From positions 62,001 to 126,000 of the forward strand of contig NZ_MVBD01000010.1 in assembly GCF_002000055.1 (NCBI RefSeq): a DNA stretch of 64,000 nucleotides, in the 5' to 3' direction. The position numbers and the translations under genes are program-made. Source of the stretch: Marinicella sediminis (lineage in GTDB: Bacteria > Pseudomonadota > Gammaproteobacteria > Xanthomonadales > Marinicellaceae). Shown piece after piece: positions 1 through 64,000 of the stretch (positions are counted from its first letter, which is position 1; each line of letters opens with the position of its first letter). The notes under the pieces were generated by a model. That model was not told the DNA's origin, did no database searches, and was given only the letters and a program-made list of their open reading frames with translations.

Positions 1-46
1 GTGCTACAGCAAATCGTTGAACGCCACATCAACACCGTTCATCAAT

Positions 47-88
47 GAAAAAAAAAACCACCCTGATGAAATGTTCATCAGGGTGGTT
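47..88 (-). terminator. Intrinsic terminator after the DUF2892 gene
   Basis: A perfect 15-bp inverted repeat (56-70 and 74-88) with a 3-nt loop is followed, on the minus strand, by a T-rich run (47-57 on the plus strand is almost all A). It sits 45 bp beyond the stop of the 133-342 gene, so it most likely ends that transcript. Confidence 0.85.
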
Positions 89-132
89 CACGGGAGTCAA
101 CAAAAGCTGACTGTGGGTAAGCGACATTCTGG

Positions 133-342
133 TTACTCTTTCACCCCTGCTGCCTTAAGGATTTTAGCCAGCGGACAAAACCCTGTGAAACTGTATTGGA
201 ATAAATTCAGCCCCACAAACAATGCAAACCACAACCAACTGATCCGGGACAGATCAACCTGCCCCGTCAGATGAGCCAGGCTGAGGCTGAGGACAACAAA
301 CAGGCCGGCAAACATGTTCACCATTCTTGATACATTCATCAT
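133..342 (-). CDS. DUF2892-type inner-membrane protein
   Basis: A 69-residue protein with two hydrophobic segments (about residues 8-25 and 35-53) and a C-terminal Gly-Phe-Cys-Pro motif typical of DUF2892 proteins (the YgaP C-terminal type). Members are small inner-membrane proteins, sometimes fused to rhodanese domains; this one stands alone, so no enzymatic role can be assigned. The start is the first of two adjacent ATG codons, preceded by AAGGAG at good spacing. It is monocistronic with its own strong terminator. Confidence 0.8.
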
Positions 343-412
343 TGTGCTCCTTGGTTCAATGCGGTCATTGTATTAGATTCTTCTTATATTAGCAATGACT
401 AATTTTACTGGC

Positions 413-444
413 AAAAAAAAACGGCCACCCAAAATGACCGTTTT
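413..444 (-). terminator. Intrinsic terminator of the first DUF6502/DUF5666 operon
   Basis: Arms at 418-427 and 435-444 pair over 10 bp with one G-U wobble. They are followed on the minus strand by eight or more T residues (413-421). It lies 36 bp after the stop of the DUF5666-type gene. Confidence 0.8.
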
Positions 445-479
445 CATTGCTGCACAGAGCAGCAGTTCAGTTGACTGCT

Positions 480-1994
480 TTACTGAACATCAAAGGAACC
501 CACAAAGATCACATCAGGCAAACTGGTCATGGTACCAATACCCAATGCACCGGTTGAACCTTCAGGCGTGCTCAGCGATCTGCCCTGAGCTGCATCTTCA
601 TCTAAAAACAGATTGCCGCCGGAAAGTACCTGACTGTTGTTCTCCCAGACTGCCAGTTCCATGCTGACTTCAGAGCCTACTTCAATTTGCGCAAAAAAGG
701 CATTGGCATTGATCGGTTGTCCCGTACCATCGAAAAACAGACTGGTTGTGGCATCAACTGTGACACCCTGGATTTCGAGCATGGGTTGATTGACTGCGGT
801 AACCGCACCATCGGCACTGACGTCAGTTTCATCGGCATTACCCCGATCTCTGACCCGGGTCATGAAGAACTGCCCCTGACGATCTGTGAATCCCCTGACT
901 TCCACTTGAGCAGCAGCAGCCAACCCCTGGGAAAGAATGTTGTCTTCATCACGCATTTGGGGAGTGACCACAACAGTCTGACCCAAAATGGTGATTGATT
1001 CTTCAATCAACACATCTACAGGTTCAACCGGGGCTTCGAATTTGAACCGCACTTCAATGAACTCAACCACATCCGCAGAAATGTTACCGGTGATGGTATC
1101 CAGCAAGCCTTCAACTTCAACCTTCACACCCACATCAATGTCATCCGCTTCCCCATTAAGAAAGGTGGTGCCAGCATTGATGAGGATGGTTTGACCGGCA
1201 ATCGTAAACAAGTCATTCATATCGAGGTCTTCAAAGTCAATAATCCCCTCAAGTGCAACGGGAATTGTGCCATCAGGCGGGGTAACCAACTCTTCTGGCA
1301 CACAGGTGACATCTGTGACGGTGTTCAGGACAGAACCGGTGGTAAATACCGGGTCTGCCGTCGCAACGACTTCAACAAAATCTCCGTCAAGCAGGGTTCC
1401 ATCACAATCAACCGGAGTGACAGCACCCATGTCCACAACCTGCTCCTGAATATTAAAGACTGAACCAGAAAGTTGACTCACATAACCTGACAATTTCCAG
1501 TCTGTTAATGGTTGATCAAGGGCCTCAACCCGGGTCACCATCAAAGCTCCGTTGCTGTCTATAAAGCCACTGATCTTGAAATCATCACCCAAAATGATGT
1601 CTTGTAAACTCAAGTCATCTTTGAAAAATGTATCTGCTGTTATCAGACCATCAATGTTGAAAATCCTGAAAGGATCGGTGGATAAAACCGGGCCTTTATG
1701 GGTATTGATCAGATTGATTTCTTCAAGTGTTCCCTCAGTCAGGGTCGGGTTAACATCTGCCGCCACACGATAACGGATTTTATAGCCTGTACCACCTTGT
1801 CCGCGTGTTCTTGGTACCACCACACCATCTTCCAGCATGACGGTATTCTGATCCACGGTGAAGTTCCTCTGATAATTGATGGTTAAACCGGTACCACCTT
1901 GTCCGGTAATCACAGGCTGTGGTTTTTCTGCCACTACATTGAGAGAAAACACCATCAGCATGATGGCAACTGAGTTGAGTATATGGCGATTCAT
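480..1994 (-). CDS. Secreted DUF5666-type repeat protein with GSFD tail (cassette 1)
   Basis: A 504-residue exported protein. Residues 1-22 form a Sec signal peptide. Two copies of a GQGGTG hexapeptide flank a short conserved block near residues 31-70. The rest is a series of small beta-type domains with the DUF5666 signature of a 'VEV.G.....G...A..VE' rhythm. The C terminus is DVIFVGSFD plus two residues, related to the GFE/GFD tails of other exported proteins in this window. It is the second gene of a two-gene operon: its ATG overlaps the stop of the upstream DUF6502 gene (ATGA), so translation is probably coupled. A paralog with the same architecture lies at 5042-6526. Function unknown; surface or periplasmic location is inferred. 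Confidence 0.85.
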   Translation of the reverse strand: MNRHILNSVAIMLMVFSLNVVAEKPQPVITGQGGTGLTINYQRNFTVDQNTVMLEDGVVVPRTRGQGGTGYKIRYRVAADVNPTLTEGTLEEINLINTHKGPVLSTDPFRIFNIDGLITADTFFKDDLSLQDIILGDDFKISGFIDSNGALMVTRVEALDQPLTDWKLSGYVSQLSGSVFNIQEQVVDMGAVTPVDCDGTLLDGDFVEVVATADPVFTTGSVLNTVTDVTCVPEELVTPPDGTIPVALEGIIDFEDLDMNDLFTIAGQTILINAGTTFLNGEADDIDVGVKVEVEGLLDTITGNISADVVEFIEVRFKFEAPVEPVDVLIEESITILGQTVVVTPQMRDEDNILSQGLAAAAQVEVRGFTDRQGQFFMTRVRDRGNADETDVSADGAVTAVNQPMLEIQGVTVDATTSLFFDGTGQPINANAFFAQIEVGSEVSMELAVWENNSQVLSGGNLFLDEDAAQGRSLSTPEGSTGALGIGTMTSLPDVIFVGSFDVQ

Positions 1995-2857
1995 GAGTTT
2001 ACTCCGGTGAGTTGTGTATGGACTTCAGAAGACTGATCAACTGATTCCCCGTTATAAAAATAAAGCCCAACGCCCACGTAAGGAATCAGGTCATCCTGCT
2101 GGCTGTTGTCAGCATGTTGAATGAGGTGGGCCAGGTACTCATCCACTTCGTTGGCCAGCGACTGGCAACGGGACCTGACAAATGACTCAGCAATGTTGTA
2201 AAGACTGGCTGGTAATCCTTCATGATAGACAATGCGCTGAAATTTTGGCCCTGGTCGTTCTGGGTCTATGTTGTGATCGATGGTTTCCAGCAGGTATTGG
2301 GTTGAGACTCCCAGAAAATCAATTTTTTGAATGTCATCATCATCATTCTCTGTCAGGTAGTAGGGCTTGATCAGCTGCACTTGACCGTTTTTCACTTTAA
2401 CTGAACCGGATAACAATAAATCATCCAGTATAGAACGGTATGTGGCACCACCGGAATAACGATCTACCAGGGTTTTGAAATCAGTTTCATCAGAAGACTC
2501 CAAAGGGATGATACTGGCATGTCCCTGAGGGTCGAGAAACGCTTCATCTTCAACCCATCCCGTGAGTACCCTGACCGCCCGATGCCACTTATTGGGTTGT
2601 TCATCTTCATCAAACAAATCTTTTTTGATTTGGATATCTACCTGAGTTCTTGATAATCCGGTTATGACGGACATTCTTGACTTGGTGGGCGGCTTTCCAT
2701 TGATCCCAAAATGACGATCGGCAACATCCACATAAGTCCACCTGAGTACATCAGCTGCTTCATGGAATGGCACATTCAGCCGAAGCATGATCCGGACCAA
2801 TGGTCTGAAAACCTGGATCAGCATTCTTCTGATGGCGTTGTTTAAGGTGTTTTTCAT
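1991..2857 (-). CDS. DUF6502-family helix-turn-helix protein (cassette 1)
   Basis: A 288-residue cytoplasmic protein with the features of DUF6502. These are an N-terminal 'FRPLVRIMLR' segment, a 'GKPPTKSRMSVITGLSR' block that looks like a winged-helix recognition region (about residues 45-65), a 'VLTGW' motif, and a C-terminal helical part ending near a VPY-type motif. I prefer the ATG at 2857 because AGGGGA lies 7 nt upstream; the frame stays open further upstream to a TTG. It overlaps the secreted DUF5666-type gene by four bases. A role as its transcriptional regulator is inference from the fold and linkage. The paralog at 6531-7367 is similar along its whole length. Confidence 0.82.
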   Translation of the reverse strand: MKNTLNNAIRRMLIQVFRPLVRIMLRLNVPFHEAADVLRWTYVDVADRHFGINGKPPTKSRMSVITGLSRTQVDIQIKKDLFDEDEQPNKWHRAVRVLTGWVEDEAFLDPQGHASIIPLESSDETDFKTLVDRYSGGATYRSILDDLLLSGSVKVKNGQVQLIKPYYLTENDDDDIQKIDFLGVSTQYLLETIDHNIDPERPGPKFQRIVYHEGLPASLYNIAESFVRSRCQSLANEVDEYLAHLIQHADNSQQDDLIPYVGVGLYFYNGESVDQSSEVHTQLTGVNS

Positions 2858-3027
2858 CGGCAATCCCCTGCTATTTGTGATCAATATAGCATCTTATGAA
2901 TTTATTTGCAATATTTGTTGCATATATTTAAATTTTATTTTAATGTGTTTGCATTATTTGCAATTTTTATTTCAAATATACGCATACTTAACAGCATTTC
3001 ACTGAGTCATTCAGTAGCGAGGAACAC
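2858..3027. promoter_or_regulatory. AT-rich divergent promoter region with four TTGCA boxes
   Basis: This 170-bp spacer separates the DUF6502 gene (minus) from the repeat protein at 3028 (plus). TTGCA occurs at 2906, 2918, 2949 and 2958, in a tract that is almost all A/T. Clustered short motifs in a divergent promoter region suggest regulator binding, possibly by the adjacent DUF6502 product. The corresponding spacer upstream of the second cassette does not show the same boxes, which weakens the link. Confidence 0.35.
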
Positions 3028-4632
3028 ATGAGAACACGCACATTCAATCTATATATAATGATGGCACTGGCCTTGCTGGCCACTTTCAACAGTCACGCCA
3101 ATGATTTGATCATCACCAAGAGCTTTACCGGGGGCTGGTATGACCCAGCCAAAGATGGTCAGGGTTTCTTGCTGGAAGTCATTAAAACCAACAACCAAAA
3201 AAGAGCCCTTGCCACCTGGTACACTTATGACCAATCAGGCCAACAACTCTGGTTGATTGGAGTGGGAGACATCAACGGGCAATCCATTACATTGACCATG
3301 GCCATGACCAATGGCGGTCAATTCGGTGATGCCCATGATCCAAATGCCATCACCCGCTCAGAATGGGGAACAGTTACATTCACTTTCACCGACTGTAACC
3401 ACGGAATGGCCTCATGGAACCCCATCGTAGGCGGCTTCAGTGCAGGCTCTATGCCCATCGAACGCAACACAGCCATCAATAACCTCAATTGCACCGGAGG
3501 ATTATTTGATGAATTGGGAGACACCTTAACCAGCACCGACATCACCACCCCACTGGTAACCACAGGTGTTGACCCTGATGCCAATGGCAAAACCAGGTAC
3601 GAGCAGGAAACCGATCGCATTGATTACTCAGTTGAAATTGAAGATGTACCCATTGGATTATATGAACTGCATGTAGCCGGCATTTACAGGGGTGACATCG
3701 AAGTCAATGAAATCATTCCCGGAGTCACTGAAGGTGAAATTGAATTCAGAGATCCGGTGGAACCCGGCAAAATTCTATTGGATTTTGATCCCACAGGCCA
3801 GGAAGTAGAGATCATACAAAATGCTGTGGTATATTTAACCTCAGATACCACCGGAAATGGCGGTGGTAATAACAACACCAGTCCTGATGCACCTCCTTTT
3901 GGTAACAGTGAAACTGAAATCTATCTGACCAATCTGGGGTTGTTCCCATTGGGTGAAGCAAAAGCAGAACTGGAACAAAGGGCTGACCGGGTTGACTTTA
4001 AAGTGGAAGTTGAAGACGTGGACCCTGGTTTTTATGATTTCAGTGTTGACGGTGATGTCAAAGGCATCATTGAAGTGGTACAAACCGTAGCCGGAATAGA
4101 AGGTGAGCTGGAATTCAGAAACCCAGTAGAACCCGGTAAGTCTTTACTTGACTTTAATCCGCTGGGTGCACTGCTGGAAGTTTCTCAAGGTACACAGGTT
4201 TATTTCAGTGCAAACTTCCCAAGTGATCCAGGTTCTGGTGGTTCTGGTGGTTCTGGTGGTTCTGGTGGTTCTGGTGGCTCTGGTGGCTCTGGTGGTTCTG
4301 GTGGTTCTGGTGGCTCTGGCGGAAATGTTGAAATTGAAGTTGATTTTACCAACACCGGTCTGGATCCCGATGCCAGCGGATCCGTTGATTACGAAGTCAG
4401 ATCAGATCGCAGGGATTTTAAAGTGGAAGTTGAAGATCTGGCGTTTGGAGAATATCAGTTATTTGTGGGTGGTGTTGAGATCACTTCATTCACAGTTAAC
4501 ATGGCAGAAACTGAACTTGAGTTCAGAGATCCGGTTGAGACAGGCAAGCTGTTGCTTGATTTTGATCCATTGAACCAGGTGATTGAAGTCAGACAAGGAA
4601 CCGATACTTATCTCACCGCTGTGCTGCAATAA
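3028..4632 (+). CDS. Secreted three-repeat protein with Gly-Gly-Ser linker
   Basis: A 534-residue exported protein with a signal peptide (about 1-25). Residues 33-155 form a beta-rich domain with 'GGWYDP..DGQGFLLEV', 'YTYD.SGQQLWLIG.G', 'FGD' and 'F.DCN.GM' motifs, an arrangement recurring in secreted gammaproteobacterial proteins of unknown role. Three tandem repeats of about 100 residues follow (from about 171, 291 and 432). Each contains 'D.....VE.ED...G.Y', 'G..E.EFR.PVE.GK.LLDF.P' and '.V..G...Y'. Repeats 2 and 3 are separated by a flexible linker of ten GGS-type units. GAGGAA precedes the ATG. It ends in AVLQ, without the GFE-type tail. It sits between two DUF6502/DUF5666 cassettes. Binding or adhesion is only a guess. 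Confidence 0.85.
   Translation: MRTRTFNLYIMMALALLATFNSHANDLIITKSFTGGWYDPAKDGQGFLLEVIKTNNQKRALATWYTYDQSGQQLWLIGVGDINGQSITLTMAMTNGGQFGDAHDPNAITRSEWGTVTFTFTDCNHGMASWNPIVGGFSAGSMPIERNTAINNLNCTGGLFDELGDTLTSTDITTPLVTTGVDPDANGKTRYEQETDRIDYSVEIEDVPIGLYELHVAGIYRGDIEVNEIIPGVTEGEIEFRDPVEPGKILLDFDPTGQEVEIIQNAVVYLTSDTTGNGGGNNNTSPDAPPFGNSETEIYLTNLGLFPLGEAKAELEQRADRVDFKVEVEDVDPGFYDFSVDGDVKGIIEVVQTVAGIEGELEFRNPVEPGKSLLDFNPLGALLEVSQGTQVYFSANFPSDPGSGGSGGSGGSGGSGGSGGSGGSGGSGGSGGNVEIEVDFTNTGLDPDASGSVDYEVRSDRRDFKVEVEDLAFGEYQLFVGGVEITSFTVNMAETELEFRDPVETGKLLLDFDPLNQVIEVRQGTDTYLTAVLQ
4231..4320 (+). repeat. Ten-copy 9-bp tandem repeat encoding Gly-Ser-Gly
   Basis: Ten consecutive 9-bp units of GG[T/C]TCTGG[T/C] encode the Gly/Ser linker of the 3028-4632 protein. 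Seven units are identical and three carry a T-to-C change at position 3, one of them also changed at position 9. The unit is a multiple of three, so copy-number change would alter linker length without breaking the frame. Confidence 0.95.
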
Positions 4633-4639
4633 TTGATCA

Positions 4640-4679
4640 TGTGGACTGATTCGGAACCGCAGTTGCGAATCAGTCCACA
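4640..4679. terminator. Perfect 14-bp inverted repeat after the repeat-protein gene
   Basis: Arms 4640-4653 and 4666-4679 are perfectly complementary with a 12-nt loop. The structure begins 8 bp after the stop of the 3028-4632 gene. There is no T tract on the plus side, so it may be a weak or Rho-linked terminator or an RNA-stabilising hairpin rather than a classical intrinsic terminator. Confidence 0.55.
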
Positions 4680-4695
4680 GGACAGTATTTATGTC

Positions 4696-5031
4696 ATGAA
4701 TATTTATTCCGTTCAACAGAATCAAACCCAAACCAATGAAGAACCGGGGCTCCACCTGTGGATATCTATGGATATGTATTTGGGACAATGCCTGGATGAT
4801 TTCTTATTCAAACTCCACGGGACTGATCAACTGGTTTGGATTCCACAAGAAGCAGTGAATACCAGTCCAAAAGAAGATAACCGGTACCTGATAACACTGC
4901 AACGAAAATCCATGTATTGTTGCGCCAGAATCAACATCAGCAATACCATTCGCATGTGTCTCGTTGACCAACACAGGGTAAGCGGCACTGATCTGCTCAA
5001 TTACATGCAGAGTCCAGTGTGGTCAGCGTGA
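4696..5031 (+). CDS. Possible small hypothetical protein
   Basis: An open frame of 111 codons from the ATG at 4696; the frame extends upstream to a TTG at 4633. The composition is balanced (Trp, Cys and His present, no low complexity), and it occupies an otherwise empty 400-bp gap. It has no recognised domain, no clear signal peptide and only a weak ribosome site (AGGACA about 12 nt upstream). It could be a real orphan protein or chance coding potential. Confidence 0.3.
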   Translation: MNIYSVQQNQTQTNEEPGLHLWISMDMYLGQCLDDFLFKLHGTDQLVWIPQEAVNTSPKEDNRYLITLQRKSMYCCARINISNTIRMCLVDQHRVSGTDLLNYMQSPVWSA

Positions 5032-5041
5032 ATCCAATACC

Positions 5042-6526
5042 TCAGTCAAATGAACCGATGAAAATCACATCAGGTATGCCACTGATGGTACCCACTCCTC
5101 TGACTCCAGTACCCCCCTGAGCCCTGACGTTTAATGATTGCTCTGTTGTATCTTCCGGCAATTCAATTAAGCTCAACAGACCTCCGGACATCACCCCGGT
5201 CAGCGCATCCAGTGAAGCATCTTCGAGTTCGACCTCAGCACCAGCCACAATTAAATTAAAAAATGCATTTGCTGTTAAAGGCAAACCATCCTGATCAAAA
5301 AGCAGTGAGCTTGTGGTATCAATCTGTACACCAAACACTTCCAGAAATGGTTGATTGATCATGCTGACTTCACCATTCAGACTGACTTCGTCATAATTAA
5401 CCTGACCGAGGTTATTTATTTGGGTGATGTAAACCTCCCCTGCACCATAATCATACCCCCTGAACTGAATTTGTGTGGCTGTGGTCAAATTATTCAGCAC
5501 ACCATCTGGATCTTGGGTTTGAGGGGTTACCGTCAACACAATACCTGCAACCTGGAACTGGTTGCCTGTCTGATCTTCTGGTGTCACTGGAACGGTGAGG
5601 TTTACCCGAGGATCAATGAAGCGAATTTTATCTGCCAGCACATCTCCAGTCAGGTTATCAGCAGTCCCTTCTACCACCAATTGGATTCGTTCTTGCACAT
5701 CCACGGCTTTACCCCGGATGTATATGGTTTGAGGACCCACGTCAATGAACTGTCCGGCAATGAAAAAATCATCATCTGATTCAACCAGGTCAACCACCCC
5801 TTCGATGATCACCACACCATCATCTTCCTCAGGCAATACCTGCCGTTCAACACAGCCAATCCCGATCACAGAATTCACCGGGTCGCCGATGGCGAAGTTG
5901 TCAACAGGTGATGCCAAAACTTCCACAAAATCCCCTTCCAGCAAAGCACCGCCACAATCAACAAGATCAGCTGGCTGATAATTCACCAGCTGCTGACCGA
6001 TCGTGAATGATGAACCAGTTACCTGACTGACTGGTCCACTGAGTTTCCACTCATTGATGCTGTTGTCTCGTTCCAATCGGGTCATCAAGACCAATGACTC
6101 GGAATCAATGAAACCACTCACTTTGAGTTGATCGCCCAGTTTCAATTGATCCATGCTTAATTCATTATGCCAAACTGTTTTGCCCGTCATCAGGTTGTCT
6201 ACATTGAATATCCTCAGAGGTGATAATGACACCACAGGACCTTTATATATGTTAATGAGATTGACTTCGCTTAAGGTCCCAGACAACAGGTTCGGGCTGG
6301 TTTCGGTCACCCGGTATCTGATCTTGTAACCGGTTCCACCCTGGGCTTCAGTTCCCGAAACCGGATCACCATCTTCCAGAAAGACCGTGTCCTGATCGAC
6401 TTCAAAAGACCTGAGGTCGTTGATTTGATAGCCCGTTCCACCCTGCGCCCTGCTGGCATCGGTGGCTTGTGCAGATGATGCGCTTACAGTGAGGAAGAAC
6501 AGGCAAAATAATTGTGTATTTTTCAT
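5042..6526 (-). CDS. Secreted DUF5666-type repeat protein with GSFD tail (cassette 2)
   Basis: Paralog of the 480-1994 product with the same order: signal peptide, two QGGTG motifs around a conserved block containing 'GYKIRYRV', then DUF5666-type beta domains. A third QGGTG lies near the end, and the protein stops at DVIFIGSFD. I choose the ATG at 6526, giving 494 residues, because it yields a compact signal peptide (about 1-21, ending SSAQA) and lies 4 nt after the upstream stop. An in-frame ATG at 6553 would add nine residues and overlap the DUF6502 gene. The two copies have diverged clearly, so the duplication is not recent. Function unknown. Confidence 0.82.
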   Translation of the reverse strand: MKNTQLFCLFFLTVSASSAQATDASRAQGGTGYQINDLRSFEVDQDTVFLEDGDPVSGTEAQGGTGYKIRYRVTETSPNLLSGTLSEVNLINIYKGPVVSLSPLRIFNVDNLMTGKTVWHNELSMDQLKLGDQLKVSGFIDSESLVLMTRLERDNSINEWKLSGPVSQVTGSSFTIGQQLVNYQPADLVDCGGALLEGDFVEVLASPVDNFAIGDPVNSVIGIGCVERQVLPEEDDGVVIIEGVVDLVESDDDFFIAGQFIDVGPQTIYIRGKAVDVQERIQLVVEGTADNLTGDVLADKIRFIDPRVNLTVPVTPEDQTGNQFQVAGIVLTVTPQTQDPDGVLNNLTTATQIQFRGYDYGAGEVYITQINNLGQVNYDEVSLNGEVSMINQPFLEVFGVQIDTTSSLLFDQDGLPLTANAFFNLIVAGAEVELEDASLDALTGVMSGGLLSLIELPEDTTEQSLNVRAQGGTGVRGVGTISGIPDVIFIGSFD

Positions 6527-6530
6527 GGTT

Positions 6531-7367
6531 TTATAAAGGATTGTCATCATCATCGGCTTTGTAAAAATAAATACCCACTCCTATGTATGGCACCGTTTCC
6601 TGGTCTTCTTCAAGATCAGAATGCTGAATGAGGTGTTCAATGTATTCATCAATGTCGTTGGCCAGTTCCTGTGATTTTTTCCGGGCATAAGATTCTGCCA
6701 GGTTAGCCAGTGACTTAGGCAGCTTATCGTGTAATACGATGCGTTGAAACCGCGGAGCATCTCTCTCCGGATCGATGTTATGATCAATGGTTTCTAACAG
6801 GTATTGAGTTGACAGCCCGAGAAAATCAACATTCTGCATGTCATCGGGGTCATTTTCAGTCAGGTAATATGGTTTGATCAGCTCTACATTCTGCCCGACA
6901 TCCACCACCACAGCCCGTGCCTGTAATAGCTCATCAAGTATTGATTTATAAGTAGCTCCACCGGAATAAGTCTCGACCAGGTTCTTGAAATCAACACAAC
7001 TGTCAGATTCTATGGGAATGATTTTGGGCTTACCATATTGATCCTGATAGTTCTTGTCTTCAATCCACCCTGTCAAAACCCGTCCGGCCCTGTGCCATTT
7101 TCGGTGGCTGTTGTCAGGACTGAACATATTCAGCTTTAACTGTTGATCAACCTGTACCCTTGACAAGCCGGTGATCACAGCAATACGGGATTTGGTCGGT
7201 TTCTTGCCATGCAAACCAAAATACCTGTTTGACACATCCACATAGGTCCACTTCAAGATATCGCTGACCACATGAAATGGTACGTTTAACCTGAGCAGAA
7301 TCCGTACCAATGGCCGGAAAATCTGAATCAGCATTTTCTTAACGATGTCTATCAATTCTGCCGTCAT
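6531..7367 (-). CDS. DUF6502-family helix-turn-helix protein (cassette 2)
   Basis: A 278-residue paralog of the 1991-2857 product. It has the same 'FRPLVRILLRLNVPFH', 'KPTKSRIAVITGLSR' and 'RVLTGWIED' blocks, a 'GATYKSILDELL' segment, and a C-terminal helical region containing 'STQYLLETIDHNIDPER'. The central block reads like a DNA-binding helix-turn-helix. It is the first gene of the second cassette, with the secreted DUF5666-type gene directly downstream. A role in controlling that neighbour is inferred from linkage and from the conserved pairing. Confidence 0.82.
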   Translation of the reverse strand: MTAELIDIVKKMLIQIFRPLVRILLRLNVPFHVVSDILKWTYVDVSNRYFGLHGKKPTKSRIAVITGLSRVQVDQQLKLNMFSPDNSHRKWHRAGRVLTGWIEDKNYQDQYGKPKIIPIESDSCVDFKNLVETYSGGATYKSILDELLQARAVVVDVGQNVELIKPYYLTENDPDDMQNVDFLGLSTQYLLETIDHNIDPERDAPRFQRIVLHDKLPKSLANLAESYARKKSQELANDIDEYIEHLIQHSDLEEDQETVPYIGVGIYFYKADDDDNPL

Positions 7368-7466
7368 AGCAACTCTGTGAATACCCCTTTGATGTGCCCG
7401 TTATTGTAAAAAAGCTACCAAACTATAATTGATCCTGACCAAAATAGTAAGAATAATTTCATCTAA

Positions 7467-7497
7467 ATAAAAAAAACCCCGCCGAAGCGAGGTTTTT
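7467..7497 (-). terminator. Intrinsic terminator; orientation favours minus-strand transcripts
   Basis: A GC-rich stem (7473-7482 with 7487-7496, one G-U wobble) closed by a TTCG-type tetraloop has A/T runs on both sides. On the minus strand it is followed by a long T run. It lies 29 bp after the stop of the subtilisin gene at 7526-9298. Confidence 0.88.
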
Positions 7498-7525
7498 CCA
7501 CCTTCCCCCAAATGTTATGTACCGG

Positions 7526-9298
7526 TCAGAGGGTAATCTCGTTGGTACATACGGATGTTGAGCCTTCTTCACAGACCTGGAACGTATAAGAGGAGTTCTT
7601 GTTCACAGAGTATGAAACAGACCCATCATTGTTGGTGGTGTTGTTATACACACCGTTGATATATACATCAACATTGGTTGTGCTGCCACCAGTCCATGAC
7701 AGGTTGGCCTGACGACCACCTTTCGAACGATCACCATTCAGTGCCATCTCACCGGTTGGTGGCTCAGGATCGGTACCACCGCCCTGACAACCATTGGCGG
7801 TCAGATAATCACTGGCGTCTTTGGCTTTCACAATACCGTAGCCGAAATACACGTCTTTACCAGCGGCACCGGCATCAGCTGCCGATTGTTTCAGGGCATC
7901 CCTGATTTCCTGACCGGTACAAGTCGGGTGATTCGACCAAACCAAGGCTGCTACGCCAGCCACAGCAGGTGTGGCCATAGACGTACCACTCATATAGCCA
8001 TAATCACTGGCTCCGACTGAAACAGTAGCTGTTGAAGCACCCACTAAGTATGTACGGTCTTCCAAAGCAGCACCCACAGCAGGGATGCTGGTATTGTTGG
8101 GATCACCTAAAGTACCATACAGCATACCAGGTTCATTGTTGATGATGATAGCACCCACACCGCCAGAGTTTTCACAGTTGGCCACTTTGTCATGAAATGA
8201 GATGTTGCCACGATCGATCATACAAATCTTACCGTTGGCGCCACCATCAGTGGCTTCAGCGGTACCCATGAAGTACGTTGAACCACTGGCAAAACCCAGA
8301 TTCTCCATGGCCGATGAAGCCACTCCAGCACCGTCAGCAGTGGCTGCAGACAAAGTTGCCATACCTGCTGGGTATGTGGATAAAGTATCCACACCGCCTG
8401 CAGTGACTTCAACACAGATGTTTTCATCATTGCGAACATTTTTACCACGACCAGTTTCACAGCTTGGGAATTGAGAAAAATCAGCGATGTTGTTATCGGC
8501 GTCATTGGCACCGATCATCATCACTGATGAATATCCAGCAGGATATGAACGGACAGAGTTACCATCGTTACCAGCAGCTGCCAGGACCAGACCACCGTTG
8601 GCGATGAAGGAATCAAAAGCATTTTCTTCAACCGAATTAGCGCCACCGCCACCCAAACTCATGGTGATGATGTTGGCCCCGGCATCGGTACATTTTTGTG
8701 CGGCATGGGCCAGATCTGATGAATAACCCCAGCCTGCTGCATTGAATACTTTGATGATGTGCATGGGTACGCCAGGGGCCATACCGACCACGCCGACGTT
8801 GTTATCTTCAGCACCGACTGTTCCAGCCACATGGGTACCATGCGGGCCACCATTGTCGAACCAGTTACCTGTACCCGGATCATTATCTCCAGTGATAACG
8901 CTCCAATCAAAATCATTGTTAGTGGCATCCAGACCTGAATCAATCACACACACTTTTTGTCCTGATTGCAGGTTAAGCTGGTCAGCCTGAGACTGATACA
9001 CTGCATAAGGTGTCAATTGTTGCAATGTGGGATCTCCCGCGTCATCGTTGTAGACAGACAATGCATAACGTATGGCATCGGCTTCCATTTTCTTGAATCC
9101 ACCTTTACCACGCATGGCGCTTTTACCATTTTCATCGAGTTCAACAGCAAACCAACCGTCACCTTCAACCAACACCTGGTGGCCGTTTTTCAGACCTTGT
9201 CCATTGTTGTCGTAGGAAACAATCATACGCTCGGCTTGAGCGAAAGTACCCAGTGCCAGCATGGTAGCGACACAGGTTTTCTTCATCGTGAATTTCAT
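7526..9298 (-). CDS. Secreted subtilisin-like serine protease (S8) with PA insert
   Basis: A 590-residue exported protease with a signal peptide (about 1-22). The catalytic triad is visible as Asp120 (VIDSG), His153 (HGTHVAG) and Ser440 (GTSMATP), with the oxyanion Asn in AAGND near 243. A protease-associated (PA) insert lies between about 330 and 430, ahead of the serine block, as in several alkaline subtilases. After residue 510, a Gly/Pro linker leads to a fibronectin-like C-terminal domain with two Cys residues. GAGAGAGG precedes the ATG, and the gene has its own terminator. It lacks the GFE-type tail. Extracellular proteolysis for nutrition is the family expectation. Confidence 0.93.
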   Translation of the reverse strand: MKFTMKKTCVATMLALGTFAQAERMIVSYDNNGQGLKNGHQVLVEGDGWFAVELDENGKSAMRGKGGFKKMEADAIRYALSVYNDDAGDPTLQQLTPYAVYQSQADQLNLQSGQKVCVIDSGLDATNNDFDWSVITGDNDPGTGNWFDNGGPHGTHVAGTVGAEDNNVGVVGMAPGVPMHIIKVFNAAGWGYSSDLAHAAQKCTDAGANIITMSLGGGGANSVEENAFDSFIANGGLVLAAAGNDGNSVRSYPAGYSSVMMIGANDADNNIADFSQFPSCETGRGKNVRNDENICVEVTAGGVDTLSTYPAGMATLSAATADGAGVASSAMENLGFASGSTYFMGTAEATDGGANGKICMIDRGNISFHDKVANCENSGGVGAIIINNEPGMLYGTLGDPNNTSIPAVGAALEDRTYLVGASTATVSVGASDYGYMSGTSMATPAVAGVAALVWSNHPTCTGQEIRDALKQSAADAGAAGKDVYFGYGIVKAKDASDYLTANGCQGGGTDPEPPTGEMALNGDRSKGGRQANLSWTGGSTTNVDVYINGVYNNTTNNDGSVSYSVNKNSSYTFQVCEEGSTSVCTNEITL

Positions 9299-9327
9299 TA
9301 ATTAACCTCTCTCTATATTGAATTGAA

Positions 9328-9371
9328 TGCGGTTTTGAAGCGTTGTTATGGTTGTTGTTTTCAAAACGGCA
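9328..9371. promoter_or_regulatory. Inverted repeat upstream of the subtilisin gene
   Basis: The spacer 9299-9636 holds no gene. Arms at 9328-9339 and 9360-9371 are complementary at 11 of 12 positions, separated by 20 nt. The structure starts 30 bp upstream of the protease start codon, so it would lie in its leader or promoter. An operator or leader hairpin is possible. Nothing else is recognisable in the spacer. Confidence 0.3.
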
Positions 9372-9636
9372 TATGGGGTGCCTGTTAAGGCCGGAAGTGA
9401 TTAAATCAATAAAAATTCTAAATTTCAAGCGATAATTGCCAATTTTGGAATATTTTTTACATTTTCAGACGTATAAACGTTCATCTGATGGATAAGAAAA
9501 GCTAATCCGAAACCAAATGGCCTTTCAGACGTCCGTATGACTGACTCAATAGTGAATGATTGCTTTTCAAGTCAGCCGGCTTTCATTATTCCCATGGGTC
9601 TTTTACAATAGACCCTTTCTGCTTTTTCAGGACACC

Positions 9637-10254
9637 ATGCCCACCATCAAAGACCGATTCAGAGGATTTTTACCCGTCGTTGTAGACGTAGAAACCGGCG
9701 GCTTTAATAACCAGACCGATGCATTGCTGGAAATCGCTGCAGTCATCATTGAAATGAATGATGAGGGCCTGTTGATACCTGGTGAAACCGTCAATGCCTA
9801 TGTCACCCCGTTTGAGGGATCCAACATCGATCCCAAGGCGCTGGAAGTCACGGGCATTGATCTGAATCATCCGCTGCGGGTGTCGCAAGAGGAAAATGCG
9901 GCGCTGGGGAAAATCTTCACCCCCATCAGAAAAGCCATCAAAGACAGCAGTTGCACAAGAGCCATTCTGGTCGGTCACAATGCTCACTTTGATTTGGGGT
10001 TTGTTCACGCAGCAGCTGATCGTGCCGGTATCAAACGCAACCCATTCCACCCATTCAGCTGTTTTGACACTGCCACCCTTTCGGCGCTGGCTTTTGGACA
10101 AACCGTACTGGCCAGGGCGATCAATGCCGCGGGCATCAAATGGGAATCAGAACAAGCGCATTCAGCGTTGTATGACACCGAAAAGACCGCAGAGCTGTTC
10201 TGTCATATTTATAACCATGCCCACCACACCGGCATGTACATGCCCAAAACCTGA
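9637..10254 (+). CDS. rnt: Ribonuclease T
   Basis: A 205-residue 3'-to-5' exoribonuclease of the DEDDh family, which trims the 3' ends of tRNA and other stable RNAs as a dimer. The acidic residues are visible: Asp17 and Glu19 (VDVETGG), Asp119 (GHNAHFD), and His175 with Asp180 in the [12 protein letters not shown] block. The length is close to the roughly 215 residues of characterised enzymes. The start is the ATG at 9637 with AGGA just upstream; the frame remains open further 5' but gives no family sequence. It is the only clear housekeeping gene between two accessory regions. Confidence 0.95.
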
Positions 10255-10315
10255 CCATTGAGCAGTCGCCGCAGCTGTACGTCTTCAAATCATTTTGGAC
10301 CAGTAGTCAGTTAAT

Positions 10316-11332
10316 TTAAGAGACAGATTGGTTCACTTTGTTTAAGTTATCATGGTGTAATTGTCGCCTCAAGGCGATGGTGTTTTGTTTGATCAGTTTT
10401 CTTTGTTTCAATACCTCCTGACCTCTGCCGTAATAGACATCAGCCGGTGTTAAATTATCCAGGGATTCATGATACCGTTCATGGTTGTAATACTGCACAA
10501 ATCGCTGCATTTGGTTTTTCAGTTCGCTGGGCAAATAATAATGATCAAGCAGTATCTGATTTTTCATAGATCGGTGCCAGCGTTCGATTTTACCCTGGGT
10601 TTGTGGGTGATAAGGTCTGCCACGGGTGTGGCTCATGCCTTGGTCTTTGAGGTAATCAGCCAGTTGTCCAGATATGTAACATGGACCATTGTCGCTGAGC
10701 AATCGAGGCTTGTGGTCCACATGAACTTGATCTAGCCCTGTGAAGGCCAAAGCATCGTCCAATGTATCGGTCACATCAGATGCAGCCATGGTGGTACACA
10801 ATCGCCAGGCAACGATGAACCTGGAGTAATCATCCAGAATGGTAGACAGGTAATACCAGCCCCAGCCAATGATTTTAAAGTACGTAAAGTCAGTCTGCCA
10901 CAGTTCATTGACCCAGGCACTGGGTTGGTCAAATTTGTCACCTGCCTGCATCAGGATGTAAGCAGGGGATGTGATCAGGTCGTAAGACTTCAAAAGCCTG
11001 TACATGCTTGATTCTGATACATAATAGCTCATGGTTTCGGTGTACTTGACCGCCAGTTCTCTGGGAGAAAGGTCGGTTTCATCCAGGGCCATCTGGACCA
11101 TGGCTTGTTGGTGTTCCTCGCTGATTTTGTTCCATACATGGCCCGGTTTAGCGGGCTTGTCAAACAAGCCCGCTAAACCGTCTTTCACATAACGCTCAAG
11201 CCAGCCATAGAACGTGGACCGATTGATGGACAGTCGCTTCAATGTTTGGCGAACAGAAAGATCAGAATCCTGGACCAATTGGATCAACTCATACTTCTCA
11301 GACGCTGAGTATCTCACGTATCGTCTCCACAA
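10316..11332 (-). CDS. IS3-family transposase OrfB (DDE catalytic subunit)
   Basis: A roughly 338-residue frame with an N-terminal helix-turn-helix and an integrase core. The DDE residues are seen in WQTDFTY, LLSDNGP and GKIERWHRS. It lies in the -1 frame relative to OrfA, overlaps its end, and lacks an ATG; the first possible start is TTG at 11332. It is therefore probably made as an OrfAB fusion through frameshifting near an A7 run at 11346-11352. The full C-terminal region after the Glu is present. Confidence 0.9.
   Translation of the reverse strand: MWRRYVRYSASEKYELIQLVQDSDLSVRQTLKRLSINRSTFYGWLERYVKDGLAGLFDKPAKPGHVWNKISEEHQQAMVQMALDETDLSPRELAVKYTETMSYYVSESSMYRLLKSYDLITSPAYILMQAGDKFDQPSAWVNELWQTDFTYFKIIGWGWYYLSTILDDYSRFIVAWRLCTTMAASDVTDTLDDALAFTGLDQVHVDHKPRLLSDNGPCYISGQLADYLKDQGMSHTRGRPYHPQTQGKIERWHRSMKNQILLDHYYLPSELKNQMQRFVQYYNHERYHESLDNLTPADVYYGRGQEVLKQRKLIKQNTIALRRQLHHDNLNKVNQSVS
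11145..11179. repeat. Perfect 16-bp hairpin inside the transposase gene
   Basis: Arms 11145-11160 and 11164-11179 are exactly complementary with a 3-nt loop. The stem is GC-rich and lies wholly in the coding sequence of OrfB, at its DGLAGLFDKPAKPG segment. A stem this perfect in coding DNA is unlikely by chance. It may pause ribosomes or polymerase and limit transposase production. Confidence 0.85.
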
Positions 11333-11670
11333 TCGCCAATCAAGCTTTTTTTAAGCAGGCGATTTTCCAGCACACTTTCAGCCAGGGCTTCTTTCAATGA
11401 TTGGGCCTCACAGCGAAGGGCTTTGACTTCCCCGGTGTTGGCTTCACGCACCGTGTCACCAGCCAAGCGCTTCTTGCCTGCTTCAAGGAAGTCTTTGGAC
11501 CAACGGTAATATAAGTTGGAATTGATGCCTTCACGGCGGCACAAGGCCGCAACGCTTGTCTCGCCACGCAAGCCTTCGATCACAATGCGGATTTTGTCTT
11601 CTGCTGAATAATGTTTGCGGGTACGACGACGGATGTCTCTTACTGTTTTTTCTGCTTTACTTTTTGTCAT
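11314..11670 (-). CDS. IS3-family transposase OrfA (helix-turn-helix subunit)
   Basis: A 118-residue protein with an N-terminal helix-turn-helix ('SVAALCRREGINSNLYYRW') and a C-terminal leucine-rich coiled coil ('SLKEALAESVLENRLLKK'), as in IS3 OrfA proteins. It binds the element's terminal repeats. The A7 run at 11346-11352 in the codons Leu-Lys-Lys-Ser is the likely site of slippage into OrfB. The ATG at 11670 is about 70 bp inside the right end of the element. Confidence 0.9.
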   Translation of the reverse strand: MTKSKAEKTVRDIRRRTRKHYSAEDKIRIVIEGLRGETSVAALCRREGINSNLYYRWSKDFLEAGKKRLAGDTVREANTGEVKALRCEAQSLKEALAESVLENRLLKKSLIGDCGDDT

Positions 11671-11832
11671 TGTTTGCTCCTGTTTCTAGAGTTTACAATG
11701 AACCGAAAGTGTCTCTTAGTTAATTAGCCCATTTGGTCCACATGGTGCTGACGGGATACATCGAGAACAAAAGAAGAGTCTTAATTAACTGGTATTGATG
11801 GTCGATTAATATCATATTTGTCAACAGAGACA

Positions 11833-12669
11833 TTAAGGACTAAGCAAACCAGGATAAAAAAGTTTATAGTACCATTCGAATTCTTTGGTTATATCGTTTC
11901 CAATTCTTGGTGTGACATCATGTAACGCAGGTGGTTTAATCGAATCATAGGTTTTGTGTGGGTATTTAAACCGATAATAACTGTCACTTTCATGCTGCTT
12001 AACCGAAAGCTTATTAGGGTCAATGATGTAATTATCAGCACCTAACCAATGATATACTTCTTGCATTACTCGTATGGGTTCATTCATCAAATCCTCAAAG
12101 ATGATGTAATAGAGGTTTTTTTGAAGCTGAACAGAAACATCTTGAAGTTGGCCAATGAGTCGCAATGGCCGTCCAACAACTCCTTGTGGAGAAAATAATT
12201 TATCGGCTCTTTCATAACTGGTTAAATCAGCCATGTCATCTGGAAAGTCAATCAGAGAAGTTTTCTGATGGCGATTTTCAATCGATGCAAAAATTTGCCT
12301 TAGATCACGGATGCAAACAACCATTTTAAAATTTGGATCCAAATGGCTTAATGTTTCTAAACCATTGAGCCAACTGCGGTTTTTATCAACAACCATAGAT
12401 TTGTCCGTTTCTTCAAACCAACCATTAATAAATCCACGGTAGGAATTGGTTAATCTTTGATAGACCAAATCATAATCTACGTCTAACTGGGATAATAAAA
12501 ATGGATCATCACTCATACGAGCACGCATACCTTTGATCGTATTTGCTAAAGGTGAAGAATGGCCAGTGCTGTAAATATCAGGATGTTCACCTAAAAGCTG
12601 ACACATTAAGGTTGATCCAGATCGCGGCAAACCCGCTACATATATGATATTTTTATGAATACTTGCCAT
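11833..12669 (-). CDS. Sulfotransferase-family protein
   Basis: A 278-residue PAPS-dependent sulfotransferase. The 5'-phosphosulfate loop is at residues 12-21 (AGLPRSGSTL). A 3'-phosphate-binding region with 'VVCIRDLRQIFAS' follows near 117-129. No signal peptide is present, so it acts in the cytoplasm. The loop and the following 'HPDIYSTGHSSPL' resemble tyrosylprotein sulfotransferases more than small-molecule enzymes, but this is judged by eye. Only 2 bp separate it from the Gly/Tyr-rich protein gene upstream, whose last codons (GAGGAT) supply its Shine-Dalgarno sequence, so the genes are translationally coupled. Modification of those neighbours on tyrosine is an attractive inference. Confidence 0.8.
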   Translation of the reverse strand: MASIHKNIIYVAGLPRSGSTLMCQLLGEHPDIYSTGHSSPLANTIKGMRARMSDDPFLLSQLDVDYDLVYQRLTNSYRGFINGWFEETDKSMVVDKNRSWLNGLETLSHLDPNFKMVVCIRDLRQIFASIENRHQKTSLIDFPDDMADLTSYERADKLFSPQGVVGRPLRLIGQLQDVSVQLQKNLYYIIFEDLMNEPIRVMQEVYHWLGADNYIIDPNKLSVKQHESDSYYRFKYPHKTYDSIKPPALHDVTPRIGNDITKEFEWYYKLFYPGLLSP

Positions 12670-12671
12670 AT

Positions 12672-13901
12672 TTAATCCTCAAACCCGTTTTTAAATATCG
12701 GACATTCTCCATCTAAGCTGCCTTGTATTCGATTGCCTAAGTCAAAAACATCATCTGTGTTAGCACCATTGTTATCTGTGTTATCGGCTGAGTTATTAGT
12801 GAAGGACACGCCACAGCCTGATACGGTTGCTAATTCAGATGGCATACCTTGATTATTACCGTTTGAATTGTTTGTTGAGTGAAGAATAAAAATGCCCCCG
12901 CCTAATCCTTTTGCAGTACCATCACTTAATGCTGTACTGTTACTGATGGTGACATTCTCCATCCTTAAAGAACCGCTACGAACAAATACAGCACCGCCTA
13001 ATCCAGCTGAATAGCTCAATCCAGCTGCATATCCTGCTGCACCATCCGCTAAACCGGTTCCACCACCTGCACCAAATCCTCCGTATCCGCCATAAGGATC
13101 AACATAACCATAACCGTAACCTTGACTGCCTTGACCACCACCTCCACCAAAGCCACCACGACCACCAAAATAGCCTGAGCCACCACCGCCACCAAATCCA
13201 CCTTGTTGCCCATATAATGTTGCATAACCGCCAGTTCCAAACATGGCATCATTGTTTTGGTAATTACCATAGCCACCATAACCACCTATGGGTTGCATGG
13301 CATCACTGTCACCAAATAAACCACCACCACTGTTGCCAGCCGCATTACCGAACATGCCGCCACCGCCATTGGCATAATTGGTGACAACAGAACGGTCACC
13401 GCCAACTGCAACTGAGTTATCAATGGTGACATTGTTTAATTTGACATCACCATCATAAATAAACAAAGAACCACCCATGCCAGCGCCTGGTGCGCCACCA
13501 GTCCCTCCAGTATTACCGCCTTTTGCACTTGAATTTGCCAATGTAATGTCCTTAATTTGGACATTACCAGATTTTACAAACAAAGGTCTAAATGCATTTA
13601 ACCCACTTATTGTTCTTACCATTTGATCACTCTGCAAAGTAACATCTGAATCAATTAGACGCTTCATTACTCCACTAAAACCAACATTGGTGTTTAAGAT
13701 AATCGTATCATGACCCGGGTTGCTATTGGCATCCAAGATGGCTTTACTCAAAGTACCAGCCACTAAACCTGTACCATCATCAACGGCTTCGGTCACCGTA
13801 AATTCAGCTGCTTGCAAACCCAAAGGCAAACAAGCAGTGATCGCACTGAACAAAACTTTGTTTTTCAATTTAGAACCATTGTTTCTGTTTTCACTTGTCA
13901 T
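12672..13901 (-). CDS. Secreted Gly/Tyr-rich beta-helix protein with GFE tail
   Basis: A 409-residue exported protein. After a signal peptide (about 15-32) comes a CSLREA-like N-terminal block ('FTVTEAVDDGTG...LSKAILDAN'). A parallel beta-helix pattern follows, with 'RPLFVKSGNVQI', 'GMGGSLFIYDG' and 'GGAVFVRSGSLRMENVTISNS' rungs resembling polymorphic outer-membrane proteins. A central segment (about 180-290) is dominated by Gly with many Tyr and Phe. The protein ends CPIFKNGFED. AGGGGA precedes the ATG. It lies between a longer paralog upstream and a sulfotransferase downstream. It is probably an extracellular structural or adhesive protein; no enzymatic motif is visible. Confidence 0.85.
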   Translation of the reverse strand: MTSENRNNGSKLKNKVLFSAITACLPLGLQAAEFTVTEAVDDGTGLVAGTLSKAILDANSNPGHDTIILNTNVGFSGVMKRLIDSDVTLQSDQMVRTISGLNAFRPLFVKSGNVQIKDITLANSSAKGGNTGGTGGAPGAGMGGSLFIYDGDVKLNNVTIDNSVAVGGDRSVVTNYANGGGGMFGNAAGNSGGGLFGDSDAMQPIGGYGGYGNYQNNDAMFGTGGYATLYGQQGGFGGGGGSGYFGGRGGFGGGGGQGSQGYGYGYVDPYGGYGGFGAGGGTGLADGAAGYAAGLSYSAGLGGAVFVRSGSLRMENVTISNSTALSDGTAKGLGGGIFILHSTNNSNGNNQGMPSELATVSGCGVSFTNNSADNTDNNGANTDDVFDLGNRIQGSLDGECPIFKNGFED

Positions 13902-13918
13902 TTTTATTCCCCTAAAAT

Positions 13919-16168
13919 TTATTCAAACCCATTTTTAAAAATTGGGCAATCTGTCATGGTTATCCGACCACCCTGATCGAACCAATCATTGTTGTTATTA
14001 GACGTGCCTGCTGAGGTAGAAGCTAAATTGTTGTTGAATTGAACATCGCAAATCTCAACATCTGGCAATTGGTCAGGCATACCTTGGTGATTACCATTTT
14101 GATTGCCTAAATCATGCAAAACAAAAACAGCGCCTCCAAAGCCAGCCGCTGTACCACCATCGGCTGTGTTGTTGTTAAAATTTGAACCTTTGATGGCTAC
14201 CTGACCACTCCTGATAAAAACAGCGCCACCCATGCCTGCACCGTCATCAGTGGCGCCGAAACCAGGGTTATCTTCACTGCCACCGCCAAATCCTCCACTA
14301 CCTACACTTCCTGGCTGAGCCTCATGATTACCCCCGCCTCCTCCAAAGCCGCCATCACCACCGGATTCTGCGTAACTTAAACCTCCGCCACCACCAAATT
14401 GACCATTTTCACCAAAAAAATTGGCTTCACCACCATCTCCACCATTTCCAAAAGAGCCATAATAACCTCCATAGCCAGCCCCAAAAAAACCATTCGCAGA
14501 AGCAAATAAACCACCGCCTCCACCAAGACTGGTGCCACTACCAAACATGCCTCCACCGCCATTTAGATTAACTACTCCCGAACCACCAATGGCAGATGAA
14601 AAACTGAAATGGGAGTCTTCAATCGTAACAATACCTTCATAAATAAATAAACTGCCGCCCATACCAGCTCCGCCGGAATGGCCATCTCCGCCTTTGGCAT
14701 AGCCGTTAATCATGTCCACTCCTTGAATGGATACAGTGCCTGACTTAATAAACAGGGGTCTGTATTGATCGTTACCACTGATGCTTCTTCGAGTGCCATC
14801 GCTTTGGATGGTCACATTGGAGTCAATCAAGCGTTTCATCACACCCGTTATGGTCACATCGGTTGCCAAAGTAATGGTGTCATCACCGAGTAAGGCATTG
14901 GACTCTTTGATCGCCCAACTGAGGGTGTTATCAGTCATGCCTGTGCCATCATCATTACCGACTGTCACGATTAAATTTTGTTCCAGTGGGCAAAGCTGGG
15001 TTAAATCTTCAGCCAAGTCACCTAAGTCAAAGACATCATTGTCATCATCGGGTACACCTGATGAACCCGATGCAAAATTGTTGGCAAATGTATTGCTGCA
15101 GCCTGTGACACTGGCGAGTTGTGCTGGCATGCCTTGATGGTTACCGTTGCTGTTGGTGGTTGAATGCAACACAAAAACACCACCACCCAGTCCTTTGGCT
15201 CCATTGTCTGCCAACGCAGCATTGTTATTGAAATTCGAGTTGCTGATATGTACTTGACCTGCTCTTATGAAAATTGCACCTCCCATCCCTGCCGACGCAC
15301 TGTAGGAAGCTCCATAGCCCGGAATGCCACTGTTGCTGCCATAAGAGCCCGCATAAACTGCACCCGCTCCAAAACCACCATTTCCAGCCACGTTATTACC
15401 AATGGTATCAGCGCCGCCACCACCAAACCCACCATGTCCTGAAGGCCAGCCGCCACCACCACCAAAACCACCGCTTTCAGCTGGTATATTACCCGTGTAA
15501 TCACCGCCAGTACCAAAATCCGGGGTGGTGTTTTGATAGTTACCATTCCCCCCATAACCACCATAATTACCACTGCCTGAAGCAAACAGGCCACCACCGC
15601 TGTAATTGCCAGCATGACCCAACATGCCTCCACCACCTCGTGTGTATGTACCGGATAAATCATCACCACCAAGAGCAATGGAGGTATTAAAATCAACGTT
15701 GTTGATGCTGACATTACCGTCATAGATAAAAAGCCCTCCTCCCATACCGGAGCCTGGAGCACCAACACCAGAATCCCCACCTTTGGCCAGTCCATTATCA
15801 ATGTTCATATTTTGCAGGGTAACCGTGCCGGATTTTATGAACAAGGGCCTATAAGTTGCATTGCCGTTAATATAGTGGCGATTATTGCTGTCGGCACTTT
15901 GGATGGTCACATTTGAATCAATCAACCGTGTCATTACACCATCTGATATGACATCAGTGTCTAATATGATGGTGTCATCGCCAGGTGTTGTGTTGGCTTG
16001 TGCAATGGCCCAACTCAGGGTGTTAACCACATTGCCTGTACCATCATCATACTGTTCACTCACGGTAAAATTTGCAGCCAATAAGGAACAGGGCAAGCAC
16101 ATCGAAATGGCACTGGCTAACAGACTTCTTTTTTGGGCTTTATTTGAGGTTTCTATTCTTTGACTCAT
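13919..16168 (-). CDS. Secreted two-unit Gly-rich beta-helix protein with GFE tail
   Basis: A 749-residue exported protein built of two tandem units (about 32-385 and 390-749). Each resembles the whole 12672-13901 product: CSLREA-like block, beta-helix rungs, Gly/Tyr/Phe-rich middle, and 'GGAVF...GNHQGMP' region. It ends CPIFKNGFE. I choose the ATG at 16168 because the 21 residues before the signal peptide then align with the start of the paralog; an ATG at 16216 adds 16 residues without a better ribosome site. It is first in a three-gene run with the paralog and the sulfotransferase, with a 17-bp gap to the next gene. Surface fibre or adhesin is a guess. Confidence 0.84.
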   Translation of the reverse strand: MSQRIETSNKAQKRSLLASAISMCLPCSLLAANFTVSEQYDDGTGNVVNTLSWAIAQANTTPGDDTIILDTDVISDGVMTRLIDSNVTIQSADSNNRHYINGNATYRPLFIKSGTVTLQNMNIDNGLAKGGDSGVGAPGSGMGGGLFIYDGNVSINNVDFNTSIALGGDDLSGTYTRGGGGMLGHAGNYSGGGLFASGSGNYGGYGGNGNYQNTTPDFGTGGDYTGNIPAESGGFGGGGGWPSGHGGFGGGGADTIGNNVAGNGGFGAGAVYAGSYGSNSGIPGYGASYSASAGMGGAIFIRAGQVHISNSNFNNNAALADNGAKGLGGGVFVLHSTTNSNGNHQGMPAQLASVTGCSNTFANNFASGSSGVPDDDNDVFDLGDLAEDLTQLCPLEQNLIVTVGNDDGTGMTDNTLSWAIKESNALLGDDTITLATDVTITGVMKRLIDSNVTIQSDGTRRSISGNDQYRPLFIKSGTVSIQGVDMINGYAKGGDGHSGGAGMGGSLFIYEGIVTIEDSHFSFSSAIGGSGVVNLNGGGGMFGSGTSLGGGGGLFASANGFFGAGYGGYYGSFGNGGDGGEANFFGENGQFGGGGGLSYAESGGDGGFGGGGGNHEAQPGSVGSGGFGGGSEDNPGFGATDDGAGMGGAVFIRSGQVAIKGSNFNNNTADGGTAAGFGGAVFVLHDLGNQNGNHQGMPDQLPDVEICDVQFNNNLASTSAGTSNNNNDWFDQGGRITMTDCPIFKNGFE

Positions 16169-16216
16169 TTGTTTCACTTGATGGTAAGTAGATGCTTTTA
16201 TTCGGTTACCCTTCAT

Positions 16217-16551
16217 AAAGCGAAAAATTTACATTCAAGTGTCAAAAAATATTTTTTTATTCCACACTGAGGAGCGTTGCTGAGCCATACGACCCACCGA
16301 GCGGTTTTGGCAGCGCAGGCAATGAGTACATTTTGATTTTGTAAAACAAAAGAAGAGGTGTATGAATGCCTTAGCGCGTGCATGGAATCAAGGTGATTTT
16401 CCGAATGAGATTCAGGATCAGAGGCTGAAGACTTGTTGAAATATCCTGATCCAAGCTCGGAGCGGAAGCGTACACTTAAAGGGATAAAGGTGCTAGAGTC
16501 GAGTCCGGAACGGAGACCGAAGACCCAAAGACAAACAATTTTATGCCAGCC
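16217..16551. other. Non-coding spacer, no gene recognised
   Basis: This stretch separates two secreted beta-helix genes. It has no convincing open frame, no tRNA-like fold and no IS ends. It is less AT-rich than the adjacent leader sequence and contains purine-rich segments around 16450-16530. It may be decayed coding sequence or carry the promoter of the minus-strand operon near 16200-16260. Confidence 0.4.
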
Positions 16552-16584
16552 CCAAAAGCCGCTGAGTTAACAGCACGCTTTTGG
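16552..16584 (-). terminator. Hairpin after the three-unit beta-helix gene
   Basis: Outer arms 16552-16559 and 16577-16584 pair perfectly over 8 bp, and inner segments (CGCTG with CAGCA) extend the stem imperfectly. It lies 15 bp after the stop of the 16599-19835 gene. A T run is lacking, so it may be a weak terminator. Confidence 0.5.
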
Positions 16585-16598
16585 AAGAGCTCGGCTGG

Positions 16599-19500
16599 TT
16601 ATTCAAATCCGTTTTGGAAGATGATGTCATTCTGACTTTCAAAAGCACCGATATCCCGTGCTGCTCCATAAGTTACAAAGCCTCTTTGATCATGAGTTGT
16701 GGCGTTCATATCACCGCCATCAATACCATCACTGCCTGATAGCAGGGCATGAGTCTGAATGCAACTGCCATCTGTCAAAGGCGTGGCGCAGCCGTTGTCC
16801 AGCAGTGGCCCGACACTGAGGGTCATGGACTCGGTGATGCCGGCAGTTGTACAGTCATTTGCATCCTGATCTGACAGGTTATTATGACCGAACACATCGC
16901 CGCCGCCAAAATATGCACAGTCTGCAGTGGTGCTACCTGTGTTGTTATAGAACAGAGAGTTGTTCAGGGCGCTGATGGTACCATACTCATTTCCAACTGC
17001 CCCACCAAAATCGCCAGTTACATTATCTGAAAAAGTGCTGTTGTTTATTTCAGTAATGGTTCCAGTATAATTGTAAATTGTCCCACCACTACTACCTGTA
17101 TTGTTAGAAAAAGTACTGTTGTTTATTTCAGTAATGATTCCTTCATTCCAGATTGCTGCAGCCCCAAGAGCCTGATTTGATGCCAGCAAGCTGTTATTGA
17201 CAGCTAAAGTACCTTCATTATAAATCGCACCCCCAAAAGATAAACCTCCAAAACCATCGACACAACTGTGTTTTAATGAGATGTTTTTCAGATCAAGATT
17301 TCCAGTACTGGAAATCCTTAATAAGCGAAACTCACTGGTATCAAGTGTATTATCATTGTTACAGGTTAAAGAACTGTTTCTTTGCAGTGTATGTCCCATA
17401 CCATCAAGGATGATGGCGGAGGTGATGGGCGCTGTGGCTGTGTGGCCATAGGTTGTATGGTTTTCATAGAAGCTGTTGTAGGTGATATCAGCATCAAGAT
17501 TAATGGTGTCTGTGGTTCCTGTATTTGCATTGGCACAGATAATCGCCTGGTTGAGTTCAGCTGTGTTGGATACTGTTTGTGTAAAAATCATGGTAGTATC
17601 TATACCCAGTTGGCTACATTGTTCAGTTTTAGATAAATACTCATAAGCACCGATGTCACGTTCATCAATGGCAGCAAACCCTCGCTGATCGGTTGGGTTA
17701 TCAACCAATGCACCTGATTTAATCGCCTCACTACCTGTCAACAGGGCATGAGTTTTAACACAACGACCTTGAGAAAGCGGTGTAAGACAGCCGTTATCAG
17801 CCAGCGCGGCAACGGAGGCAGTGGTTAATGTTCCAACATTGGGACAACCACTTGAAGAACTATCAGAAAGATTGTTGTCACCATTGAATGTTCCTGTTCC
17901 TGCACATTCTGCAACGAACATGCTACCATCGGTGGATTGGTGTAGCAGGTTATTCGCTAAATACATATTCCGGCTGCTGAAAATCACACCACCACCATCA
18001 GGAACCGCATTCCCTGAAAATGTACTGTTAATGATTATTCTGGGAACTATGCTGGGAGAGTCGTTATTCCACAAAGCGGCCCCCTCGACAGTTGCCACAT
18101 TAGTACTGAAGGTTGAGTTGGCTATACTGGTGATTTCCCCATTGGCATAGATGGCGCCTCCCTTTCCTGACTGGTTGGCATAAAAAGTACTGTTTATGAT
18201 GCCATTAATGGCATTGATTTCATTACTGTGCTGGGATTCATCCAGAGTATAAATACCACCGCCGACCAGGTAGGCCTGGTTGTTGTTTAAACTGCTGTTT
18301 GAGATGCGTAAGCTTCCATCTGCAAAATAGATACCGGCTCCGATGCCATCATGGCCTGCACCATCAGCACAACCATTTTCCAGGGTGATGTTGTTCAATT
18401 CTACATCACCTCCAGTGTCTATCAACATCAGGCGAAATTCACCAGCATCACTGGTGCCATCGTTATTACAGGCATTGCTGTTGGATAAGGCATAACCCTG
18501 ACCATCAATAACCATTTCGGAGGAGATTGTCGCAATACCTACCGGACCCAAAGGAAAATCAGCGGGAATACCTGTCATGGCATTATCAGTATAGGCAGTG
18601 CTTAAATTGATGTCGGCTGATAAATTAATGGTATCTGAAGCAGGTCCGTTAACATTGGCACATTCTATGGCTGTATTAAGTGCATCTGCACTGGCAACTG
18701 AAGTGGTAAAACCATCACCCAAACCCAATTCGTTACAAATTTCTGAATCTGCCAGATACTCAAAAGCCCCTATATCCCGACTGTTACCAAAAACAGGAAA
18801 ACCTCTCTGGTCATGAGTTGTGGCGTACATATCGCCGTCATCTCTGCCATCACTGCCTGGTAACAAGGCATGAGTCTCTATACAACCGCCATCTGCCATT
18901 GGAGTCACACAACCGTTGTCAGCCAAGGAGCCAACATTTAAGCTCATGGACATGGTAATTCCAGCATTTGTACAGTTATTTGAATCTTGGTCAGACAGAT
19001 TATTGCCACCTGAAACCGAGCCAAAGTTCAAATTACAATCTGCATTGGTGCCCGTATTATTATGGAATAGTGAGTTGCTCAGAGTTGTGATGGTGCCATT
19101 ACTGTAAATTCCCCCACCTCTAGAAGCTGTATTTCCTGAAAAAGTGCTGTTGTTTATTACAGTGATGGGGCTAGTATTGTAAATTGCCCCACCATTTTGA
19201 GATGCCGTATTGCCCGAAAAACTGCTGTTGTTTATTTCAGTAATGGCACCTTGATTCTCGATTGCACCAGAATATTGAGCCTGGTTTGATGCCAGCAAGC
19301 TGTTATTGATAGCTAAAGTACCTCGATTATGAACCGCTCCCCCAAAAGATGGGTTACCATCACCACCAGCACAACCGTGTTTTAGAGCGATGTTTTTCAA
19401 ATCAAGATCTCCAGCACTGGAAATTCTTAACAAGCGAAACTCACTGACATCAAGTGTATTATCATTGTTACAGGTTAAAGAACTGTCTCTTTGCAGCGTA

Positions 19501-19835
19501 TGTCCCAAACCATCAAGGATGATGGCAGAGTTGATGGCTGGTGTTCCTGTGTGTCCATAAGTCGTACTATCGTCATAGTAGGCCGCCAGAGTGATGTCAG
19601 CTGTGAGCTGAATGGTGTCTGCACCTGAACCGGCAGTACAGTCTGTATGTGTTCCGGCATTATTATTGGCATTGATAATTGCCTCATTGATACTGCATAC
19701 GCCATCAGAGGCTACTGTTCCATTGCTGCCATCTACTGTAATTGTTGCTGCTTGGGTTAAGCCTGTCAGCAGCAGTAAAAAAATAAAGCAATAAACAGTT
19801 TTGCGACCAGTTCTTATGTCACTGTGGTTAATCAT
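16599..19835 (-). CDS. Secreted CSLREA/choice-of-anchor-type beta-helix protein, three units, GFE tail
   Basis: A 1078-residue exported protein with a signal peptide (about 10-29). Three units of about 350 residues each carry a CSLREA-like 'GVCSINEAI..AN' or equivalent block, a 'DGxGHTLQ/YALS' rung, repeated 'INNSTFSGNTAS..GG.IYN' beta-helix coils, 'NGCVTPM..G.C..THALL.GS' and a closing 'DQRGF....DIGAFEY'. It ends DIIFQNGFE. The ATG at 19835 has GGGAGA 8 nt upstream; the frame extends 5' without family sequence. It lies 156 bp downstream of the kinase gene on the same strand, so it may be co-transcribed or be a target of the ECF sigma factor. Likely a surface or secreted adhesin-like protein. 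Confidence 0.85.
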   Translation of the reverse strand: MINHSDIRTGRKTVYCFIFLLLLTGLTQAATITVDGSNGTVASDGVCSINEAIINANNNAGTHTDCTAGSGADTIQLTADITLAAYYDDSTTYGHTGTPAINSAIILDGLGHTLQRDSSLTCNNDNTLDVSEFRLLRISSAGDLDLKNIALKHGCAGGDGNPSFGGAVHNRGTLAINNSLLASNQAQYSGAIENQGAITEINNSSFSGNTASQNGGAIYNTSPITVINNSTFSGNTASRGGGIYSNGTITTLSNSLFHNNTGTNADCNLNFGSVSGGNNLSDQDSNNCTNAGITMSMSLNVGSLADNGCVTPMADGGCIETHALLPGSDGRDDGDMYATTHDQRGFPVFGNSRDIGAFEYLADSEICNELGLGDGFTTSVASADALNTAIECANVNGPASDTINLSADINLSTAYTDNAMTGIPADFPLGPVGIATISSEMVIDGQGYALSNSNACNNDGTSDAGEFRLMLIDTGGDVELNNITLENGCADGAGHDGIGAGIYFADGSLRISNSSLNNNQAYLVGGGIYTLDESQHSNEINAINGIINSTFYANQSGKGGAIYANGEITSIANSTFSTNVATVEGAALWNNDSPSIVPRIIINSTFSGNAVPDGGGVIFSSRNMYLANNLLHQSTDGSMFVAECAGTGTFNGDNNLSDSSSSGCPNVGTLTTASVAALADNGCLTPLSQGRCVKTHALLTGSEAIKSGALVDNPTDQRGFAAIDERDIGAYEYLSKTEQCSQLGIDTTMIFTQTVSNTAELNQAIICANANTGTTDTINLDADITYNSFYENHTTYGHTATAPITSAIILDGMGHTLQRNSSLTCNNDNTLDTSEFRLLRISSTGNLDLKNISLKHSCVDGFGGLSFGGAIYNEGTLAVNNSLLASNQALGAAAIWNEGIITEINNSTFSNNTGSSGGTIYNYTGTITEINNSTFSDNVTGDFGGAVGNEYGTISALNNSLFYNNTGSTTADCAYFGGGDVFGHNNLSDQDANDCTTAGITESMTLSVGPLLDNGCATPLTDGSCIQTHALLSGSDGIDGGDMNATTHDQRGFVTYGAARDIGAFESQNDIIFQNGFE
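17041..17430 (-). repeat. Intragenic long repeat, copy in unit 3
   Basis: This segment encodes the start of the third unit of the beta-helix protein and closely matches 19150-19535. The stretch around 17325-17420 differs at only about six or seven of 90 positions from 19435-19530. The two copies are direct repeats about 2.1 kb apart within one gene. Confidence 0.8.
19150..19535 (-). repeat. Intragenic long repeat, copy in unit 1
   Basis: Partner of 17041-17430. The best-conserved portion lies at 19435-19530; similarity falls towards 19150. Recombination between the copies would delete almost exactly two units (about 2.1 kb). The second unit in between is much less similar at DNA level, which points to gene conversion or recent duplication of unit 1 into unit 3. 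Confidence 0.8.
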
Positions 19836-19991
19836 TTTGGTTCTCCCAATTAAACATACAGGTGCCAACAAACACCCCACCTAACTCATAAAGCGAGAAA
19901 ATTACTTATAAGTGCCAAATTGTTTTTTAATTGAGTTTGCCAGCGATTTGACGGTGACCCATAATGATGTTTTGAAGAGGTATTAAGGCAG

Positions 19992-22682
19992 CTATTGTAT
20001 TGCGATTTCAACCAATAGATGGATTCGCTTTAGGCCCTCTGAGTCAGGGTTGTAAATATCAGTTGCATGGTTTTTGGCTGACAACAATAATTGCTTGGCC
20101 ATTTCATTGAGATCACACTTTATTGCCATTTGCCCCAACCATAATTCGTGGTACATTCGAAGCCAGCTTTTTTCAGAGATTTTTTCCACCTCGGCTTTTA
20201 ATCTGATGATTTCTGCTTCAGCTGTTTGACAAGCGCTTGATACATCCATACCTACCTGATTGGCCAGCTGGACGATTTCTGTACTCAGTAAATTCTTGTT
20301 CTTTGACTGATAAACTGGGATGACTTGACTGAGTAATTCCTCAGATTCAACATGCCTGCCCATTTTGGCCAAAAGCCGAGCCAGATTGAATTGAGAACCA
20401 GCAACTCGCATTGGATCAGCACTGAAATACAGTTGTCGCAATTTCAGCGACTCTCGATAAAACTGTTCCGCGTTATTAAACTCCCCCATATCTTCATATA
20501 AAAACCCTAAATTATTGGTGACCAAAACATAACTAAGATTGTTCACACCTCCAAATTCCTTGTGCATATTGATGGCTGATTCAAAATAATTTTTAGCCGT
20601 TTCGAATCGTCCAGTGTCTTGATAGATAAACGCCAGTTCACCATACAATCGAGCCAAATTGGGATGCGTTTTATCGAACAGCTTATTGCCAATCTCCTGG
20701 GCCTCTAGGAATGTGTTTTCCGCTGCTGCGGTTTGATTATTGCGGTTTAATTGCGCTGCCTTGTTTATCAATCGATTGAAATATTTTGGATGGATTTTGC
20801 CATGGTCTTTTTCACCATGATGAAGTGCTTGCTCAATGTATTTAAGTTTCTGTTGATTGTCTTTGCTGGTGAATGATAATTCATTGTAAATCCTGCCTAA
20901 CAACTCATGGTCTTCGATGTTTTCATCTTGAAGTTTTTGCAAAGTGATCAAAAGCATTTCTTGTGCTTTTTCGCCTTGTCCCATACTGCCTTGCCAAGTT
21001 GCCATCTGACTGTGGTGCCAAGCCAATTCAACTGGGTCACTCAACTGTTGACTGAGTATATCAGCTGATTTGGCATATTTTTCTGCCTCCTGTGGATCAT
21101 TGCTTAAAACAGAAACCACCGCCAATTGACCCAGCGTAAAAACTTGTCCAGACAGGTCATTATTCGCAACATAAATGGGCAATGATTTTTGATAGTATTC
21201 AATGGCTTTTTTACTGTCTCCTAAATGATGATGAATGCTTGATATGGTATTAATTAATTCTGCCTTAATGATCGGTTGATCATTTAATCCATATTCAAGC
21301 AAGCGCTCTGAACTGGCTAATACATCTTGCAAGCTGATGTCTTCGCCCCGGTTGGCCAATGGAGATGCTGATTCCAAAATATTAACCAGAAAGTCTTTGG
21401 TGCGATTGGCGATCCTGGATTGTTGTTGGGCTTCTTTCCTGGCAGCAATTTCCAGATCTCTTTGCTGGCTGATTTGTTGTTGGCTGTTATACATCACCAG
21501 GGGTAAAGCAATCAAAAAGAACAGCACAACTGCTGACAATAAAGTCACTGCTGGATTTCTTGAAACCAGTTTTTTAACTTTATACCAGGCACTGTCACCC
21601 ACTGCCAAAAGCGGCTTGCCATCTAAATAGTTTTTTACATCCTGTGCCAAAGCCGAAACGGTTGGGTACCTGCGGTGTGGTTCTTTGCGAATTGCCATCA
21701 TGATGAGGTTATCCAAATCACCCCTCAATTGCTTTTTACTGTAGTTCCTGTTGAGTTTTGGTAACAGCTCGACATGACTTGGGATTGGGGGTGTTTTTTC
21801 GGTAATTTCATGAATTAATTCGCTGGGAACTTCCGAAACCACAGCCTGTGCACGTTGACCCGTTAACATTTCATACAGCAACAAGCCCAAAATATAAATA
21901 TCTGTTGCGGTTGAAATTGGAGCACCTGTGACTTGTTCGGGGCTGGAATATGCCAGCGTCATGACAGGCACAGTTTGGGTATCCACTGAGTTGGATGCCA
22001 GTATTTTAGCAATGCCAAAATCAAGTAATTTCACCACCCCATCCTTGGTTACAATGATGTTGTTAGGCTTGATATCTCGATGCACAACCAAATGAGAATG
22101 AGCATAGCTTATGGCATCACAAATTTGTAAAAAAATATGTAAATACTGCTTCAAATTAAATTGGTGTTGTTTGCAGTATTCGAGCAGTGGCAGGCCTTCT
22201 ACCCACTCTAAAATCATGTAAGGCCGAGGACTTTTTGAATCATCAAGCAATTCACCACCACCGATGAGCTGGGCAATGTTGTTATGCTTTAACTGTGCCA
22301 ACAACTCCCTTTCATTCCTGAATCGCTGTAATTCCTTATCATCATGTATCGGTTTTAGAAATTTAATGGCCACCTGATGCGCAAAATCATCTTGATTACG
22401 TTGTGCCAACCACACCTCACCCTGACCACCTATGCCCAGAGGTTCTGCTAATTTATAAGCATCGATCACTAAACCAGCTTCTATAGGCTTGATTTCCAGG
22501 CCAATGTGTACTGAATCGATGATTGTACCAGTGATGGCGACTTCATCCACATTGATTGCCAAAAGCCTTTTTACTTTGGTTTTCACCTCATCTGGAAAAT
22601 CAGACAGATCGACTACTGATTCCCGTTGATCCGCTGGGTATTCAATCGCTGTTTCAAATAATGTCTTGATTTGTTTGTTCAT
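19992..22682 (-). CDS. Transmembrane Ser/Thr protein kinase with TPR sensor domain
   Basis: An 896-residue Hanks-type kinase. Its motifs are a glycine loop at 83-90 (GIGGQGEV), Lys107 in VAIK, HRDIKPNN at 201-208 (catalytic Asp203), DFG at 221-223, and SSPEQ at 246-250. The usual APE motif is replaced by SPE. One membrane span is at about 377-398, followed by a coiled stretch and several TPR-type repeats to the C terminus, probably periplasmic. All catalytic residues are present, so it should be active. It begins 7 bp after the ECF sigma gene. ECF sigma plus TPR kinase pairs are known in this group; the kinase may phosphorylate the sigma factor or proteins linked to export. Confidence 0.92.
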   Translation of the reverse strand: MNKQIKTLFETAIEYPADQRESVVDLSDFPDEVKTKVKRLLAINVDEVAITGTIIDSVHIGLEIKPIEAGLVIDAYKLAEPLGIGGQGEVWLAQRNQDDFAHQVAIKFLKPIHDDKELQRFRNERELLAQLKHNNIAQLIGGGELLDDSKSPRPYMILEWVEGLPLLEYCKQHQFNLKQYLHIFLQICDAISYAHSHLVVHRDIKPNNIIVTKDGVVKLLDFGIAKILASNSVDTQTVPVMTLAYSSPEQVTGAPISTATDIYILGLLLYEMLTGQRAQAVVSEVPSELIHEITEKTPPIPSHVELLPKLNRNYSKKQLRGDLDNLIMMAIRKEPHRRYPTVSALAQDVKNYLDGKPLLAVGDSAWYKVKKLVSRNPAVTLLSAVVLFFLIALPLVMYNSQQQISQQRDLEIAARKEAQQQSRIANRTKDFLVNILESASPLANRGEDISLQDVLASSERLLEYGLNDQPIIKAELINTISSIHHHLGDSKKAIEYYQKSLPIYVANNDLSGQVFTLGQLAVVSVLSNDPQEAEKYAKSADILSQQLSDPVELAWHHSQMATWQGSMGQGEKAQEMLLITLQKLQDENIEDHELLGRIYNELSFTSKDNQQKLKYIEQALHHGEKDHGKIHPKYFNRLINKAAQLNRNNQTAAAENTFLEAQEIGNKLFDKTHPNLARLYGELAFIYQDTGRFETAKNYFESAINMHKEFGGVNNLSYVLVTNNLGFLYEDMGEFNNAEQFYRESLKLRQLYFSADPMRVAGSQFNLARLLAKMGRHVESEELLSQVIPVYQSKNKNLLSTEIVQLANQVGMDVSSACQTAEAEIIRLKAEVEKISEKSWLRMYHELWLGQMAIKCDLNEMAKQLLLSAKNHATDIYNPDSEGLKRIHLLVEIAIQ

Positions 22683-22689
22683 CGAATCA

Positions 22690-23223
22690 TTAGTTCTTGC
22701 TTAATTGCTGATTCAGATAATCGCCAATATAAGCTTTGGCAAAATGAACTTCTCTGGCAAAGGTCGACATTGATACATTCATGAGATCTGCCACCCGTTG
22801 CCTGGTAATGCCAACGAAATAATACAACTCAATGATTCTTGCGCTGCGTTCGCTGACAGTTGAAAGGTCATCAATGGCATCACTGATGGCACTGAAATCC
22901 AAGATATTCTGGCCAGCCACATCTAAGCCTTCAGTGAAATTAACCTGATCAAAACCACCACCGTGTTTGACCGATGATTTCCGCCTTCCATAGTCAACCA
23001 ACAGTCGGCGCATTTGACGCGCCAGTACGAAAAAATAAACGTCTTCATTGGACATTTCCATATCAGACTCGGAAATCTTCAGATAGGCCTCATGTACCAA
23101 ATCAGTGGCCGACAAGGTGTGTCCCTTTCGTTCATTCAGCATCAGTTTGTTGGCGATGCTTTTAAGCTTTTGATAGACAGATTCATTTAAGTTCTGATCA
23201 CCTGCCATTGAGTGTCTTTTCAT
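22690..23223 (-). CDS. ECF-type RNA polymerase sigma factor
   Basis: A 177-residue sigma factor of the ECF subfamily usually encoded next to Ser/Thr kinases (Sig-70_X6 type). Region 2 shows 'GHTLSATDLVHEAYLK' and 'FFVLARQMRRLLVDYGRRK' with a KHGGG motif. Region 4 holds 'RQRVADLMNVSMSTFAREVHFAKAYI', a helix-turn-helix. AGGT lies upstream of the ATG at 23223; a second ATG at 23208 is possible. No anti-sigma gene is adjacent, consistent with control by the neighbouring kinase. Target promoters cannot be identified from this window. Confidence 0.9.
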   Translation of the reverse strand: MKRHSMAGDQNLNESVYQKLKSIANKLMLNERKGHTLSATDLVHEAYLKISESDMEMSNEDVYFFVLARQMRRLLVDYGRRKSSVKHGGGFDQVNFTEGLDVAGQNILDFSAISDAIDDLSTVSERSARIIELYYFVGITRQRVADLMNVSMSTFAREVHFAKAYIGDYLNQQLSKN

Positions 23224-23378
23224 TGAATACCTGTGATTGGTGCCATAGAAATCATAACTTATCTATCATGAAAAAATCCAAAATATAAACACAGAGTTTT
23301 TTTATGAAGAATAGCTGTACTGACTTTAAGAGACCAGTACATCCTCTTTTTTTATGAAGTTTTTCTTTACTCAATTTA

Positions 23379-23404
23379 AAAGCCCCTGGATTTTGGGGCT
23401 TTTT
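23379..23404. terminator. Bidirectional hairpin after mmsB
   Basis: Arms 23379-23387 and 23396-23404 pair perfectly over 9 bp with an 8-nt loop. A/T runs flank the stem on both sides. It lies 35 bp after the mmsB stop on the minus strand and would end the valine catabolic operon. Confidence 0.8.
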
Positions 23405-23438
23405 AATCATACTTATGGTGTGACTGAATCCAAGTAAA

Positions 23439-24329
23439 TCAATGCTTTTGAAGCAGCTGCAGGATGCTGGAGAAGTCCTTGCCACCGGCGCCACCGGCCT
23501 GGTGAATCTGATACAACTGTGCGGCCAAAGCACCCAGCGGTGTGGCACTGCCCGATTTGGCGGCCAGTTCTTGTGACAGTCCCAAATCCTTACTCATCAG
23601 ATCCACCATAAAACCACCCTGATAGTCGTTGCTCGCGGGGACATGTGGCATGACATCGGGATAAGGGTTATAAACCTGTAAAGACCAATTATTGCCCGAG
23701 CTGGCTTTCATGATTTCCGACATGACTTTGGGGTCCAGGCCTTGTTGAGCACCCATGTTCAGCGCTTCAGCAGTACCGATCATGTGGATCGCCAATAACA
23801 TGTTGTTACAGATTTTCGCCACCTGTCCTGCACCGGAAGCACCGGCATGAAAAATGTGTCTGCCCATCGCACTGAGCACGGTTTTGGCCGCTTCAAAATG
23901 CGCGGCTTCTCCACCACAAATAAAGGTCAGGGTGCCGGCTTCTGCGGCAGCGGTGCCGCCTGAGACCGGCGCATCAATCATGGCGATGCCCTGTTGTTGG
24001 CAGGCTTTGGCCACCGCCCTGGCATCATCGGCTGCAATGGTCGATGAATCGATGATCAGTACGTCTTTACTGATGTCTTTGATCAGACCTTTGGCTCCCA
24101 TGTACAGGGACTTGACGATTGCCCCATTGGGTAGCATCGAAATGATGACATCGGCGTCTTTAACCGCTGACTGCGCATTGTCTGCCGTTTCAGCACCGGC
24201 CTCTTTGAGGCTGGCCATGGCGCTTTTGTTGAGGTCATAAACAGTGACCCTGAAGTCTTTTTTCAACAGGTTTTTGGCCATGTGACCACCCATGTTGCCC
24301 AAACCGATGAATGCTATGTGTTGTGTCAT
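23439..24329 (-). CDS. mmsB: 3-hydroxyisobutyrate dehydrogenase
   Basis: A 296-residue NAD-dependent dehydrogenase that oxidises 3-hydroxyisobutyrate to methylmalonate semialdehyde in valine degradation. The Rossmann glycine motif is at residues 8-13 (GLGNMG). The substrate motif 'DAPVSGGTAAAEAGTLTF' follows near 118-135, and the catalytic Lys sits in the 'GQVAKICNN' block near 170. Length is standard for the family. It is last in the four-gene operon mmsA, acyl-CoA dehydrogenase, hydrolase, mmsB, with a terminator behind it. Confidence 0.94.
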   Translation of the reverse strand: MTQHIAFIGLGNMGGHMAKNLLKKDFRVTVYDLNKSAMASLKEAGAETADNAQSAVKDADVIISMLPNGAIVKSLYMGAKGLIKDISKDVLIIDSSTIAADDARAVAKACQQQGIAMIDAPVSGGTAAAEAGTLTFICGGEAAHFEAAKTVLSAMGRHIFHAGASGAGQVAKICNNMLLAIHMIGTAEALNMGAQQGLDPKVMSEIMKASSGNNWSLQVYNPYPDVMPHVPASNDYQGGFMVDLMSKDLGLSQELAAKSGSATPLGALAAQLYQIHQAGGAGGKDFSSILQLLQKH

Positions 24330-24344
24330 ATCAGTACCTCTTAT

Positions 24345-25451
24345 TTAATTCAATTGCGGGGGTGTGAAATAGGTTTCAAGTTGTTCAGCGCCGATGTCAT
24401 CCACGCTGTTCACGCTCCAGCTGGGTTGTCCGTCTTTATCAATCAGCAGCGCCCGAATACCCTCTGCCAGATCGGGATGCATGGCACACTGAGTGGAAAC
24501 CACCAGTTCCATGGCAAAGACGTCAGATAAACTCATGTGCCTGGCCCGTCTGATCTGTTCCCTGACCAGGTGCAGGGTCACCGGACAACCATTCAACAAT
24601 GCTTTGGCCGCAAATGACAGCCATTTGTCATCGGTTTCCAGGTCTTTGAATTGTTGCACCACATCACGCAGTGAAACCGGCGCCATCAATTCATTGATCA
24701 GTTCATAATTGACCCACAGCTGGGATTCATGCACCCGTTGTTCCATTTCAACCGACTGGATGGCGGCGGTGATGCCGGCATGGGTGCCGTCTGATTCCAG
24801 AATGGCCAGTTGTAAAGCACCCAGATCAGCTGTTGAAACGGCGTGATCTGCCAGTTTGGTGAATAACGCATCAGCTGCATTCATCCGTGCACCGGTCATG
24901 CCTAAAAATTCAGCACAACGGCCAGGCATGCGATTAAAAAACCAGGATGCCCCAACATCAGGGTACAAACCAATGGTTACCTCAGGCATGGCGATCATCG
25001 ATCGTTCTGTGACAATGCGGTGCGAACCACCCACAGCCACGCCCAGACCGCCACCCATGACAATACCATCGGCATAGACCATCACTGGCTTGGAATAGGT
25101 GTGAATGGTTTCGTCCAGGCGATATTCCCGGGTGAAAAATTCATGGGCTTTTTGTGGGATTTGTCCGGCTGCGGTTTCTTTCATTGAATGATACAGCATC
25201 ACCACGTCACCACCCGCACAAAACGCTTTGTCTCCAGCACCTTCTATCCATACCGCTTTGACTTGCTCATTGGCAGCCCACTCATCAAGCGTAGCCTGCA
25301 TGGCATCAATCATATTGGTGGATAAAGCGTTGAGTGCTTTGGGGTTGTCCAAAACAATTTTGCCCAACAAACCAAAATCAGCTTCGACCAATTTGGTTTT
25401 GATGTGTTCACTCAGCCCGTGAGGCTGTTCTGTGGTTGACAGTTCCGACAT
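24345..25451 (-). CDS. 3-hydroxyisobutyryl-CoA hydrolase (HIBCH type)
   Basis: A 368-residue crotonase-superfamily protein. It carries 'NPKALNALS', the oxyanion-hole block 'FCAGGDV' and 'GIVMGGGLGVAVGGSHRI', and 'PEVTIGLYPDVGASWF', whose Glu and Asp are typical of HIBCH hydrolases rather than hydratases. Its length (over 350) and C-terminal 'HPDLAEGIRALLIDKD' segment also fit HIBCH. It releases 3-hydroxyisobutyrate from its CoA ester, supplying the substrate of MmsB. Its start shares a base with the stop of the acyl-CoA dehydrogenase gene, so the two are translationally coupled. Confidence 0.92.
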   Translation of the reverse strand: MSELSTTEQPHGLSEHIKTKLVEADFGLLGKIVLDNPKALNALSTNMIDAMQATLDEWAANEQVKAVWIEGAGDKAFCAGGDVVMLYHSMKETAAGQIPQKAHEFFTREYRLDETIHTYSKPVMVYADGIVMGGGLGVAVGGSHRIVTERSMIAMPEVTIGLYPDVGASWFFNRMPGRCAEFLGMTGARMNAADALFTKLADHAVSTADLGALQLAILESDGTHAGITAAIQSVEMEQRVHESQLWVNYELINELMAPVSLRDVVQQFKDLETDDKWLSFAAKALLNGCPVTLHLVREQIRRARHMSLSDVFAMELVVSTQCAMHPDLAEGIRALLIDKDGQPSWSVNSVDDIGAEQLETYFTPPQLN

Positions 25452-26611
25452 CAGATGATGACCTCTGTGGCGCCTTCCTGCAGAATCTTGCGGGCAATGA
25501 TCAAGCGCATGATTTCATTGGTGCCTTCCAATATGCGGTGTACCCGGGTATCGCGAACATGCCGCTCCAACGGGTATTCCTTGATGTAACCATATCCACC
25601 ATGTAATTGCAGGGCTTCATCACAAATCTGGAAACACACATCGGTGGCAAATCGTTTGGCCATGGCGCAATAAGCAGTGGCCTGAGGATCTTTATGGTCA
25701 AGCTTGTGGGCTGCCAACCGCACCATTTGCCGGGCCGCAATCAGTTCCGTCAGCATATCAGCCAGTTTGAACTGCAGGGCCTGAAAAGACGCCAGAGTTT
25801 TACCAAATTGTTTACGTTCCAGCATGTAGCTTTGTGCTTCATTGAGGGCAGCCTGAGCCGTTCCCAAAGAGCAAGAGGCAATGTTGATCCGCCCACCATC
25901 CAGACCTTTCATGGCAAATTTAAAGCCTTCGCCTTCCTGACCAATCAGGTATTCAGCCGGAATTGTCACATCTTCAAAAGTAATCAGCCGTGTGGGTTGT
26001 GAGTTCCACCCCATCTTGTCTTCTTTTTTACCGTATGCAATACCATCACTGTCAGCCGGTACCATAAAACAGGATACCCCACGCGGACCGTCTTCACCTG
26101 TACGGGCCATGACGATCAGAACATCGGTTGAACCGGCACCAGAGATGAAGGTTTTACTGCCATTAAGCAGATAACCATCTGCAGACTTTACCGCTGTGGT
26201 TTTCAAGTTACCGGCATCCGAGCCATGACCTGGTTCTGTCAGACAATATGAGGCCAGCAACTCGCCTGAGGTCAACCTGGTGCCCCACTCTGTTGCCAAC
26301 GCCTCACTGCCAAAAGAAGTCAGCATCCAGGCACACATGTTGTGGATGGTCAAATAGGCTGTGGTGGATGTACAGTGTTTAGACATTTCTTCAAATATCA
26401 ACGAGGCATCCAGACGGCTCAACCCCAGACCACCATAGGCCTCGGGTGAGTAAATGCCCAGAAAACCCAGCTCTCCAGTATTTTTGATTACCTCAACCGG
26501 AAAAAAACTGTCCTCATCCCATTGAGCCGCATGGGGTGCCATTTCGGCACTGGCAAACTCTTTGGCCGCATCAACAAATGCCTGTTGGTCTTCATTCAAT
26601 TCAAAGTTCAT
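25451..26611 (-). CDS. Acyl-CoA dehydrogenase, probably isobutyryl-CoA specific
   Basis: A 386-residue FAD-dependent acyl-CoA dehydrogenase. Visible signatures are 'YCLTEPGHGSDAGNLKTTA' (FAD and substrate contact), 'RKQFGKTLASFQALQFKLADM', and a C-terminal 'LHGGYGYIKEYPLERHVRD' with 'EGTNEIMRLIIARKIL', where the catalytic Glu is expected. Operon context with mmsA, HIBCH and mmsB indicates oxidation of isobutyryl-CoA to methacrylyl-CoA. No enoyl-CoA hydratase for the next step is in the operon; that activity must come from elsewhere. Confidence 0.92.
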   Translation of the reverse strand: MNFELNEDQQAFVDAAKEFASAEMAPHAAQWDEDSFFPVEVIKNTGELGFLGIYSPEAYGGLGLSRLDASLIFEEMSKHCTSTTAYLTIHNMCAWMLTSFGSEALATEWGTRLTSGELLASYCLTEPGHGSDAGNLKTTAVKSADGYLLNGSKTFISGAGSTDVLIVMARTGEDGPRGVSCFMVPADSDGIAYGKKEDKMGWNSQPTRLITFEDVTIPAEYLIGQEGEGFKFAMKGLDGGRINIASCSLGTAQAALNEAQSYMLERKQFGKTLASFQALQFKLADMLTELIAARQMVRLAAHKLDHKDPQATAYCAMAKRFATDVCFQICDEALQLHGGYGYIKEYPLERHVRDTRVHRILEGTNEIMRLIIARKILQEGATEVII

Positions 26612-26622
26612 GGTGGCACCTG

Positions 26623-28119
26623 TTATAAGTTAATGGTTGCATTGGGCGCGGCATCATCCGGAATATCCGACTCAAACCAACGGGCCGTGACGGTTTTTGT
26701 TTCTGTGTAAAAACGCACCGCTTGCTTACCATAAGCATGCTGATCACCATAAAAGGATTTTCTCCAGCCAGTGAATGAAAAGAACGGCAGGGGCACAGGA
26801 ATGGGGATGTTGATACCAACCTGCCCGACTTTGATGTCATGTTGAAATTTGCGCGCTGCTGCACCTGAGGAAGTGAACAGTGATGTACCGTTTCCATAAG
26901 GATTGTCATTGATCAGCTCAATCGCTTCTTCCAGGGTCTCAGCAGTCATCACACACAACACCGGACCAAATATCTCTTCCTGGTAAATGGTCATGTCGGT
27001 GGTGACATTGTTGAACAAACTGGGGCCCAACCAATTCCCATTGGGGTACCCTTCCACTTCCAGGCCTCGGCCATCCAACAACAGCTCAGCACCTTCTTCC
27101 ACACCTTTGGCGATCAAGGCTTCCACCCTGGCTTTGGCCTGAGGTGAGATCAATGGACCGTAAAAAGATTCTGGCTTTTTCCAATGACCGGGTTTCATTT
27201 CCGCCATTTTACCTTTGATCTCATCGATCCAGTCTTTGGCTTCACCCACCAACACCGCGACAGAAATGGCCATGCAGCGCTGCCCGGCAGCTCCACAGGA
27301 TGAGCCAGCAATGTTATTGATTACCTGATTTTTGTTGGCATCCGGCATCACCACCATGTGGTTTTTGGCTCCTGCAAAAGCCTGTACCCGCTTGAGGTTG
27401 TCGGTGCCGGTTTTATAAATATGTTCACCCACTGGCACTGAGCCAACGAATGAAATGGCTTCAATGTCATCGTGGTTCAAAATCTGGTCGACCTGGTCTT
27501 TGCCTCCGTGCACCACTTGTAATACATCTTTGGGGAAGCCTGCTTCATAGAACAACTCCGCCAGTCTCATTGGGGTGTTGGGGTCCTGCTCGGACGGTTT
27601 CAATACAAAGGTGTTGCCACAGACAACAGCCATTGGGAACATCCACAATGGAATCATTGCCGGAAAGTTAAACGGCGTGATCCCCGCGCAGACGCCCAGG
27701 GGCTGAATCAGGCTGTAGGTATCGACTTTTGAAGCCACATTTTCAACCGTTTCACCCATCATCATTGAAGGGATGTTAGCAGCATGTTCTGCCACTTCAA
27801 TACCACGCCATACATCACCTTTGGCATCCTCAAAGTTTTTACCGGTCTCTTCGGCCAGGATTTCAGCCAGTTCATCATGATGCGCTTTCAGCAGATGTTG
27901 AAAGTTCAGCATCATCCGTGCCCGTTTGGTGACTGGTACGTCTTTCCATGTTTCAAACGCTTTTTTCGCTGAAGCAATGGCCTGTTCCATTTCATCTTCG
28001 GTGGCCATGGGTACCTGGCAAATCACTTCCTGTGTGGCCGGATCGGTCACATCCAACCAGTCAGCGCTTTGGCTGATCACTGATTGACCATCAATAAACA
28101 TAGAGACTTTACGTGTCAT
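26623..28119 (-). CDS. mmsA: CoA-acylating methylmalonate-semialdehyde dehydrogenase
   Basis: A 498-residue aldehyde dehydrogenase. It converts methylmalonate semialdehyde to propionyl-CoA with NAD and CoA, the last step of the valine distal pathway. It shows the MmsA features '[13 protein letters not shown]', '[13 protein letters not shown]' and '[11 protein letters not shown]' with the catalytic Cys, and 'EEIFGPVL'. The start at 28119 has AAGGT 7 nt upstream and gives the family's usual length; the longer in-frame start at 28152 lacks support. It is the first gene of the operon. Confidence 0.95.
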
Positions 28120-28442
28120 AGAGTTACCTTTCGTTTGTAGGCGGGTTTTCACCCTGTGCCTGTGTGCAAATCAGCATCCAATACGCGCTCAATTGCTGAG
28201 CGTCATCGCGGTGCATGAAATTCAATCTTAAGAATGTTGTTTTGAGCCCAAGCAGGATGTCCCCCTGCGAAGCCAGTCGTGTCGATGAATGGCTTGCTTT
28301 TTGGGCAGCGACATTGTACCACCAGACAGGGTAAAATTCATGTGATGCAGTCGGAATTTACGGCAAAAATCACGCATTTTGTACCATCATACACAACAAG
28401 ATTTGTTAGAATCAATGAACCACCACAAACAATGATTCAGCC
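28120..28442. promoter_or_regulatory. Divergent intergenic region upstream of mmsA
   Basis: A 323-bp stretch between mmsA (minus) and a small lipoprotein gene (plus). It contains no supported gene. It should hold both promoters, but I see no clear -10/-35 pair or operator palindrome. No regulator gene of the BkdR or MmsR type lies adjacent. Confidence 0.4.
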
Positions 28443-28676
28443 ATGCCAAACAAAAAAATGCTCATCTCCCTGTTCACCATCACAATCCTGACTTCTTGCG
28501 CCACTGATCCGATAGATCCACTGGACCCCACGCAAGGCGGAAAAGCCGGGTTGCAACCTCAGTGCCCGATCGGCTATGAACCGGTTTACAGCACCGAAAT
28601 AGTCATCAAATCGACCGATGATGATAAAAAAACCGGCAAAGCCCAACGCACCTTCAGGTGTGAACCCATTCGTTGA
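28443..28676 (+). CDS. Small predicted lipoprotein
   Basis: A 77-residue protein with a lipoprotein signal peptide. A hydrophobic stretch at about 6-17 leads to the lipobox LTSC with Cys19, followed by a short acidic, Pro-rich mature region with two further Cys residues. The residue after the Cys is Ala, so an outer-membrane destination is likely. No domain is recognised. It lies 29 bp ahead of the large amidase gene and may share its transcript. Confidence 0.65.
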   Translation: MPNKKMLISLFTITILTSCATDPIDPLDPTQGGKAGLQPQCPIGYEPVYSTEIVIKSTDDDKKTGKAQRTFRCEPIR

Positions 28677-28705
28677 TGATCAAATGATGTCCTGACTGAT
28701 CATTT

Positions 28706-31531
28706 ATGCCAGCTGTCAAAACACAACTGTTGCTACTGGTGACTGCCGCACTGCTGTCAGGCCAAACCACCCAGGCTGCCATTATCTGGCAACACAGTCA
28801 ATGGCAGCACACTGAATTACAGGCTGACTCCGGGCTCACCGAGCAGGTCAACACGCTGTTGAAACGTTCGCAGAACCGTCACAATCAATCATTGTTGCCT
28901 GCTGACAATCAGGTAACTGACACCAAAATCCTTGACCAGGCCCTGATCATCACCGTTCAGATAAACCATCATTTCAAACAACACATGCTCAACGAGTCCT
29001 GGTTAGAGCAGGTCAGCCGCTTATTGGATCTGAATCTGGATCAGCTGGCCCCGGGGATCCGTCAGATTCACCTGAACACCACCATTGATGGGCGCAGCGT
29101 TTCTCTGCCGAGTCTGCTGCACATCACACCAGTTCCAGATAAACCTGATGATCGAGTCAAAACCAGACGCAAAGCAGCTGGCCCGGTAACTGACCTGAGT
29201 GATAAAACACTGTTCATCTCTCAGGCCCATGGCTGGATTGATTATGATGACTTCCGCGAATGGTCCACTCAGCGCGGCATAACCCATGACATCGTAGAAG
29301 ATTTTGTCAATGCCGAGGGCATCAATCAATACCTGCTGGATTATTTCAGCCTCGCCGGCGCTGAATTATTCACCCTCAGAGAACGGGATCTCAATACGCA
29401 GATGGTGATTGTTGACAATGAAGATGGTTTGAGCAACCCCACCAATGGCACGTATCTTGAAACCGGCGATGCCGGGTTATTTGGCGACAGTGGTGCCAAT
29501 GGTTTTAAAAATTTTCAGGCCCCTTACAGCGACACCAATGATCCGTTCCGGGACAATGGAGGCACCGACCGCATCATCACCACCAGCCCAACAGAAACCG
29601 CCACTGCAGTTTGGCGGCCCGTGATCAGCGAGGCTGATGAATATGATGTGTATGTGTCCTATTCCGGTGTGGGCAACCGGGCCAGTGATGCCCGCTACAC
29701 CATCCGCCATGGAGGGATTGATACCACTGTGCTGGTTGATCAAACCAAACACCGCTATGTGTGGAATTACCTGGGCCGGTTTTATTTTGCTGCCGGCGGT
29801 GACCATGCCATTACCCTGAGCAATCAATCAGCAGAGCCAGGCACCAGCGTTTCTGCCGATGCCGTGCGGCTGGGTGGTGGTATGGGTGATGTGATTGGCC
29901 ACAACAACGGCACCCTCAGTGGCCATCCACGCTGGGAGGAAGGCGCACGCACCTGGACGCAATTTCAAGGAGCCAGTCAAAGCGTATATCAGGGCGGCGA
30001 TGTGACCGCACGTTCGAGGTTTGCTGACTGGGAACACTACAGCGTGGAAGACTCTGTCTATGTGTCCTGGCATTCGAATGCCGCCACCGGCAATGCCCGT
30101 GGCACCAGTTCCTATATTTACTCGGCCAATCCACCAGATGGCACGTATGACATCACCCAGGCCCATCCTGGATCAGCGAATCTGCAAACCGCCATTCATG
30201 AAGAATTGATCAATGACATCCGTGCCGGCTGGGATGCCAACTGGAGTGATCGTGGCAAGCGATCGGCCTATTTTGGCGAAGTTAACCCCACCCACAACGA
30301 TGAAATGCCTGCCGTGTTATTGGAAATGGCCTTTCATGACAATGCCGATGACGCCGACGCCCTGCGCCACCCCGGCTTTCGAAAACTGGCCGCCCGGGCC
30401 ATTTATCAGGGCGTGGTCAGGTATTTCGCTGAACGGGATGGCATCAACATAACCCTCTTGCCAGAACCACCCAGCCATTTGCAGGTCACCTCACCAGCCA
30501 GCGGTACTTTGCAGGTCCAATGGCAGGCACCGCTCACCGACAACCAGGACCTGCTCGGTGATGCGGCCGATGACTACCTGGTCTATCTGTCAGCCGATGG
30601 GAAAAATTTTGACAATGGCACGGTGGTTGATGGCTTGTCACTGACCCTCGCAGACCGTACCCCGGGTGAAATGGTTTTCGTTAAAGTCAAAGCCCGCAAT
30701 GCCGGCGGACGCTCGCTGGACAGTGAAACCCTGGCCACCCGCATCAGTTATCAGGGTGAACCCCGGGTGCTGGTCATCAATGGCTTTGACCGGCTTAATT
30801 CAGGTCAGCTGATTTTACAAAATATGCCAGACATTGGAGGTTTTGTTGATCGCATGTACCTCTCCCAAATGAACACCTTCGATTACATCATCCAGCATGG
30901 CACAGCGCTGAACGAGTCAGGTGTGGGTTTTGACAGCATCAGCAATGAGCTGATCGAGGATGCCCTGTTTACACTGAATCCTGTCAGCCACCTGGCGGTG
31001 TTTTGGATTCTGGGAGAAGAATCCAGTCTGGGAGACACCCTGAACAACGCAGAACAAGCCGCATTGCAGAGCTACCTCAATGCCGGCGGCAAATTGTTCA
31101 TCAGTGGTGCTGAAATTGGTTGGGATCTGGATTTTCTGGGCTCAGGTGCAGATCAGGACTTTTACCACAACACACTGATGACTGCTTATGTGGCCGATGA
31201 TGCCAACACATTCAATGCAACAGGAGTGAGCGGGTCGCCTTTTGCCAGTTTGAACAGCCTGGACTTTGATGACGGTACCGGACCGGCTTACCGGGTGGAG
31301 TTTGCCGATGTGCTCAACCCACTCAATGGCGCAGCCAGCTGTTTACAGTACAGCACCGGCGGCGCGGCCTGCACTTTTGTAGATACCGGCACCTATCAGC
31401 TGATTCATTTGGGCTTTCCTTTCGAGACCATTACCCAGTCCGCCATGCGTGATGAATTGATGGCCGAAACCCTGAATTACCTGGCCATCCCATATTTCTC
31501 AGATGTGATTTTTGCCAACAGCTTCGATTGA
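28706..31531 (+). CDS. Multidomain N-acetylmuramoyl-L-alanine amidase with GFD-type tail
   Basis: A 941-residue exported protein (signal peptide about 1-24). Residues about 155-590 form an amidase_3-type domain with 'ISQAHGWIDY', 'VYVSWHSNA' and 'PAVLLEMAFHDN', the last holding the expected catalytic Glu. A golvesin-C-terminal-like beta-sandwich (about 290-395, 'YDVYVSYSG...DARYTI') is inserted inside the catalytic domain. After it come a fibronectin type III domain (about 590-680) and a C-terminal domain of about 250 residues beginning 'RVLVINGFDR'. It ends DVIFANSFD, matching the tail family in this window. It probably cleaves peptidoglycan outside the cell or at the envelope. Confidence 0.82.
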   Translation: MPAVKTQLLLLVTAALLSGQTTQAAIIWQHSQWQHTELQADSGLTEQVNTLLKRSQNRHNQSLLPADNQVTDTKILDQALIITVQINHHFKQHMLNESWLEQVSRLLDLNLDQLAPGIRQIHLNTTIDGRSVSLPSLLHITPVPDKPDDRVKTRRKAAGPVTDLSDKTLFISQAHGWIDYDDFREWSTQRGITHDIVEDFVNAEGINQYLLDYFSLAGAELFTLRERDLNTQMVIVDNEDGLSNPTNGTYLETGDAGLFGDSGANGFKNFQAPYSDTNDPFRDNGGTDRIITTSPTETATAVWRPVISEADEYDVYVSYSGVGNRASDARYTIRHGGIDTTVLVDQTKHRYVWNYLGRFYFAAGGDHAITLSNQSAEPGTSVSADAVRLGGGMGDVIGHNNGTLSGHPRWEEGARTWTQFQGASQSVYQGGDVTARSRFADWEHYSVEDSVYVSWHSNAATGNARGTSSYIYSANPPDGTYDITQAHPGSANLQTAIHEELINDIRAGWDANWSDRGKRSAYFGEVNPTHNDEMPAVLLEMAFHDNADDADALRHPGFRKLAARAIYQGVVRYFAERDGINITLLPEPPSHLQVTSPASGTLQVQWQAPLTDNQDLLGDAADDYLVYLSADGKNFDNGTVVDGLSLTLADRTPGEMVFVKVKARNAGGRSLDSETLATRISYQGEPRVLVINGFDRLNSGQLILQNMPDIGGFVDRMYLSQMNTFDYIIQHGTALNESGVGFDSISNELIEDALFTLNPVSHLAVFWILGEESSLGDTLNNAEQAALQSYLNAGGKLFISGAEIGWDLDFLGSGADQDFYHNTLMTAYVADDANTFNATGVSGSPFASLNSLDFDDGTGPAYRVEFADVLNPLNGAASCLQYSTGGAACTFVDTGTYQLIHLGFPFETITQSAMRDELMAETLNYLAIPYFSDVIFANSFD

Positions 31532-31633
31532 TCAGCAAACTCAGCTGATTGGCAGGCTGACTTGTTGCCATTAGATGTTATGATGTCCTCAGACTAACCA
31601 GTATTATTCAAACCAACAGGAACAACGAAAACG

Positions 31634-33241
31634 ATGGATTTTGCCTGGGTCGCACTGGCCCTCAATGATTTACTATGGATCGGCGTGGCCTTTGCTTTCG
31701 GCCTGATCGCCAAACGTTTTGGTCTGCCACCATTGGTGGGCTTTTTGATCGCCGGTTTTGTGCTGAGTTCACAAAGCAACATAGATGAAAGTTTGCTGAA
31801 AAAAATGGCCGATCTGGGCATCACGTTGCTGCTGTTCACCATCGGTCTGAAAATCCACTTGAAAAACATCCTCCGCCCTCAAGTCTGGGCAGTGACCCTG
31901 ATACACACTTCTTTGGTGGTATTGCTGATCGGCGCATTGGTGCTGTTACTGGCTTTGACCGGGTTGACACTGGTGGCTGGATTCAGTGTACAACAGGCCG
32001 CGTTACTGGGCTTCGCCCTGAGCTTTTCCAGTACCGTTTTTGTGGTCAAAGCACTGGAAGAAAAAGGTGAGATTGACTCCTTACATGGCCGTCTGGCCAT
32101 TGGCATCCTGATCATTCAGGACATCCTGGCGGTGATTTTTCTGGCGGCCTCAACCGGCAAAGTACCCTCTGTCTGGGCCCTGACCTTACTGCTGTTGATA
32201 CCCTGTCGACCGGTGCTGTTCAAGATTTTTGACTGGGTAGGTCGTGGCGAACTGTTGATATTATATGGTTTGTTGCTGGCCATCGGTGGCGCTGAAATCT
32301 TCGAATTGGTGGGCATCAAAGGTGACCTTGGCGCGCTGATTCTGGGGGTGATGATTGCCTCACACCGCAAAGCCGAAGAGCTGGTTAAAACCATGCTGGG
32401 TTTCAAAGACCTTTTTCTGCTGGGTTTTTTCCTCTCGGTAGGCCTCAGCGGAGTACCCGGCAGTGAAACCATATGGATGGCTTGTCTGCTGACCCCATTG
32501 ATCCTGCTCAAGGGCGGGTTGTTTTACTCCCTGTTTCTGAAGTTTAACCTGCGAGCCCGCACGTCCCTGCTGTCCACCATCAATTTAAGCAACTACAGTG
32601 AATTTGGCCTCATCGTGATCGCCATTGGCGTTACCAATGCCTGGATTGAAGAACAATGGTTACTGGTTCTGGCCCTGGCCATTTCTTTTTCATTCGTGAT
32701 CTCCGCCATGCTCAGTGCCCAAGCCAATAACCTGTACACCCGTTACCGCAGGATACTGAAGAAAAACCAAAGCGATAAACGCTTGCCTTATGATCAATTG
32801 GTTGATCTGGGCAAGGCCAAAGTAGCGGTGATTGGTATGGGGGCCGTTGGAACCGGAGCCTATGACCAATTGCTCAGCATGCATCAAAACGCCATAGTGG
32901 GCATCGATATCAATGCCCAAACTGTGGCCAACCAGGTGAGTGAACAACGCCATGTGATTCTGGGTGACCCCAGTGATGCCGACTTTTGGGACCGGGTTAA
33001 CCAATCAAAAGACCTTGAACTGGTGTTGCTGACGCTACCTACTTTCAATGCCACCATGGCTGTGGTTGAGATGCTCAAAGAATCCGGCTATACAGGCCAA
33101 ATCGCCGCCACTGCCAAATTTGAAGATGAAATGAACGAGTTACTCCAGGCCGGGGTCGACACGGTGTTCAACATGCACACCGAAGCCGGTGCCGGTTTTG
33201 CCGCTCATGCCATGACTCAGGGTACCAGCCAAAAAACATGA
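31634..33241 (+). CDS. CPA2-type monovalent cation:proton antiporter with TrkA-N domain
   Basis: A 535-residue membrane protein. About 12 hydrophobic segments cover residues 8-375, including 'LPPLVGFLIAGFVLS', 'FALSFSSTVFVVKAL' and 'GILIIQDILAVIFL', the usual CPA2/Kef pattern. A cytoplasmic TrkA-N Rossmann domain follows (about 398-520) with 'VAVIGMGAVGTGAYDQL'. Family members exchange K+ or Na+ for protons and respond to nucleotide or redox state. The stop overlaps the next start by four bases (ATGA), so it is coupled to the downstream diguanylate cyclase gene. Confidence 0.9.
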   Translation: MDFAWVALALNDLLWIGVAFAFGLIAKRFGLPPLVGFLIAGFVLSSQSNIDESLLKKMADLGITLLLFTIGLKIHLKNILRPQVWAVTLIHTSLVVLLIGALVLLLALTGLTLVAGFSVQQAALLGFALSFSSTVFVVKALEEKGEIDSLHGRLAIGILIIQDILAVIFLAASTGKVPSVWALTLLLLIPCRPVLFKIFDWVGRGELLILYGLLLAIGGAEIFELVGIKGDLGALILGVMIASHRKAEELVKTMLGFKDLFLLGFFLSVGLSGVPGSETIWMACLLTPLILLKGGLFYSLFLKFNLRARTSLLSTINLSNYSEFGLIVIAIGVTNAWIEEQWLLVLALAISFSFVISAMLSAQANNLYTRYRRILKKNQSDKRLPYDQLVDLGKAKVAVIGMGAVGTGAYDQLLSMHQNAIVGIDINAQTVANQVSEQRHVILGDPSDADFWDRVNQSKDLELVLLTLPTFNATMAVVEMLKESGYTGQIAATAKFEDEMNELLQAGVDTVFNMHTEAGAGFAAHAMTQGTSQKT

Positions 33242-35007
33242 GGGCACATTTATCCTTTACGCAATTCCTGATCACCAGACTGTGCTTTTTATCAGTCCTC
33301 TTTGCAACACCTGCCTACTCCAAACCACCTACCGAGTTGCTCGACATTGATGAACTCATTTACCAGGAACAATCGGAAGCACTGCTGCAGATAGAACAAC
33401 GCCGGCGGATGGAACCGGATGAGTTGACCTCGATTTGGCTGAGTGTTTTGGAAGCCAAGACACTGTATCATCAAAATCGATTTGCTGATTCCCAATCGTT
33501 ATTGATCAATGCAGAGTCTGCCAGTGAGGAGCTCAACGAACCTGAGCTTAAAGAAATGATTTTGCGGCTAATGGGGCAGAACTTCTATCGGATGGGCGGC
33601 TTTGATCAGGCCATGAACCACGCTTTGAAAGCCCAGCTCATTGCAGAGCAACATCAACTGGGTTGGGAGCAGGCGCAATTGACTAACCTGATAGCCGCCA
33701 TTCATTTGCGCTCTGGAAACCATCAACTGGCCCTGAAATATTTCAAACAAGCGCTGGCTTATTTCACCTCAGTAAATGCCAAAATCGATGTTGCAAAACT
33801 GAACAATAATCTGGGAGCAGTTTACATTGAAACCAAGCAATTTACTGAAGCCAGCAGACACCTTGAACACGCACTGGTGCTCGCCGTCGAACTGGATCGC
33901 CCAACAACATTGGTATCGGCACTGGTGAATAAAATTGAATTGTTTGTCAATCAACAGCTCTATGACCAAGCAATCAGCACCTACCAAACCTGTCTCAGTC
34001 ATGCTGCTGAAACCCGCTTGAGCAGCTTTGAGGTTTGGTGTCTTGAGGCCGGCGCAGAACTCTTTCAGCGTCAAGGCCGTTATTTACAGGCCATAGAAGT
34101 TGCCAATCGGGCCTATCAAATGGCCGGTGAACAACAGTTACATCAATCACAGATTAACCTGGGAAAACTGTTGGTTTCACTCTACTCTGAAACACAACAA
34201 TTTCAGCAAGCTCTGGACATTTCAGCAGCCAACCTCGACCAGGTTGAATCAATCAAAGATCAGGTGTTAAAACTCAAATTGGAAGAAGTCCGTGCCCTGA
34301 ATGATGTGGCCAAAACCCAAGCTCAGTTGAGATTTGAGCGACAACAAAACAATTTACTCGAGCAAAACCAACGACTGACATGGACTGGCATCATCATTTT
34401 GCTACCGATGCTTGCGCTGGCACTCTTTTTACTGAAAATCAAACAACGTCTGCTCAAAGACCTCAATACCCAACAATTGGAAACCCATAACGCCTTAAAT
34501 GCCATGAAGGAAGCCAAAGACCTCAATGAGAAACTGGCACGCACCGATCCGCTGACAGGGCTGCTAAATCGTCGGGCTATGACACGCATACTGGATGATT
34601 TAGCACTTGATTTCACACATCATCACCTGCTGATGATCGATGTTGACGATTTTAAAAAAATCAATGATCATCGTGGACACTCAACGGGTGATGAAGTGCT
34701 TACCAGTTTATCAAACACCTTAAAACAGCAGTTAGGGGAGCACGCGTTGGCAGCCCGTTGGGGTGGGGAGGAATTCCTGGTATTGCTCGGTCCTTGTGAC
34801 AGATCCGCTGCCAAATCAATCGCCGAAGAATTACGCAAAACAGTAGCCAATCAACAGATTGGTAACCCGGCCATGAGCATTACCATCAGCCTTGGGCTGT
34901 GCCACGGCACGACCGGGGATGGTATTGATCAATGGATTCACCGAGCAGATCAAGCATTGTATTGCAGCAAAAATTCTGGCAAAAACTGTTTGTCAGTCAG
35001 TCCGTAA
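33238..35007 (+). CDS. TPR-containing membrane diguanylate cyclase
   Basis: A 589-residue protein. A signal peptide or signal anchor is at about 8-28, then periplasmic TPR-like helical repeats (about 60-340). A transmembrane span at about 382-400 is followed by a coiled linker and a GGDEF domain (about 435-585). The domain begins 'TDPLTGLLNRRAM' and has the active site RWGGEEF. The GGEEF sequence is compatible with c-di-GMP synthesis. I see no clear RxxD inhibitory site. It is translationally coupled to the CPA2 antiporter gene, an unusual partnership. Confidence 0.9.
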   Translation: MRAHLSFTQFLITRLCFLSVLFATPAYSKPPTELLDIDELIYQEQSEALLQIEQRRRMEPDELTSIWLSVLEAKTLYHQNRFADSQSLLINAESASEELNEPELKEMILRLMGQNFYRMGGFDQAMNHALKAQLIAEQHQLGWEQAQLTNLIAAIHLRSGNHQLALKYFKQALAYFTSVNAKIDVAKLNNNLGAVYIETKQFTEASRHLEHALVLAVELDRPTTLVSALVNKIELFVNQQLYDQAISTYQTCLSHAAETRLSSFEVWCLEAGAELFQRQGRYLQAIEVANRAYQMAGEQQLHQSQINLGKLLVSLYSETQQFQQALDISAANLDQVESIKDQVLKLKLEEVRALNDVAKTQAQLRFERQQNNLLEQNQRLTWTGIIILLPMLALALFLLKIKQRLLKDLNTQQLETHNALNAMKEAKDLNEKLARTDPLTGLLNRRAMTRILDDLALDFTHHHLLMIDVDDFKKINDHRGHSTGDEVLTSLSNTLKQQLGEHALAARWGGEEFLVLLGPCDRSAAKSIAEELRKTVANQQIGNPAMSITISLGLCHGTTGDGIDQWIHRADQALYCSKNSGKNCLSVSP

Positions 35008-35144
35008 TTTAGGTCAGTAATTCATTCAACGCTCATGGAAACAATTCACCACAGACGATCATGAGTTAATGCCACTGATAATAATCCATTCGATGATTAA
35101 AATCTGGCCTATAATCAAAGATCACTCTTAGGACAGCATCTACA

Positions 35145-36587
35145 GTGAGTCATTATCAACCCATTGCATTCAAACCTTGGGACTACCTGATTCAGGGTGG
35201 CCCTAACAGGCGGTTTATGCTGTACTGGTTACTTGGTTGTTTGCTGGTGGTTCCCAGTGGAATGCTGACCCGGGTTTTTGAATTAACCGGTCTCACTTTA
35301 CAGATCTTTGGACTGGATGTTCACATCACCGTTTACTTGCCAATGTTGCTCTGTCTTCCGGTGTGTTTGATGTTCGGTTATTTCTGGGCCGCCATCCCTG
35401 CCTATTTTTCAACTTTTCTGGTTGCCATCATCGGTGACATGCCATTGGGCTGGATCCTGCTGTTCTCATTTGCTAACCCCATTGGATTGGCCATGTTGGT
35501 ACTGATCTACAAAATGGCCCCCGTTAAACATGATTTGCATGGGCTTAACGCAGTTTTGGTCTTCACGGTTGCGGCCTTTTTGTCTTCCTTGTCCGGATCA
35601 ATCGGTTCTTTCATTTGGACCTATACCAATCAGGTCAATATGCATGATTTTTTCAGGGTATGGCAGGGCTGGTGGCTTGGCGGTTTCATTCAGGCAATGC
35701 TGTTTTGTGCCCCCATTTTATACGTATTCAGCGAACCCGCCTCGCGCTACAAAAACCAAAGTTTTCCAGCGGCTGTGGCCAACCATAACAGCAGAAAAAC
35801 CGTCAGATCCGCGATTGTGCTGATCACTTTCGTACTGATAGGATTTACCTGGCTTGCATTTCAGGTAGGTGTCATGAACATCAAAGATCACATCAATCTG
35901 ATCAATGATGTCCAAATAAAGTCTGAGCTGCTCACCGCGTTGCAAGTCATTGAGTTTCCAACCATGATTTATGTGATCATCCTGGCCCTGATTGGTTATT
36001 TCGCCTTTTACTTTATCAATTATTGGACATTGCGACTGGAAGGGGTGAATCTGGCACTGAAAGAACAGAATGATCAATTGTATCAGTCCTCCATTACCGA
36101 CAACCTGACACAAGCTCACAACCGGACCTATTTGTTTGCCAAACTTCCTGGCATCATCACACGAATGAAAAACCAACAAGGTAAGCTGGCCATCGCCCTG
36201 CTCGACCTGGATCACTTTAAACAGATCAATGACCAATATGGGCATCAGGCCGGAGATCAGGTGCTGAAGACTTTTTCTGCTTTGGTCGCAAAAACAATCA
36301 ACTGCGATCAGTTGTTTGCCCGTTTTGGTGGAGAAGAATTCATCCTGGTGGTACCGGATTGCCACGAACAACAAATGCACGCCATGGCCAGAGAATTACT
36401 TGAGGGCTGTAGGGATATGGTCACCCAGAGTGACCGTGGAACCATTCATGTCACCTTCAGCATGGGTATTTTTGTCACCGCAGATTATCAACGGCCATTG
36501 GACCATTTGATCGAACAGGCAGATGTGGCATTGTATGAAGCCAAAAAAAATGGCAGAGACCAATATGTGCTTTCTACTGATCTGTGA
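35145..36587 (+). CDS. Membrane diguanylate cyclase with MASE1-like sensor
   Basis: A 480-residue protein with an N-terminal multi-span membrane region (about 8 hydrophobic segments over residues 25-295), resembling MASE1-type sensors. A short coiled linker follows, then a GGDEF domain (about 315-478) beginning 'TDNLTQAHNRTYL' with active site RFGGEEF. It should synthesise c-di-GMP. The start is GTG with AGGACAG upstream. It follows another GGDEF gene after a 137-bp gap and probably has its own promoter. Confidence 0.88.
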   Translation: MSHYQPIAFKPWDYLIQGGPNRRFMLYWLLGCLLVVPSGMLTRVFELTGLTLQIFGLDVHITVYLPMLLCLPVCLMFGYFWAAIPAYFSTFLVAIIGDMPLGWILLFSFANPIGLAMLVLIYKMAPVKHDLHGLNAVLVFTVAAFLSSLSGSIGSFIWTYTNQVNMHDFFRVWQGWWLGGFIQAMLFCAPILYVFSEPASRYKNQSFPAAVANHNSRKTVRSAIVLITFVLIGFTWLAFQVGVMNIKDHINLINDVQIKSELLTALQVIEFPTMIYVIILALIGYFAFYFINYWTLRLEGVNLALKEQNDQLYQSSITDNLTQAHNRTYLFAKLPGIITRMKNQQGKLAIALLDLDHFKQINDQYGHQAGDQVLKTFSALVAKTINCDQLFARFGGEEFILVVPDCHEQQMHAMARELLEGCRDMVTQSDRGTIHVTFSMGIFVTADYQRPLDHLIEQADVALYEAKKNGRDQYVLSTDL

Positions 36588-36697
36588 CTCAAGCTGAATC
36601 GACCAGCCTCACTTGCTGCACAGCCCTGGCCAATGCACCCTGACACGATCAAAGGCATCATCAACCAACCCTATCTCTGCGCTTAACACTCACGCAC

Positions 36698-36730
36698 AAA
36701 AAAGCCAACTGAATAACTTCAGCTGGCTTT
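36698..36730 (-). terminator. Intrinsic terminator of the GTPase/Roadblock operon
   Basis: Arms 36701-36712 and 36719-36730 pair over 12 bp with one G-U wobble and a 6-nt loop. On the minus strand a T run (36698-36703) follows. It lies 22 bp past the stop of the last operon gene. Confidence 0.85.
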
Positions 36731-36752
36731 GCTCAATAACGATGTGCGCCTG

Positions 36753-37112
36753 TCAGACCGTCAGATTTTCTTCTATGTTTTGCACTTTTCTGCGGGCTAA
36801 GGCCAAATTTGACTTTTCTTTATCCAGCACCAAATACAGAAACAATCCCTTTTGAGATGCCATTGGACGAATAATATGATATTGGCTATCCAGGGTGATT
36901 AAAATATCTTCAATGGATTCACCGATGCCCAGAGACTTCATGGTTTTGAGTTTGGACTTTACAACTTCTGAGTTACCTGCTGCGGCCAACTCCATATCTA
37001 CGCCGGCACCCTCTTCTCCCAGGACCATGCCTGAACTGGCATCTACCAGTGAAGTACACAAGGCGCCGTCTATACTCATGACTTCGACTAAACTGCTTTT
37101 AATATCTGACAT
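36753..37112 (-). CDS. Roadblock/LC7-domain protein
   Basis: A 119-residue protein with the alpha/beta Roadblock/LC7 fold pattern: 'SSLVEVMSIDGALCTSLVDASSGMVLG' near the start, then 'IEDILITLDSQYHIIRPM' and 'GLFLYLVLDKEKSNLALARRKV'. Bacterial members such as MglB regulate Ras-like GTPases. GAGGAA precedes the ATG at good spacing. It is fourth in an operon with another Roadblock protein, a small GTPase and an unknown protein, so a GTPase-regulatory role is likely. Confidence 0.8.
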   Translation of the reverse strand: MSDIKSSLVEVMSIDGALCTSLVDASSGMVLGEEGAGVDMELAAAGNSEVVKSKLKTMKSLGIGESIEDILITLDSQYHIIRPMASQKGLFLYLVLDKEKSNLALARRKVQNIEENLTV

Positions 37113-37135
37113 ACTTTTTCCTCATTGTTTTGTTT

Positions 37136-37528
37136 TTAAACTGCTGATTGATCAGCAGGAATGGTGGAGATGGCTTCTGCCAGTTTTTTGGCATAATACC
37201 GTGCTTTACCCACGATGAGCTGTGGGCCTGAAATGAAACACAACACAGCGTCTTTACCTCTGTACCGTGTTTTGAGCAGTACCATGTTGCCATCGGCAGA
37301 TTCAATAACCGTACTGATCAGTTCGGTATTCATCAATTGACTGGTAGCTGCATTGCTTAAAGAGGTCAGCGAGCTGCTCACAGCAGACAACTTGTCATCT
37401 TCGGACTGACCATCTGTTGAAAAGGAATGGTATGTAAATCCATCTGCAGATGACAGATTGATTTTGTTGACATATTCCGCTTGCCTAACCGTTTTGCCAA
37501 TCAGGAACTTCAATTCCTCATGTTCCAT
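37136..37528 (-). CDS. Second Roadblock/LC7-like protein
   Basis: A 130-residue protein. The central and C-terminal parts ('LSAVSSSLTSLSNAATSQLM', 'STVIESADGNMVLLKTRYRGKDAVLCFI', 'GKARYYAKKLAEAI') follow the Roadblock/LC7 pattern. The N-terminal 30 residues are distinct and may fit the GTPase. GAGGAAACC precedes the ATG, which overlaps the GTPase coding end by 11 bp, so expression is coupled. It differs from the downstream Roadblock gene, so the two may form a heterodimer. Confidence 0.75.
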   Translation of the reverse strand: MEHEELKFLIGKTVRQAEYVNKINLSSADGFTYHSFSTDGQSEDDKLSAVSSSLTSLSNAATSQLMNTELISTVIESADGNMVLLKTRYRGKDAVLCFISGPQLIVGKARYYAKKLAEAISTIPADQSAV

Positions 37529-38048
37529 TATTGGTTTCCTCTAATAGTATTAATGTTCTGAATATCAATTCTGCATTCTCTTTGAGATTGGCATTGATTG
37601 AATAAATGGGTAAAACCAGATTCCTTTTATTGAGGATGTTTTTGATGTGCTTTTTTGATGTTTCACCCTTGATTAAATCCGAATGGGTGATACCGATTAA
37701 GCAAGGGGTGTCTTGCTTGATGGCAAAGTAATCGAGAAGGTACTCAAGTTCTTTGATGGATTCAGTGGAATTGTTTTTGATGAGTATGACCACAGCCCAC
37801 AATCCTTGTTTGACGAAATCCCACATGAATGAGAATTTCCTTTGCCCTGGCACCCCATACAACCCGAGCTTCAAATCCTCATCAATTCTGATTTCACCAT
37901 AATCCATACCAACCGTCGTCAAGTCCTTACCAATATCGATTGATGATTTGACATCTGTATTGATTGTCTCGGTGTTACTTAAGTTTTTGATCAGAGTGGT
38001 TTTTCCTGAACCCACTGAACCAATAAACGCTATTTTTTTATGTATCAC
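37518..38048 (-). CDS. Small Ras-like GTPase
   Basis: A 176-residue P-loop GTPase. Walker A/G1 is at about residues 10-18 (GSVGSGKTT) and the switch II region is 'LYGVPGQRKFSFMWD' (G3, with Val-Pro-Gly in place of the canonical DxxG). G4 appears as 'GITHSDL', where Thr-His-Ser-Asp replaces NKxD. This matches the bacterial GTP-binding family found next to Roadblock proteins, related to MglA and the actinobacterial conservon GTPases. The start is GTG with weak ribosome binding, suggesting coupling to the upstream gene. Confidence 0.85.
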   Translation of the reverse strand: MIHKKIAFIGSVGSGKTTLIKNLSNTETINTDVKSSIDIGKDLTTVGMDYGEIRIDEDLKLGLYGVPGQRKFSFMWDFVKQGLWAVVILIKNNSTESIKELEYLLDYFAIKQDTPCLIGITHSDLIKGETSKKHIKNILNKRNLVLPIYSINANLKENAELIFRTLILLEETNNGT

Positions 38049-38057
38049 AACGCATAC

Positions 38058-38405
38058 TCAAAAGAACATGGCTTTCAGCCGGTTACTGATGTTTGAAGAC
38101 AATATATTCAATATCCCAGAGCCTGTCTGGCTATTGACCGGGTCACTGATTGTGATGATTTTCAACATATTGCATACATAGATAAAATGATTGATGACCG
38201 GTTCACTGCAATTGGAAATGAGTTTCAATTGATCATATGCAATGGGTTGCTTAACCAGATATGCACTTAAAATAATGTAATCTTTAGGGCAACCTACAAA
38301 CCCAAAATCCGGCCACTCTGTCAAAGATAAAATTTTATTCTGATACTTTATCTTTTCAGATGTAGCTGTTCGGTTGTTCCAAAGGTAATTCTTCAGATCA
38401 GACAT
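38058..38405 (-). CDS. Conserved-context protein, first gene of the GTPase operon
   Basis: A 115-residue protein with no domain I recognise. The C-terminal part ('SAYLVKQPIAYDQLKLISNCSEPVINHFIYVCNMLKII') has a helix-turn-helix-like or winged-helix flavour, and no signal peptide is present. It is 9 bp upstream of the GTPase gene, so it is part of the operon. By position it could be an effector or a scaffold of the GTPase/Roadblock module. Confidence 0.7.
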   Translation of the reverse strand: MSDLKNYLWNNRTATSEKIKYQNKILSLTEWPDFGFVGCPKDYIILSAYLVKQPIAYDQLKLISNCSEPVINHFIYVCNMLKIITISDPVNSQTGSGILNILSSNISNRLKAMFF

Positions 38406-38658
38406 TTAACACTCAGGTAACTTTGTTTCACACCACAATAATCAGCCAATACTGATATTGCACACACATACATTCAACCCACCTGGTACCGTTTGAGTAA
38501 CGCTTTATTATTCAGCGGTGACAATTTACCAATAGACAACAATGAGAATGTAAAAAGGGTGGGGAGAATTTACATTAGTTTTTCCTTACACACATGAGAA
38601 TGTTATATGATTTCAACACTTGTTTAAACAAACATCCACGGACAACTGTATACCAAAA

Positions 38659-39549
38659 ATGAAACAATCAAACATACCCCTCAATGACATGTCTTTATTC
38701 ATTGAAGTTGGCAGGGCTTTGAGCTTTACCAAAGCGGCTAAGACAACCGGCATCCCGCATTCAACATTATCCCGGAGGATTAAAAGCCTCGAAAAATCCA
38801 TTGGATTGCGGTTATTCAACAGGACAACCAGGAAAATCGAATTCACTGAGGCAGGAGAGATGTATTATGAAAAGTGTAAACCCCTGATAGATGAAGTAAA
38901 AATTGCCCATGAGCAGCTGAATGGCTTTCAATCGAAACCCAAAGGCTTGCTGAGGGCCTTATTACCAGTCGATCTTGCCACAACGTATATTGCCCCATTG
39001 ATGCCTGAATTTTGCAGAAGTTACCCTGAAATCACATACGACCTTGAACTCTCCTCTAAAAGCATTGACCTTGTCAAAGATCATTATGATTTAGCCATTA
39101 AAGTTGGTGAACTGAATGACTCAAATATGATCACACAGCTGATTGGCAAACTTCCTTTGTACCTGTATGCATCTCCTGACTATCTACAAAAACAGGGTGA
39201 GCCCAAAACACCAGAAGAATTAGAGTCACGGGAATGTCTGACCATTATTTACAACACCTGGACCTTGTACAGCAACGGTCAATCCCGACAAATAACACCC
39301 ACAAGCCGTTTCAAATTGAACAATCTGGGAATGATGCGACAGCTCATCGCCATAGGTTTGGGAATTGGGCTGCTACCAAAAGAAGTTGCCCGCGCTGATG
39401 TAGAGCAAGGTAGATTGGTGAGAATAATGCATCCTTGGCAAGGCATGGATGCTCCGGTATATGCCATCACAGAATCCAGATTGATGCCTCAAAAGTCCCG
39501 GGTATTCATTGATTATTTACGCAGCAAGTTAAGCCAACAAAATGAATGA
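38659..39549 (+). CDS. LysR-family transcriptional regulator
   Basis: A 296-residue regulator. The N-terminal helix-turn-helix ('SFTKAAKTTGIPHSTLSRRIKSLEKSIGLRLFNRTTR') spans about residues 21-57. The rest is the usual two-lobed substrate-binding domain. The start at 38659 is the first ATG; upstream of it the frame has only a TTG. It is divergent from the GTPase/Roadblock operon across a 253-bp spacer, the usual arrangement for a LysR protein and its target, but control of that operon is only inferred. Confidence 0.9.
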   Translation: MKQSNIPLNDMSLFIEVGRALSFTKAAKTTGIPHSTLSRRIKSLEKSIGLRLFNRTTRKIEFTEAGEMYYEKCKPLIDEVKIAHEQLNGFQSKPKGLLRALLPVDLATTYIAPLMPEFCRSYPEITYDLELSSKSIDLVKDHYDLAIKVGELNDSNMITQLIGKLPLYLYASPDYLQKQGEPKTPEELESRECLTIIYNTWTLYSNGQSRQITPTSRFKLNNLGMMRQLIAIGLGIGLLPKEVARADVEQGRLVRIMHPWQGMDAPVYAITESRLMPQKSRVFIDYLRSKLSQQNE

Positions 39550-39624
39550 TTTTCAAGCAGCGCGTATAGGGCTTTGAAAGTCAGCATGGATGTTTTGACA
39601 ACCAATACCGTCTTCATGATACAG

Positions 39625-39653
39625 AAAAAGCCAGCTCACTTGCGCAAGCCGGC
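39625..39653 (-). terminator. Intrinsic terminator after the S41 peptidase gene
   Basis: Arms 39630-39636 and 39647-39653 pair with one G-U wobble. They are followed on the minus strand by five T residues (39625-39629). It lies 42 bp beyond the peptidase stop. Confidence 0.7.
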
Positions 39654-39694
39654 CTCTCCTGGACTTCGTTGGGTCAAAGAAGGGATCTGAGCGG

Positions 39695-41026
39695 TCAGTC
39701 CCGTGGGTTTTTATCCTGTCTGCCATTGTCATAATGGCCAATAAGAGCCACAGTTGTGGCATTGTTCATTTCAAACTGTATCCTGAAATAGGGAATGTCG
39801 GCAAACATAAACCAGTGGTCACCCATTGGTATCATTGGCTGTTTGGTGCCACCGTCCCGCTGGTAAATCAGCTGGTTGTTTTCCAGGCTGATACTGCGGG
39901 GCCCATAGGTGCCTACATAGACCTGTTGCCCTTCTGCGTCCAGTTGCACTGGATTGGCCCGGGCACGTAAACCGGCAGATAACCACTGATAGCTTGCCTG
40001 TGCCCGCTCATCGTCATTGTTAGCCACGAGGTTCTCCAATGCCAGCAGATACGCTTTATCAAGGGCATCGGCCTGCGGCACTTCAATATGTGGCGTGACT
40101 CCGGTTCCTTCCCAGTTGGTGTTGGTCACCGGGTTGATGGCACGACCGGTTGGCACCCACACCTGATAGCGGTCAGTTGCTGTGATGCGCCCGCCTGGAT
40201 GAGCACCGCCACCGGTGGTCTCGCCTACCAGTGTGGCCCTCTCCAGATTCTTTAGGTTGTAACTGAATTCTTCTGCGGCAGAAAAAGTGCGGTCACTGGT
40301 CAATACATAAACCGGGGTGTCCGGGTTACGCTGACCGTCCACATGGGGCAAGGTCCAGGTTTGATCATATTGTTCAGTAGCTCGCCGGTAAAAGGTATTC
40401 AAGTGAACCGGCTCAGGCCCAAACAAATAACTACTGATGAGCTGAATCATTTGTGGACTGCCGCCGCCATTTTTACGTAAGTCAATGATCAGTGCATCCG
40501 TATTACTCAGAAATTTCATGGCAGCTACTGCGGTTTCACCAGCGTATTCGGTACCCTGAAATGACCTCAGGTCGAGGTAGCCCACATTGCCCTCCATGAT
40601 TTTCACCTGTTGAAAACCAAAGTTCACCAGGCGGTTACGGGCGACCATGTCTTCATACAACTCCCTTTCCTGCTCAGGCGTTATGGCTTGTCTTTGCCGG
40701 GCAATTCCCTCAGGGTCAAAAATGACCCGAATGTGCTTGTCCTGACTGACCTCAACTAAATCATCGGTCAACTGTTGAGCAAACACACGCACATCATCGA
40801 TGGCCTCATATTGACCTTTTTTTGCGTTTCGACTGATTTTTCTGGCCATTTTGTCTGCCACATCAGGGAATATATAATGGTCCTTCAGTTGCTGACCAAT
40901 GGCATTGACCACAGCCAGACGCTCAGTTTTCTCGAGTGGCGGGTCCGCCGGCTGAGCCTGAACAAAAGAGCCATTAAAGATCGTCAGAAGACAGAATATG
41001 TAAACACAAGTCGGAATTATTTTCAT
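39695..41026 (-). CDS. Exported S41-family peptidase
   Basis: A 443-residue protein with a signal peptide (about 1-24). An N-terminal helical domain (about 30-115) precedes the S41 catalytic core, with 'GNVGYLDLRSF', 'DALIIDLRKNGGGSPQMI' and the nucleophile block 'LTSDRTFSAAEEFSYNLK' (Ser in FSAAEEF). 'GETTGGGAHPGG' follows. No PDZ domain is evident, as in the interphotoreceptor-retinoid-binding type of S41 proteins. The ATG at 41026 lies 4 nt after the MarR stop; this start gives the best signal peptide. It is probably controlled by the upstream MarR regulator. Confidence 0.88.
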   Translation of the reverse strand: MKIIPTCVYIFCLLTIFNGSFVQAQPADPPLEKTERLAVVNAIGQQLKDHYIFPDVADKMARKISRNAKKGQYEAIDDVRVFAQQLTDDLVEVSQDKHIRVIFDPEGIARQRQAITPEQERELYEDMVARNRLVNFGFQQVKIMEGNVGYLDLRSFQGTEYAGETAVAAMKFLSNTDALIIDLRKNGGGSPQMIQLISSYLFGPEPVHLNTFYRRATEQYDQTWTLPHVDGQRNPDTPVYVLTSDRTFSAAEEFSYNLKNLERATLVGETTGGGAHPGGRITATDRYQVWVPTGRAINPVTNTNWEGTGVTPHIEVPQADALDKAYLLALENLVANNDDERAQASYQWLSAGLRARANPVQLDAEGQQVYVGTYGPRSISLENNQLIYQRDGGTKQPMIPMGDHWFMFADIPYFRIQFEMNNATTVALIGHYDNGRQDKNPRD

Positions 41027-41030
41027 GATT

Positions 41031-41465
41031 TTATTGACAGTTGTTGATGATTTTATTGAGGGTAATGAAGAGTTCTTTGATTTCTTTTTCACTGATACCC
41101 GCTAAGGCATCCTGACGGTTGTTCAGGATGATGGGTTTAAGTTCTTGCAGGGTGTCATGCCCTTTATCTGATATGTTGAGTTTAAACTTTCTGCGATCTT
41201 GTGGATTAACAGCACGGCTGAGGTATTCATTTTTCACCAATAACTCGATCATTCTGGTGATTGAGGCATGATCCTTGAACAACCAACTGGCCAGGTCTTT
41301 TTGTGCCATTTCGGGGTTTACTTCCAGCAACGATAAGATCAGCAATTGATCGACAGTGATACCGGGCAACCGGGCTGACAGATTCTTCTGAGCATATTGC
41401 CGGTAGGTTTTGATCGCCTTTTCTATGCTGTAGAAAATGGTTTGTTGTGGGTCGATTTTGTCCAT
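41031..41465 (-). CDS. MarR-family transcriptional regulator
   Basis: A 144-residue winged-helix protein with the MarR pattern: 'LPGITVDQLLILSLLEVNP', 'AQKDLASWLFKDHASITRMIELLVKNEYLSRAVNPQDRRKFKLNI', and a C-terminal dimerisation helix. The 'DRR' wing turn is present. The start chosen is the ATG at 41465. The S41 peptidase gene follows immediately, so the pair forms an operon and probably autoregulates. The ligand is unknown. Confidence 0.9.
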   Translation of the reverse strand: MDKIDPQQTIFYSIEKAIKTYRQYAQKNLSARLPGITVDQLLILSLLEVNPEMAQKDLASWLFKDHASITRMIELLVKNEYLSRAVNPQDRRKFKLNISDKGHDTLQELKPIILNNRQDALAGISEKEIKELFITLNKIINNCQ

Positions 41466-41867
41466 GCAGAACAGTTTAACGTGATTTAATTGATATATCA
41501 ACATTATGCCTGATATTCAACCCCTCGCCATGCGCCAAAAGTCACTATTAACAAAGGAAATTAAAAAACCGGAGCCTGATTTGGCTCAGGACGTGAAGCT
41601 GTGATCCTGGGGCACCGATCTCCGATCCTGTCTCGGTGCTCACTCCAGTATCCATACAGTCGTCATTCATTTTTTGCCAAAAAGAAGTGAAAGCGGCCTC
41701 GGCGATCATGTCGTGTGATCAAGCGCTGGACACCCTGATTCGCTATCGCTCACGGCTTATCGATCATTCCATTTTGGCTTCTTGACTTCGTCAAACCGCC
41801 ATATCTGCATGATCTGCCTAACCAAGTCGGCGGGTCGAGCTGATCATCTGCGCCCCTATTGAAAATG
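41466..41867. other. Spacer between MarR and katG, no gene recognised
   Basis: About 400 bp without a supported gene. It must hold the MarR/S41 promoter near 41466-41560. A short hairpin (GAGCC...GGCTC) lies around 41570-41587. The part from 41590 to 41850 looks like degraded sequence of higher GC content with a 'TTTTTTGCCAAAAAGAAG' segment at about 41672-41689. No tRNA, IS end or array is visible. Confidence 0.4.
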
Positions 41868-41898
41868 AAGCCATACCGACGAAATGACGGTATGGCTT
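41868..41898 (-). terminator. Hairpin after katG
   Basis: Arms 41868-41878 and 41888-41898 pair perfectly over 11 bp with a 9-nt loop. It lies 11 bp after the katG stop on the minus strand. The downstream sequence is T-rich but not a pure T run. Confidence 0.75.
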
Positions 41899-41908
41899 GG
41901 CAAGCGTG

Positions 41909-44410
<2,502 letters not shown>

Positions 44411-45235
44411 ATGACGCTCGACCAACAAGCCAAAATCAATCATACATACGATGGCCACCAACTGGCTGAACAGTATTTTGAAGCCCTCAGTGGCTTTTTC
44501 TTTGAAATGGATATCAATGGGCAAAAATTTGTTGAGAGTTTTGTGGCTGCGTACATCAAGCATGTAGATGCCGAAACCAATCGCGTCAGCGATGTCATCA
44601 TGAACACCGGCTTCACCAAAACAGTCATTGAAAACACCCTGAAAGGGGTTAAAAAGAATCGCCAGTTTGCCATCAAATCATTTTTTGGTGAAATGATTGA
44701 AGAGGTCAAAAAGATCTGTTCCAGGAATGAACAGATGACCATGAAAATCAAAGGCACACAAAGGTCTTTCACCAGCGTATTTTATCGCCTTGAGCCTTCA
44801 ACCAAGCAGTTGACCTCACAATCATTCCTGGACTACATGATCAAACGCGGCATCATTGAGCGGGTGGATGACAACACCATCCGTTTTGTTCGCGCCGTGC
44901 CAATCAATCACGTCAACACCAAAGAAAAAATGCTCAGCCTGTTTACCAATGTGATGGAGCGTTTCACCCAAACCCTGATTGGCAACTATCAGGCCACAAA
45001 ACCGGCTGATGAAAATTTCCAACAAACATACAGATCTTGGCACATTGATCCCCAAATGCACAATGAAGCAAGACAGGCATTAAAAAAATTATTAAGGACG
45101 CAATGGCTGGAAATCCAACAGTTGATTGACAGTTATGAAGTGAAAACGGAATTTGAAAAAAATCGGGTTGAACAGTCTGGTGCTGAACTGGGTGTTTCAA
45201 CCTTTGTGTATCACAACAATCCAAACGAGGAATAA
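44411..45235 (+). CDS. Divergent DUF6502-like protein
   Basis: A 274-residue cytoplasmic protein without a signal peptide. Its layout resembles the two DUF6502 proteins at 1991 and 6531. It has an N-terminal 'FVESFVAAYIKHVDAETNRVSDVIMNTGFTKTVI' block comparable to their 'YVDVADRHFG..TKSRMSVITGLSR'. A middle 'SFLDYMIKRGIIERVDDNTIRFV' segment like a wing follows, then 'MLSLFTNVMERFTQTLIGNYQA' comparable to 'STQYLLETIDHNI'. The match is by eye and distant. Its last codons carry a GAGGAA site for the small secreted-protein gene that follows 3 nt later, repeating the regulator-plus-secreted-protein arrangement seen twice elsewhere in the window. Confidence 0.65.
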   Translation: MTLDQQAKINHTYDGHQLAEQYFEALSGFFFEMDINGQKFVESFVAAYIKHVDAETNRVSDVIMNTGFTKTVIENTLKGVKKNRQFAIKSFFGEMIEEVKKICSRNEQMTMKIKGTQRSFTSVFYRLEPSTKQLTSQSFLDYMIKRGIIERVDDNTIRFVRAVPINHVNTKEKMLSLFTNVMERFTQTLIGNYQATKPADENFQQTYRSWHIDPQMHNEARQALKKLLRTQWLEIQQLIDSYEVKTEFEKNRVEQSGAELGVSTFVYHNNPNEE

Positions 45236-45238
45236 ATC

Positions 45239-45516
45239 ATGAAAAACTTTAAATTGACAGGCCTTTTTTTTGCTTAACCACCGCAACTTTTTCATACGCT
45301 GGCAACGGTGACGGTTCCGGCGGCGAACCCCCTCAAGACCCATCTTCTTCATATCAAACATGCCATACCATCCTCGGCAACGGTGACGGTTCCGGCGGTG
45401 ATGACTCATCCGGTAGCAGCACTGAAGGCAACGGTGATGGCTCGGGTGGAGATGAACAGGTAAACCAAGAAAACACCATGCAAATGGCCGCATTTTATGC
45501 GTGTATTAATAATTAA
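45239..45516 (+). pseudogene. Small secreted GNGDGSGG-repeat protein gene, frameshifted at a T8 tract
   Basis: The ATG at 45239 follows GAGGAA at good spacing. The frame starts with a typical signal peptide but runs into TAA after 12 codons, right after eight T residues (45264-45271). Adding one T opens a 92-residue product. It would have the signal peptide finished by 'FFCLTTATFSYA', then three GNGDGSGG motifs (DNA copies at 45301, 45376 and 45427), two Cys-containing segments and a stop at 45516. A strong terminator follows. It may be phase-variable, expressed by slippage, a true pseudogene or a sequencing error. The coding pattern downstream of the tract is well kept, which argues against old decay. 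Confidence 0.7.
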
Positions 45517-45529
45517 TAAAAAAATGCAC

Positions 45530-45563
45530 AAATCTACCGCAGAAAATTGCGGTAGATTTTTTT
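45530..45563 (+). terminator. Strong intrinsic terminator of the 44411 operon
   Basis: Arms 45530-45541 and 45548-45559 pair perfectly over 12 bp with a 6-nt loop, and four more T residues follow (seven consecutive in all). It lies 13 bp after the stop of the small secreted-protein gene and supports that gene being a real transcribed unit. Confidence 0.9.
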
Positions 45564-45724
45564 CCATTAAGCGTTGACAATAGGAATCGTGTTGAGGTGT
45601 TCGGTTATTCAGGACATCGAAACCAAACTGAAGAAGATGAGGGGGACGGTGATTTCAAGTGTGTGTGATAAGTGTGATGTGACATCACCACCCTCCTCAA
45701 CTTGCCGACCATATTAACATGTTT

Positions 45725-46012
45725 TCATGAATGAATCATGAACATTCGTGGTTTTTCGTGTACAACAGTTTTTTCTGATAAATCACATTCCTGGCAATTA
45801 AAGCATAACAGCAACACTGCCGGCCCTGTTTTCTGACCGACCCATTCATCAACCTTGATATCATGCCAATGACAACCTGATAAACGGTCTATGATTGCCA
45901 ACATGACCTGTAAGACCTTACGGTCGAAACAACGGACACAGGAGCAGGTTCCTGAATCACAAATTTCATTTAATCGACAACTTTTTGACACTGCTGTGAC
46001 TATCCTTGCCAC
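45725..46012 (-). CDS. Possible Cys-rich small protein
   Basis: An open frame of 95 codons from a GTG at 46012, or 59 codons from an ATG at 45904. It has nine Cys residues, including CxCxxC-like and CxxC spacings ('CSCVRC', 'CFNCQEC') that could bind metal. The GTG abuts the divergent DUF3429 start codon, which leaves no room for a leader, so the shorter start is more plausible. There is no recognised family. The rest of the 45564-46012 gap shows nothing else. Confidence 0.3.
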   Translation of the reverse strand: MARIVTAVSKSCRLNEICDSGTCSCVRCFDRKVLQVMLAIIDRLSGCHWHDIKVDEWVGQKTGPAVLLLCFNCQECDLSEKTVVHEKPRMFMIHS

Positions 46013-46474
46013 ATGAGAACGCCCACTTTACCCCATTGGCTCACTTACCTTGGTGCCTTGCCTTTTGTATTGGCTTTATTGATTGCCTGTTATGGCCAAT
46101 TTGGCTGGAGTGAATTCTGGATTTATGAAATCCGCTTCAGTCGCTTCAAGTCATATACAGTTGGTCACACCTATGGTGCTGTTATTGTGGCCTTTCTTGG
46201 CGGTATACAGTGGGGCATATCATTACAGCACCCCAATGACAGACAATATTTCATGGCCAGTAATGTTTTGGCATTGACTGCCTGGTTCAGTTTGTTCATG
46301 TTTGCCAGCTTTGCAGGTGTCATGATGATTACCCTGGCATTCATCTTGGCCTTGTGGATCGACCGCCACGCTTTTCAGGCTGGCGCCATTCCTGATTGGT
46401 TCTGGCAGCTACGTAAACGAATCAGCCTGGTGGTTATCGCAGCACTTGCTGGCTTACTACTGATCAATGGCTGA
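46013..46474 (+). CDS. DUF3429 membrane protein
   Basis: A 153-residue inner-membrane protein with about four or five hydrophobic segments. It carries the DUF3429 hallmark 'YGAVIVAFLGGIQWGISL' near residues 55-72. Function is unknown for the family. No strong ribosome site is visible upstream of the ATG. A related gene begins at 63618 at the end of the window. It is followed 50 bp later by the glycosylase gene. Confidence 0.85.
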   Translation: MRTPTLPHWLTYLGALPFVLALLIACYGQFGWSEFWIYEIRFSRFKSYTVGHTYGAVIVAFLGGIQWGISLQHPNDRQYFMASNVLALTAWFSLFMFASFAGVMMITLAFILALWIDRHAFQAGAIPDWFWQLRKRISLVVIAALAGLLLING

Positions 46475-46524
46475 TTGGTTGTATATGTGGCATACTGCTG
46501 CATTTACTTTGACCTCACTGTGAC

Positions 46525-47268
46525 ATGACCCGCCAATTTTCCAATTTTGCAGACATCTACACCCTGGCAGCCTCCCGAAAGGGCGGTGAAGAGGCGTTAT
46601 TGGCTTTGTTACCCGACGTTCCCACCACAGAACAACTGGCACAAGTCAGCGATGATCGGTTTTTGGCCATGATGTGCAAAGCCATTAATCAAGCTGGTTT
46701 TAACTGGACCGTGATCAACAACAAATGGCCCCAATTCGAAGAAGCCTTCCATGGCTTTGATGTCAACCGACTGGTGTTCATGCCACCTGAACAATGGGAA
46801 GCTTATGCATCAGACAAAAGGGTGGTCCGGAACTGGACCAAGATCAAGGCGGTGATGGAAAATGCCGGTTTGGTCCACTACCTGGCCGCAGAACATGGCA
46901 GCTTTGCCCGTTTCATTGCTGACTGGCCTGAATCTGATCAAATCGGTTTATTGGCTTATCTGAAAAAGCATGGTTCCAGACTGGGTGGCAACACGGGTTA
47001 TTGGTTCCTGAGGTATGTCGGCAAAGATTGTTTTGTGACCACCAGAGATGTGATAAAAACTGTTCAACAGGCTGGCCATGACATCCACCATCATCCAACC
47101 TCAAAAAGAGACCTCACTCAGGTACAGGAAGCATTTAATCGCTGGCACCAGGAAACCGGAATGCCATATACTCACCTGAGTAAAATTGCCGGTTTTGCAT
47201 CAGGAGAAAATCATCCCGTGGATCAGTTACAGCGAAGAATAAACGTCACAAAAAGCAAATCAGATTGA
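46525..47268 (+). CDS. DNA-3-methyladenine glycosylase I-like protein
   Basis: A 247-residue protein of the Tag (adenine glycosylase) superfamily. The 'MMCKAINQAGFNWTVINNKWPQFEEAFHGFD' block is the family's signature substrate region, followed by 'RNWTKIKAVMENA' and 'GNTGYWFLRYVGKDCFVTTRDV'. It is longer than Escherichia coli Tag (187 residues) by extension at both ends, as in a separate subgroup. It removes 3-methyladenine from alkylated DNA by analogy; activity is not certain from sequence alone. Confidence 0.85.
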   Translation: MTRQFSNFADIYTLAASRKGGEEALLALLPDVPTTEQLAQVSDDRFLAMMCKAINQAGFNWTVINNKWPQFEEAFHGFDVNRLVFMPPEQWEAYASDKRVVRNWTKIKAVMENAGLVHYLAAEHGSFARFIADWPESDQIGLLAYLKKHGSRLGGNTGYWFLRYVGKDCFVTTRDVIKTVQQAGHDIHHHPTSKRDLTQVQEAFNRWHQETGMPYTHLSKIAGFASGENHPVDQLQRRINVTKSKSD

Positions 47269-47346
47269 TTCAACACCGTACTGTTGATTGTCTCCATCGG
47301 GCATCTGAGCTATGATCATGACTTTTCCCGGGCTACCGTTGATATT

Positions 47347-48810
47347 ATGAAACACACCTTACTCTATTTGACTGTACTGATCAGCACAGAAGTCACTGCG
47401 CAGAACTGGCAAGGAAAAGCATCTCAAACCCTACTGGACCAGCTGACGCAGACAGAACAGGTTGAGATGCTGGTTACTTTTCATGCACCAAAGGTCCCGT
47501 TGAACAGTGGTTCGTTCAACAACCACACGGATCGTCTTCAACACCAGGTTTCTGTGTTAAAAAATCAGACGCGCCTGGCTCAACAGCAGGTCATCAAGCA
47601 CCTCGAGTCGCAACAGATCATTTACCGCTCATTCTGGATCAACAACAGTTTGCTGGTGACTGTCAACCAACAACAAATGGCTGAGATACTGGAGTTTGAT
47701 GAAATTAAATCAGCTCACAGCAACCTGCCTCATCAAATCAACATACCAAACGCCAATGGCTCAGCTGTCAAAAGCATCAATGGCATCGAATGGAATGTCA
47801 GCATGGTCAATGCCCCACAGGCATGGGGGTTGGGGCACACAGGTCAGGGAATAGTTGTGGCTGGCCAGGATACTGGCTATCAATGGAATCATCCAGCCAT
47901 CATCAATCAATACCGTGGCTGGGATGGACAAACTGCTGACCACCATTACAACTGGCATGACAGCATCAACAACCCCACCGTAAGTTGTGGCAGCGCGCCT
48001 TGTGATGATCATGGGCATGGCAGTCACACCATGGGTACCATTGTGGGCGATGATGGCGGCAGCAATCAGGTGGGTGTGGCCCCTGATGCACGCTGGATTG
48101 GTTGCCGCAATATGGATGTCGGCAATGGCACACCCGCAACTTATACTGAGTGCTTTCAGTGGTTTATGGAACCCACAGACCTGAATGGCAACAACCCTGA
48201 CATCACCAAAGCTCCCCACATCATCAATAACTCCTGGGGCTGCCCGGGTTTTGAAGGCTGTACAGAACCAGATGTCTTGTTGAACACCGTAGAAAACGTA
48301 GTAGATGCCGGGATACTGGTGGTGGTTGCCGCCGGAAATGACGGCTCATCCTGTCAAACCATAAACACCCCTGCTGCCATTTATCAGGCCAGTCTAACGG
48401 TTGGCTCGACCACCAGCAGCGATGTGATTTCGGGTTTCAGCAGCCGTGGGCAAATCACGGTAGATGGTTCCAATCGCATCAAACCCGACCTCTCTGCACC
48501 TGGCAGCTCTGTGCGATCAGCCAATAATTCCGGAAGTTATTCAACCTTCAGTGGCACCAGCATGGCTTCTCCTAACGTTGCCGGTGTTGCTGCACTGGTG
48601 ATGTCTGCCAACCATCAAATGATTGGCCAGCCACGAATGGTTAAGCATATATTGACTCAAACCGCTGTGGCCAAAACGACCAACCAGGATTGTGGTGGGG
48701 TCGATGGCAGCAGCATTCCGAACAACACATATGGCCACGGCAGAATTGATGCTTTGGCAGCAGTCAACTATGCCCGGGATCTGATTTATTACCATGATTT
48801 TAATGAATGA
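47347..48810 (+). CDS. Secreted subtilisin-like protease with FNE tail
   Basis: A 487-residue exported S8 protease. The signal peptide is about 1-18 and a propeptide-like region about 25-130. The catalytic domain has Asp175 (AGQDTGY), His224 (HGSHTMG) and Ser405 (GTSMASPNVAG), with the oxyanion Asn in AAGND near 331. Paired Cys residues suggest disulfides. It ends DLIYYHDFNE, a divergent version of the shared hydrophobic-x-x-[GSD]-F tail. The ATG at 47347 was chosen because it starts the signal peptide; upstream codons to 47284 read poorly. It overlaps the open frame of the next small gene. Confidence 0.9.
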   Translation: MKHTLLYLTVLISTEVTAQNWQGKASQTLLDQLTQTEQVEMLVTFHAPKVPLNSGSFNNHTDRLQHQVSVLKNQTRLAQQQVIKHLESQQIIYRSFWINNSLLVTVNQQQMAEILEFDEIKSAHSNLPHQINIPNANGSAVKSINGIEWNVSMVNAPQAWGLGHTGQGIVVAGQDTGYQWNHPAIINQYRGWDGQTADHHYNWHDSINNPTVSCGSAPCDDHGHGSHTMGTIVGDDGGSNQVGVAPDARWIGCRNMDVGNGTPATYTECFQWFMEPTDLNGNNPDITKAPHIINNSWGCPGFEGCTEPDVLLNTVENVVDAGILVVVAAGNDGSSCQTINTPAAIYQASLTVGSTTSSDVISGFSSRGQITVDGSNRIKPDLSAPGSSVRSANNSGSYSTFSGTSMASPNVAGVAALVMSANHQMIGQPRMVKHILTQTAVAKTTNQDCGGVDGSSIPNNTYGHGRIDALAAVNYARDLIYYHDFNE

Positions 48811-48817
48811 CAATAGC

Positions 48818-49384
48818 ATGACACAAAACACAGAATTCCAAACCATGACAACAACAAAAAAGTCGCATTGGTTCATATGGATATTGGCTTTTCAGCTGCC
48901 AATGTTGCCAGCAGAATCTGCGGTCACTGAACAACAGAATGACAAACCACTCACTTCACAACATAAGGAGCAAGCTGAATGGCAGTCATACCAACAAAAA
49001 CTGGGCGGCTTTTTACAAGCCTTTGATGCAGTCAAGATTCAGAAAGCCAACAAAATCAAAGAACAGCTGATGCCGGCCATGCAACGCGAAGTACAACAGC
49101 TGAATCAACAGATTCAAGACATAAAGAAACAACTTAAATTAGCCAGCGAAGTGGAAGATCCGGAACAGACTCAAGAATCGCAACAGTCACTTCATGAACA
49201 ACTGAAAGCACTGAAACAGAAAAACACACGCATGTCTTTCATTTACAAACACCTCAAGGCTTATCAGTTTCAGGCACGCAATATCAAAACCGCCGGGGTG
49301 GTCAGAAAAGACATGCTACTGGAATTTGCAGAATTGATGAAGTCCGGCCAGAATGGCAAGGAGTCCGAATCAAACAAGCCTTAG
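48818..49384 (+). CDS. Exported coiled-coil protein
   Basis: A 188-residue protein from the ATG at 48818, just after the protease stop; an in-frame ATG at 48845 is equally possible. A hydrophobic segment (about 18-32, ending PAESA) looks like a signal peptide. The mature part is rich in Gln, Lys and Glu with heptad-like helices (about 60-150), so a coiled coil is likely. No domain is recognised. Coupling to the protease gene suggests a chaperone or partner, but this is speculation. Confidence 0.6.
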   Translation: MTQNTEFQTMTTTKKSHWFIWILAFQLPMLPAESAVTEQQNDKPLTSQHKEQAEWQSYQQKLGGFLQAFDAVKIQKANKIKEQLMPAMQREVQQLNQQIQDIKKQLKLASEVEDPEQTQESQQSLHEQLKALKQKNTRMSFIYKHLKAYQFQARNIKTAGVVRKDMLLEFAELMKSGQNGKESESNKP

Positions 49385-49496
49385 GGCGAACAACCACCTG
49401 ATCAGCCATCTGCAACTGATCAGCCTGACCAGTGAGCTGCTCTGTTGAATTAAATGGTGTAAGATGTGTTGATCAGCAAATTCATCACACATTACC

Positions 49497-49940
49497 ATGA
49501 TCAGACAAATGACCCCTTATGAGCTGCTGGATCTGGCACTTTCATTAAGCACCCGCATTGACACCCATTGGGCTCTTTTTATCAGTGTCCATCTCGCATT
49601 GATAGGCGGCCTGATCTATGTGGACAGACCTTTGTCCAAACGGGAAAAAGCAGGTGCCATAATGGTCTACACAGGCTTTGCCTTGATCAATTTCTACATG
49701 ATGAAAGCCCAGGCTAAATTTTTGGCCAGTGTCTATGAGCAAATTGACCAAATCAAAGACCAACCCTGTTGTCAGGACAACGCAGTGGTGTCACACATTG
49801 CCGGTCTGAACGCTGTGAATGCCAATGACATGCTGATCAATTCAATCATCATTGTACATCTGCTGATGCTGCTGGTCATCCTGTTAACCATAACCTTTGA
49901 CAAGCAAGTCAGTGCAGTGAAGTCGCCTTCGGGTGACTGA
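49497..49940 (+). CDS. Hypothetical three-span membrane protein
   Basis: A 147-residue protein with hydrophobic segments at about 25-42, 53-70 and 115-135, and a loop with a Cys-Cys pair. No family is recognised. It converges on the RND pump gene, and its end overlaps a hairpin. The balanced charge distribution between segments supports a real inner-membrane protein. Confidence 0.7.
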   Translation: MIRQMTPYELLDLALSLSTRIDTHWALFISVHLALIGGLIYVDRPLSKREKAGAIMVYTGFALINFYMMKAQAKFLASVYEQIDQIKDQPCCQDNAVVSHIAGLNAVNANDMLINSIIIVHLLMLLVILLTITFDKQVSAVKSPSGD

Positions 49941-49950
49941 AGCCGAAGGC
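49925..49950. terminator. Hairpin between convergent genes
   Basis: Arms 49925-49932 and 49943-49950 are perfectly complementary over 8 bp and GC-rich, between the convergent stops at 49940 and 49953. There is no T tract on either side, so it may act as a weak shared terminator. Confidence 0.45.
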
Positions 49951-49952
49951 AT

Positions 49953-52900
49953 TCAGTCGTTGTCATCCAGCAAGGCTTCATTGAATCGATATTCATTGAA
50001 CTTAACCCGGTACAACAAGCCATACATCACCGGAATGAATAACAAGGTAATCAAGCTACCGAATAACAAGCCCACCATGATGCTCACAGCCATACCTTCC
50101 CACATCTCACCTCCACTGAGGTATAAAGGAACCAAACCAAGAACGGTGGTGAATGTGGCCAGCAGTATCGGTCTGAAACGTTGCAGGCATGCCACCACGA
50201 TGGCATCCTGGACCAATCTGCCGGGTACCTGACGCTCGATGCCAATCCGGTCCAGTAACACGATGGCATTATTGATAACGATGCCTGCCAGAGAGATCAC
50301 CCCCAGAAATGGCATGAACCCAAATGGTTCACCAAACGTCAGTAAACCAATGACCACGCCAATGACCCCCAAAGGAATGGTCATCAGCACCATGCTCACA
50401 TGACGCAATGAATTGAATTGGATCACCAACAACAGAATGATGATGAATCCGGACAAGGGTAAATAGGAAACCACCGAACCCATGCTTTCAGCCGATTGTT
50501 CAGCGTCACCACCCAATTGATGACTGTAGTTTTCCGGCCAGACACTGGTTTGCTGTTCTTCCAGCCACGGTTTCATGATGGCCGTGATGGCTGATGCATT
50601 ACCGCTGGCGGTCAATTTACTGGAGATGTTGATGGTTCTGATCAGGTCCAGGCGTTTTATCTTGGAATACTGCCACTGAGGAATGATGTTTGCCACCTGT
50701 AACAAAGGCACACTTCGTCCTGTAGACTGGGCATAGACATTCAGGGTTTCCAGTGACGACAGGCTTTGTTGCTGATTCACATCACTGCGCATTATGATGG
50801 GAATGGTTTTGTTGTCTTCGCGGTATTCTCCGGTTTTGAAGCCATCGAGCACTGTTTTCAATGACGTGGCAATGTCCTGGCTGGTCACACCTGCTGATTG
50901 TGCCCGGTTCTGATCAATGTCAATCAGGAACTTTTTGCTTTTGGGCCCCCAATCGTCTTTTACGTTTTTGGTGCCGGGCAGCTGAGACAGTTTGAGTTTG
51001 ATGCTTTCCGCAATGATCGCCAATTGGTCAGGATCATCTCCTGAGACTTTGATCTCAATCGGTACTCCTCCGCCACCACCGGCAAGCACACCAACTTTGA
51101 CTTCTGCGTTGGGAAAGCGCTCAAAACTGAATTCATCGAGGGCTTCAATCACCCTGTTATTCACCATAAACGAAGATGTGTTGATCAACATATGTGCATA
51201 ACTGGAATCAGCCTCTTCCTGCGCATACCCCAAGTCATATGACTCAGGCCCCTTGCCGATGTATGATGACCAATCCAGGATGCCTGTAGTCCGACCATCT
51301 TCAACCAGCCATTGTTCTTCCATGTATCGTTCGAGCTCAGAAACCACTGCTGTGGTGGACTCAATGCGTGTGCCTGCAGGCAGATTGATATCGACGGTCA
51401 CCAGGTTGCGGTCACTGTCAGGAAAAAACAAAAAGTCAATATAACGAAAACCGGAAAGGGCCGTGACAAAAGCCAGCAGAACCAGGCCGATCACTTTCAG
51501 ACGATGATGCAAAGCCGCCACAATCAGCAACTGATACATTCGCTTCAGCCTGAGAATGATGCGATCCACCAAACCCGGTTGCTGATTGGGATCGATCTTC
51601 AAAAACAGATAACAGAACAAGGTTATCACGGTAAGTGCAATCACCCACGATGATAACAAGGCGATGGTGATCACCACAAAAATAGGCCCAACAATATCAC
51701 CCATGGTTGTTGGTGACATATAAAAAGCCAGAAAAGCAGCCGAGGTGGTCAAGGTTGAAATCAATAAGGGCATGATCAGCTCTCCGGCTGAGTCCACGGC
51801 AGCCTGCAAAGCACTGGTTCCCCGTTCCATTTTCACCATGATGCTTTCGGCCACCACAATGGCATTGTCCACCAGCATACCCAAAGCCATGATCAGCGCC
51901 GCCAGGGTCACCTGGTTCAGTCCGGTATCAATCATGCCCATAATCATCAGGGTCATGATGGTCACAATGGGAATCAAACTGGCTATGATCAACCCGGTAC
52001 GAAAACCCAGAAACAACAGCATCACCAATAACACAATAGTGATCGACTGCATCAGATTAATCACGAAATCATCAATCTTGACTTCAATGTATGTGTCCAT
52101 TGATGACACCCTGAATAATTCCAGACCCACCGGTAGTTTTTGTTGCCATCGATCGATGGTTTGATCGACCGCTTCTCCCAGATCGATGACATTGGCCAGG
52201 TCTTTGAGGTTGATGTGTAAAGAAACTGCCCGTTGTCCATTGTAACGAACCACTTGCACTGGCGGGTCAATGTACGATTTGGCCACCATGGCAATGTCAC
52301 CCAATTGAATCAGTTGACTGCCACCCTCACCCACTGGGATCAACATGCTGCGGATGTCACTCACATCATTGAAATTGCCGGTTGGCTCAAGAATTATCCG
52401 CTCATTACCCAGGTTAATCTGCCCGCCTGAACTGACAATATTGGTGCTGCCAATGAAATTTTTAAGCATGTTGGCCGTCAGACCATATTCATTCAGTTTG
52501 GCGTTGTCGAATTCAACGAACACCCGCTCCTCTTGCAACCCTCCCATCGCCACTTTGGCGGCTTCAGGGATTTTGATCAAATCATCTCGGATGTCGTCGG
52601 CATAAGATTTCATTTGTGCATAACTGAAACCGTCTGAGGTCAGGCCAACCACGATGCCATAAACATCACCGATGCCATCATCATTTAAATCTGGATTGAC
52701 CCCGTCGGGTAAACCTTCGATGTCTTCCAGTTTTCGGCGTAAACGATCCCAGACACCCTGCATGTCTGCCGCTTTGACTTCATCTTTCAGGGTAACAGAA
52801 ACCACCGACAAACCTGTTCTGGACGTGCTGGTCACTTCTTTCAGTTCTGGCAGTTCCTGAGCCACTTGTTCAATTTTATCAGTGACCAATTGTTCCACCC

Positions 52901-53072
52901 GTTCCGGGCTGGCACCAGGAAAAGATGACACCACCGAAGCCACCCGCACTGTGAATGGCGGCATGCTGTCACGTGACAATGTTGAGTAAATGGCCATACC
53001 CATGACAATGATACTCAGCAAGACCACCCAGGTGATGCGGTTTTGTTTGATTGAAAGTTCGGCAATATTCAT
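49953..53072 (-). CDS. RND-family efflux pump, inner-membrane component
   Basis: A 1039-residue AcrB/HAE-type proton-driven exporter. It has the expected two halves, each with one span then a large periplasmic domain and further spans ('LVMLLFLGFRTGLIIASLIPIV' in the first, 'IILLLVIQFNSLRHVSMVLMTIPLG' in the second). The proton-relay motif reads 'GMLVDNAIVVAE', with Asp-Asn in place of Asp-Asp. It is the last gene of an outer-membrane factor, adaptor, pump operon. Its start is 2 bp after the adaptor stop. Substrate cannot be told from sequence. Confidence 0.94.
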   Translation of the reverse strand: MNIAELSIKQNRITWVVLLSIIVMGMAIYSTLSRDSMPPFTVRVASVVSSFPGASPERVEQLVTDKIEQVAQELPELKEVTSTSRTGLSVVSVTLKDEVKAADMQGVWDRLRRKLEDIEGLPDGVNPDLNDDGIGDVYGIVVGLTSDGFSYAQMKSYADDIRDDLIKIPEAAKVAMGGLQEERVFVEFDNAKLNEYGLTANMLKNFIGSTNIVSSGGQINLGNERIILEPTGNFNDVSDIRSMLIPVGEGGSQLIQLGDIAMVAKSYIDPPVQVVRYNGQRAVSLHINLKDLANVIDLGEAVDQTIDRWQQKLPVGLELFRVSSMDTYIEVKIDDFVINLMQSITIVLLVMLLFLGFRTGLIIASLIPIVTIMTLMIMGMIDTGLNQVTLAALIMALGMLVDNAIVVAESIMVKMERGTSALQAAVDSAGELIMPLLISTLTTSAAFLAFYMSPTTMGDIVGPIFVVITIALLSSWVIALTVITLFCYLFLKIDPNQQPGLVDRIILRLKRMYQLLIVAALHHRLKVIGLVLLAFVTALSGFRYIDFLFFPDSDRNLVTVDINLPAGTRIESTTAVVSELERYMEEQWLVEDGRTTGILDWSSYIGKGPESYDLGYAQEEADSSYAHMLINTSSFMVNNRVIEALDEFSFERFPNAEVKVGVLAGGGGGVPIEIKVSGDDPDQLAIIAESIKLKLSQLPGTKNVKDDWGPKSKKFLIDIDQNRAQSAGVTSQDIATSLKTVLDGFKTGEYREDNKTIPIIMRSDVNQQQSLSSLETLNVYAQSTGRSVPLLQVANIIPQWQYSKIKRLDLIRTINISSKLTASGNASAITAIMKPWLEEQQTSVWPENYSHQLGGDAEQSAESMGSVVSYLPLSGFIIILLLVIQFNSLRHVSMVLMTIPLGVIGVVIGLLTFGEPFGFMPFLGVISLAGIVINNAIVLLDRIGIERQVPGRLVQDAIVVACLQRFRPILLATFTTVLGLVPLYLSGGEMWEGMAVSIMVGLLFGSLITLLFIPVMYGLLYRVKFNEYRFNEALLDDND

Positions 53073-53074
53073 GT

Positions 53075-54178
53075 TCAGGGTAATTCCGAAAGTTTGACGG
53101 CTTGCCCATCGAGCAAAGTCTGTAAACCAGCGGTGGCAATCAACTGACCGTCTTGCAAACCAGCCAGCACTTCAAAACCTTCGCTGGTCAGAGAACCAAT
53201 GCTGATGAGTTGTTTTCTGGCCACATAGGCATCACCCTCTGGAACCAATAAAAACACAAAGCGGCCTCTGGCATCTTCACCCACGGCACTGGCTGGCACC
53301 AGCAATTTAGGTGAAGTTGATGCGCGGGCATCCGATTGTTGGTATTTGAATGTCACATTGGCAGCCATGCCGGATTTAATCGCTGCTGTTGGCTGCAAAA
53401 CATTAACCACCACGGGGTATGTCGAGGTGTTGACATCAATGGATGGCGAAATTTCTTTGACCACTCCAACAAATTGTTGGTTTTGCAGGGACACAAAATC
53501 AACGGTTACCGGCATATCCACGGACAAGTCGTTGATGAAGCTTTCCGGAACCCCCAATGCAATGTCCATCATGTTGCCGGCATTGATGGTACCTACCACT
53601 TGTCCGGCACTGACATTTTCATTCAACTCAACCGCCACCGAAGCAATTTCACCATCAGCAGAAGCATACAAGTAACCGTGATTGATCTGGTCCTTCTGAA
53701 TTTGCACATTGCGGGTGGCAGAAGCAAAATCCTGTTCTGCGGTTCTGGCCGCATCTTTGGCAGCTTCAAGGTCACTCAGTGAAGAACCCCCCTTTTCATA
53801 AAGGGCTTTGACGCGGTCCAGATTCAGTTTGGCGGTTTTCATGCGTGACTCTGAGCTGTTTCTGGTTGAAATTGAATTTTCATAATTCAGCTGAGCTTGA
53901 ATATTATCCAGCTTGGCCAACAGCGCGCCCTGGGTGACTTTTTGCCCCAGTGTCATGTTCAGCTCTGACAAGATACCCGAGCTGCGGAAACTCAGCTTGA
54001 TGACCTGATCCGACTGAGATGTGCCACTGAATGTCCGTTCGCGTTCACCTCCGGATATCTTGACTTGTTGATACATCACCGGTCTTAACACCGGCTCAGC
54101 ATCCACAGGTTCCGATTCACAGCCACTCAGCCATATCAGGGTAAACAGTATCATAATGATGTATTGATTGTTTTTCAT
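53075..54178 (-). CDS. RND-family periplasmic adaptor lipoprotein
   Basis: A 367-residue membrane-fusion protein. A lipoprotein signal peptide ends in the lipobox LSGC at residue about 20. A split biotinyl-lipoyl domain ('GILSELNMTLGQKVTQGALLAKLD' and 'ASADGEIASVAVELNENVSAGQVV') flanks a helical hairpin, followed by beta-barrel and membrane-proximal domains. I choose the ATG at 54178 because GAGGGG lies directly against the alternative ATG at 54190, too close to use. Either start keeps the gene coupled to the upstream outer-membrane factor. Confidence 0.92.
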   Translation of the reverse strand: MKNNQYIIMILFTLIWLSGCESEPVDAEPVLRPVMYQQVKISGGERERTFSGTSQSDQVIKLSFRSSGILSELNMTLGQKVTQGALLAKLDNIQAQLNYENSISTRNSSESRMKTAKLNLDRVKALYEKGGSSLSDLEAAKDAARTAEQDFASATRNVQIQKDQINHGYLYASADGEIASVAVELNENVSAGQVVGTINAGNMMDIALGVPESFINDLSVDMPVTVDFVSLQNQQFVGVVKEISPSIDVNTSTYPVVVNVLQPTAAIKSGMAANVTFKYQQSDARASTSPKLLVPASAVGEDARGRFVFLLVPEGDAYVARKQLISIGSLTSEGFEVLAGLQDGQLIATAGLQTLLDGQAVKLSELP

Positions 54179-54182
54179 GAGT

Positions 54183-56531
54183 TCACTCATCCCCTCTTTG
54201 TTTGTTCAAATGGTCAAAAAATTCAGCCTTGAATGCAGCATTCTCGGCAGGTGAATTGAGCAAAAAGTATTGCCCCATAAAGCGTTCAAGTTGCAGCCCG
54301 TTGAGTAAGAAATTATAAATCGCATTCGCGCTGGCCAATTGTGCGCTGATGTAATTGTTTTGTGCATCAATCAATTGCACGATGTTAACTGCGCCATTGG
54401 TGTACGACGCCTGAGTCAGCTCCAGCGATTCTTTGGCTGTGGCTTCTGAAACTTCAGACAATTGAATATTGGACATTTCATTGACCAAGCTGAGGATTCC
54501 ACTGCGCACATTGACATCGATGCTTTGTTCAGTGCTTTGCCGGTTGATGTTCAATTGATCCTTGCGTAAAAGGGCCGCGTACAGATCGGTATTGAATTGA
54601 TTCCGACTGAAAATGGGTACCGAAACGGTCAGGGCAATGTTGTAATTATCATCCAGAAATGAACCACCTGGAGGTGGCAGGCTGCCCGCACCATTGCGGT
54701 CAAAGGTTTTGTTGTACTGGCCCTGTAATGCCACAGTGGGTAGAAACCGGCTTTTGCCATTCAACCGGATTTCTTGTTCCGCAGCAGCAATGTTGTGTTT
54801 CAGTGATTTCAGTTCAGGGGCATTTTGTTTGGCTTTGTAAATCACAAAATCAATGAACGGGTCCCGCAATTCTGGATCATCAAGCAACTCCCGCATCAAG
54901 TTGTAGTTGTAGGCTTTGAAAACGCCTTCATCCATAGCCACATCAACGATGTCAATTTCAGCATCAATGGGATTATTCATCACCTGATTGAGGTTGATGT
55001 AAGCCTGTTCAAGTTGGTTAGCTGCTTCAACCATGGCTTGGGTATTTTGCGCTTTGGCACTTTGGAACCGGAGGGTGTCGGACTTTCCGGACTGACCGAT
55101 TTCGTAACTTTGTTTCGCCAGTTTAAGGTTGTCTTTCGTTAACTTCAGATTCAATAACTGGATTTGGGCATTGGTTTTCAAAACCAGCACATTGAAATAA
55201 GCGTTGATGGCACTGAATACGCTGTCCAGTTGACTGGCATTGAAACGTTGTTGTTGTGCTGCCAACAAATTTTGCTGAATGCCGATGTTGGCATTCGCGG
55301 CGTTGGAATACAGGGTTTGACTGATTGTGAGGCTGCCACTGGTTGAAAATTCGGGATTTGATCCGCCGCTGATGGCAGCCAGATCGGGATCCACATACAG
55401 CCCGTTCAATGTCGTTGAAATGCTCGGTTTGTAGTTATTTCTGGAACTGTCCAGATTGTTTTGGGCCAGTGCTGTGTCAATGGCTTCTGCTTGCAGCTGT
55501 AAATTGTTTTGCAGCACTTGCTCAATGACATCAACCAGATTGTAATTGGCCTTGGAAAGGGCATTATAAAAACCACCCACAAAGTCGGTGTTGGCCAGTA
55601 AGCTGTACTTGATAGGGACACCAATGGCTTCAGCCGTGTTGTAATTGATGGTCAACTGTTCAGTGTAATCAATGAATACCGGCATTTGGCTCAATGGCGT
55701 TCCAGATACATAATCATCCACAGTCAGTGCGATGCGCCTGAAAAACTGATCAATGTCCCCAGCCGCCTGGTGACTGGCCATGATGCCGTTTTTGACCTGA
55801 TCTACGCCGTTGATGGTGAATGATGGCATGGATCGTTCAATCAAGTGAACCGCCAATTTCTGCACATCTTCAGGAGCAAGAAAAAAACCACCTGCCAGAT
55901 ACAGGGCATCAATGCCATCCAGTTGACTTAACAGGTCATCCACTGAGCGGAAAGGAATGATTTTGTGGTCAGCATTCAAGCCCTCCAGGGCTTGCCCAAA
56001 AACCCGCTGGGTGTCAAGAAATTCAACGATACCTCCATCCACAGCAACACCCACTGTTTTAAAGTGAGTTAATTGCTTGAGTTTCTCTAAATCATTGGTG
56101 AACGATTCTGACTCAATCAGATAGGTAAAATTGTCAATGCCTGATGTAGCCCGGGCAATGTCCAGATCATTGTAATCCTGATTGATGGCACCAAACAAAA
56201 TGGTGGGTTTCTGGTGAATCGTCTGACGACTAACCACCTGACTGGTAATAACCCCAAAGGCGATGATCAGGTCCACATCTGATGACATCAGCTGTTGGTA
56301 TTGTTGTTCAGCTGTTGACAACTGGAAATGATTGATAAAAACCCGCTCTTCTGGAAAATATAAATCGGCATCTTCTCCAACCACAGCAGTGATTTCCTGT
56401 TGCAACTGAGTCAGCAACTGATTGGTTTGTGTGGTCTGGTTATCCAACATAAAACCAATCGTGATTGTTTTGGCCATGGTCCACTCACCAAGAAACAACA
56501 TCCCCATGAACAACCAAGCTTTTCTTTTCAT
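54183..56531 (-). CDS. Fusion of a substrate-binding-like domain with a TolC-family outer-membrane factor
   Basis: A 782-residue exported protein, much longer than the 430-500 usual for TolC factors. After a signal peptide (about 1-20), residues 20-310 have the pattern of an ABC-type substrate-binding domain: 'TITIGFMLDNQTTQ', 'DVDLIIAFGVITSQVV', 'KPTILFGAI' and 'DALYLAGGFFLAPEDV'. Residues 330-765 form a TolC/OEP domain of two similar halves, with 'SLTISQTLYSN' and 'IALTVSVPIFSRN' beta-strand motifs. The ATG at 56531 has GGAAGG at good spacing. It is first in the efflux operon. The extra domain may sense or capture a ligand in the periplasm. Confidence 0.86.
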   Translation of the reverse strand: MKRKAWLFMGMLFLGEWTMAKTITIGFMLDNQTTQTNQLLTQLQQEITAVVGEDADLYFPEERVFINHFQLSTAEQQYQQLMSSDVDLIIAFGVITSQVVSRQTIHQKPTILFGAINQDYNDLDIARATSGIDNFTYLIESESFTNDLEKLKQLTHFKTVGVAVDGGIVEFLDTQRVFGQALEGLNADHKIIPFRSVDDLLSQLDGIDALYLAGGFFLAPEDVQKLAVHLIERSMPSFTINGVDQVKNGIMASHQAAGDIDQFFRRIALTVDDYVSGTPLSQMPVFIDYTEQLTINYNTAEAIGVPIKYSLLANTDFVGGFYNALSKANYNLVDVIEQVLQNNLQLQAEAIDTALAQNNLDSSRNNYKPSISTTLNGLYVDPDLAAISGGSNPEFSTSGSLTISQTLYSNAANANIGIQQNLLAAQQQRFNASQLDSVFSAINAYFNVLVLKTNAQIQLLNLKLTKDNLKLAKQSYEIGQSGKSDTLRFQSAKAQNTQAMVEAANQLEQAYINLNQVMNNPIDAEIDIVDVAMDEGVFKAYNYNLMRELLDDPELRDPFIDFVIYKAKQNAPELKSLKHNIAAAEQEIRLNGKSRFLPTVALQGQYNKTFDRNGAGSLPPPGGSFLDDNYNIALTVSVPIFSRNQFNTDLYAALLRKDQLNINRQSTEQSIDVNVRSGILSLVNEMSNIQLSEVSEATAKESLELTQASYTNGAVNIVQLIDAQNNYISAQLASANAIYNFLLNGLQLERFMGQYFLLNSPAENAAFKAEFFDHLNKQRGDE

Positions 56532-56662
56532 TTCACCTTCCACTTTTCATGATCTGAACATTATAAACACAACGCAGGAAGAGTACGCAAGCCGTTTACA
56601 GCACCGGGCAGTCAAACATTCTTTTAATGAATGGTTAACCACGCTTGGGTATACTGTCCTTC

Positions 56663-57121
56663 ATGACAAGCAATCCTTTCATCACCGGCTCACTGTTGAT
56701 CACCCTGTCCGTGGTTTTCCATGTCGCCGCATTGGTGCTGTTATCTAAGTTTCTTAAACAACTTAACCAAACAGTCTGTGCTTGGCCTCAGTTGATTCGA
56801 AAATTACTGCTGCTGAGCTTTGCCGTGTTGTACGTGATTGTGGTGCATACCATTGAGATCGTCATCTGGGCTGGGTGGTATGTCCACCTTGGTGAGTTTG
56901 ACTCATTCATACAAGCGGTTTACTTTTCCACCGTCACCGCTACCACCCTGGGATACGGAGACCTGACACTCAGCACGGCCAATCAAATGATCAGTGGCTT
57001 TGAAGCCATCGGTGGTTTGGTTTTGTTTGGCGTCAGTACCGCGTTTTTTATTAAGCTGATCGGCATATTCTTTGATCCTGATCAGTCATCCGGACATTTT
57101 AAAATGGATGACCGGTCATGA
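56663..57121 (+). CDS. Two-span potassium-channel-like protein
   Basis: A 152-residue membrane protein of the ion channel (Ion_trans_2) type. Membrane segments are at about 8-28, 45-70 and 110-135. The pore loop contains the selectivity filter 'TATTLGYGD' (about 94-102), as in K+ channels. No cytoplasmic regulatory domain is attached. The ATG at 56663 is preferred; the frame extends 5' only to a TTG. The stop overlaps the next start by ATGA, so it is coupled to the lyase gene. Confidence 0.85.
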   Translation: MTSNPFITGSLLITLSVVFHVAALVLLSKFLKQLNQTVCAWPQLIRKLLLLSFAVLYVIVVHTIEIVIWAGWYVHLGEFDSFIQAVYFSTVTATTLGYGDLTLSTANQMISGFEAIGGLVLFGVSTAFFIKLIGIFFDPDQSSGHFKMDDRS

Positions 57122-58149
57122 GACATTTGGGGATGCATCAGCACGACCACCAACATTGGCTGAAGATCATGCAACAATCCACCTGGCTGGAATCCGGGAT
57201 CGATTGTTACAACAAGGGAGAGCTGGTCAACTCAATTGAGTCAAAGGTATGCCAGCTGCTTGATAAACCCGCCAGTCTGATATTCACCAAAGGCACCACT
57301 TGTCAGCTGGCTGCACTGAAAACAGCCAGTGGTGCCAGGGATAACCCATACATTGCCCTGCACCGCCGCTCTCATATTGCCGAAGACGAGGAAGATGCTT
57401 ACATACACGTGACAGGCTTAAAGCCGTTGTTCATTGGCCAAACCACACACCCCTTCGGCAGTCATGATCTGAGGTCACTGGACATCAAGCCAGCTGTACT
57501 CACTGTGGAACTGCCATTGCGGCGGGTGGGTTTTCGCCTGACACCGTGGGATGAGTTACTTGCCATGAGAAAATGGTGCGATGAACACCAGGTGCATTTT
57601 CACCTGGATGGAGCCAGGTTGTGGGAATCAACCCACTTCTATCAGAAACCATTGCCTGAAATCGCTGCACTTTTCGATTCGGTTTATGTCTCACTGTATA
57701 AAGGCATCGGCGGTTTATCAGGTGCTGTGTTGCTGGGTGAAAACAATTTCATCGAATGGGTCAAGCCATGGCGAAACCGGCTTGGCTCTCAACCCTGGAC
57801 TCAATTTCCGGCATTGATCACCGCTCTGGAAGGCCTGCAGCATAATTTGCCGCAGATACCCGGTTGGACGATCCGGGCCAAAGCCCTCGCACAGTCGCTC
57901 AAACAACTGGATGACATCACAGTTGATACACCACATACCAATGCATTCCAGGTGAGGCTGAAAGGTGACGCCACGGTGGTCAATCAAAAACTGCTGTACC
58001 TGCAGGATCAATTGCAACTGGTTGTGTGTAAACCTTTTGCTCCAGCTCAGGACAGTGACTGGTTGTTCACAGAAGTTCAAATTGGTAAACAAGGAGCCCA
58101 CATCACCAATCAAGAGGTGGTGGATTTTTTCACCCAACTCACAACATAG
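57118..58149 (+). CDS. Threonine aldolase-like PLP-dependent lyase
   Basis: A 343-residue fold-type I PLP enzyme of the beta-eliminating lyase/threonine aldolase family. The PLP Lys lies in 'VSLYKGIGGLSGAVL' (about residue 195), and the preceding 'HFHLDGARLWES' carries the Asp that contacts the cofactor. An N-terminal His-rich stretch 'HQHDHQHW' is unusual. It probably cleaves threonine or a related hydroxy-amino acid to glycine and an aldehyde. It is translationally coupled to the ion-channel gene, with no obvious functional link. Confidence 0.87.
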   Translation: MRHLGMHQHDHQHWLKIMQQSTWLESGIDCYNKGELVNSIESKVCQLLDKPASLIFTKGTTCQLAALKTASGARDNPYIALHRRSHIAEDEEDAYIHVTGLKPLFIGQTTHPFGSHDLRSLDIKPAVLTVELPLRRVGFRLTPWDELLAMRKWCDEHQVHFHLDGARLWESTHFYQKPLPEIAALFDSVYVSLYKGIGGLSGAVLLGENNFIEWVKPWRNRLGSQPWTQFPALITALEGLQHNLPQIPGWTIRAKALAQSLKQLDDITVDTPHTNAFQVRLKGDATVVNQKLLYLQDQLQLVVCKPFAPAQDSDWLFTEVQIGKQGAHITNQEVVDFFTQLTT

Positions 58150-58273
58150 ATAACCTTATTATTTCAATGGTTTAGCAGCACCCTTCAGCAATCTTCAGAT
58201 TTCTTTATGCTGCATTCATGCACTGCAGGAACAGGCCATTCATACTGCGCTTTTTAACCTTGAGGAATCAAAC

Positions 58274-59332
58274 ATGAAAACCATTCGAATGATGACCTTT
58301 ATCCTGACCAGTTTCGTCGCTCAGTCCGGCGAACCCCTGAACATGAAAGAGCTGGAACAACAGATCGCAGATCAGGAACTGAAAAGCATCACCAGTGTAT
58401 TGATTCAACACAATCAGCAACTGACCTATGAACGCTACTTCAATGATCACCATGAACAAAGCAGGCATGACATGCGCTCGGCCAGCAAATCGATCACTTC
58501 ATTGGCCATTGGATTGGCCATTGATCAAGGTAAGCTCGCTGGTGTCAAACAGCAGGTGATGCCGTTTTTCAGTCATAAACAACCATTTGAAAACTCAGAT
58601 CCCCGAAAAGAACAAATCACCATTGAGGATCTGCTGACCATGAGCAGTGTGCTGGAGTGTGATGACTGGAATTCTGCATCTCGTGGCAATGAAGAACGCA
58701 TGTACATCATTGAAGACTGGACCAAATTCATCCTGGACTTACCAATCAGAGGCATCCCGCCATGGAAGAAAAAACCAATTGACAGCCCCTGGGGAAGAAC
58801 TTTTTCATATTGCACAGGCGGGGTACAGGTATTGACAGAACTGGTTGAGCGGGTGGCCAAACAACCCATGAGCCAATACCTGCAAAAAAACCTGTTCTCA
58901 CCACTGAACATCAAAGCACCTCTGTTCAGTCAGTCTCCACTGGGCATCACCAATGGTGGTGGGGGGATGCAAATGACATCAAGAGACTGGATTAAGATCG
59001 GCCAATTGATGCTGTCCGATGGCCGGTTTGAGGAGCTGCAATTGATCCCTGCTGAGTGGATCACCCAATCATTTAAACCCCGTGCGATGATTGATGAATC
59101 CAGACAAATGAGTTACGGCTATTTATGGTGGATCAATCAATTTGAATCAGACGGTCAGACCATCACGGCATTTGCGGCCGCAGGTAACGGCGGCAACTAC
59201 CTGTTCATCATACCTGTCCTGAATGCCACTGTGGTGATTACCAGCACCGCGTACAACACACCGTACATGCACCAACAATCAAGATCCATCCTGACACAAC
59301 ATGTGCTACCTGCTTTGCTTAACCGTCAATAG
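58274..59332 (+). CDS. Serine hydrolase of the beta-lactamase/PBP superfamily
   Basis: A 352-residue protein with a short hydrophobic N terminus that may be a signal peptide. The SxxK nucleophile motif is 'SASKSITS' (about 74-81), the second motif reads 'YCTGG' in place of YxN, and 'GGGGMQMTSRDW' and 'AAAGNGGNYLF' follow in the usual places. Family members act as esterases, D-aminopeptidases or penicillin-binding relatives. GAGGAA precedes the ATG. It converges on the winged-helix/TPR gene with a 7-bp overlap of ends. Confidence 0.86.
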   Translation: MKTIRMMTFILTSFVAQSGEPLNMKELEQQIADQELKSITSVLIQHNQQLTYERYFNDHHEQSRHDMRSASKSITSLAIGLAIDQGKLAGVKQQVMPFFSHKQPFENSDPRKEQITIEDLLTMSSVLECDDWNSASRGNEERMYIIEDWTKFILDLPIRGIPPWKKKPIDSPWGRTFSYCTGGVQVLTELVERVAKQPMSQYLQKNLFSPLNIKAPLFSQSPLGITNGGGGMQMTSRDWIKIGQLMLSDGRFEELQLIPAEWITQSFKPRAMIDESRQMSYGYLWWINQFESDGQTITAFAAAGNGGNYLFIIPVLNATVVITSTAYNTPYMHQQSRSILTQHVLPALLNRQ

Positions 59333-60906
59333 CCTTGAGGATCCAGTAAATCATTGGGTAACCAGGCGGCATCCAGAACCATTTGCCTTTGGTTACCCAC
59401 GTTCTCCTGCATTTGCTCAATCAGGGCCAGCCACTCAGGCCATTGACTGGTGTGATGCAGTACCGGCAGATAACGCAGCCATTGATGATTGGCGTAACCG
59501 CGTTTAACAGCAAGACGCAAGGCAGTCACTGCCTGCTCAGCTTGATTAAATCTGGCGTATAACAAGGCTTGAAGGACCAGTGTATCAGGCCACTGTTCTG
59601 TCACACTGAACCAGGTGCTGGCAAAGTCACGCCACTGTTGCGGGCTGGTTAATTTGGCATCATTTCGAAGCATGAACAACCACAGTTGAGATTCCGTATC
59701 CTCAGGGTCCAGCTCAACCGCGTGCATAAAAGCATCCTCTGCCGCCGGCACATCTTGCCCGAGCCAGGCGATGATACCAGACACAACCCACAATTCAGGC
59801 CGCCTGATCCCTCTGTTGATGGCAGCTTGGACGACTTCACTGGCATCACCAAAGCGTCCCTGCGAAAGGTAAAAGCGGGCCATCTGGTGAGTGGCAAAAA
59901 CGTTGTCCGGTGACAACTCATCAGCCCTTTGGTACCAGATTTCAGCGACGGCTTCAAAGCCCAGCAGATCGAGCACATGAGCCAATTGAACATGTAAATA
60001 CAATTGCTGTGAACCCAACACTGAGATATTCAGCTGCAAGGCTTCTGCTAAACGGCCTTTGACTCCATACAAATATGCCAGAGAGCTGATGGTTGAGGTG
60101 TTATCAGGATCCAGGGAGATGGCTTTCTCATAGCCACTGATCGCTTGATCAATGTCCCCATTGGCATCATGCACAAAAGCCAAAGCTGCCCAAGCCTGGG
60201 CATGCGAGGAATTCAGTTCAACAGCCAGTTCAGCCAATTGTCGGGCTTCAGTGAGTATCACTGCGGACTGATTAAACTTTGTGACCTGGTGAGACAAGGC
60301 AATCGACAACCCTGTCAGGGCATTGACATCATCAGGTTGCTGTTCCAGGGCTTTTCTGAACAGATCAGCCGCCAGACGAACGCTTTTGGATTCATGTTTA
60401 TCGAGGTATTGCCAGCCTTGTGTTGTGTATTCGGATGTGGGCATCAAAGACTTGATGGTTGGCTGATTCTTTCCACTGCGCTGCTGATCGAACCACAACA
60501 ATCCACTGGTCGTCAGCAGCAGAACCGCTGCCGTTGTAATCCACCAGAGAACGGATCGCCTGGTAGTCTGACCTGAAGACTTTTGTTGAACCGGTGGCTG
60601 CCACCGGTATCCCTGCCCACGGATGGATTGGATGTATCTGGTGTTGTCAGCCGAACCTCGTTGTAAAGCCTTTCGCAACAAGGCCACCCTTTGGGTTACT
60701 GTTTCATCACTGACGGTGCGGTTATCCCAAACTTGCTGAATCAACCCATCAATAGACACCACATCAGGAGCTGAATCCAGTAACACCCTGAGCATTTGAA
60801 AAGACAGGTGAGGCAACTGCAATAATTCATCCGCTTGATGAACGGTTTGGTGGTGAAGATCGATGACCAGGTCATGACTGATCATCAACCTGTGGGAATT
60901 GTTCAT
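59326..60906 (-). CDS. CadC/ToxR-like winged-helix regulator with TPR domain
   Basis: A 526-residue one-component membrane regulator. The N-terminal OmpR/PhoB-type DNA-binding domain (about 10-103) has 'LPHLSFQMLRVLLDSAPDVVSIDGLIQQVW', 'TVTQRVALLRKAL' and 'YIQSIRGQGYRW'. A single membrane span (about 120-140) leads to periplasmic TPR repeats (about 165-500) containing 'ALTGLSIAL', 'AWAALAFVHDANGDIDQAI' and similar units. It probably senses periplasmic conditions and regulates nearby export genes. Its targets are unknown. The divergent neighbour is not closely placed. Confidence 0.88.
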   Translation of the reverse strand: MNNSHRLMISHDLVIDLHHQTVHQADELLQLPHLSFQMLRVLLDSAPDVVSIDGLIQQVWDNRTVSDETVTQRVALLRKALQRGSADNTRYIQSIRGQGYRWQPPVQQKSSGQTTRRSVLWWITTAAVLLLTTSGLLWFDQQRSGKNQPTIKSLMPTSEYTTQGWQYLDKHESKSVRLAADLFRKALEQQPDDVNALTGLSIALSHQVTKFNQSAVILTEARQLAELAVELNSSHAQAWAALAFVHDANGDIDQAISGYEKAISLDPDNTSTISSLAYLYGVKGRLAEALQLNISVLGSQQLYLHVQLAHVLDLLGFEAVAEIWYQRADELSPDNVFATHQMARFYLSQGRFGDASEVVQAAINRGIRRPELWVVSGIIAWLGQDVPAAEDAFMHAVELDPEDTESQLWLFMLRNDAKLTSPQQWRDFASTWFSVTEQWPDTLVLQALLYARFNQAEQAVTALRLAVKRGYANHQWLRYLPVLHHTSQWPEWLALIEQMQENVGNQRQMVLDAAWLPNDLLDPQGY

Positions 60907-60970
60907 AGAGTCACGCGGTTAATCCATAGGGTATTGTGCACCATTTCGGTTCTGCAGTCAGCTTATTAAA

Positions 60971-62491
60971 TCAGTCAAACCCGGTGGCAAAAACCAATTC
61001 TCCAGGATAGGCCAGTATGTGGGTGGTGTTCACCGCCGGCGCCCATAATTGGCTGCGAATGCCATTGGGCCAGATCACTTCAACACGGTCTATGGTTGCT
61101 GCACCCAGGCCGAAATGCGGTAATAAGGAATTCCCGGCACCGTGACTGCCGCCTGAAACCACCTGATCAATCAAAGTATGCTGAGATGAGGTGATCACTG
61201 ATATCCGGCTGCCAATGGCCAGACTGTTGATGTCACCACCTCCGGTTAGGTTAAATTTAACCCAATTATGATTGCTTGGATTGATGTTGCGGTAGAGCAT
61301 ATAATTGGTACCCCAGTTACCCACCACCAGGTCCACCTTACCATCGTTGTCATAATCACCTTTGGCAGCACCAACCGTCATATAAAGGTCTTCAATGCCA
61401 CTGAACACGGTGGCATCATTAAACTGACCCATTTGATTGCTGATGTACAACCGGTCTCTTTTACTTGGAGTCACATTGGCGGTGGCCAGATAGGCATCCG
61501 GATAGCGGTCATTGTCCACATCCATAAAGAGGGTGGCCCAGCCAGTGGCATCAAAATTCAGACCAACCGCATTGGATTGGTCGGTATACCAGGGATTACC
61601 CTGGCTGAATTGAGACTGTAACAAGACCTGTTCGGCAATGCTGGAAAAATAAAAATCAAAATCACCATCCAAGTCATAATCGGCGATGGCAATGCCCATA
61701 CCATCAACCGGTCTGAATGTTTGTGTCGCGTTGCTCACATCAACCATACAGACATATGTGCCACAGCCATTGACAGCAGGACCATCGTTACGCCACAGGG
61801 TATTGCCTTCCTGCTTGTCATTGACCACGTATAAATCCATGTCACCATCCGCATCAAAATCGATGAACTGAACCGCCAGACCATGTTTAACCAAATTGAT
61901 CGCAGGGCTCAAATCAGCAGTGACATCAATAAATCCCATGCCCTGGTTATTTAACAACAGCTGATCAGCTTCATTCAGGTCATTTTCCACGCTGTAATTC
62001 ACCACATATACATCCAGCCAGCCATCGTTGTTGATGTCGGCCCAGGATGAGGCAATGCTGTAACTTGAATCCGTCAAACCAAGCGCTGTGCTGACTTCTT
62101 CGAAGGACTGGCCACCGATGTTTTTCAGTAATTTATTGGGTCCAAAGCTGCTGATAAACAGGTCCTGAAAACCATCGTTGTTGTAATCAGTTACAGCAAC
62201 ACCAAAATCGTGACTGTTGGGTAACTCACCAGCCACATACTGGCTGTCAATGACAAAGCCGCCACTTTGATCGTTCAACAGAATATGATTGGCACCGTTT
62301 TGATTGGTCAGGTACAAATCAAGGTAACCATCACCATTGATGTCGGTCCAGGCTTGCCCCATACCGAGCTCACCATTTGACAGGCTATGATCAGCATTGA
62401 TCAATGGAGAAAAATCAACATGTAAAAAATGATCCTGACCGGCTGCAGAAGTCAAAGAAAACATCATCAATGCAAAAATCAGTTTTAACAT
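60971..62491 (-). CDS. Secreted CRTAC1-type FG-GAP/ASPIC-UnbV protein with GFD tail
   Basis: A 506-residue exported protein (signal peptide about 1-18). Repeated 'DINGDGYLDLYLTN', 'DYNNDGFQDLF', 'DIDNDGWLDVYVVN'-like blocks are calcium-binding FG-GAP repeats building a beta-propeller (about 30-400). A C-terminal ASPIC/UnbV domain follows with 'NWVKFNLTGG' and 'VEVIWPNGIRS'. The protein ends ELVFATGFD, another member of the tail family. CRTAC1-like proteins in bacteria are surface or secreted; their role is unclear. Confidence 0.9.
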   Translation of the reverse strand: MLKLIFALMMFSLTSAAGQDHFLHVDFSPLINADHSLSNGELGMGQAWTDINGDGYLDLYLTNQNGANHILLNDQSGGFVIDSQYVAGELPNSHDFGVAVTDYNNDGFQDLFISSFGPNKLLKNIGGQSFEEVSTALGLTDSSYSIASSWADINNDGWLDVYVVNYSVENDLNEADQLLLNNQGMGFIDVTADLSPAINLVKHGLAVQFIDFDADGDMDLYVVNDKQEGNTLWRNDGPAVNGCGTYVCMVDVSNATQTFRPVDGMGIAIADYDLDGDFDFYFSSIAEQVLLQSQFSQGNPWYTDQSNAVGLNFDATGWATLFMDVDNDRYPDAYLATANVTPSKRDRLYISNQMGQFNDATVFSGIEDLYMTVGAAKGDYDNDGKVDLVVGNWGTNYMLYRNINPSNHNWVKFNLTGGGDINSLAIGSRISVITSSQHTLIDQVVSGGSHGAGNSLLPHFGLGAATIDRVEVIWPNGIRSQLWAPAVNTTHILAYPGELVFATGFD

Positions 62492-62605
62492 GTTAATTTA
62501 TCGTGAATAATTAATGTATTTTTAACACAAAACGCTTAATTAATCACTTTTTTGTGATAGGATTAACAGTCGAAATAATAACAGCCTTTTTAAAGGGGAG
62601 CACAT

Positions 62606-63475
62606 ATGAAATTTAAACTTTTACTTTTATCAGCCTTAGCGGCCACTTCAGCCATGGCTTTCGAGCCCAAAGAAGACCCCAATGCGATCACTCCTGAAGG
62701 AGTACGCGGCGGCGGCGGTGTGGGACCAGATATTTTTGGTTACACCGGCACCGACTCAAACTCAGGGGCCTGTACCTCACAATTTATTGATATTACTGGC
62801 ACAGGTGCAAACATCATTACGGGTGATGATGCTGGCGCTCCGGTAACGCTGGGAGCACCATTCAATTTTTACGGTACGGTTTATACTGATCTGGCACTGA
62901 CCACCAACGGCTATATTTCCACAGACGTCACTGACGCAGGTCCTGATCTGTCCAATGACTGTCCTTTGCCAGCCACGCCCAGCACAGGTGGTGGAGCAAG
63001 GATGTATCCATTACAAGATGACCTCATCACCAATGGTGGTGTTTATTATGAATACTTCCCGGTTTGTCCCCGGCCTTCTGATACTTTCGTTGACACCCTT
63101 GGTTGTCATGTGGTTCAGTGGGATGGCGTAGAACACTTTGGTGGCGGCGGTGAAGTCTTTGGCTTTGAAGCAATCTTGTATGATTTAAGTTGGGAAATTG
63201 TTTTCGTTCAGGGAACTGGAAATCCTGAAGCGGGTTCTGGCTCTACCACCGGCATTCAAAATGATGGTGCAACTGATGGTTTGACATATGCTTGCGATAC
63301 CGCAGCTTCAGTTCCAGCTTCCAGCGCACAATGCTTTATCCATCCAAACCCTGATCCAGCAGCCTTACCACCTATTTTGCCTGTTCCAACCAACAACAAA
63401 GTCATGTTGGCCACACTGGCAGGCGCATTGGGTCTGATTGCCTTGTTCCTGATGAGACGCAAAGCAATCATCTGA
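62606..63475 (+). CDS. Exported protein with IPTL-CTERM-like C-terminal anchor
   Basis: A 289-residue protein with a signal peptide (about 1-18), six or more Cys residues and a nidogen-like beta region including 'LALTTNGYISTD'. The C terminus has 'LPVPTNNKVMLATLAGALGLIALFLMRRKAII': a Val-Pro-Thr motif, one transmembrane segment and basic residues, the layout of IPTL-CTERM sorting signals. AGGGGAG precedes the ATG, and a strong terminator follows. A matching sorting enzyme is not encoded in this window. Confidence 0.82.
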   Translation: MKFKLLLLSALAATSAMAFEPKEDPNAITPEGVRGGGGVGPDIFGYTGTDSNSGACTSQFIDITGTGANIITGDDAGAPVTLGAPFNFYGTVYTDLALTTNGYISTDVTDAGPDLSNDCPLPATPSTGGGARMYPLQDDLITNGGVYYEYFPVCPRPSDTFVDTLGCHVVQWDGVEHFGGGGEVFGFEAILYDLSWEIVFVQGTGNPEAGSGSTTGIQNDGATDGLTYACDTAASVPASSAQCFIHPNPDPAALPPILPVPTNNKVMLATLAGALGLIALFLMRRKAII

Positions 63476-63502
63476 ACACTGCATCACCATTAGTCAAGAA
63501 AG

Positions 63503-63530
63503 TCCCCTGCATGCCAGGGGATTTTTTTTT
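63503..63530 (+). terminator. Intrinsic terminator after the IPTL-CTERM-like gene
   Basis: Arms 63503-63509 and 63515-63521 pair over 7 bp with a 5-nt loop and are followed by nine T residues (63522-63530). Confidence 0.92.
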
Positions 63531-63617
63531 CTCACACCAGAAAAAAAGCCGAACCAAAAGCCGTCATGATTTACCCGAAAAATGGTATCATGTCTCTCTT
63601 GTGAAGGCCGAACCACC

Positions 63618-64000
63618 ATGAATCAGAAGCGCAGCTCCAAGCCCATCCATCACCAACTGCTCTACCTCAGCCTTTTACCATTTATATACGCCCTGGCCTT
63701 ATCATTGGCCAACTGGCTGGGCTGGCAGGAGCTGTTTCCTCATGAGCATCACTTCATTCGACTTAACAGCTATATTTATGCCCATTCATATGGTGCTTTG
63801 TTACTTGGCTTTGTCTCTGGCATCAAGATTGGCATGGCCTTTGAGCAACCCCGCTCAAACACTTATGTATTACTCAATTGGCTGTTGTTGGTATTTGCCT
63901 GGTTCAGCTATCAATCATTTGCTGATCTAACTGGCATATTGATTCTGTTGAGTGGCTGGCTGGCGGCTATAATCATTGACCAGATGGCCAAACAAAACGA
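63618..64000 (+). CDS. Second DUF3429-like membrane protein, cut by the window end
   Basis: An open frame of 127 codons from the ATG at 63618 to the window edge, with no stop. The product has several hydrophobic segments and 'YIYAHSYGALLLGFVSGIKIGMAF', which corresponds to the DUF3429 signature block of the 46013-46474 protein. It is therefore a paralog of that gene. The start has no strong ribosome site but begins the family sequence. Confidence 0.75.
   Translation, partial: MNQKRSSKPIHHQLLYLSLLPFIYALALSLANWLGWQELFPHEHHFIRLNSYIYAHSYGALLLGFVSGIKIGMAFEQPRSNTYVLLNWLLLVFAWFSYQSFADLTGILILLSGWLAAIIIDQMAKQN

Follow-up and report, generated by a model that had tools for sequence, protein, structure and literature searches.

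The 64,000-nucleotide stretch of Marinicella sediminis DNA analyzed here (the window) raises the question of whether a short C-terminal tail, found on exported proteins of different kinds, is a sorting signal and, if so, which export machine reads it. All eight tails claimed by a sequence-only reading of the window were found in place. On the reverse strand, these were VIFVGSFDVQ (480..512) and VIFIGSFD (5042..5068) in two DUF5666 proteins (480-1994 and 5042-6553, paralogues with 43% identity), PIFKNGFED (12672..12701) and PIFKNGFE (13919..13945) in two further paralogous exported proteins (12672-13901, without a Pfam match, and 13919-16216, with about 47-50% identity between the parts that align), IIFQNGFE (16599..16625) after a choice-of-anchor Q domain in protein 16599-19880, and LVFATGFD (60971..60997) in an FG-GAP/UnbV protein (60971-62491, in which the Pfam match to UnbV_ASPIC extends as far as residue 490 of 506). 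On the forward strand, VIFANSFD (31505..31531) was present in an amidase/golvesin-domain protein (28706-31531), whose relative in Marinicella marina (L110, 70% identity) ends in VIFEDGFE, and LIYYHDFNE (48781..48810) in an S8 protease (47284-48810); the latter tail matches the motif loosely and may not belong with the others. The description of the eight proteins as unrelated holds for their differing families, but two paralogue pairs reduce these to six, and the motif forms the last residues of most of them but not of protein 480-1994, in which two more residues follow it. A relaxed form of the tail had no further match among the other window ORFs kept for the scan. At least three window proteins that look exported by eye (3028-4632, 7526-9298 and 62606-63475) were without it, and the tail is therefore not carried by every exported protein.

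In the genome of the window, the tail was confirmed as real and above chance. Its typical form is D-[LVI]-[IVL]-F-x-[ND]-G-F-[ED] followed by 0-12 residues. A strict DNA pattern (I-F-x-x-G-F-[DE]-stop) gave 18 matches in this genome compared with 0 for the reversed control, and a broader pattern gave 39 compared with 9. Among 119 listed loci, 87 ORFs finished with the motif, 12 other copies each lay no more than 12 residues from the C terminus, and no deeper copy was present in 213,082 amino acids; since these loci, of which at least 119 exist, were chosen for having a tail, only the absence of deep copies is informative. In the listed loci, the motif was thus found solely near the extreme C terminus. 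Between 1 and 12 further residues followed the motif in 12 of 99 copies, and 0-5 did so in the variants from family f9. After removal of the last 15 amino acids, 95 tail proteins (87 fetched and 8 from the window) fell into 47 clusters, the largest of which had 16 members.

Export of the tailed proteins was assessed with home-made signal-peptide rules, lax and strict. All eight window proteins passed the lax rule, as expected from the signal peptide attributed to each of them, but so did 192 of 361 background ORFs, and this first rule was dropped as too lax and stricter rules took over. The lax rule was passed by 57 of 62 tail proteins (from 80 of the 119 loci) and the strict rule by 66 of 87 tail proteins as opposed to 153 of 543 neighboring ORFs (119 listed loci), which bears out the predicted enrichment on signal-peptide proteins. 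A few proteins of the Tat type had a tail, among them DUF1501 members, and 1 of the 87 tail proteins was of this type by a twin-arginine regular expression; since such proteins carry it, the tail would act after the inner membrane. In a non-random sample of 70 of 104 DUF1501 matches (40 of the 70 in tail-positive genomes and 30 of the 34 in other genomes), the tail was present on 9 of 40 members from tail-positive genomes, absent from the remaining 31, and present on 0 of 30 members from the others.

The tail was also correctly described as being without a transmembrane segment; none of the 87 proteins had a 19-residue stretch with a mean hydropathy of at least 1.6 in the last 45 amino acids, and none had more than one K/R among its final 8 residues. 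Cysteine occurred in the last 45 residues of 3 of the 8 window proteins (4 copies), which argues against a general thiol chemistry. No NCBIfam model lay over the tail in the 8 whole window proteins and none matched the 8 tail peptides, queries so short that HMMER filters may drop them; in keeping with the statement that the tail belongs to no named family, no curated model matched. Such a tail was not described among the matches listed in the open-licence literature searched.

The strict pattern was present in 49 of 61 genomes (that of the window and 60 relatives), with 7 control matches in total. Outside the order, 30 of 364 genomes of the class had a match (31 matches) and 16 had a reversed-control match (17 matches), so that the tail there, whether or not users of type II secretion systems (T2SS) are among these genomes, reached at most about twice the control. 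Sampled members of the class that do not belong to this order, that of Marinicella, Dokdonella and relatives, thus show the tail at near chance level.

Within the order, the search for a co-occurring export gene pointed to a GspC-type T2SS. Over 299 genomes, a strong GspC match (E<1e-10, a cut set after the data had been seen and excluding 13 weak hits) was present in 68 of 73 genomes with at least three tails and absent from 5, whereas it was present in 50 of 226 genomes with fewer tails and absent from 176 (Fisher 1e-28, without correction for relatedness, such that counts on related genomes over-count independent events). The same association was seen within families, for which rows were counted by hand. 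Thus, only 2 of 78 genomes of family f2 had at least two tails and both had strong GspC, a looser pattern giving 20 and 26 matches in these genomes compared with 0 for the control, while in family f12 at least three tails were present in 10 of 76 genomes, all with GspC, neither feature was present in 63, and GspC occurred alone in 3. The single genome of a sister genus (G018) had no tails and no GspC, GspD or GspG match.

Exceptions were noted in both directions. Three or more tails without strong GspC were present in G015, G016, G448, G480 and G575, of which G480 is 98% complete and has a class B protein (see below) as its best GspD. Strong GspC with fewer than three strict tails was present in 50 genomes, of which G468, G504, G527, G543, G593, G620 and G638 stand as exceptions, and G504 still had 0 tails under the looser pattern. 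Some other apparent exceptions carry the divergent tails VFADGFE and [LVI]FxDRFE. With a regular expression widened after those tails had been seen, divergent tails were found on 6 of 329 ORFs in G429 (f9) and 2 of 114 in G038 (f7), both of which fail the strict pattern and have GspC, and on 0 of 157 ORFs in G444 (f2), 0 of 214 in G018, 0 of 141 in G447 (f9) and 0 of 81 in other f9 loci.

Two types of T2SS were told apart, class A, which consists of gspC-D-E-F with its own gspG-H-I-J-K, and class B, a second, Xps-like T2SS that was present in the closely examined genomes and was not linked to the tail. The genome of the window contains GspD of both classes, and a GspD match was obtained in 77 of 78 genomes tested. 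In a GspD tree of 49 sequences (49 of 78 loci, the 29 omitted being short loci fetched for gspC), all 20 GspC-linked GspD from genomes with at least three tails belonged to class A; the tail-negative genomes of f2, f8 and f12 that were placed in the tree had the class B or an Xcs-like type. Two copies of GspG scored above the cut-off in 9 of 9 tail-positive genomes (178-191 and 91-115 bits), and GspC-negative genomes had at most one, of the lower-scoring kind. Since most tail-negative genomes tested keep an Xps-like T2SS, the tail follows the GspC-type system and not T2SS generally. The 63-position model PF03934, tried as another T2SS marker, matched 56 of 61 genomes and several controls, among them Lactococcus lactis and Bacillus subtilis, and was therefore uninformative. 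No conserved extra gene stood out beside gspC-D-E-F or gspG-K in blast clusters inspected by eye, with crude ORF calling in GC-rich loci, and tail genes were not strongly clustered near gsp genes (3 tails in 290 kb and 1 in 180 kb).

Enrichment on exported proteins and co-occurrence with the GspC-type system both support the original proposal of a sorting signal that a T2SS component may read. Judged from these sequence comparisons, the tail probably drives secretion, and almost as probably does so as a short linear C-terminal export tag that delivers cargo to the class A T2SS. Tailed proteins would reach the periplasm through Sec or Tat and take up their fold there, and the exposed tail would then hand the folded protein to the class A T2SS for passage across the outer membrane. 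The closely examined genomes also contain the class B T2SS, so that tagging could serve to direct cargo to one of two machines in a cell.

The leading candidate for the reader would be the PDZ domain of class A GspC, with the tail pairing as an added beta strand, an assignment that we make tentatively. This C-terminal domain is similar to the PDZ domain of DegS (E 3.9e-7), and the GspC PDZ domain is needed for some of the cargo of T2SS (PMC12369372). A GspC PDZ residue (V/L as opposed to Y/F) was rejected as a marker of the tail because G496 and G524 of family f8 are tailed yet have GYRI; with the breakdown of this link in f8, no co-varying contact was found. In addition, the tolerated extra residues at the C terminus argue against a PDZ ligand that strictly requires a free carboxylate. 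The product of some other class A-linked gene may instead be the reader. The boldest form of the proposal, that a transplantable nine-residue peptide read by the GspC PDZ domain is by itself enough to address any folded Sec or Tat protein to one of two T2SSs, with dialects (GFE, DRFE) that co-evolved with the machine, is conceivable but somewhat doubtful.

A different division of labor, in which the class A T2SS exports these proteins by structural signals while the tail, later or in parallel, holds them on the surface or is trimmed, would track the T2SS equally well and has a precedent in the GlyGly-CTERM tags of T2SS users. In protein 16599-19880, a choice-of-anchor Q domain, a type presumably named for preceding varied anchors, stands ahead of the tail (NF041518, matched best over residues 1037-1083 of 1093). 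Proteases held at the outer membrane have been inferred in Wenzhouxiangella AB-CW3 (PMC7691419). The end chemistry argues otherwise, with neither a transmembrane helix nor a basic cluster on any of the 87 proteins and no general thiol chemistry, as does the failure of blast clusters examined by eye to reveal an unknown conserved gene by gspC-D-E-F or gspG-K, and we consider a surface or processing tag unlikely.

Much less probable still are two explanations in which the T2SS has no direct part. A periplasmic tag for quality control or chaperones, recognized by a PDZ protein other than GspC (of the DegP, DegS or Prc type) and linked to the T2SS only indirectly, would fit the ability of PDZ proteins of bacteria, DegS among them, to read C termini, as well as the resemblance of class A GspC's own PDZ domain to that of DegS. 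However, the tail is nearly limited to class A T2SS genomes in one order, unlike DegP and Prc, which to our knowledge are near universal, and a degradation mark on many proteins would make little sense. Shuffling of gene ends could have spread a tail without a trafficking role through one clade, its correlation with T2SS being due to ancestry, as would fit the near confinement of the tail to one order in the sample and the presence of both tail and T2SS in related genomes. Against such a history are the joint presence or absence of tail and GspC inside f1, f2 and f12, the spread of protein bodies over 47 clusters, and the C-terminal placement of the tail together with its enrichment on exported proteins.

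If delivery to the class A T2SS by the tail is true, peptide binding, mutagenesis and tag transplant could be used to test how T2SS recognizes its cargo, an open question, sequence would allow prediction of much of what Marinicella, Dokdonella and their relatives secrete, and folded proteins might be exported by means of a small tag. Among known systems, the CTD of the type IX system is likewise a C-terminal signal for outer-membrane crossing after Sec, but in Bacteroidota it comprises about 80 residues that fold as a domain, whereas the tail comprises about nine residues in Gammaproteobacteria; in 3 of the 8 window proteins, a different named domain reaches within 10-22 residues of the end, which speaks against such a CTD. 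The C-terminal peptides of outer-membrane proteins, which are read in the periplasm by the DegS PDZ domain or as the BAM beta-signal, share with the tail an aromatic residue near the C terminus. In contrast with these, those window proteins with a tail for which a catalytic or repeat domain could be named (S8, FG-GAP/UnbV, amidase) are of soluble types, and most tails have an acidic residue at the end. PEP-CTERM with exosortase and LPXTG with sortase are also C-terminal recognition tags on exported proteins with unrelated folds but, unlike the tail, are tripartite with a transmembrane helix (PMC3237569). GlyGly-CTERM, for which the same paper describes short C-terminal homology on several otherwise unrelated signal-peptide proteins per genome in Proteobacteria such as Vibrio, is similar in this respect but differs in that its motif is joined to a transmembrane helix and basic cluster and is cut by a rhomboid protease (rhombosortase), while the tail has neither helix nor basic cluster. 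Comparable with the proposed role are the T2SS pairs OutC/PelI and EpsC/VesB, in which folded periplasmic cargo is recognized with involvement of the GspC PDZ domain; their signals, as described in PMC12369372 and PMC7949064, are loops or Fn3/Ig-type domains with no common linear sequence, as opposed to the one linear C-terminal peptide that is common to unrelated proteins here.

When the ORFs of the window were listed and the ends of 46 were inspected, the tail [IVL]-[FY]-x-x-[GSD]-F-[DE] was found on eight exported proteins, as the sequence-only reading had described, except that the protein at 480-1994 actually ends in VIFVGSFDVQ. The eight had also been called unrelated; they do represent different families, but six rather than eight. 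Two of them are DUF5666 paralogues, and another two are paralogous to each other and have no Pfam match; the rest comprise an amidase carrying a golvesin domain, an S8 protease (47284-48810), a choice-of-anchor Q/PMP-repeat protein and an FG-GAP/UnbV protein. The N-terminal signal peptides attributed to these proteins were in line with a lax signal-peptide rule, satisfied by 8/8, and in 3/8 a named domain stopped 10-22 residues ahead of the stop, with the tail then following. A pair of genes at 1991-2884 and 6531-7367 (minus strand), alike in sequence at their starts and ends, each adjoined one DUF5666 tail protein as a duplicated two-gene unit. The tailed S8 protease has a natural counterpart for comparison in a second S8-type protease (7526-9298, minus strand), which begins with a signal-peptide-like stretch and lacks the tail. 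An exported protein at 62606-63475 (plus strand) ended in VPTNNKVMLATLAGALGLIALFLMRRKAII, i.e., a motif, a transmembrane helix and a basic cluster, which we take to be like an IPTL/VPxxP-type sorting signal; no NCBIfam match was obtained for this protein, which adds a second kind of C-terminal signal to the tail-bearing window.

The consensus of 87 tails from 80 loci was, with few exceptions, D(86)-[L/V/I]-I-F-x-[N/D]-G-F-E, in which positions were preset by the search pattern and free information lay in the L/V/I mix, the x mix and the region upstream of D, where no conservation was seen. Looser matches in the genome of the window had V or L ahead of F and N, S or D replacing G, and the form in other families of the order was [ILV]-F-x-x-G-F-[DE]. 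In 119 loci, which had been chosen for a tail, the motif lay near the C terminus: 87 copies were exactly terminal, 12 were followed by 1-12 further residues and none lay deeper than 12 residues from the C terminus (213,082 aa searched). Tandem double tails were noted at the C terminus in three fetched loci (L014, L084 and L414), e.g., IFKNGFESDIIFKDGFE. Neither a transmembrane helix (0/87), in agreement with the sequence-only reading, nor a basic cluster (0/87) was present at the tail.

In the genome of the window, the DNA pattern for I-F-x-x-G-F-[DE]-stop gave 18 matches versus 0 for the reversed control, and a broader pattern 39 versus 9. The strict tail occurred in 49 of 61 genomes (this one and 60 relatives), with up to 42 copies per genome and a control total of 7. 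Among 364 genomes from other orders of the class, the tail was near chance, since by hand count it was matched in 30 and the control in 16. A stricter pattern matched at least 119 stretches in named genomes; among the matches listed, isolates were Marinicella, Dokdonella and Pseudofulvimonas, metagenome assemblies were titled Lysobacterales, Rudaea, Rhodanobacteraceae, Gammaproteobacteria, Proteobacteria and Alcanivoracaceae, and single assemblies were titled Sedimenticola (L129), Bacillota (L130), Planctomycetales (L162) and others. The unexpected titles may reflect mis-binned or mis-named contigs or, for the three with locus numbers, transfer.

With the last 15 residues removed, 95 tail proteins formed 47 clusters. 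Enrichment on signal-peptide proteins was evident from a strict rule satisfied by 66/87 tailed proteins versus 153/543 other ORFs of the same loci. The tail was also present on a few twin-arginine DUF1501 proteins and therefore can act after either inner-membrane route. Among DUF1501 proteins inspected, 9/40 from tail-positive genomes were tailed versus 0/30 from other genomes, 3 of the 30 having look-alikes (IFVDEFESL, SLNGFES and SRIGFEA; families f7 and f9).

GspC (PF11356), the inner-membrane clamp of the type II secretion system (T2SS), served as partner marker, initially across 61 genomes and later across 299 of the order. GspC at E<1e-10 was present in 68 and absent from 5 genomes with at least three strict tails, versus 50 and 176, respectively, of those with fewer (Fisher 1e-28, uncorrected for relatedness). 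Contrasts within families matter more than this overall test. In family f1, G018 (100% complete, 2 contigs) lacked both tails and GspC. Among the 78 genomes of f2, at least two tails occurred only in G475 and G600, both with strong GspC (hand count), and one further genome, G610, had a GspC match below E 1e-10. Among the 76 of f12, GspC was present in 10/10 with at least three tails, 63 had neither (hand count), and G593, G620 and G638 had GspC and no strict tails.

GspD was matched in 77/78 genomes tested; of tail-negative genomes, G018 had no match and the best match of G033 was only 1.7e-59. In a tree of 49 GspD sequences, class A (GspC-adjoining) was separate from class B, and GspC-linked GspD from genomes with at least three tails was class A in 20/20. 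Class B GspD of the window's genome lay in a cluster ordered E-F-G-H-I-J-K-L-M-N-D, assigned by gene order, size, and GspG and GspD matches; this order we take to be like that of Xps. Those GspD sequences of f2 genomes and G638 that are presumably Xcs-like branched next to class A, and their source genomes had no tails. In tail-positive genomes, class A GspG (178-191 bits, 9/9), located inside a gspG-H-I-J-K cluster, was found alongside class B GspG (91-115 bits); G038 and G040 had GspC and no strict tails, yet both GspG kinds. By eye, the gspG-H-I-J-K cluster ran on into apparent L-M-N in G037 and G522. The GspD tree and the two GspG kinds thus indicate that these cells have two T2SS machines and that the tail goes with one; its partner is class A, not T2SS in general.

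Exceptions were noted on both sides. G480 had 3 tails and no GspC match, several GspC-bearing f8 and f12 genomes had no strict tails, and GspC-bearing G504 gave 0 even with a looser pattern. G429, a class A genome of f9, had 0 strict tails; 6/329 of its ORFs in 400 kb (L361-L380) ended in [LVI]-F-x-D-R-F-E plus 0-5 residues, apparently a lineage dialect of the tail, and 2/114 ORFs of G038 (f7) ended in VFADGFE or IFVDEFESL. The same regex for divergent tails, widened after such tails had been seen, matched 0/157 ORFs of G444 (f2) and 0/214 of G018, and also 0/141 of G447 and 0/81 at other loci in f9.

The tail is borne by proteins already beyond the inner membrane, requires no membrane insertion, and follows the class A T2SS; the simplest account of these sequence patterns is that it would be an export tag for class A. 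The C-terminal PDZ domain of class A GspC matched DegS models (E 3.9e-7). According to PMC12369372 and PMC7949064, VesB secretion in Vibrio requires the GspC PDZ, and the Dickeya GspC PDZ binds an Fn3 loop of PelI. A reading of the tail peptide by such a domain through strand addition would fit; strict reading of a free carboxylate seems unlikely because up to 12 extra residues occur after the tail. A tail-linked PDZ residue was sought and the candidate was not sustained, so that the PDZ domain of GspC as candidate reader stays a guess, with the balance tilted slightly against it.

In agreement with the earlier statement that no named family was known for the tail, no NCBIfam model matched it, and no such tail appeared among the matches listed in a literature search on the motif, its hosts and T2SS signals. 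The tail would work like a C-terminal sorting tag. It falls short of the domain size of the T9SS CTD. LPXTG, PEP-CTERM and GlyGly-CTERM are defined, according to PMC3237569, by a transmembrane helix and a basic cluster, both missing from the tail. For described T2SS substrate signals, PMC7949064 gives no common linear sequence as known, and the tail as a T2SS substrate signal would be different from those described.
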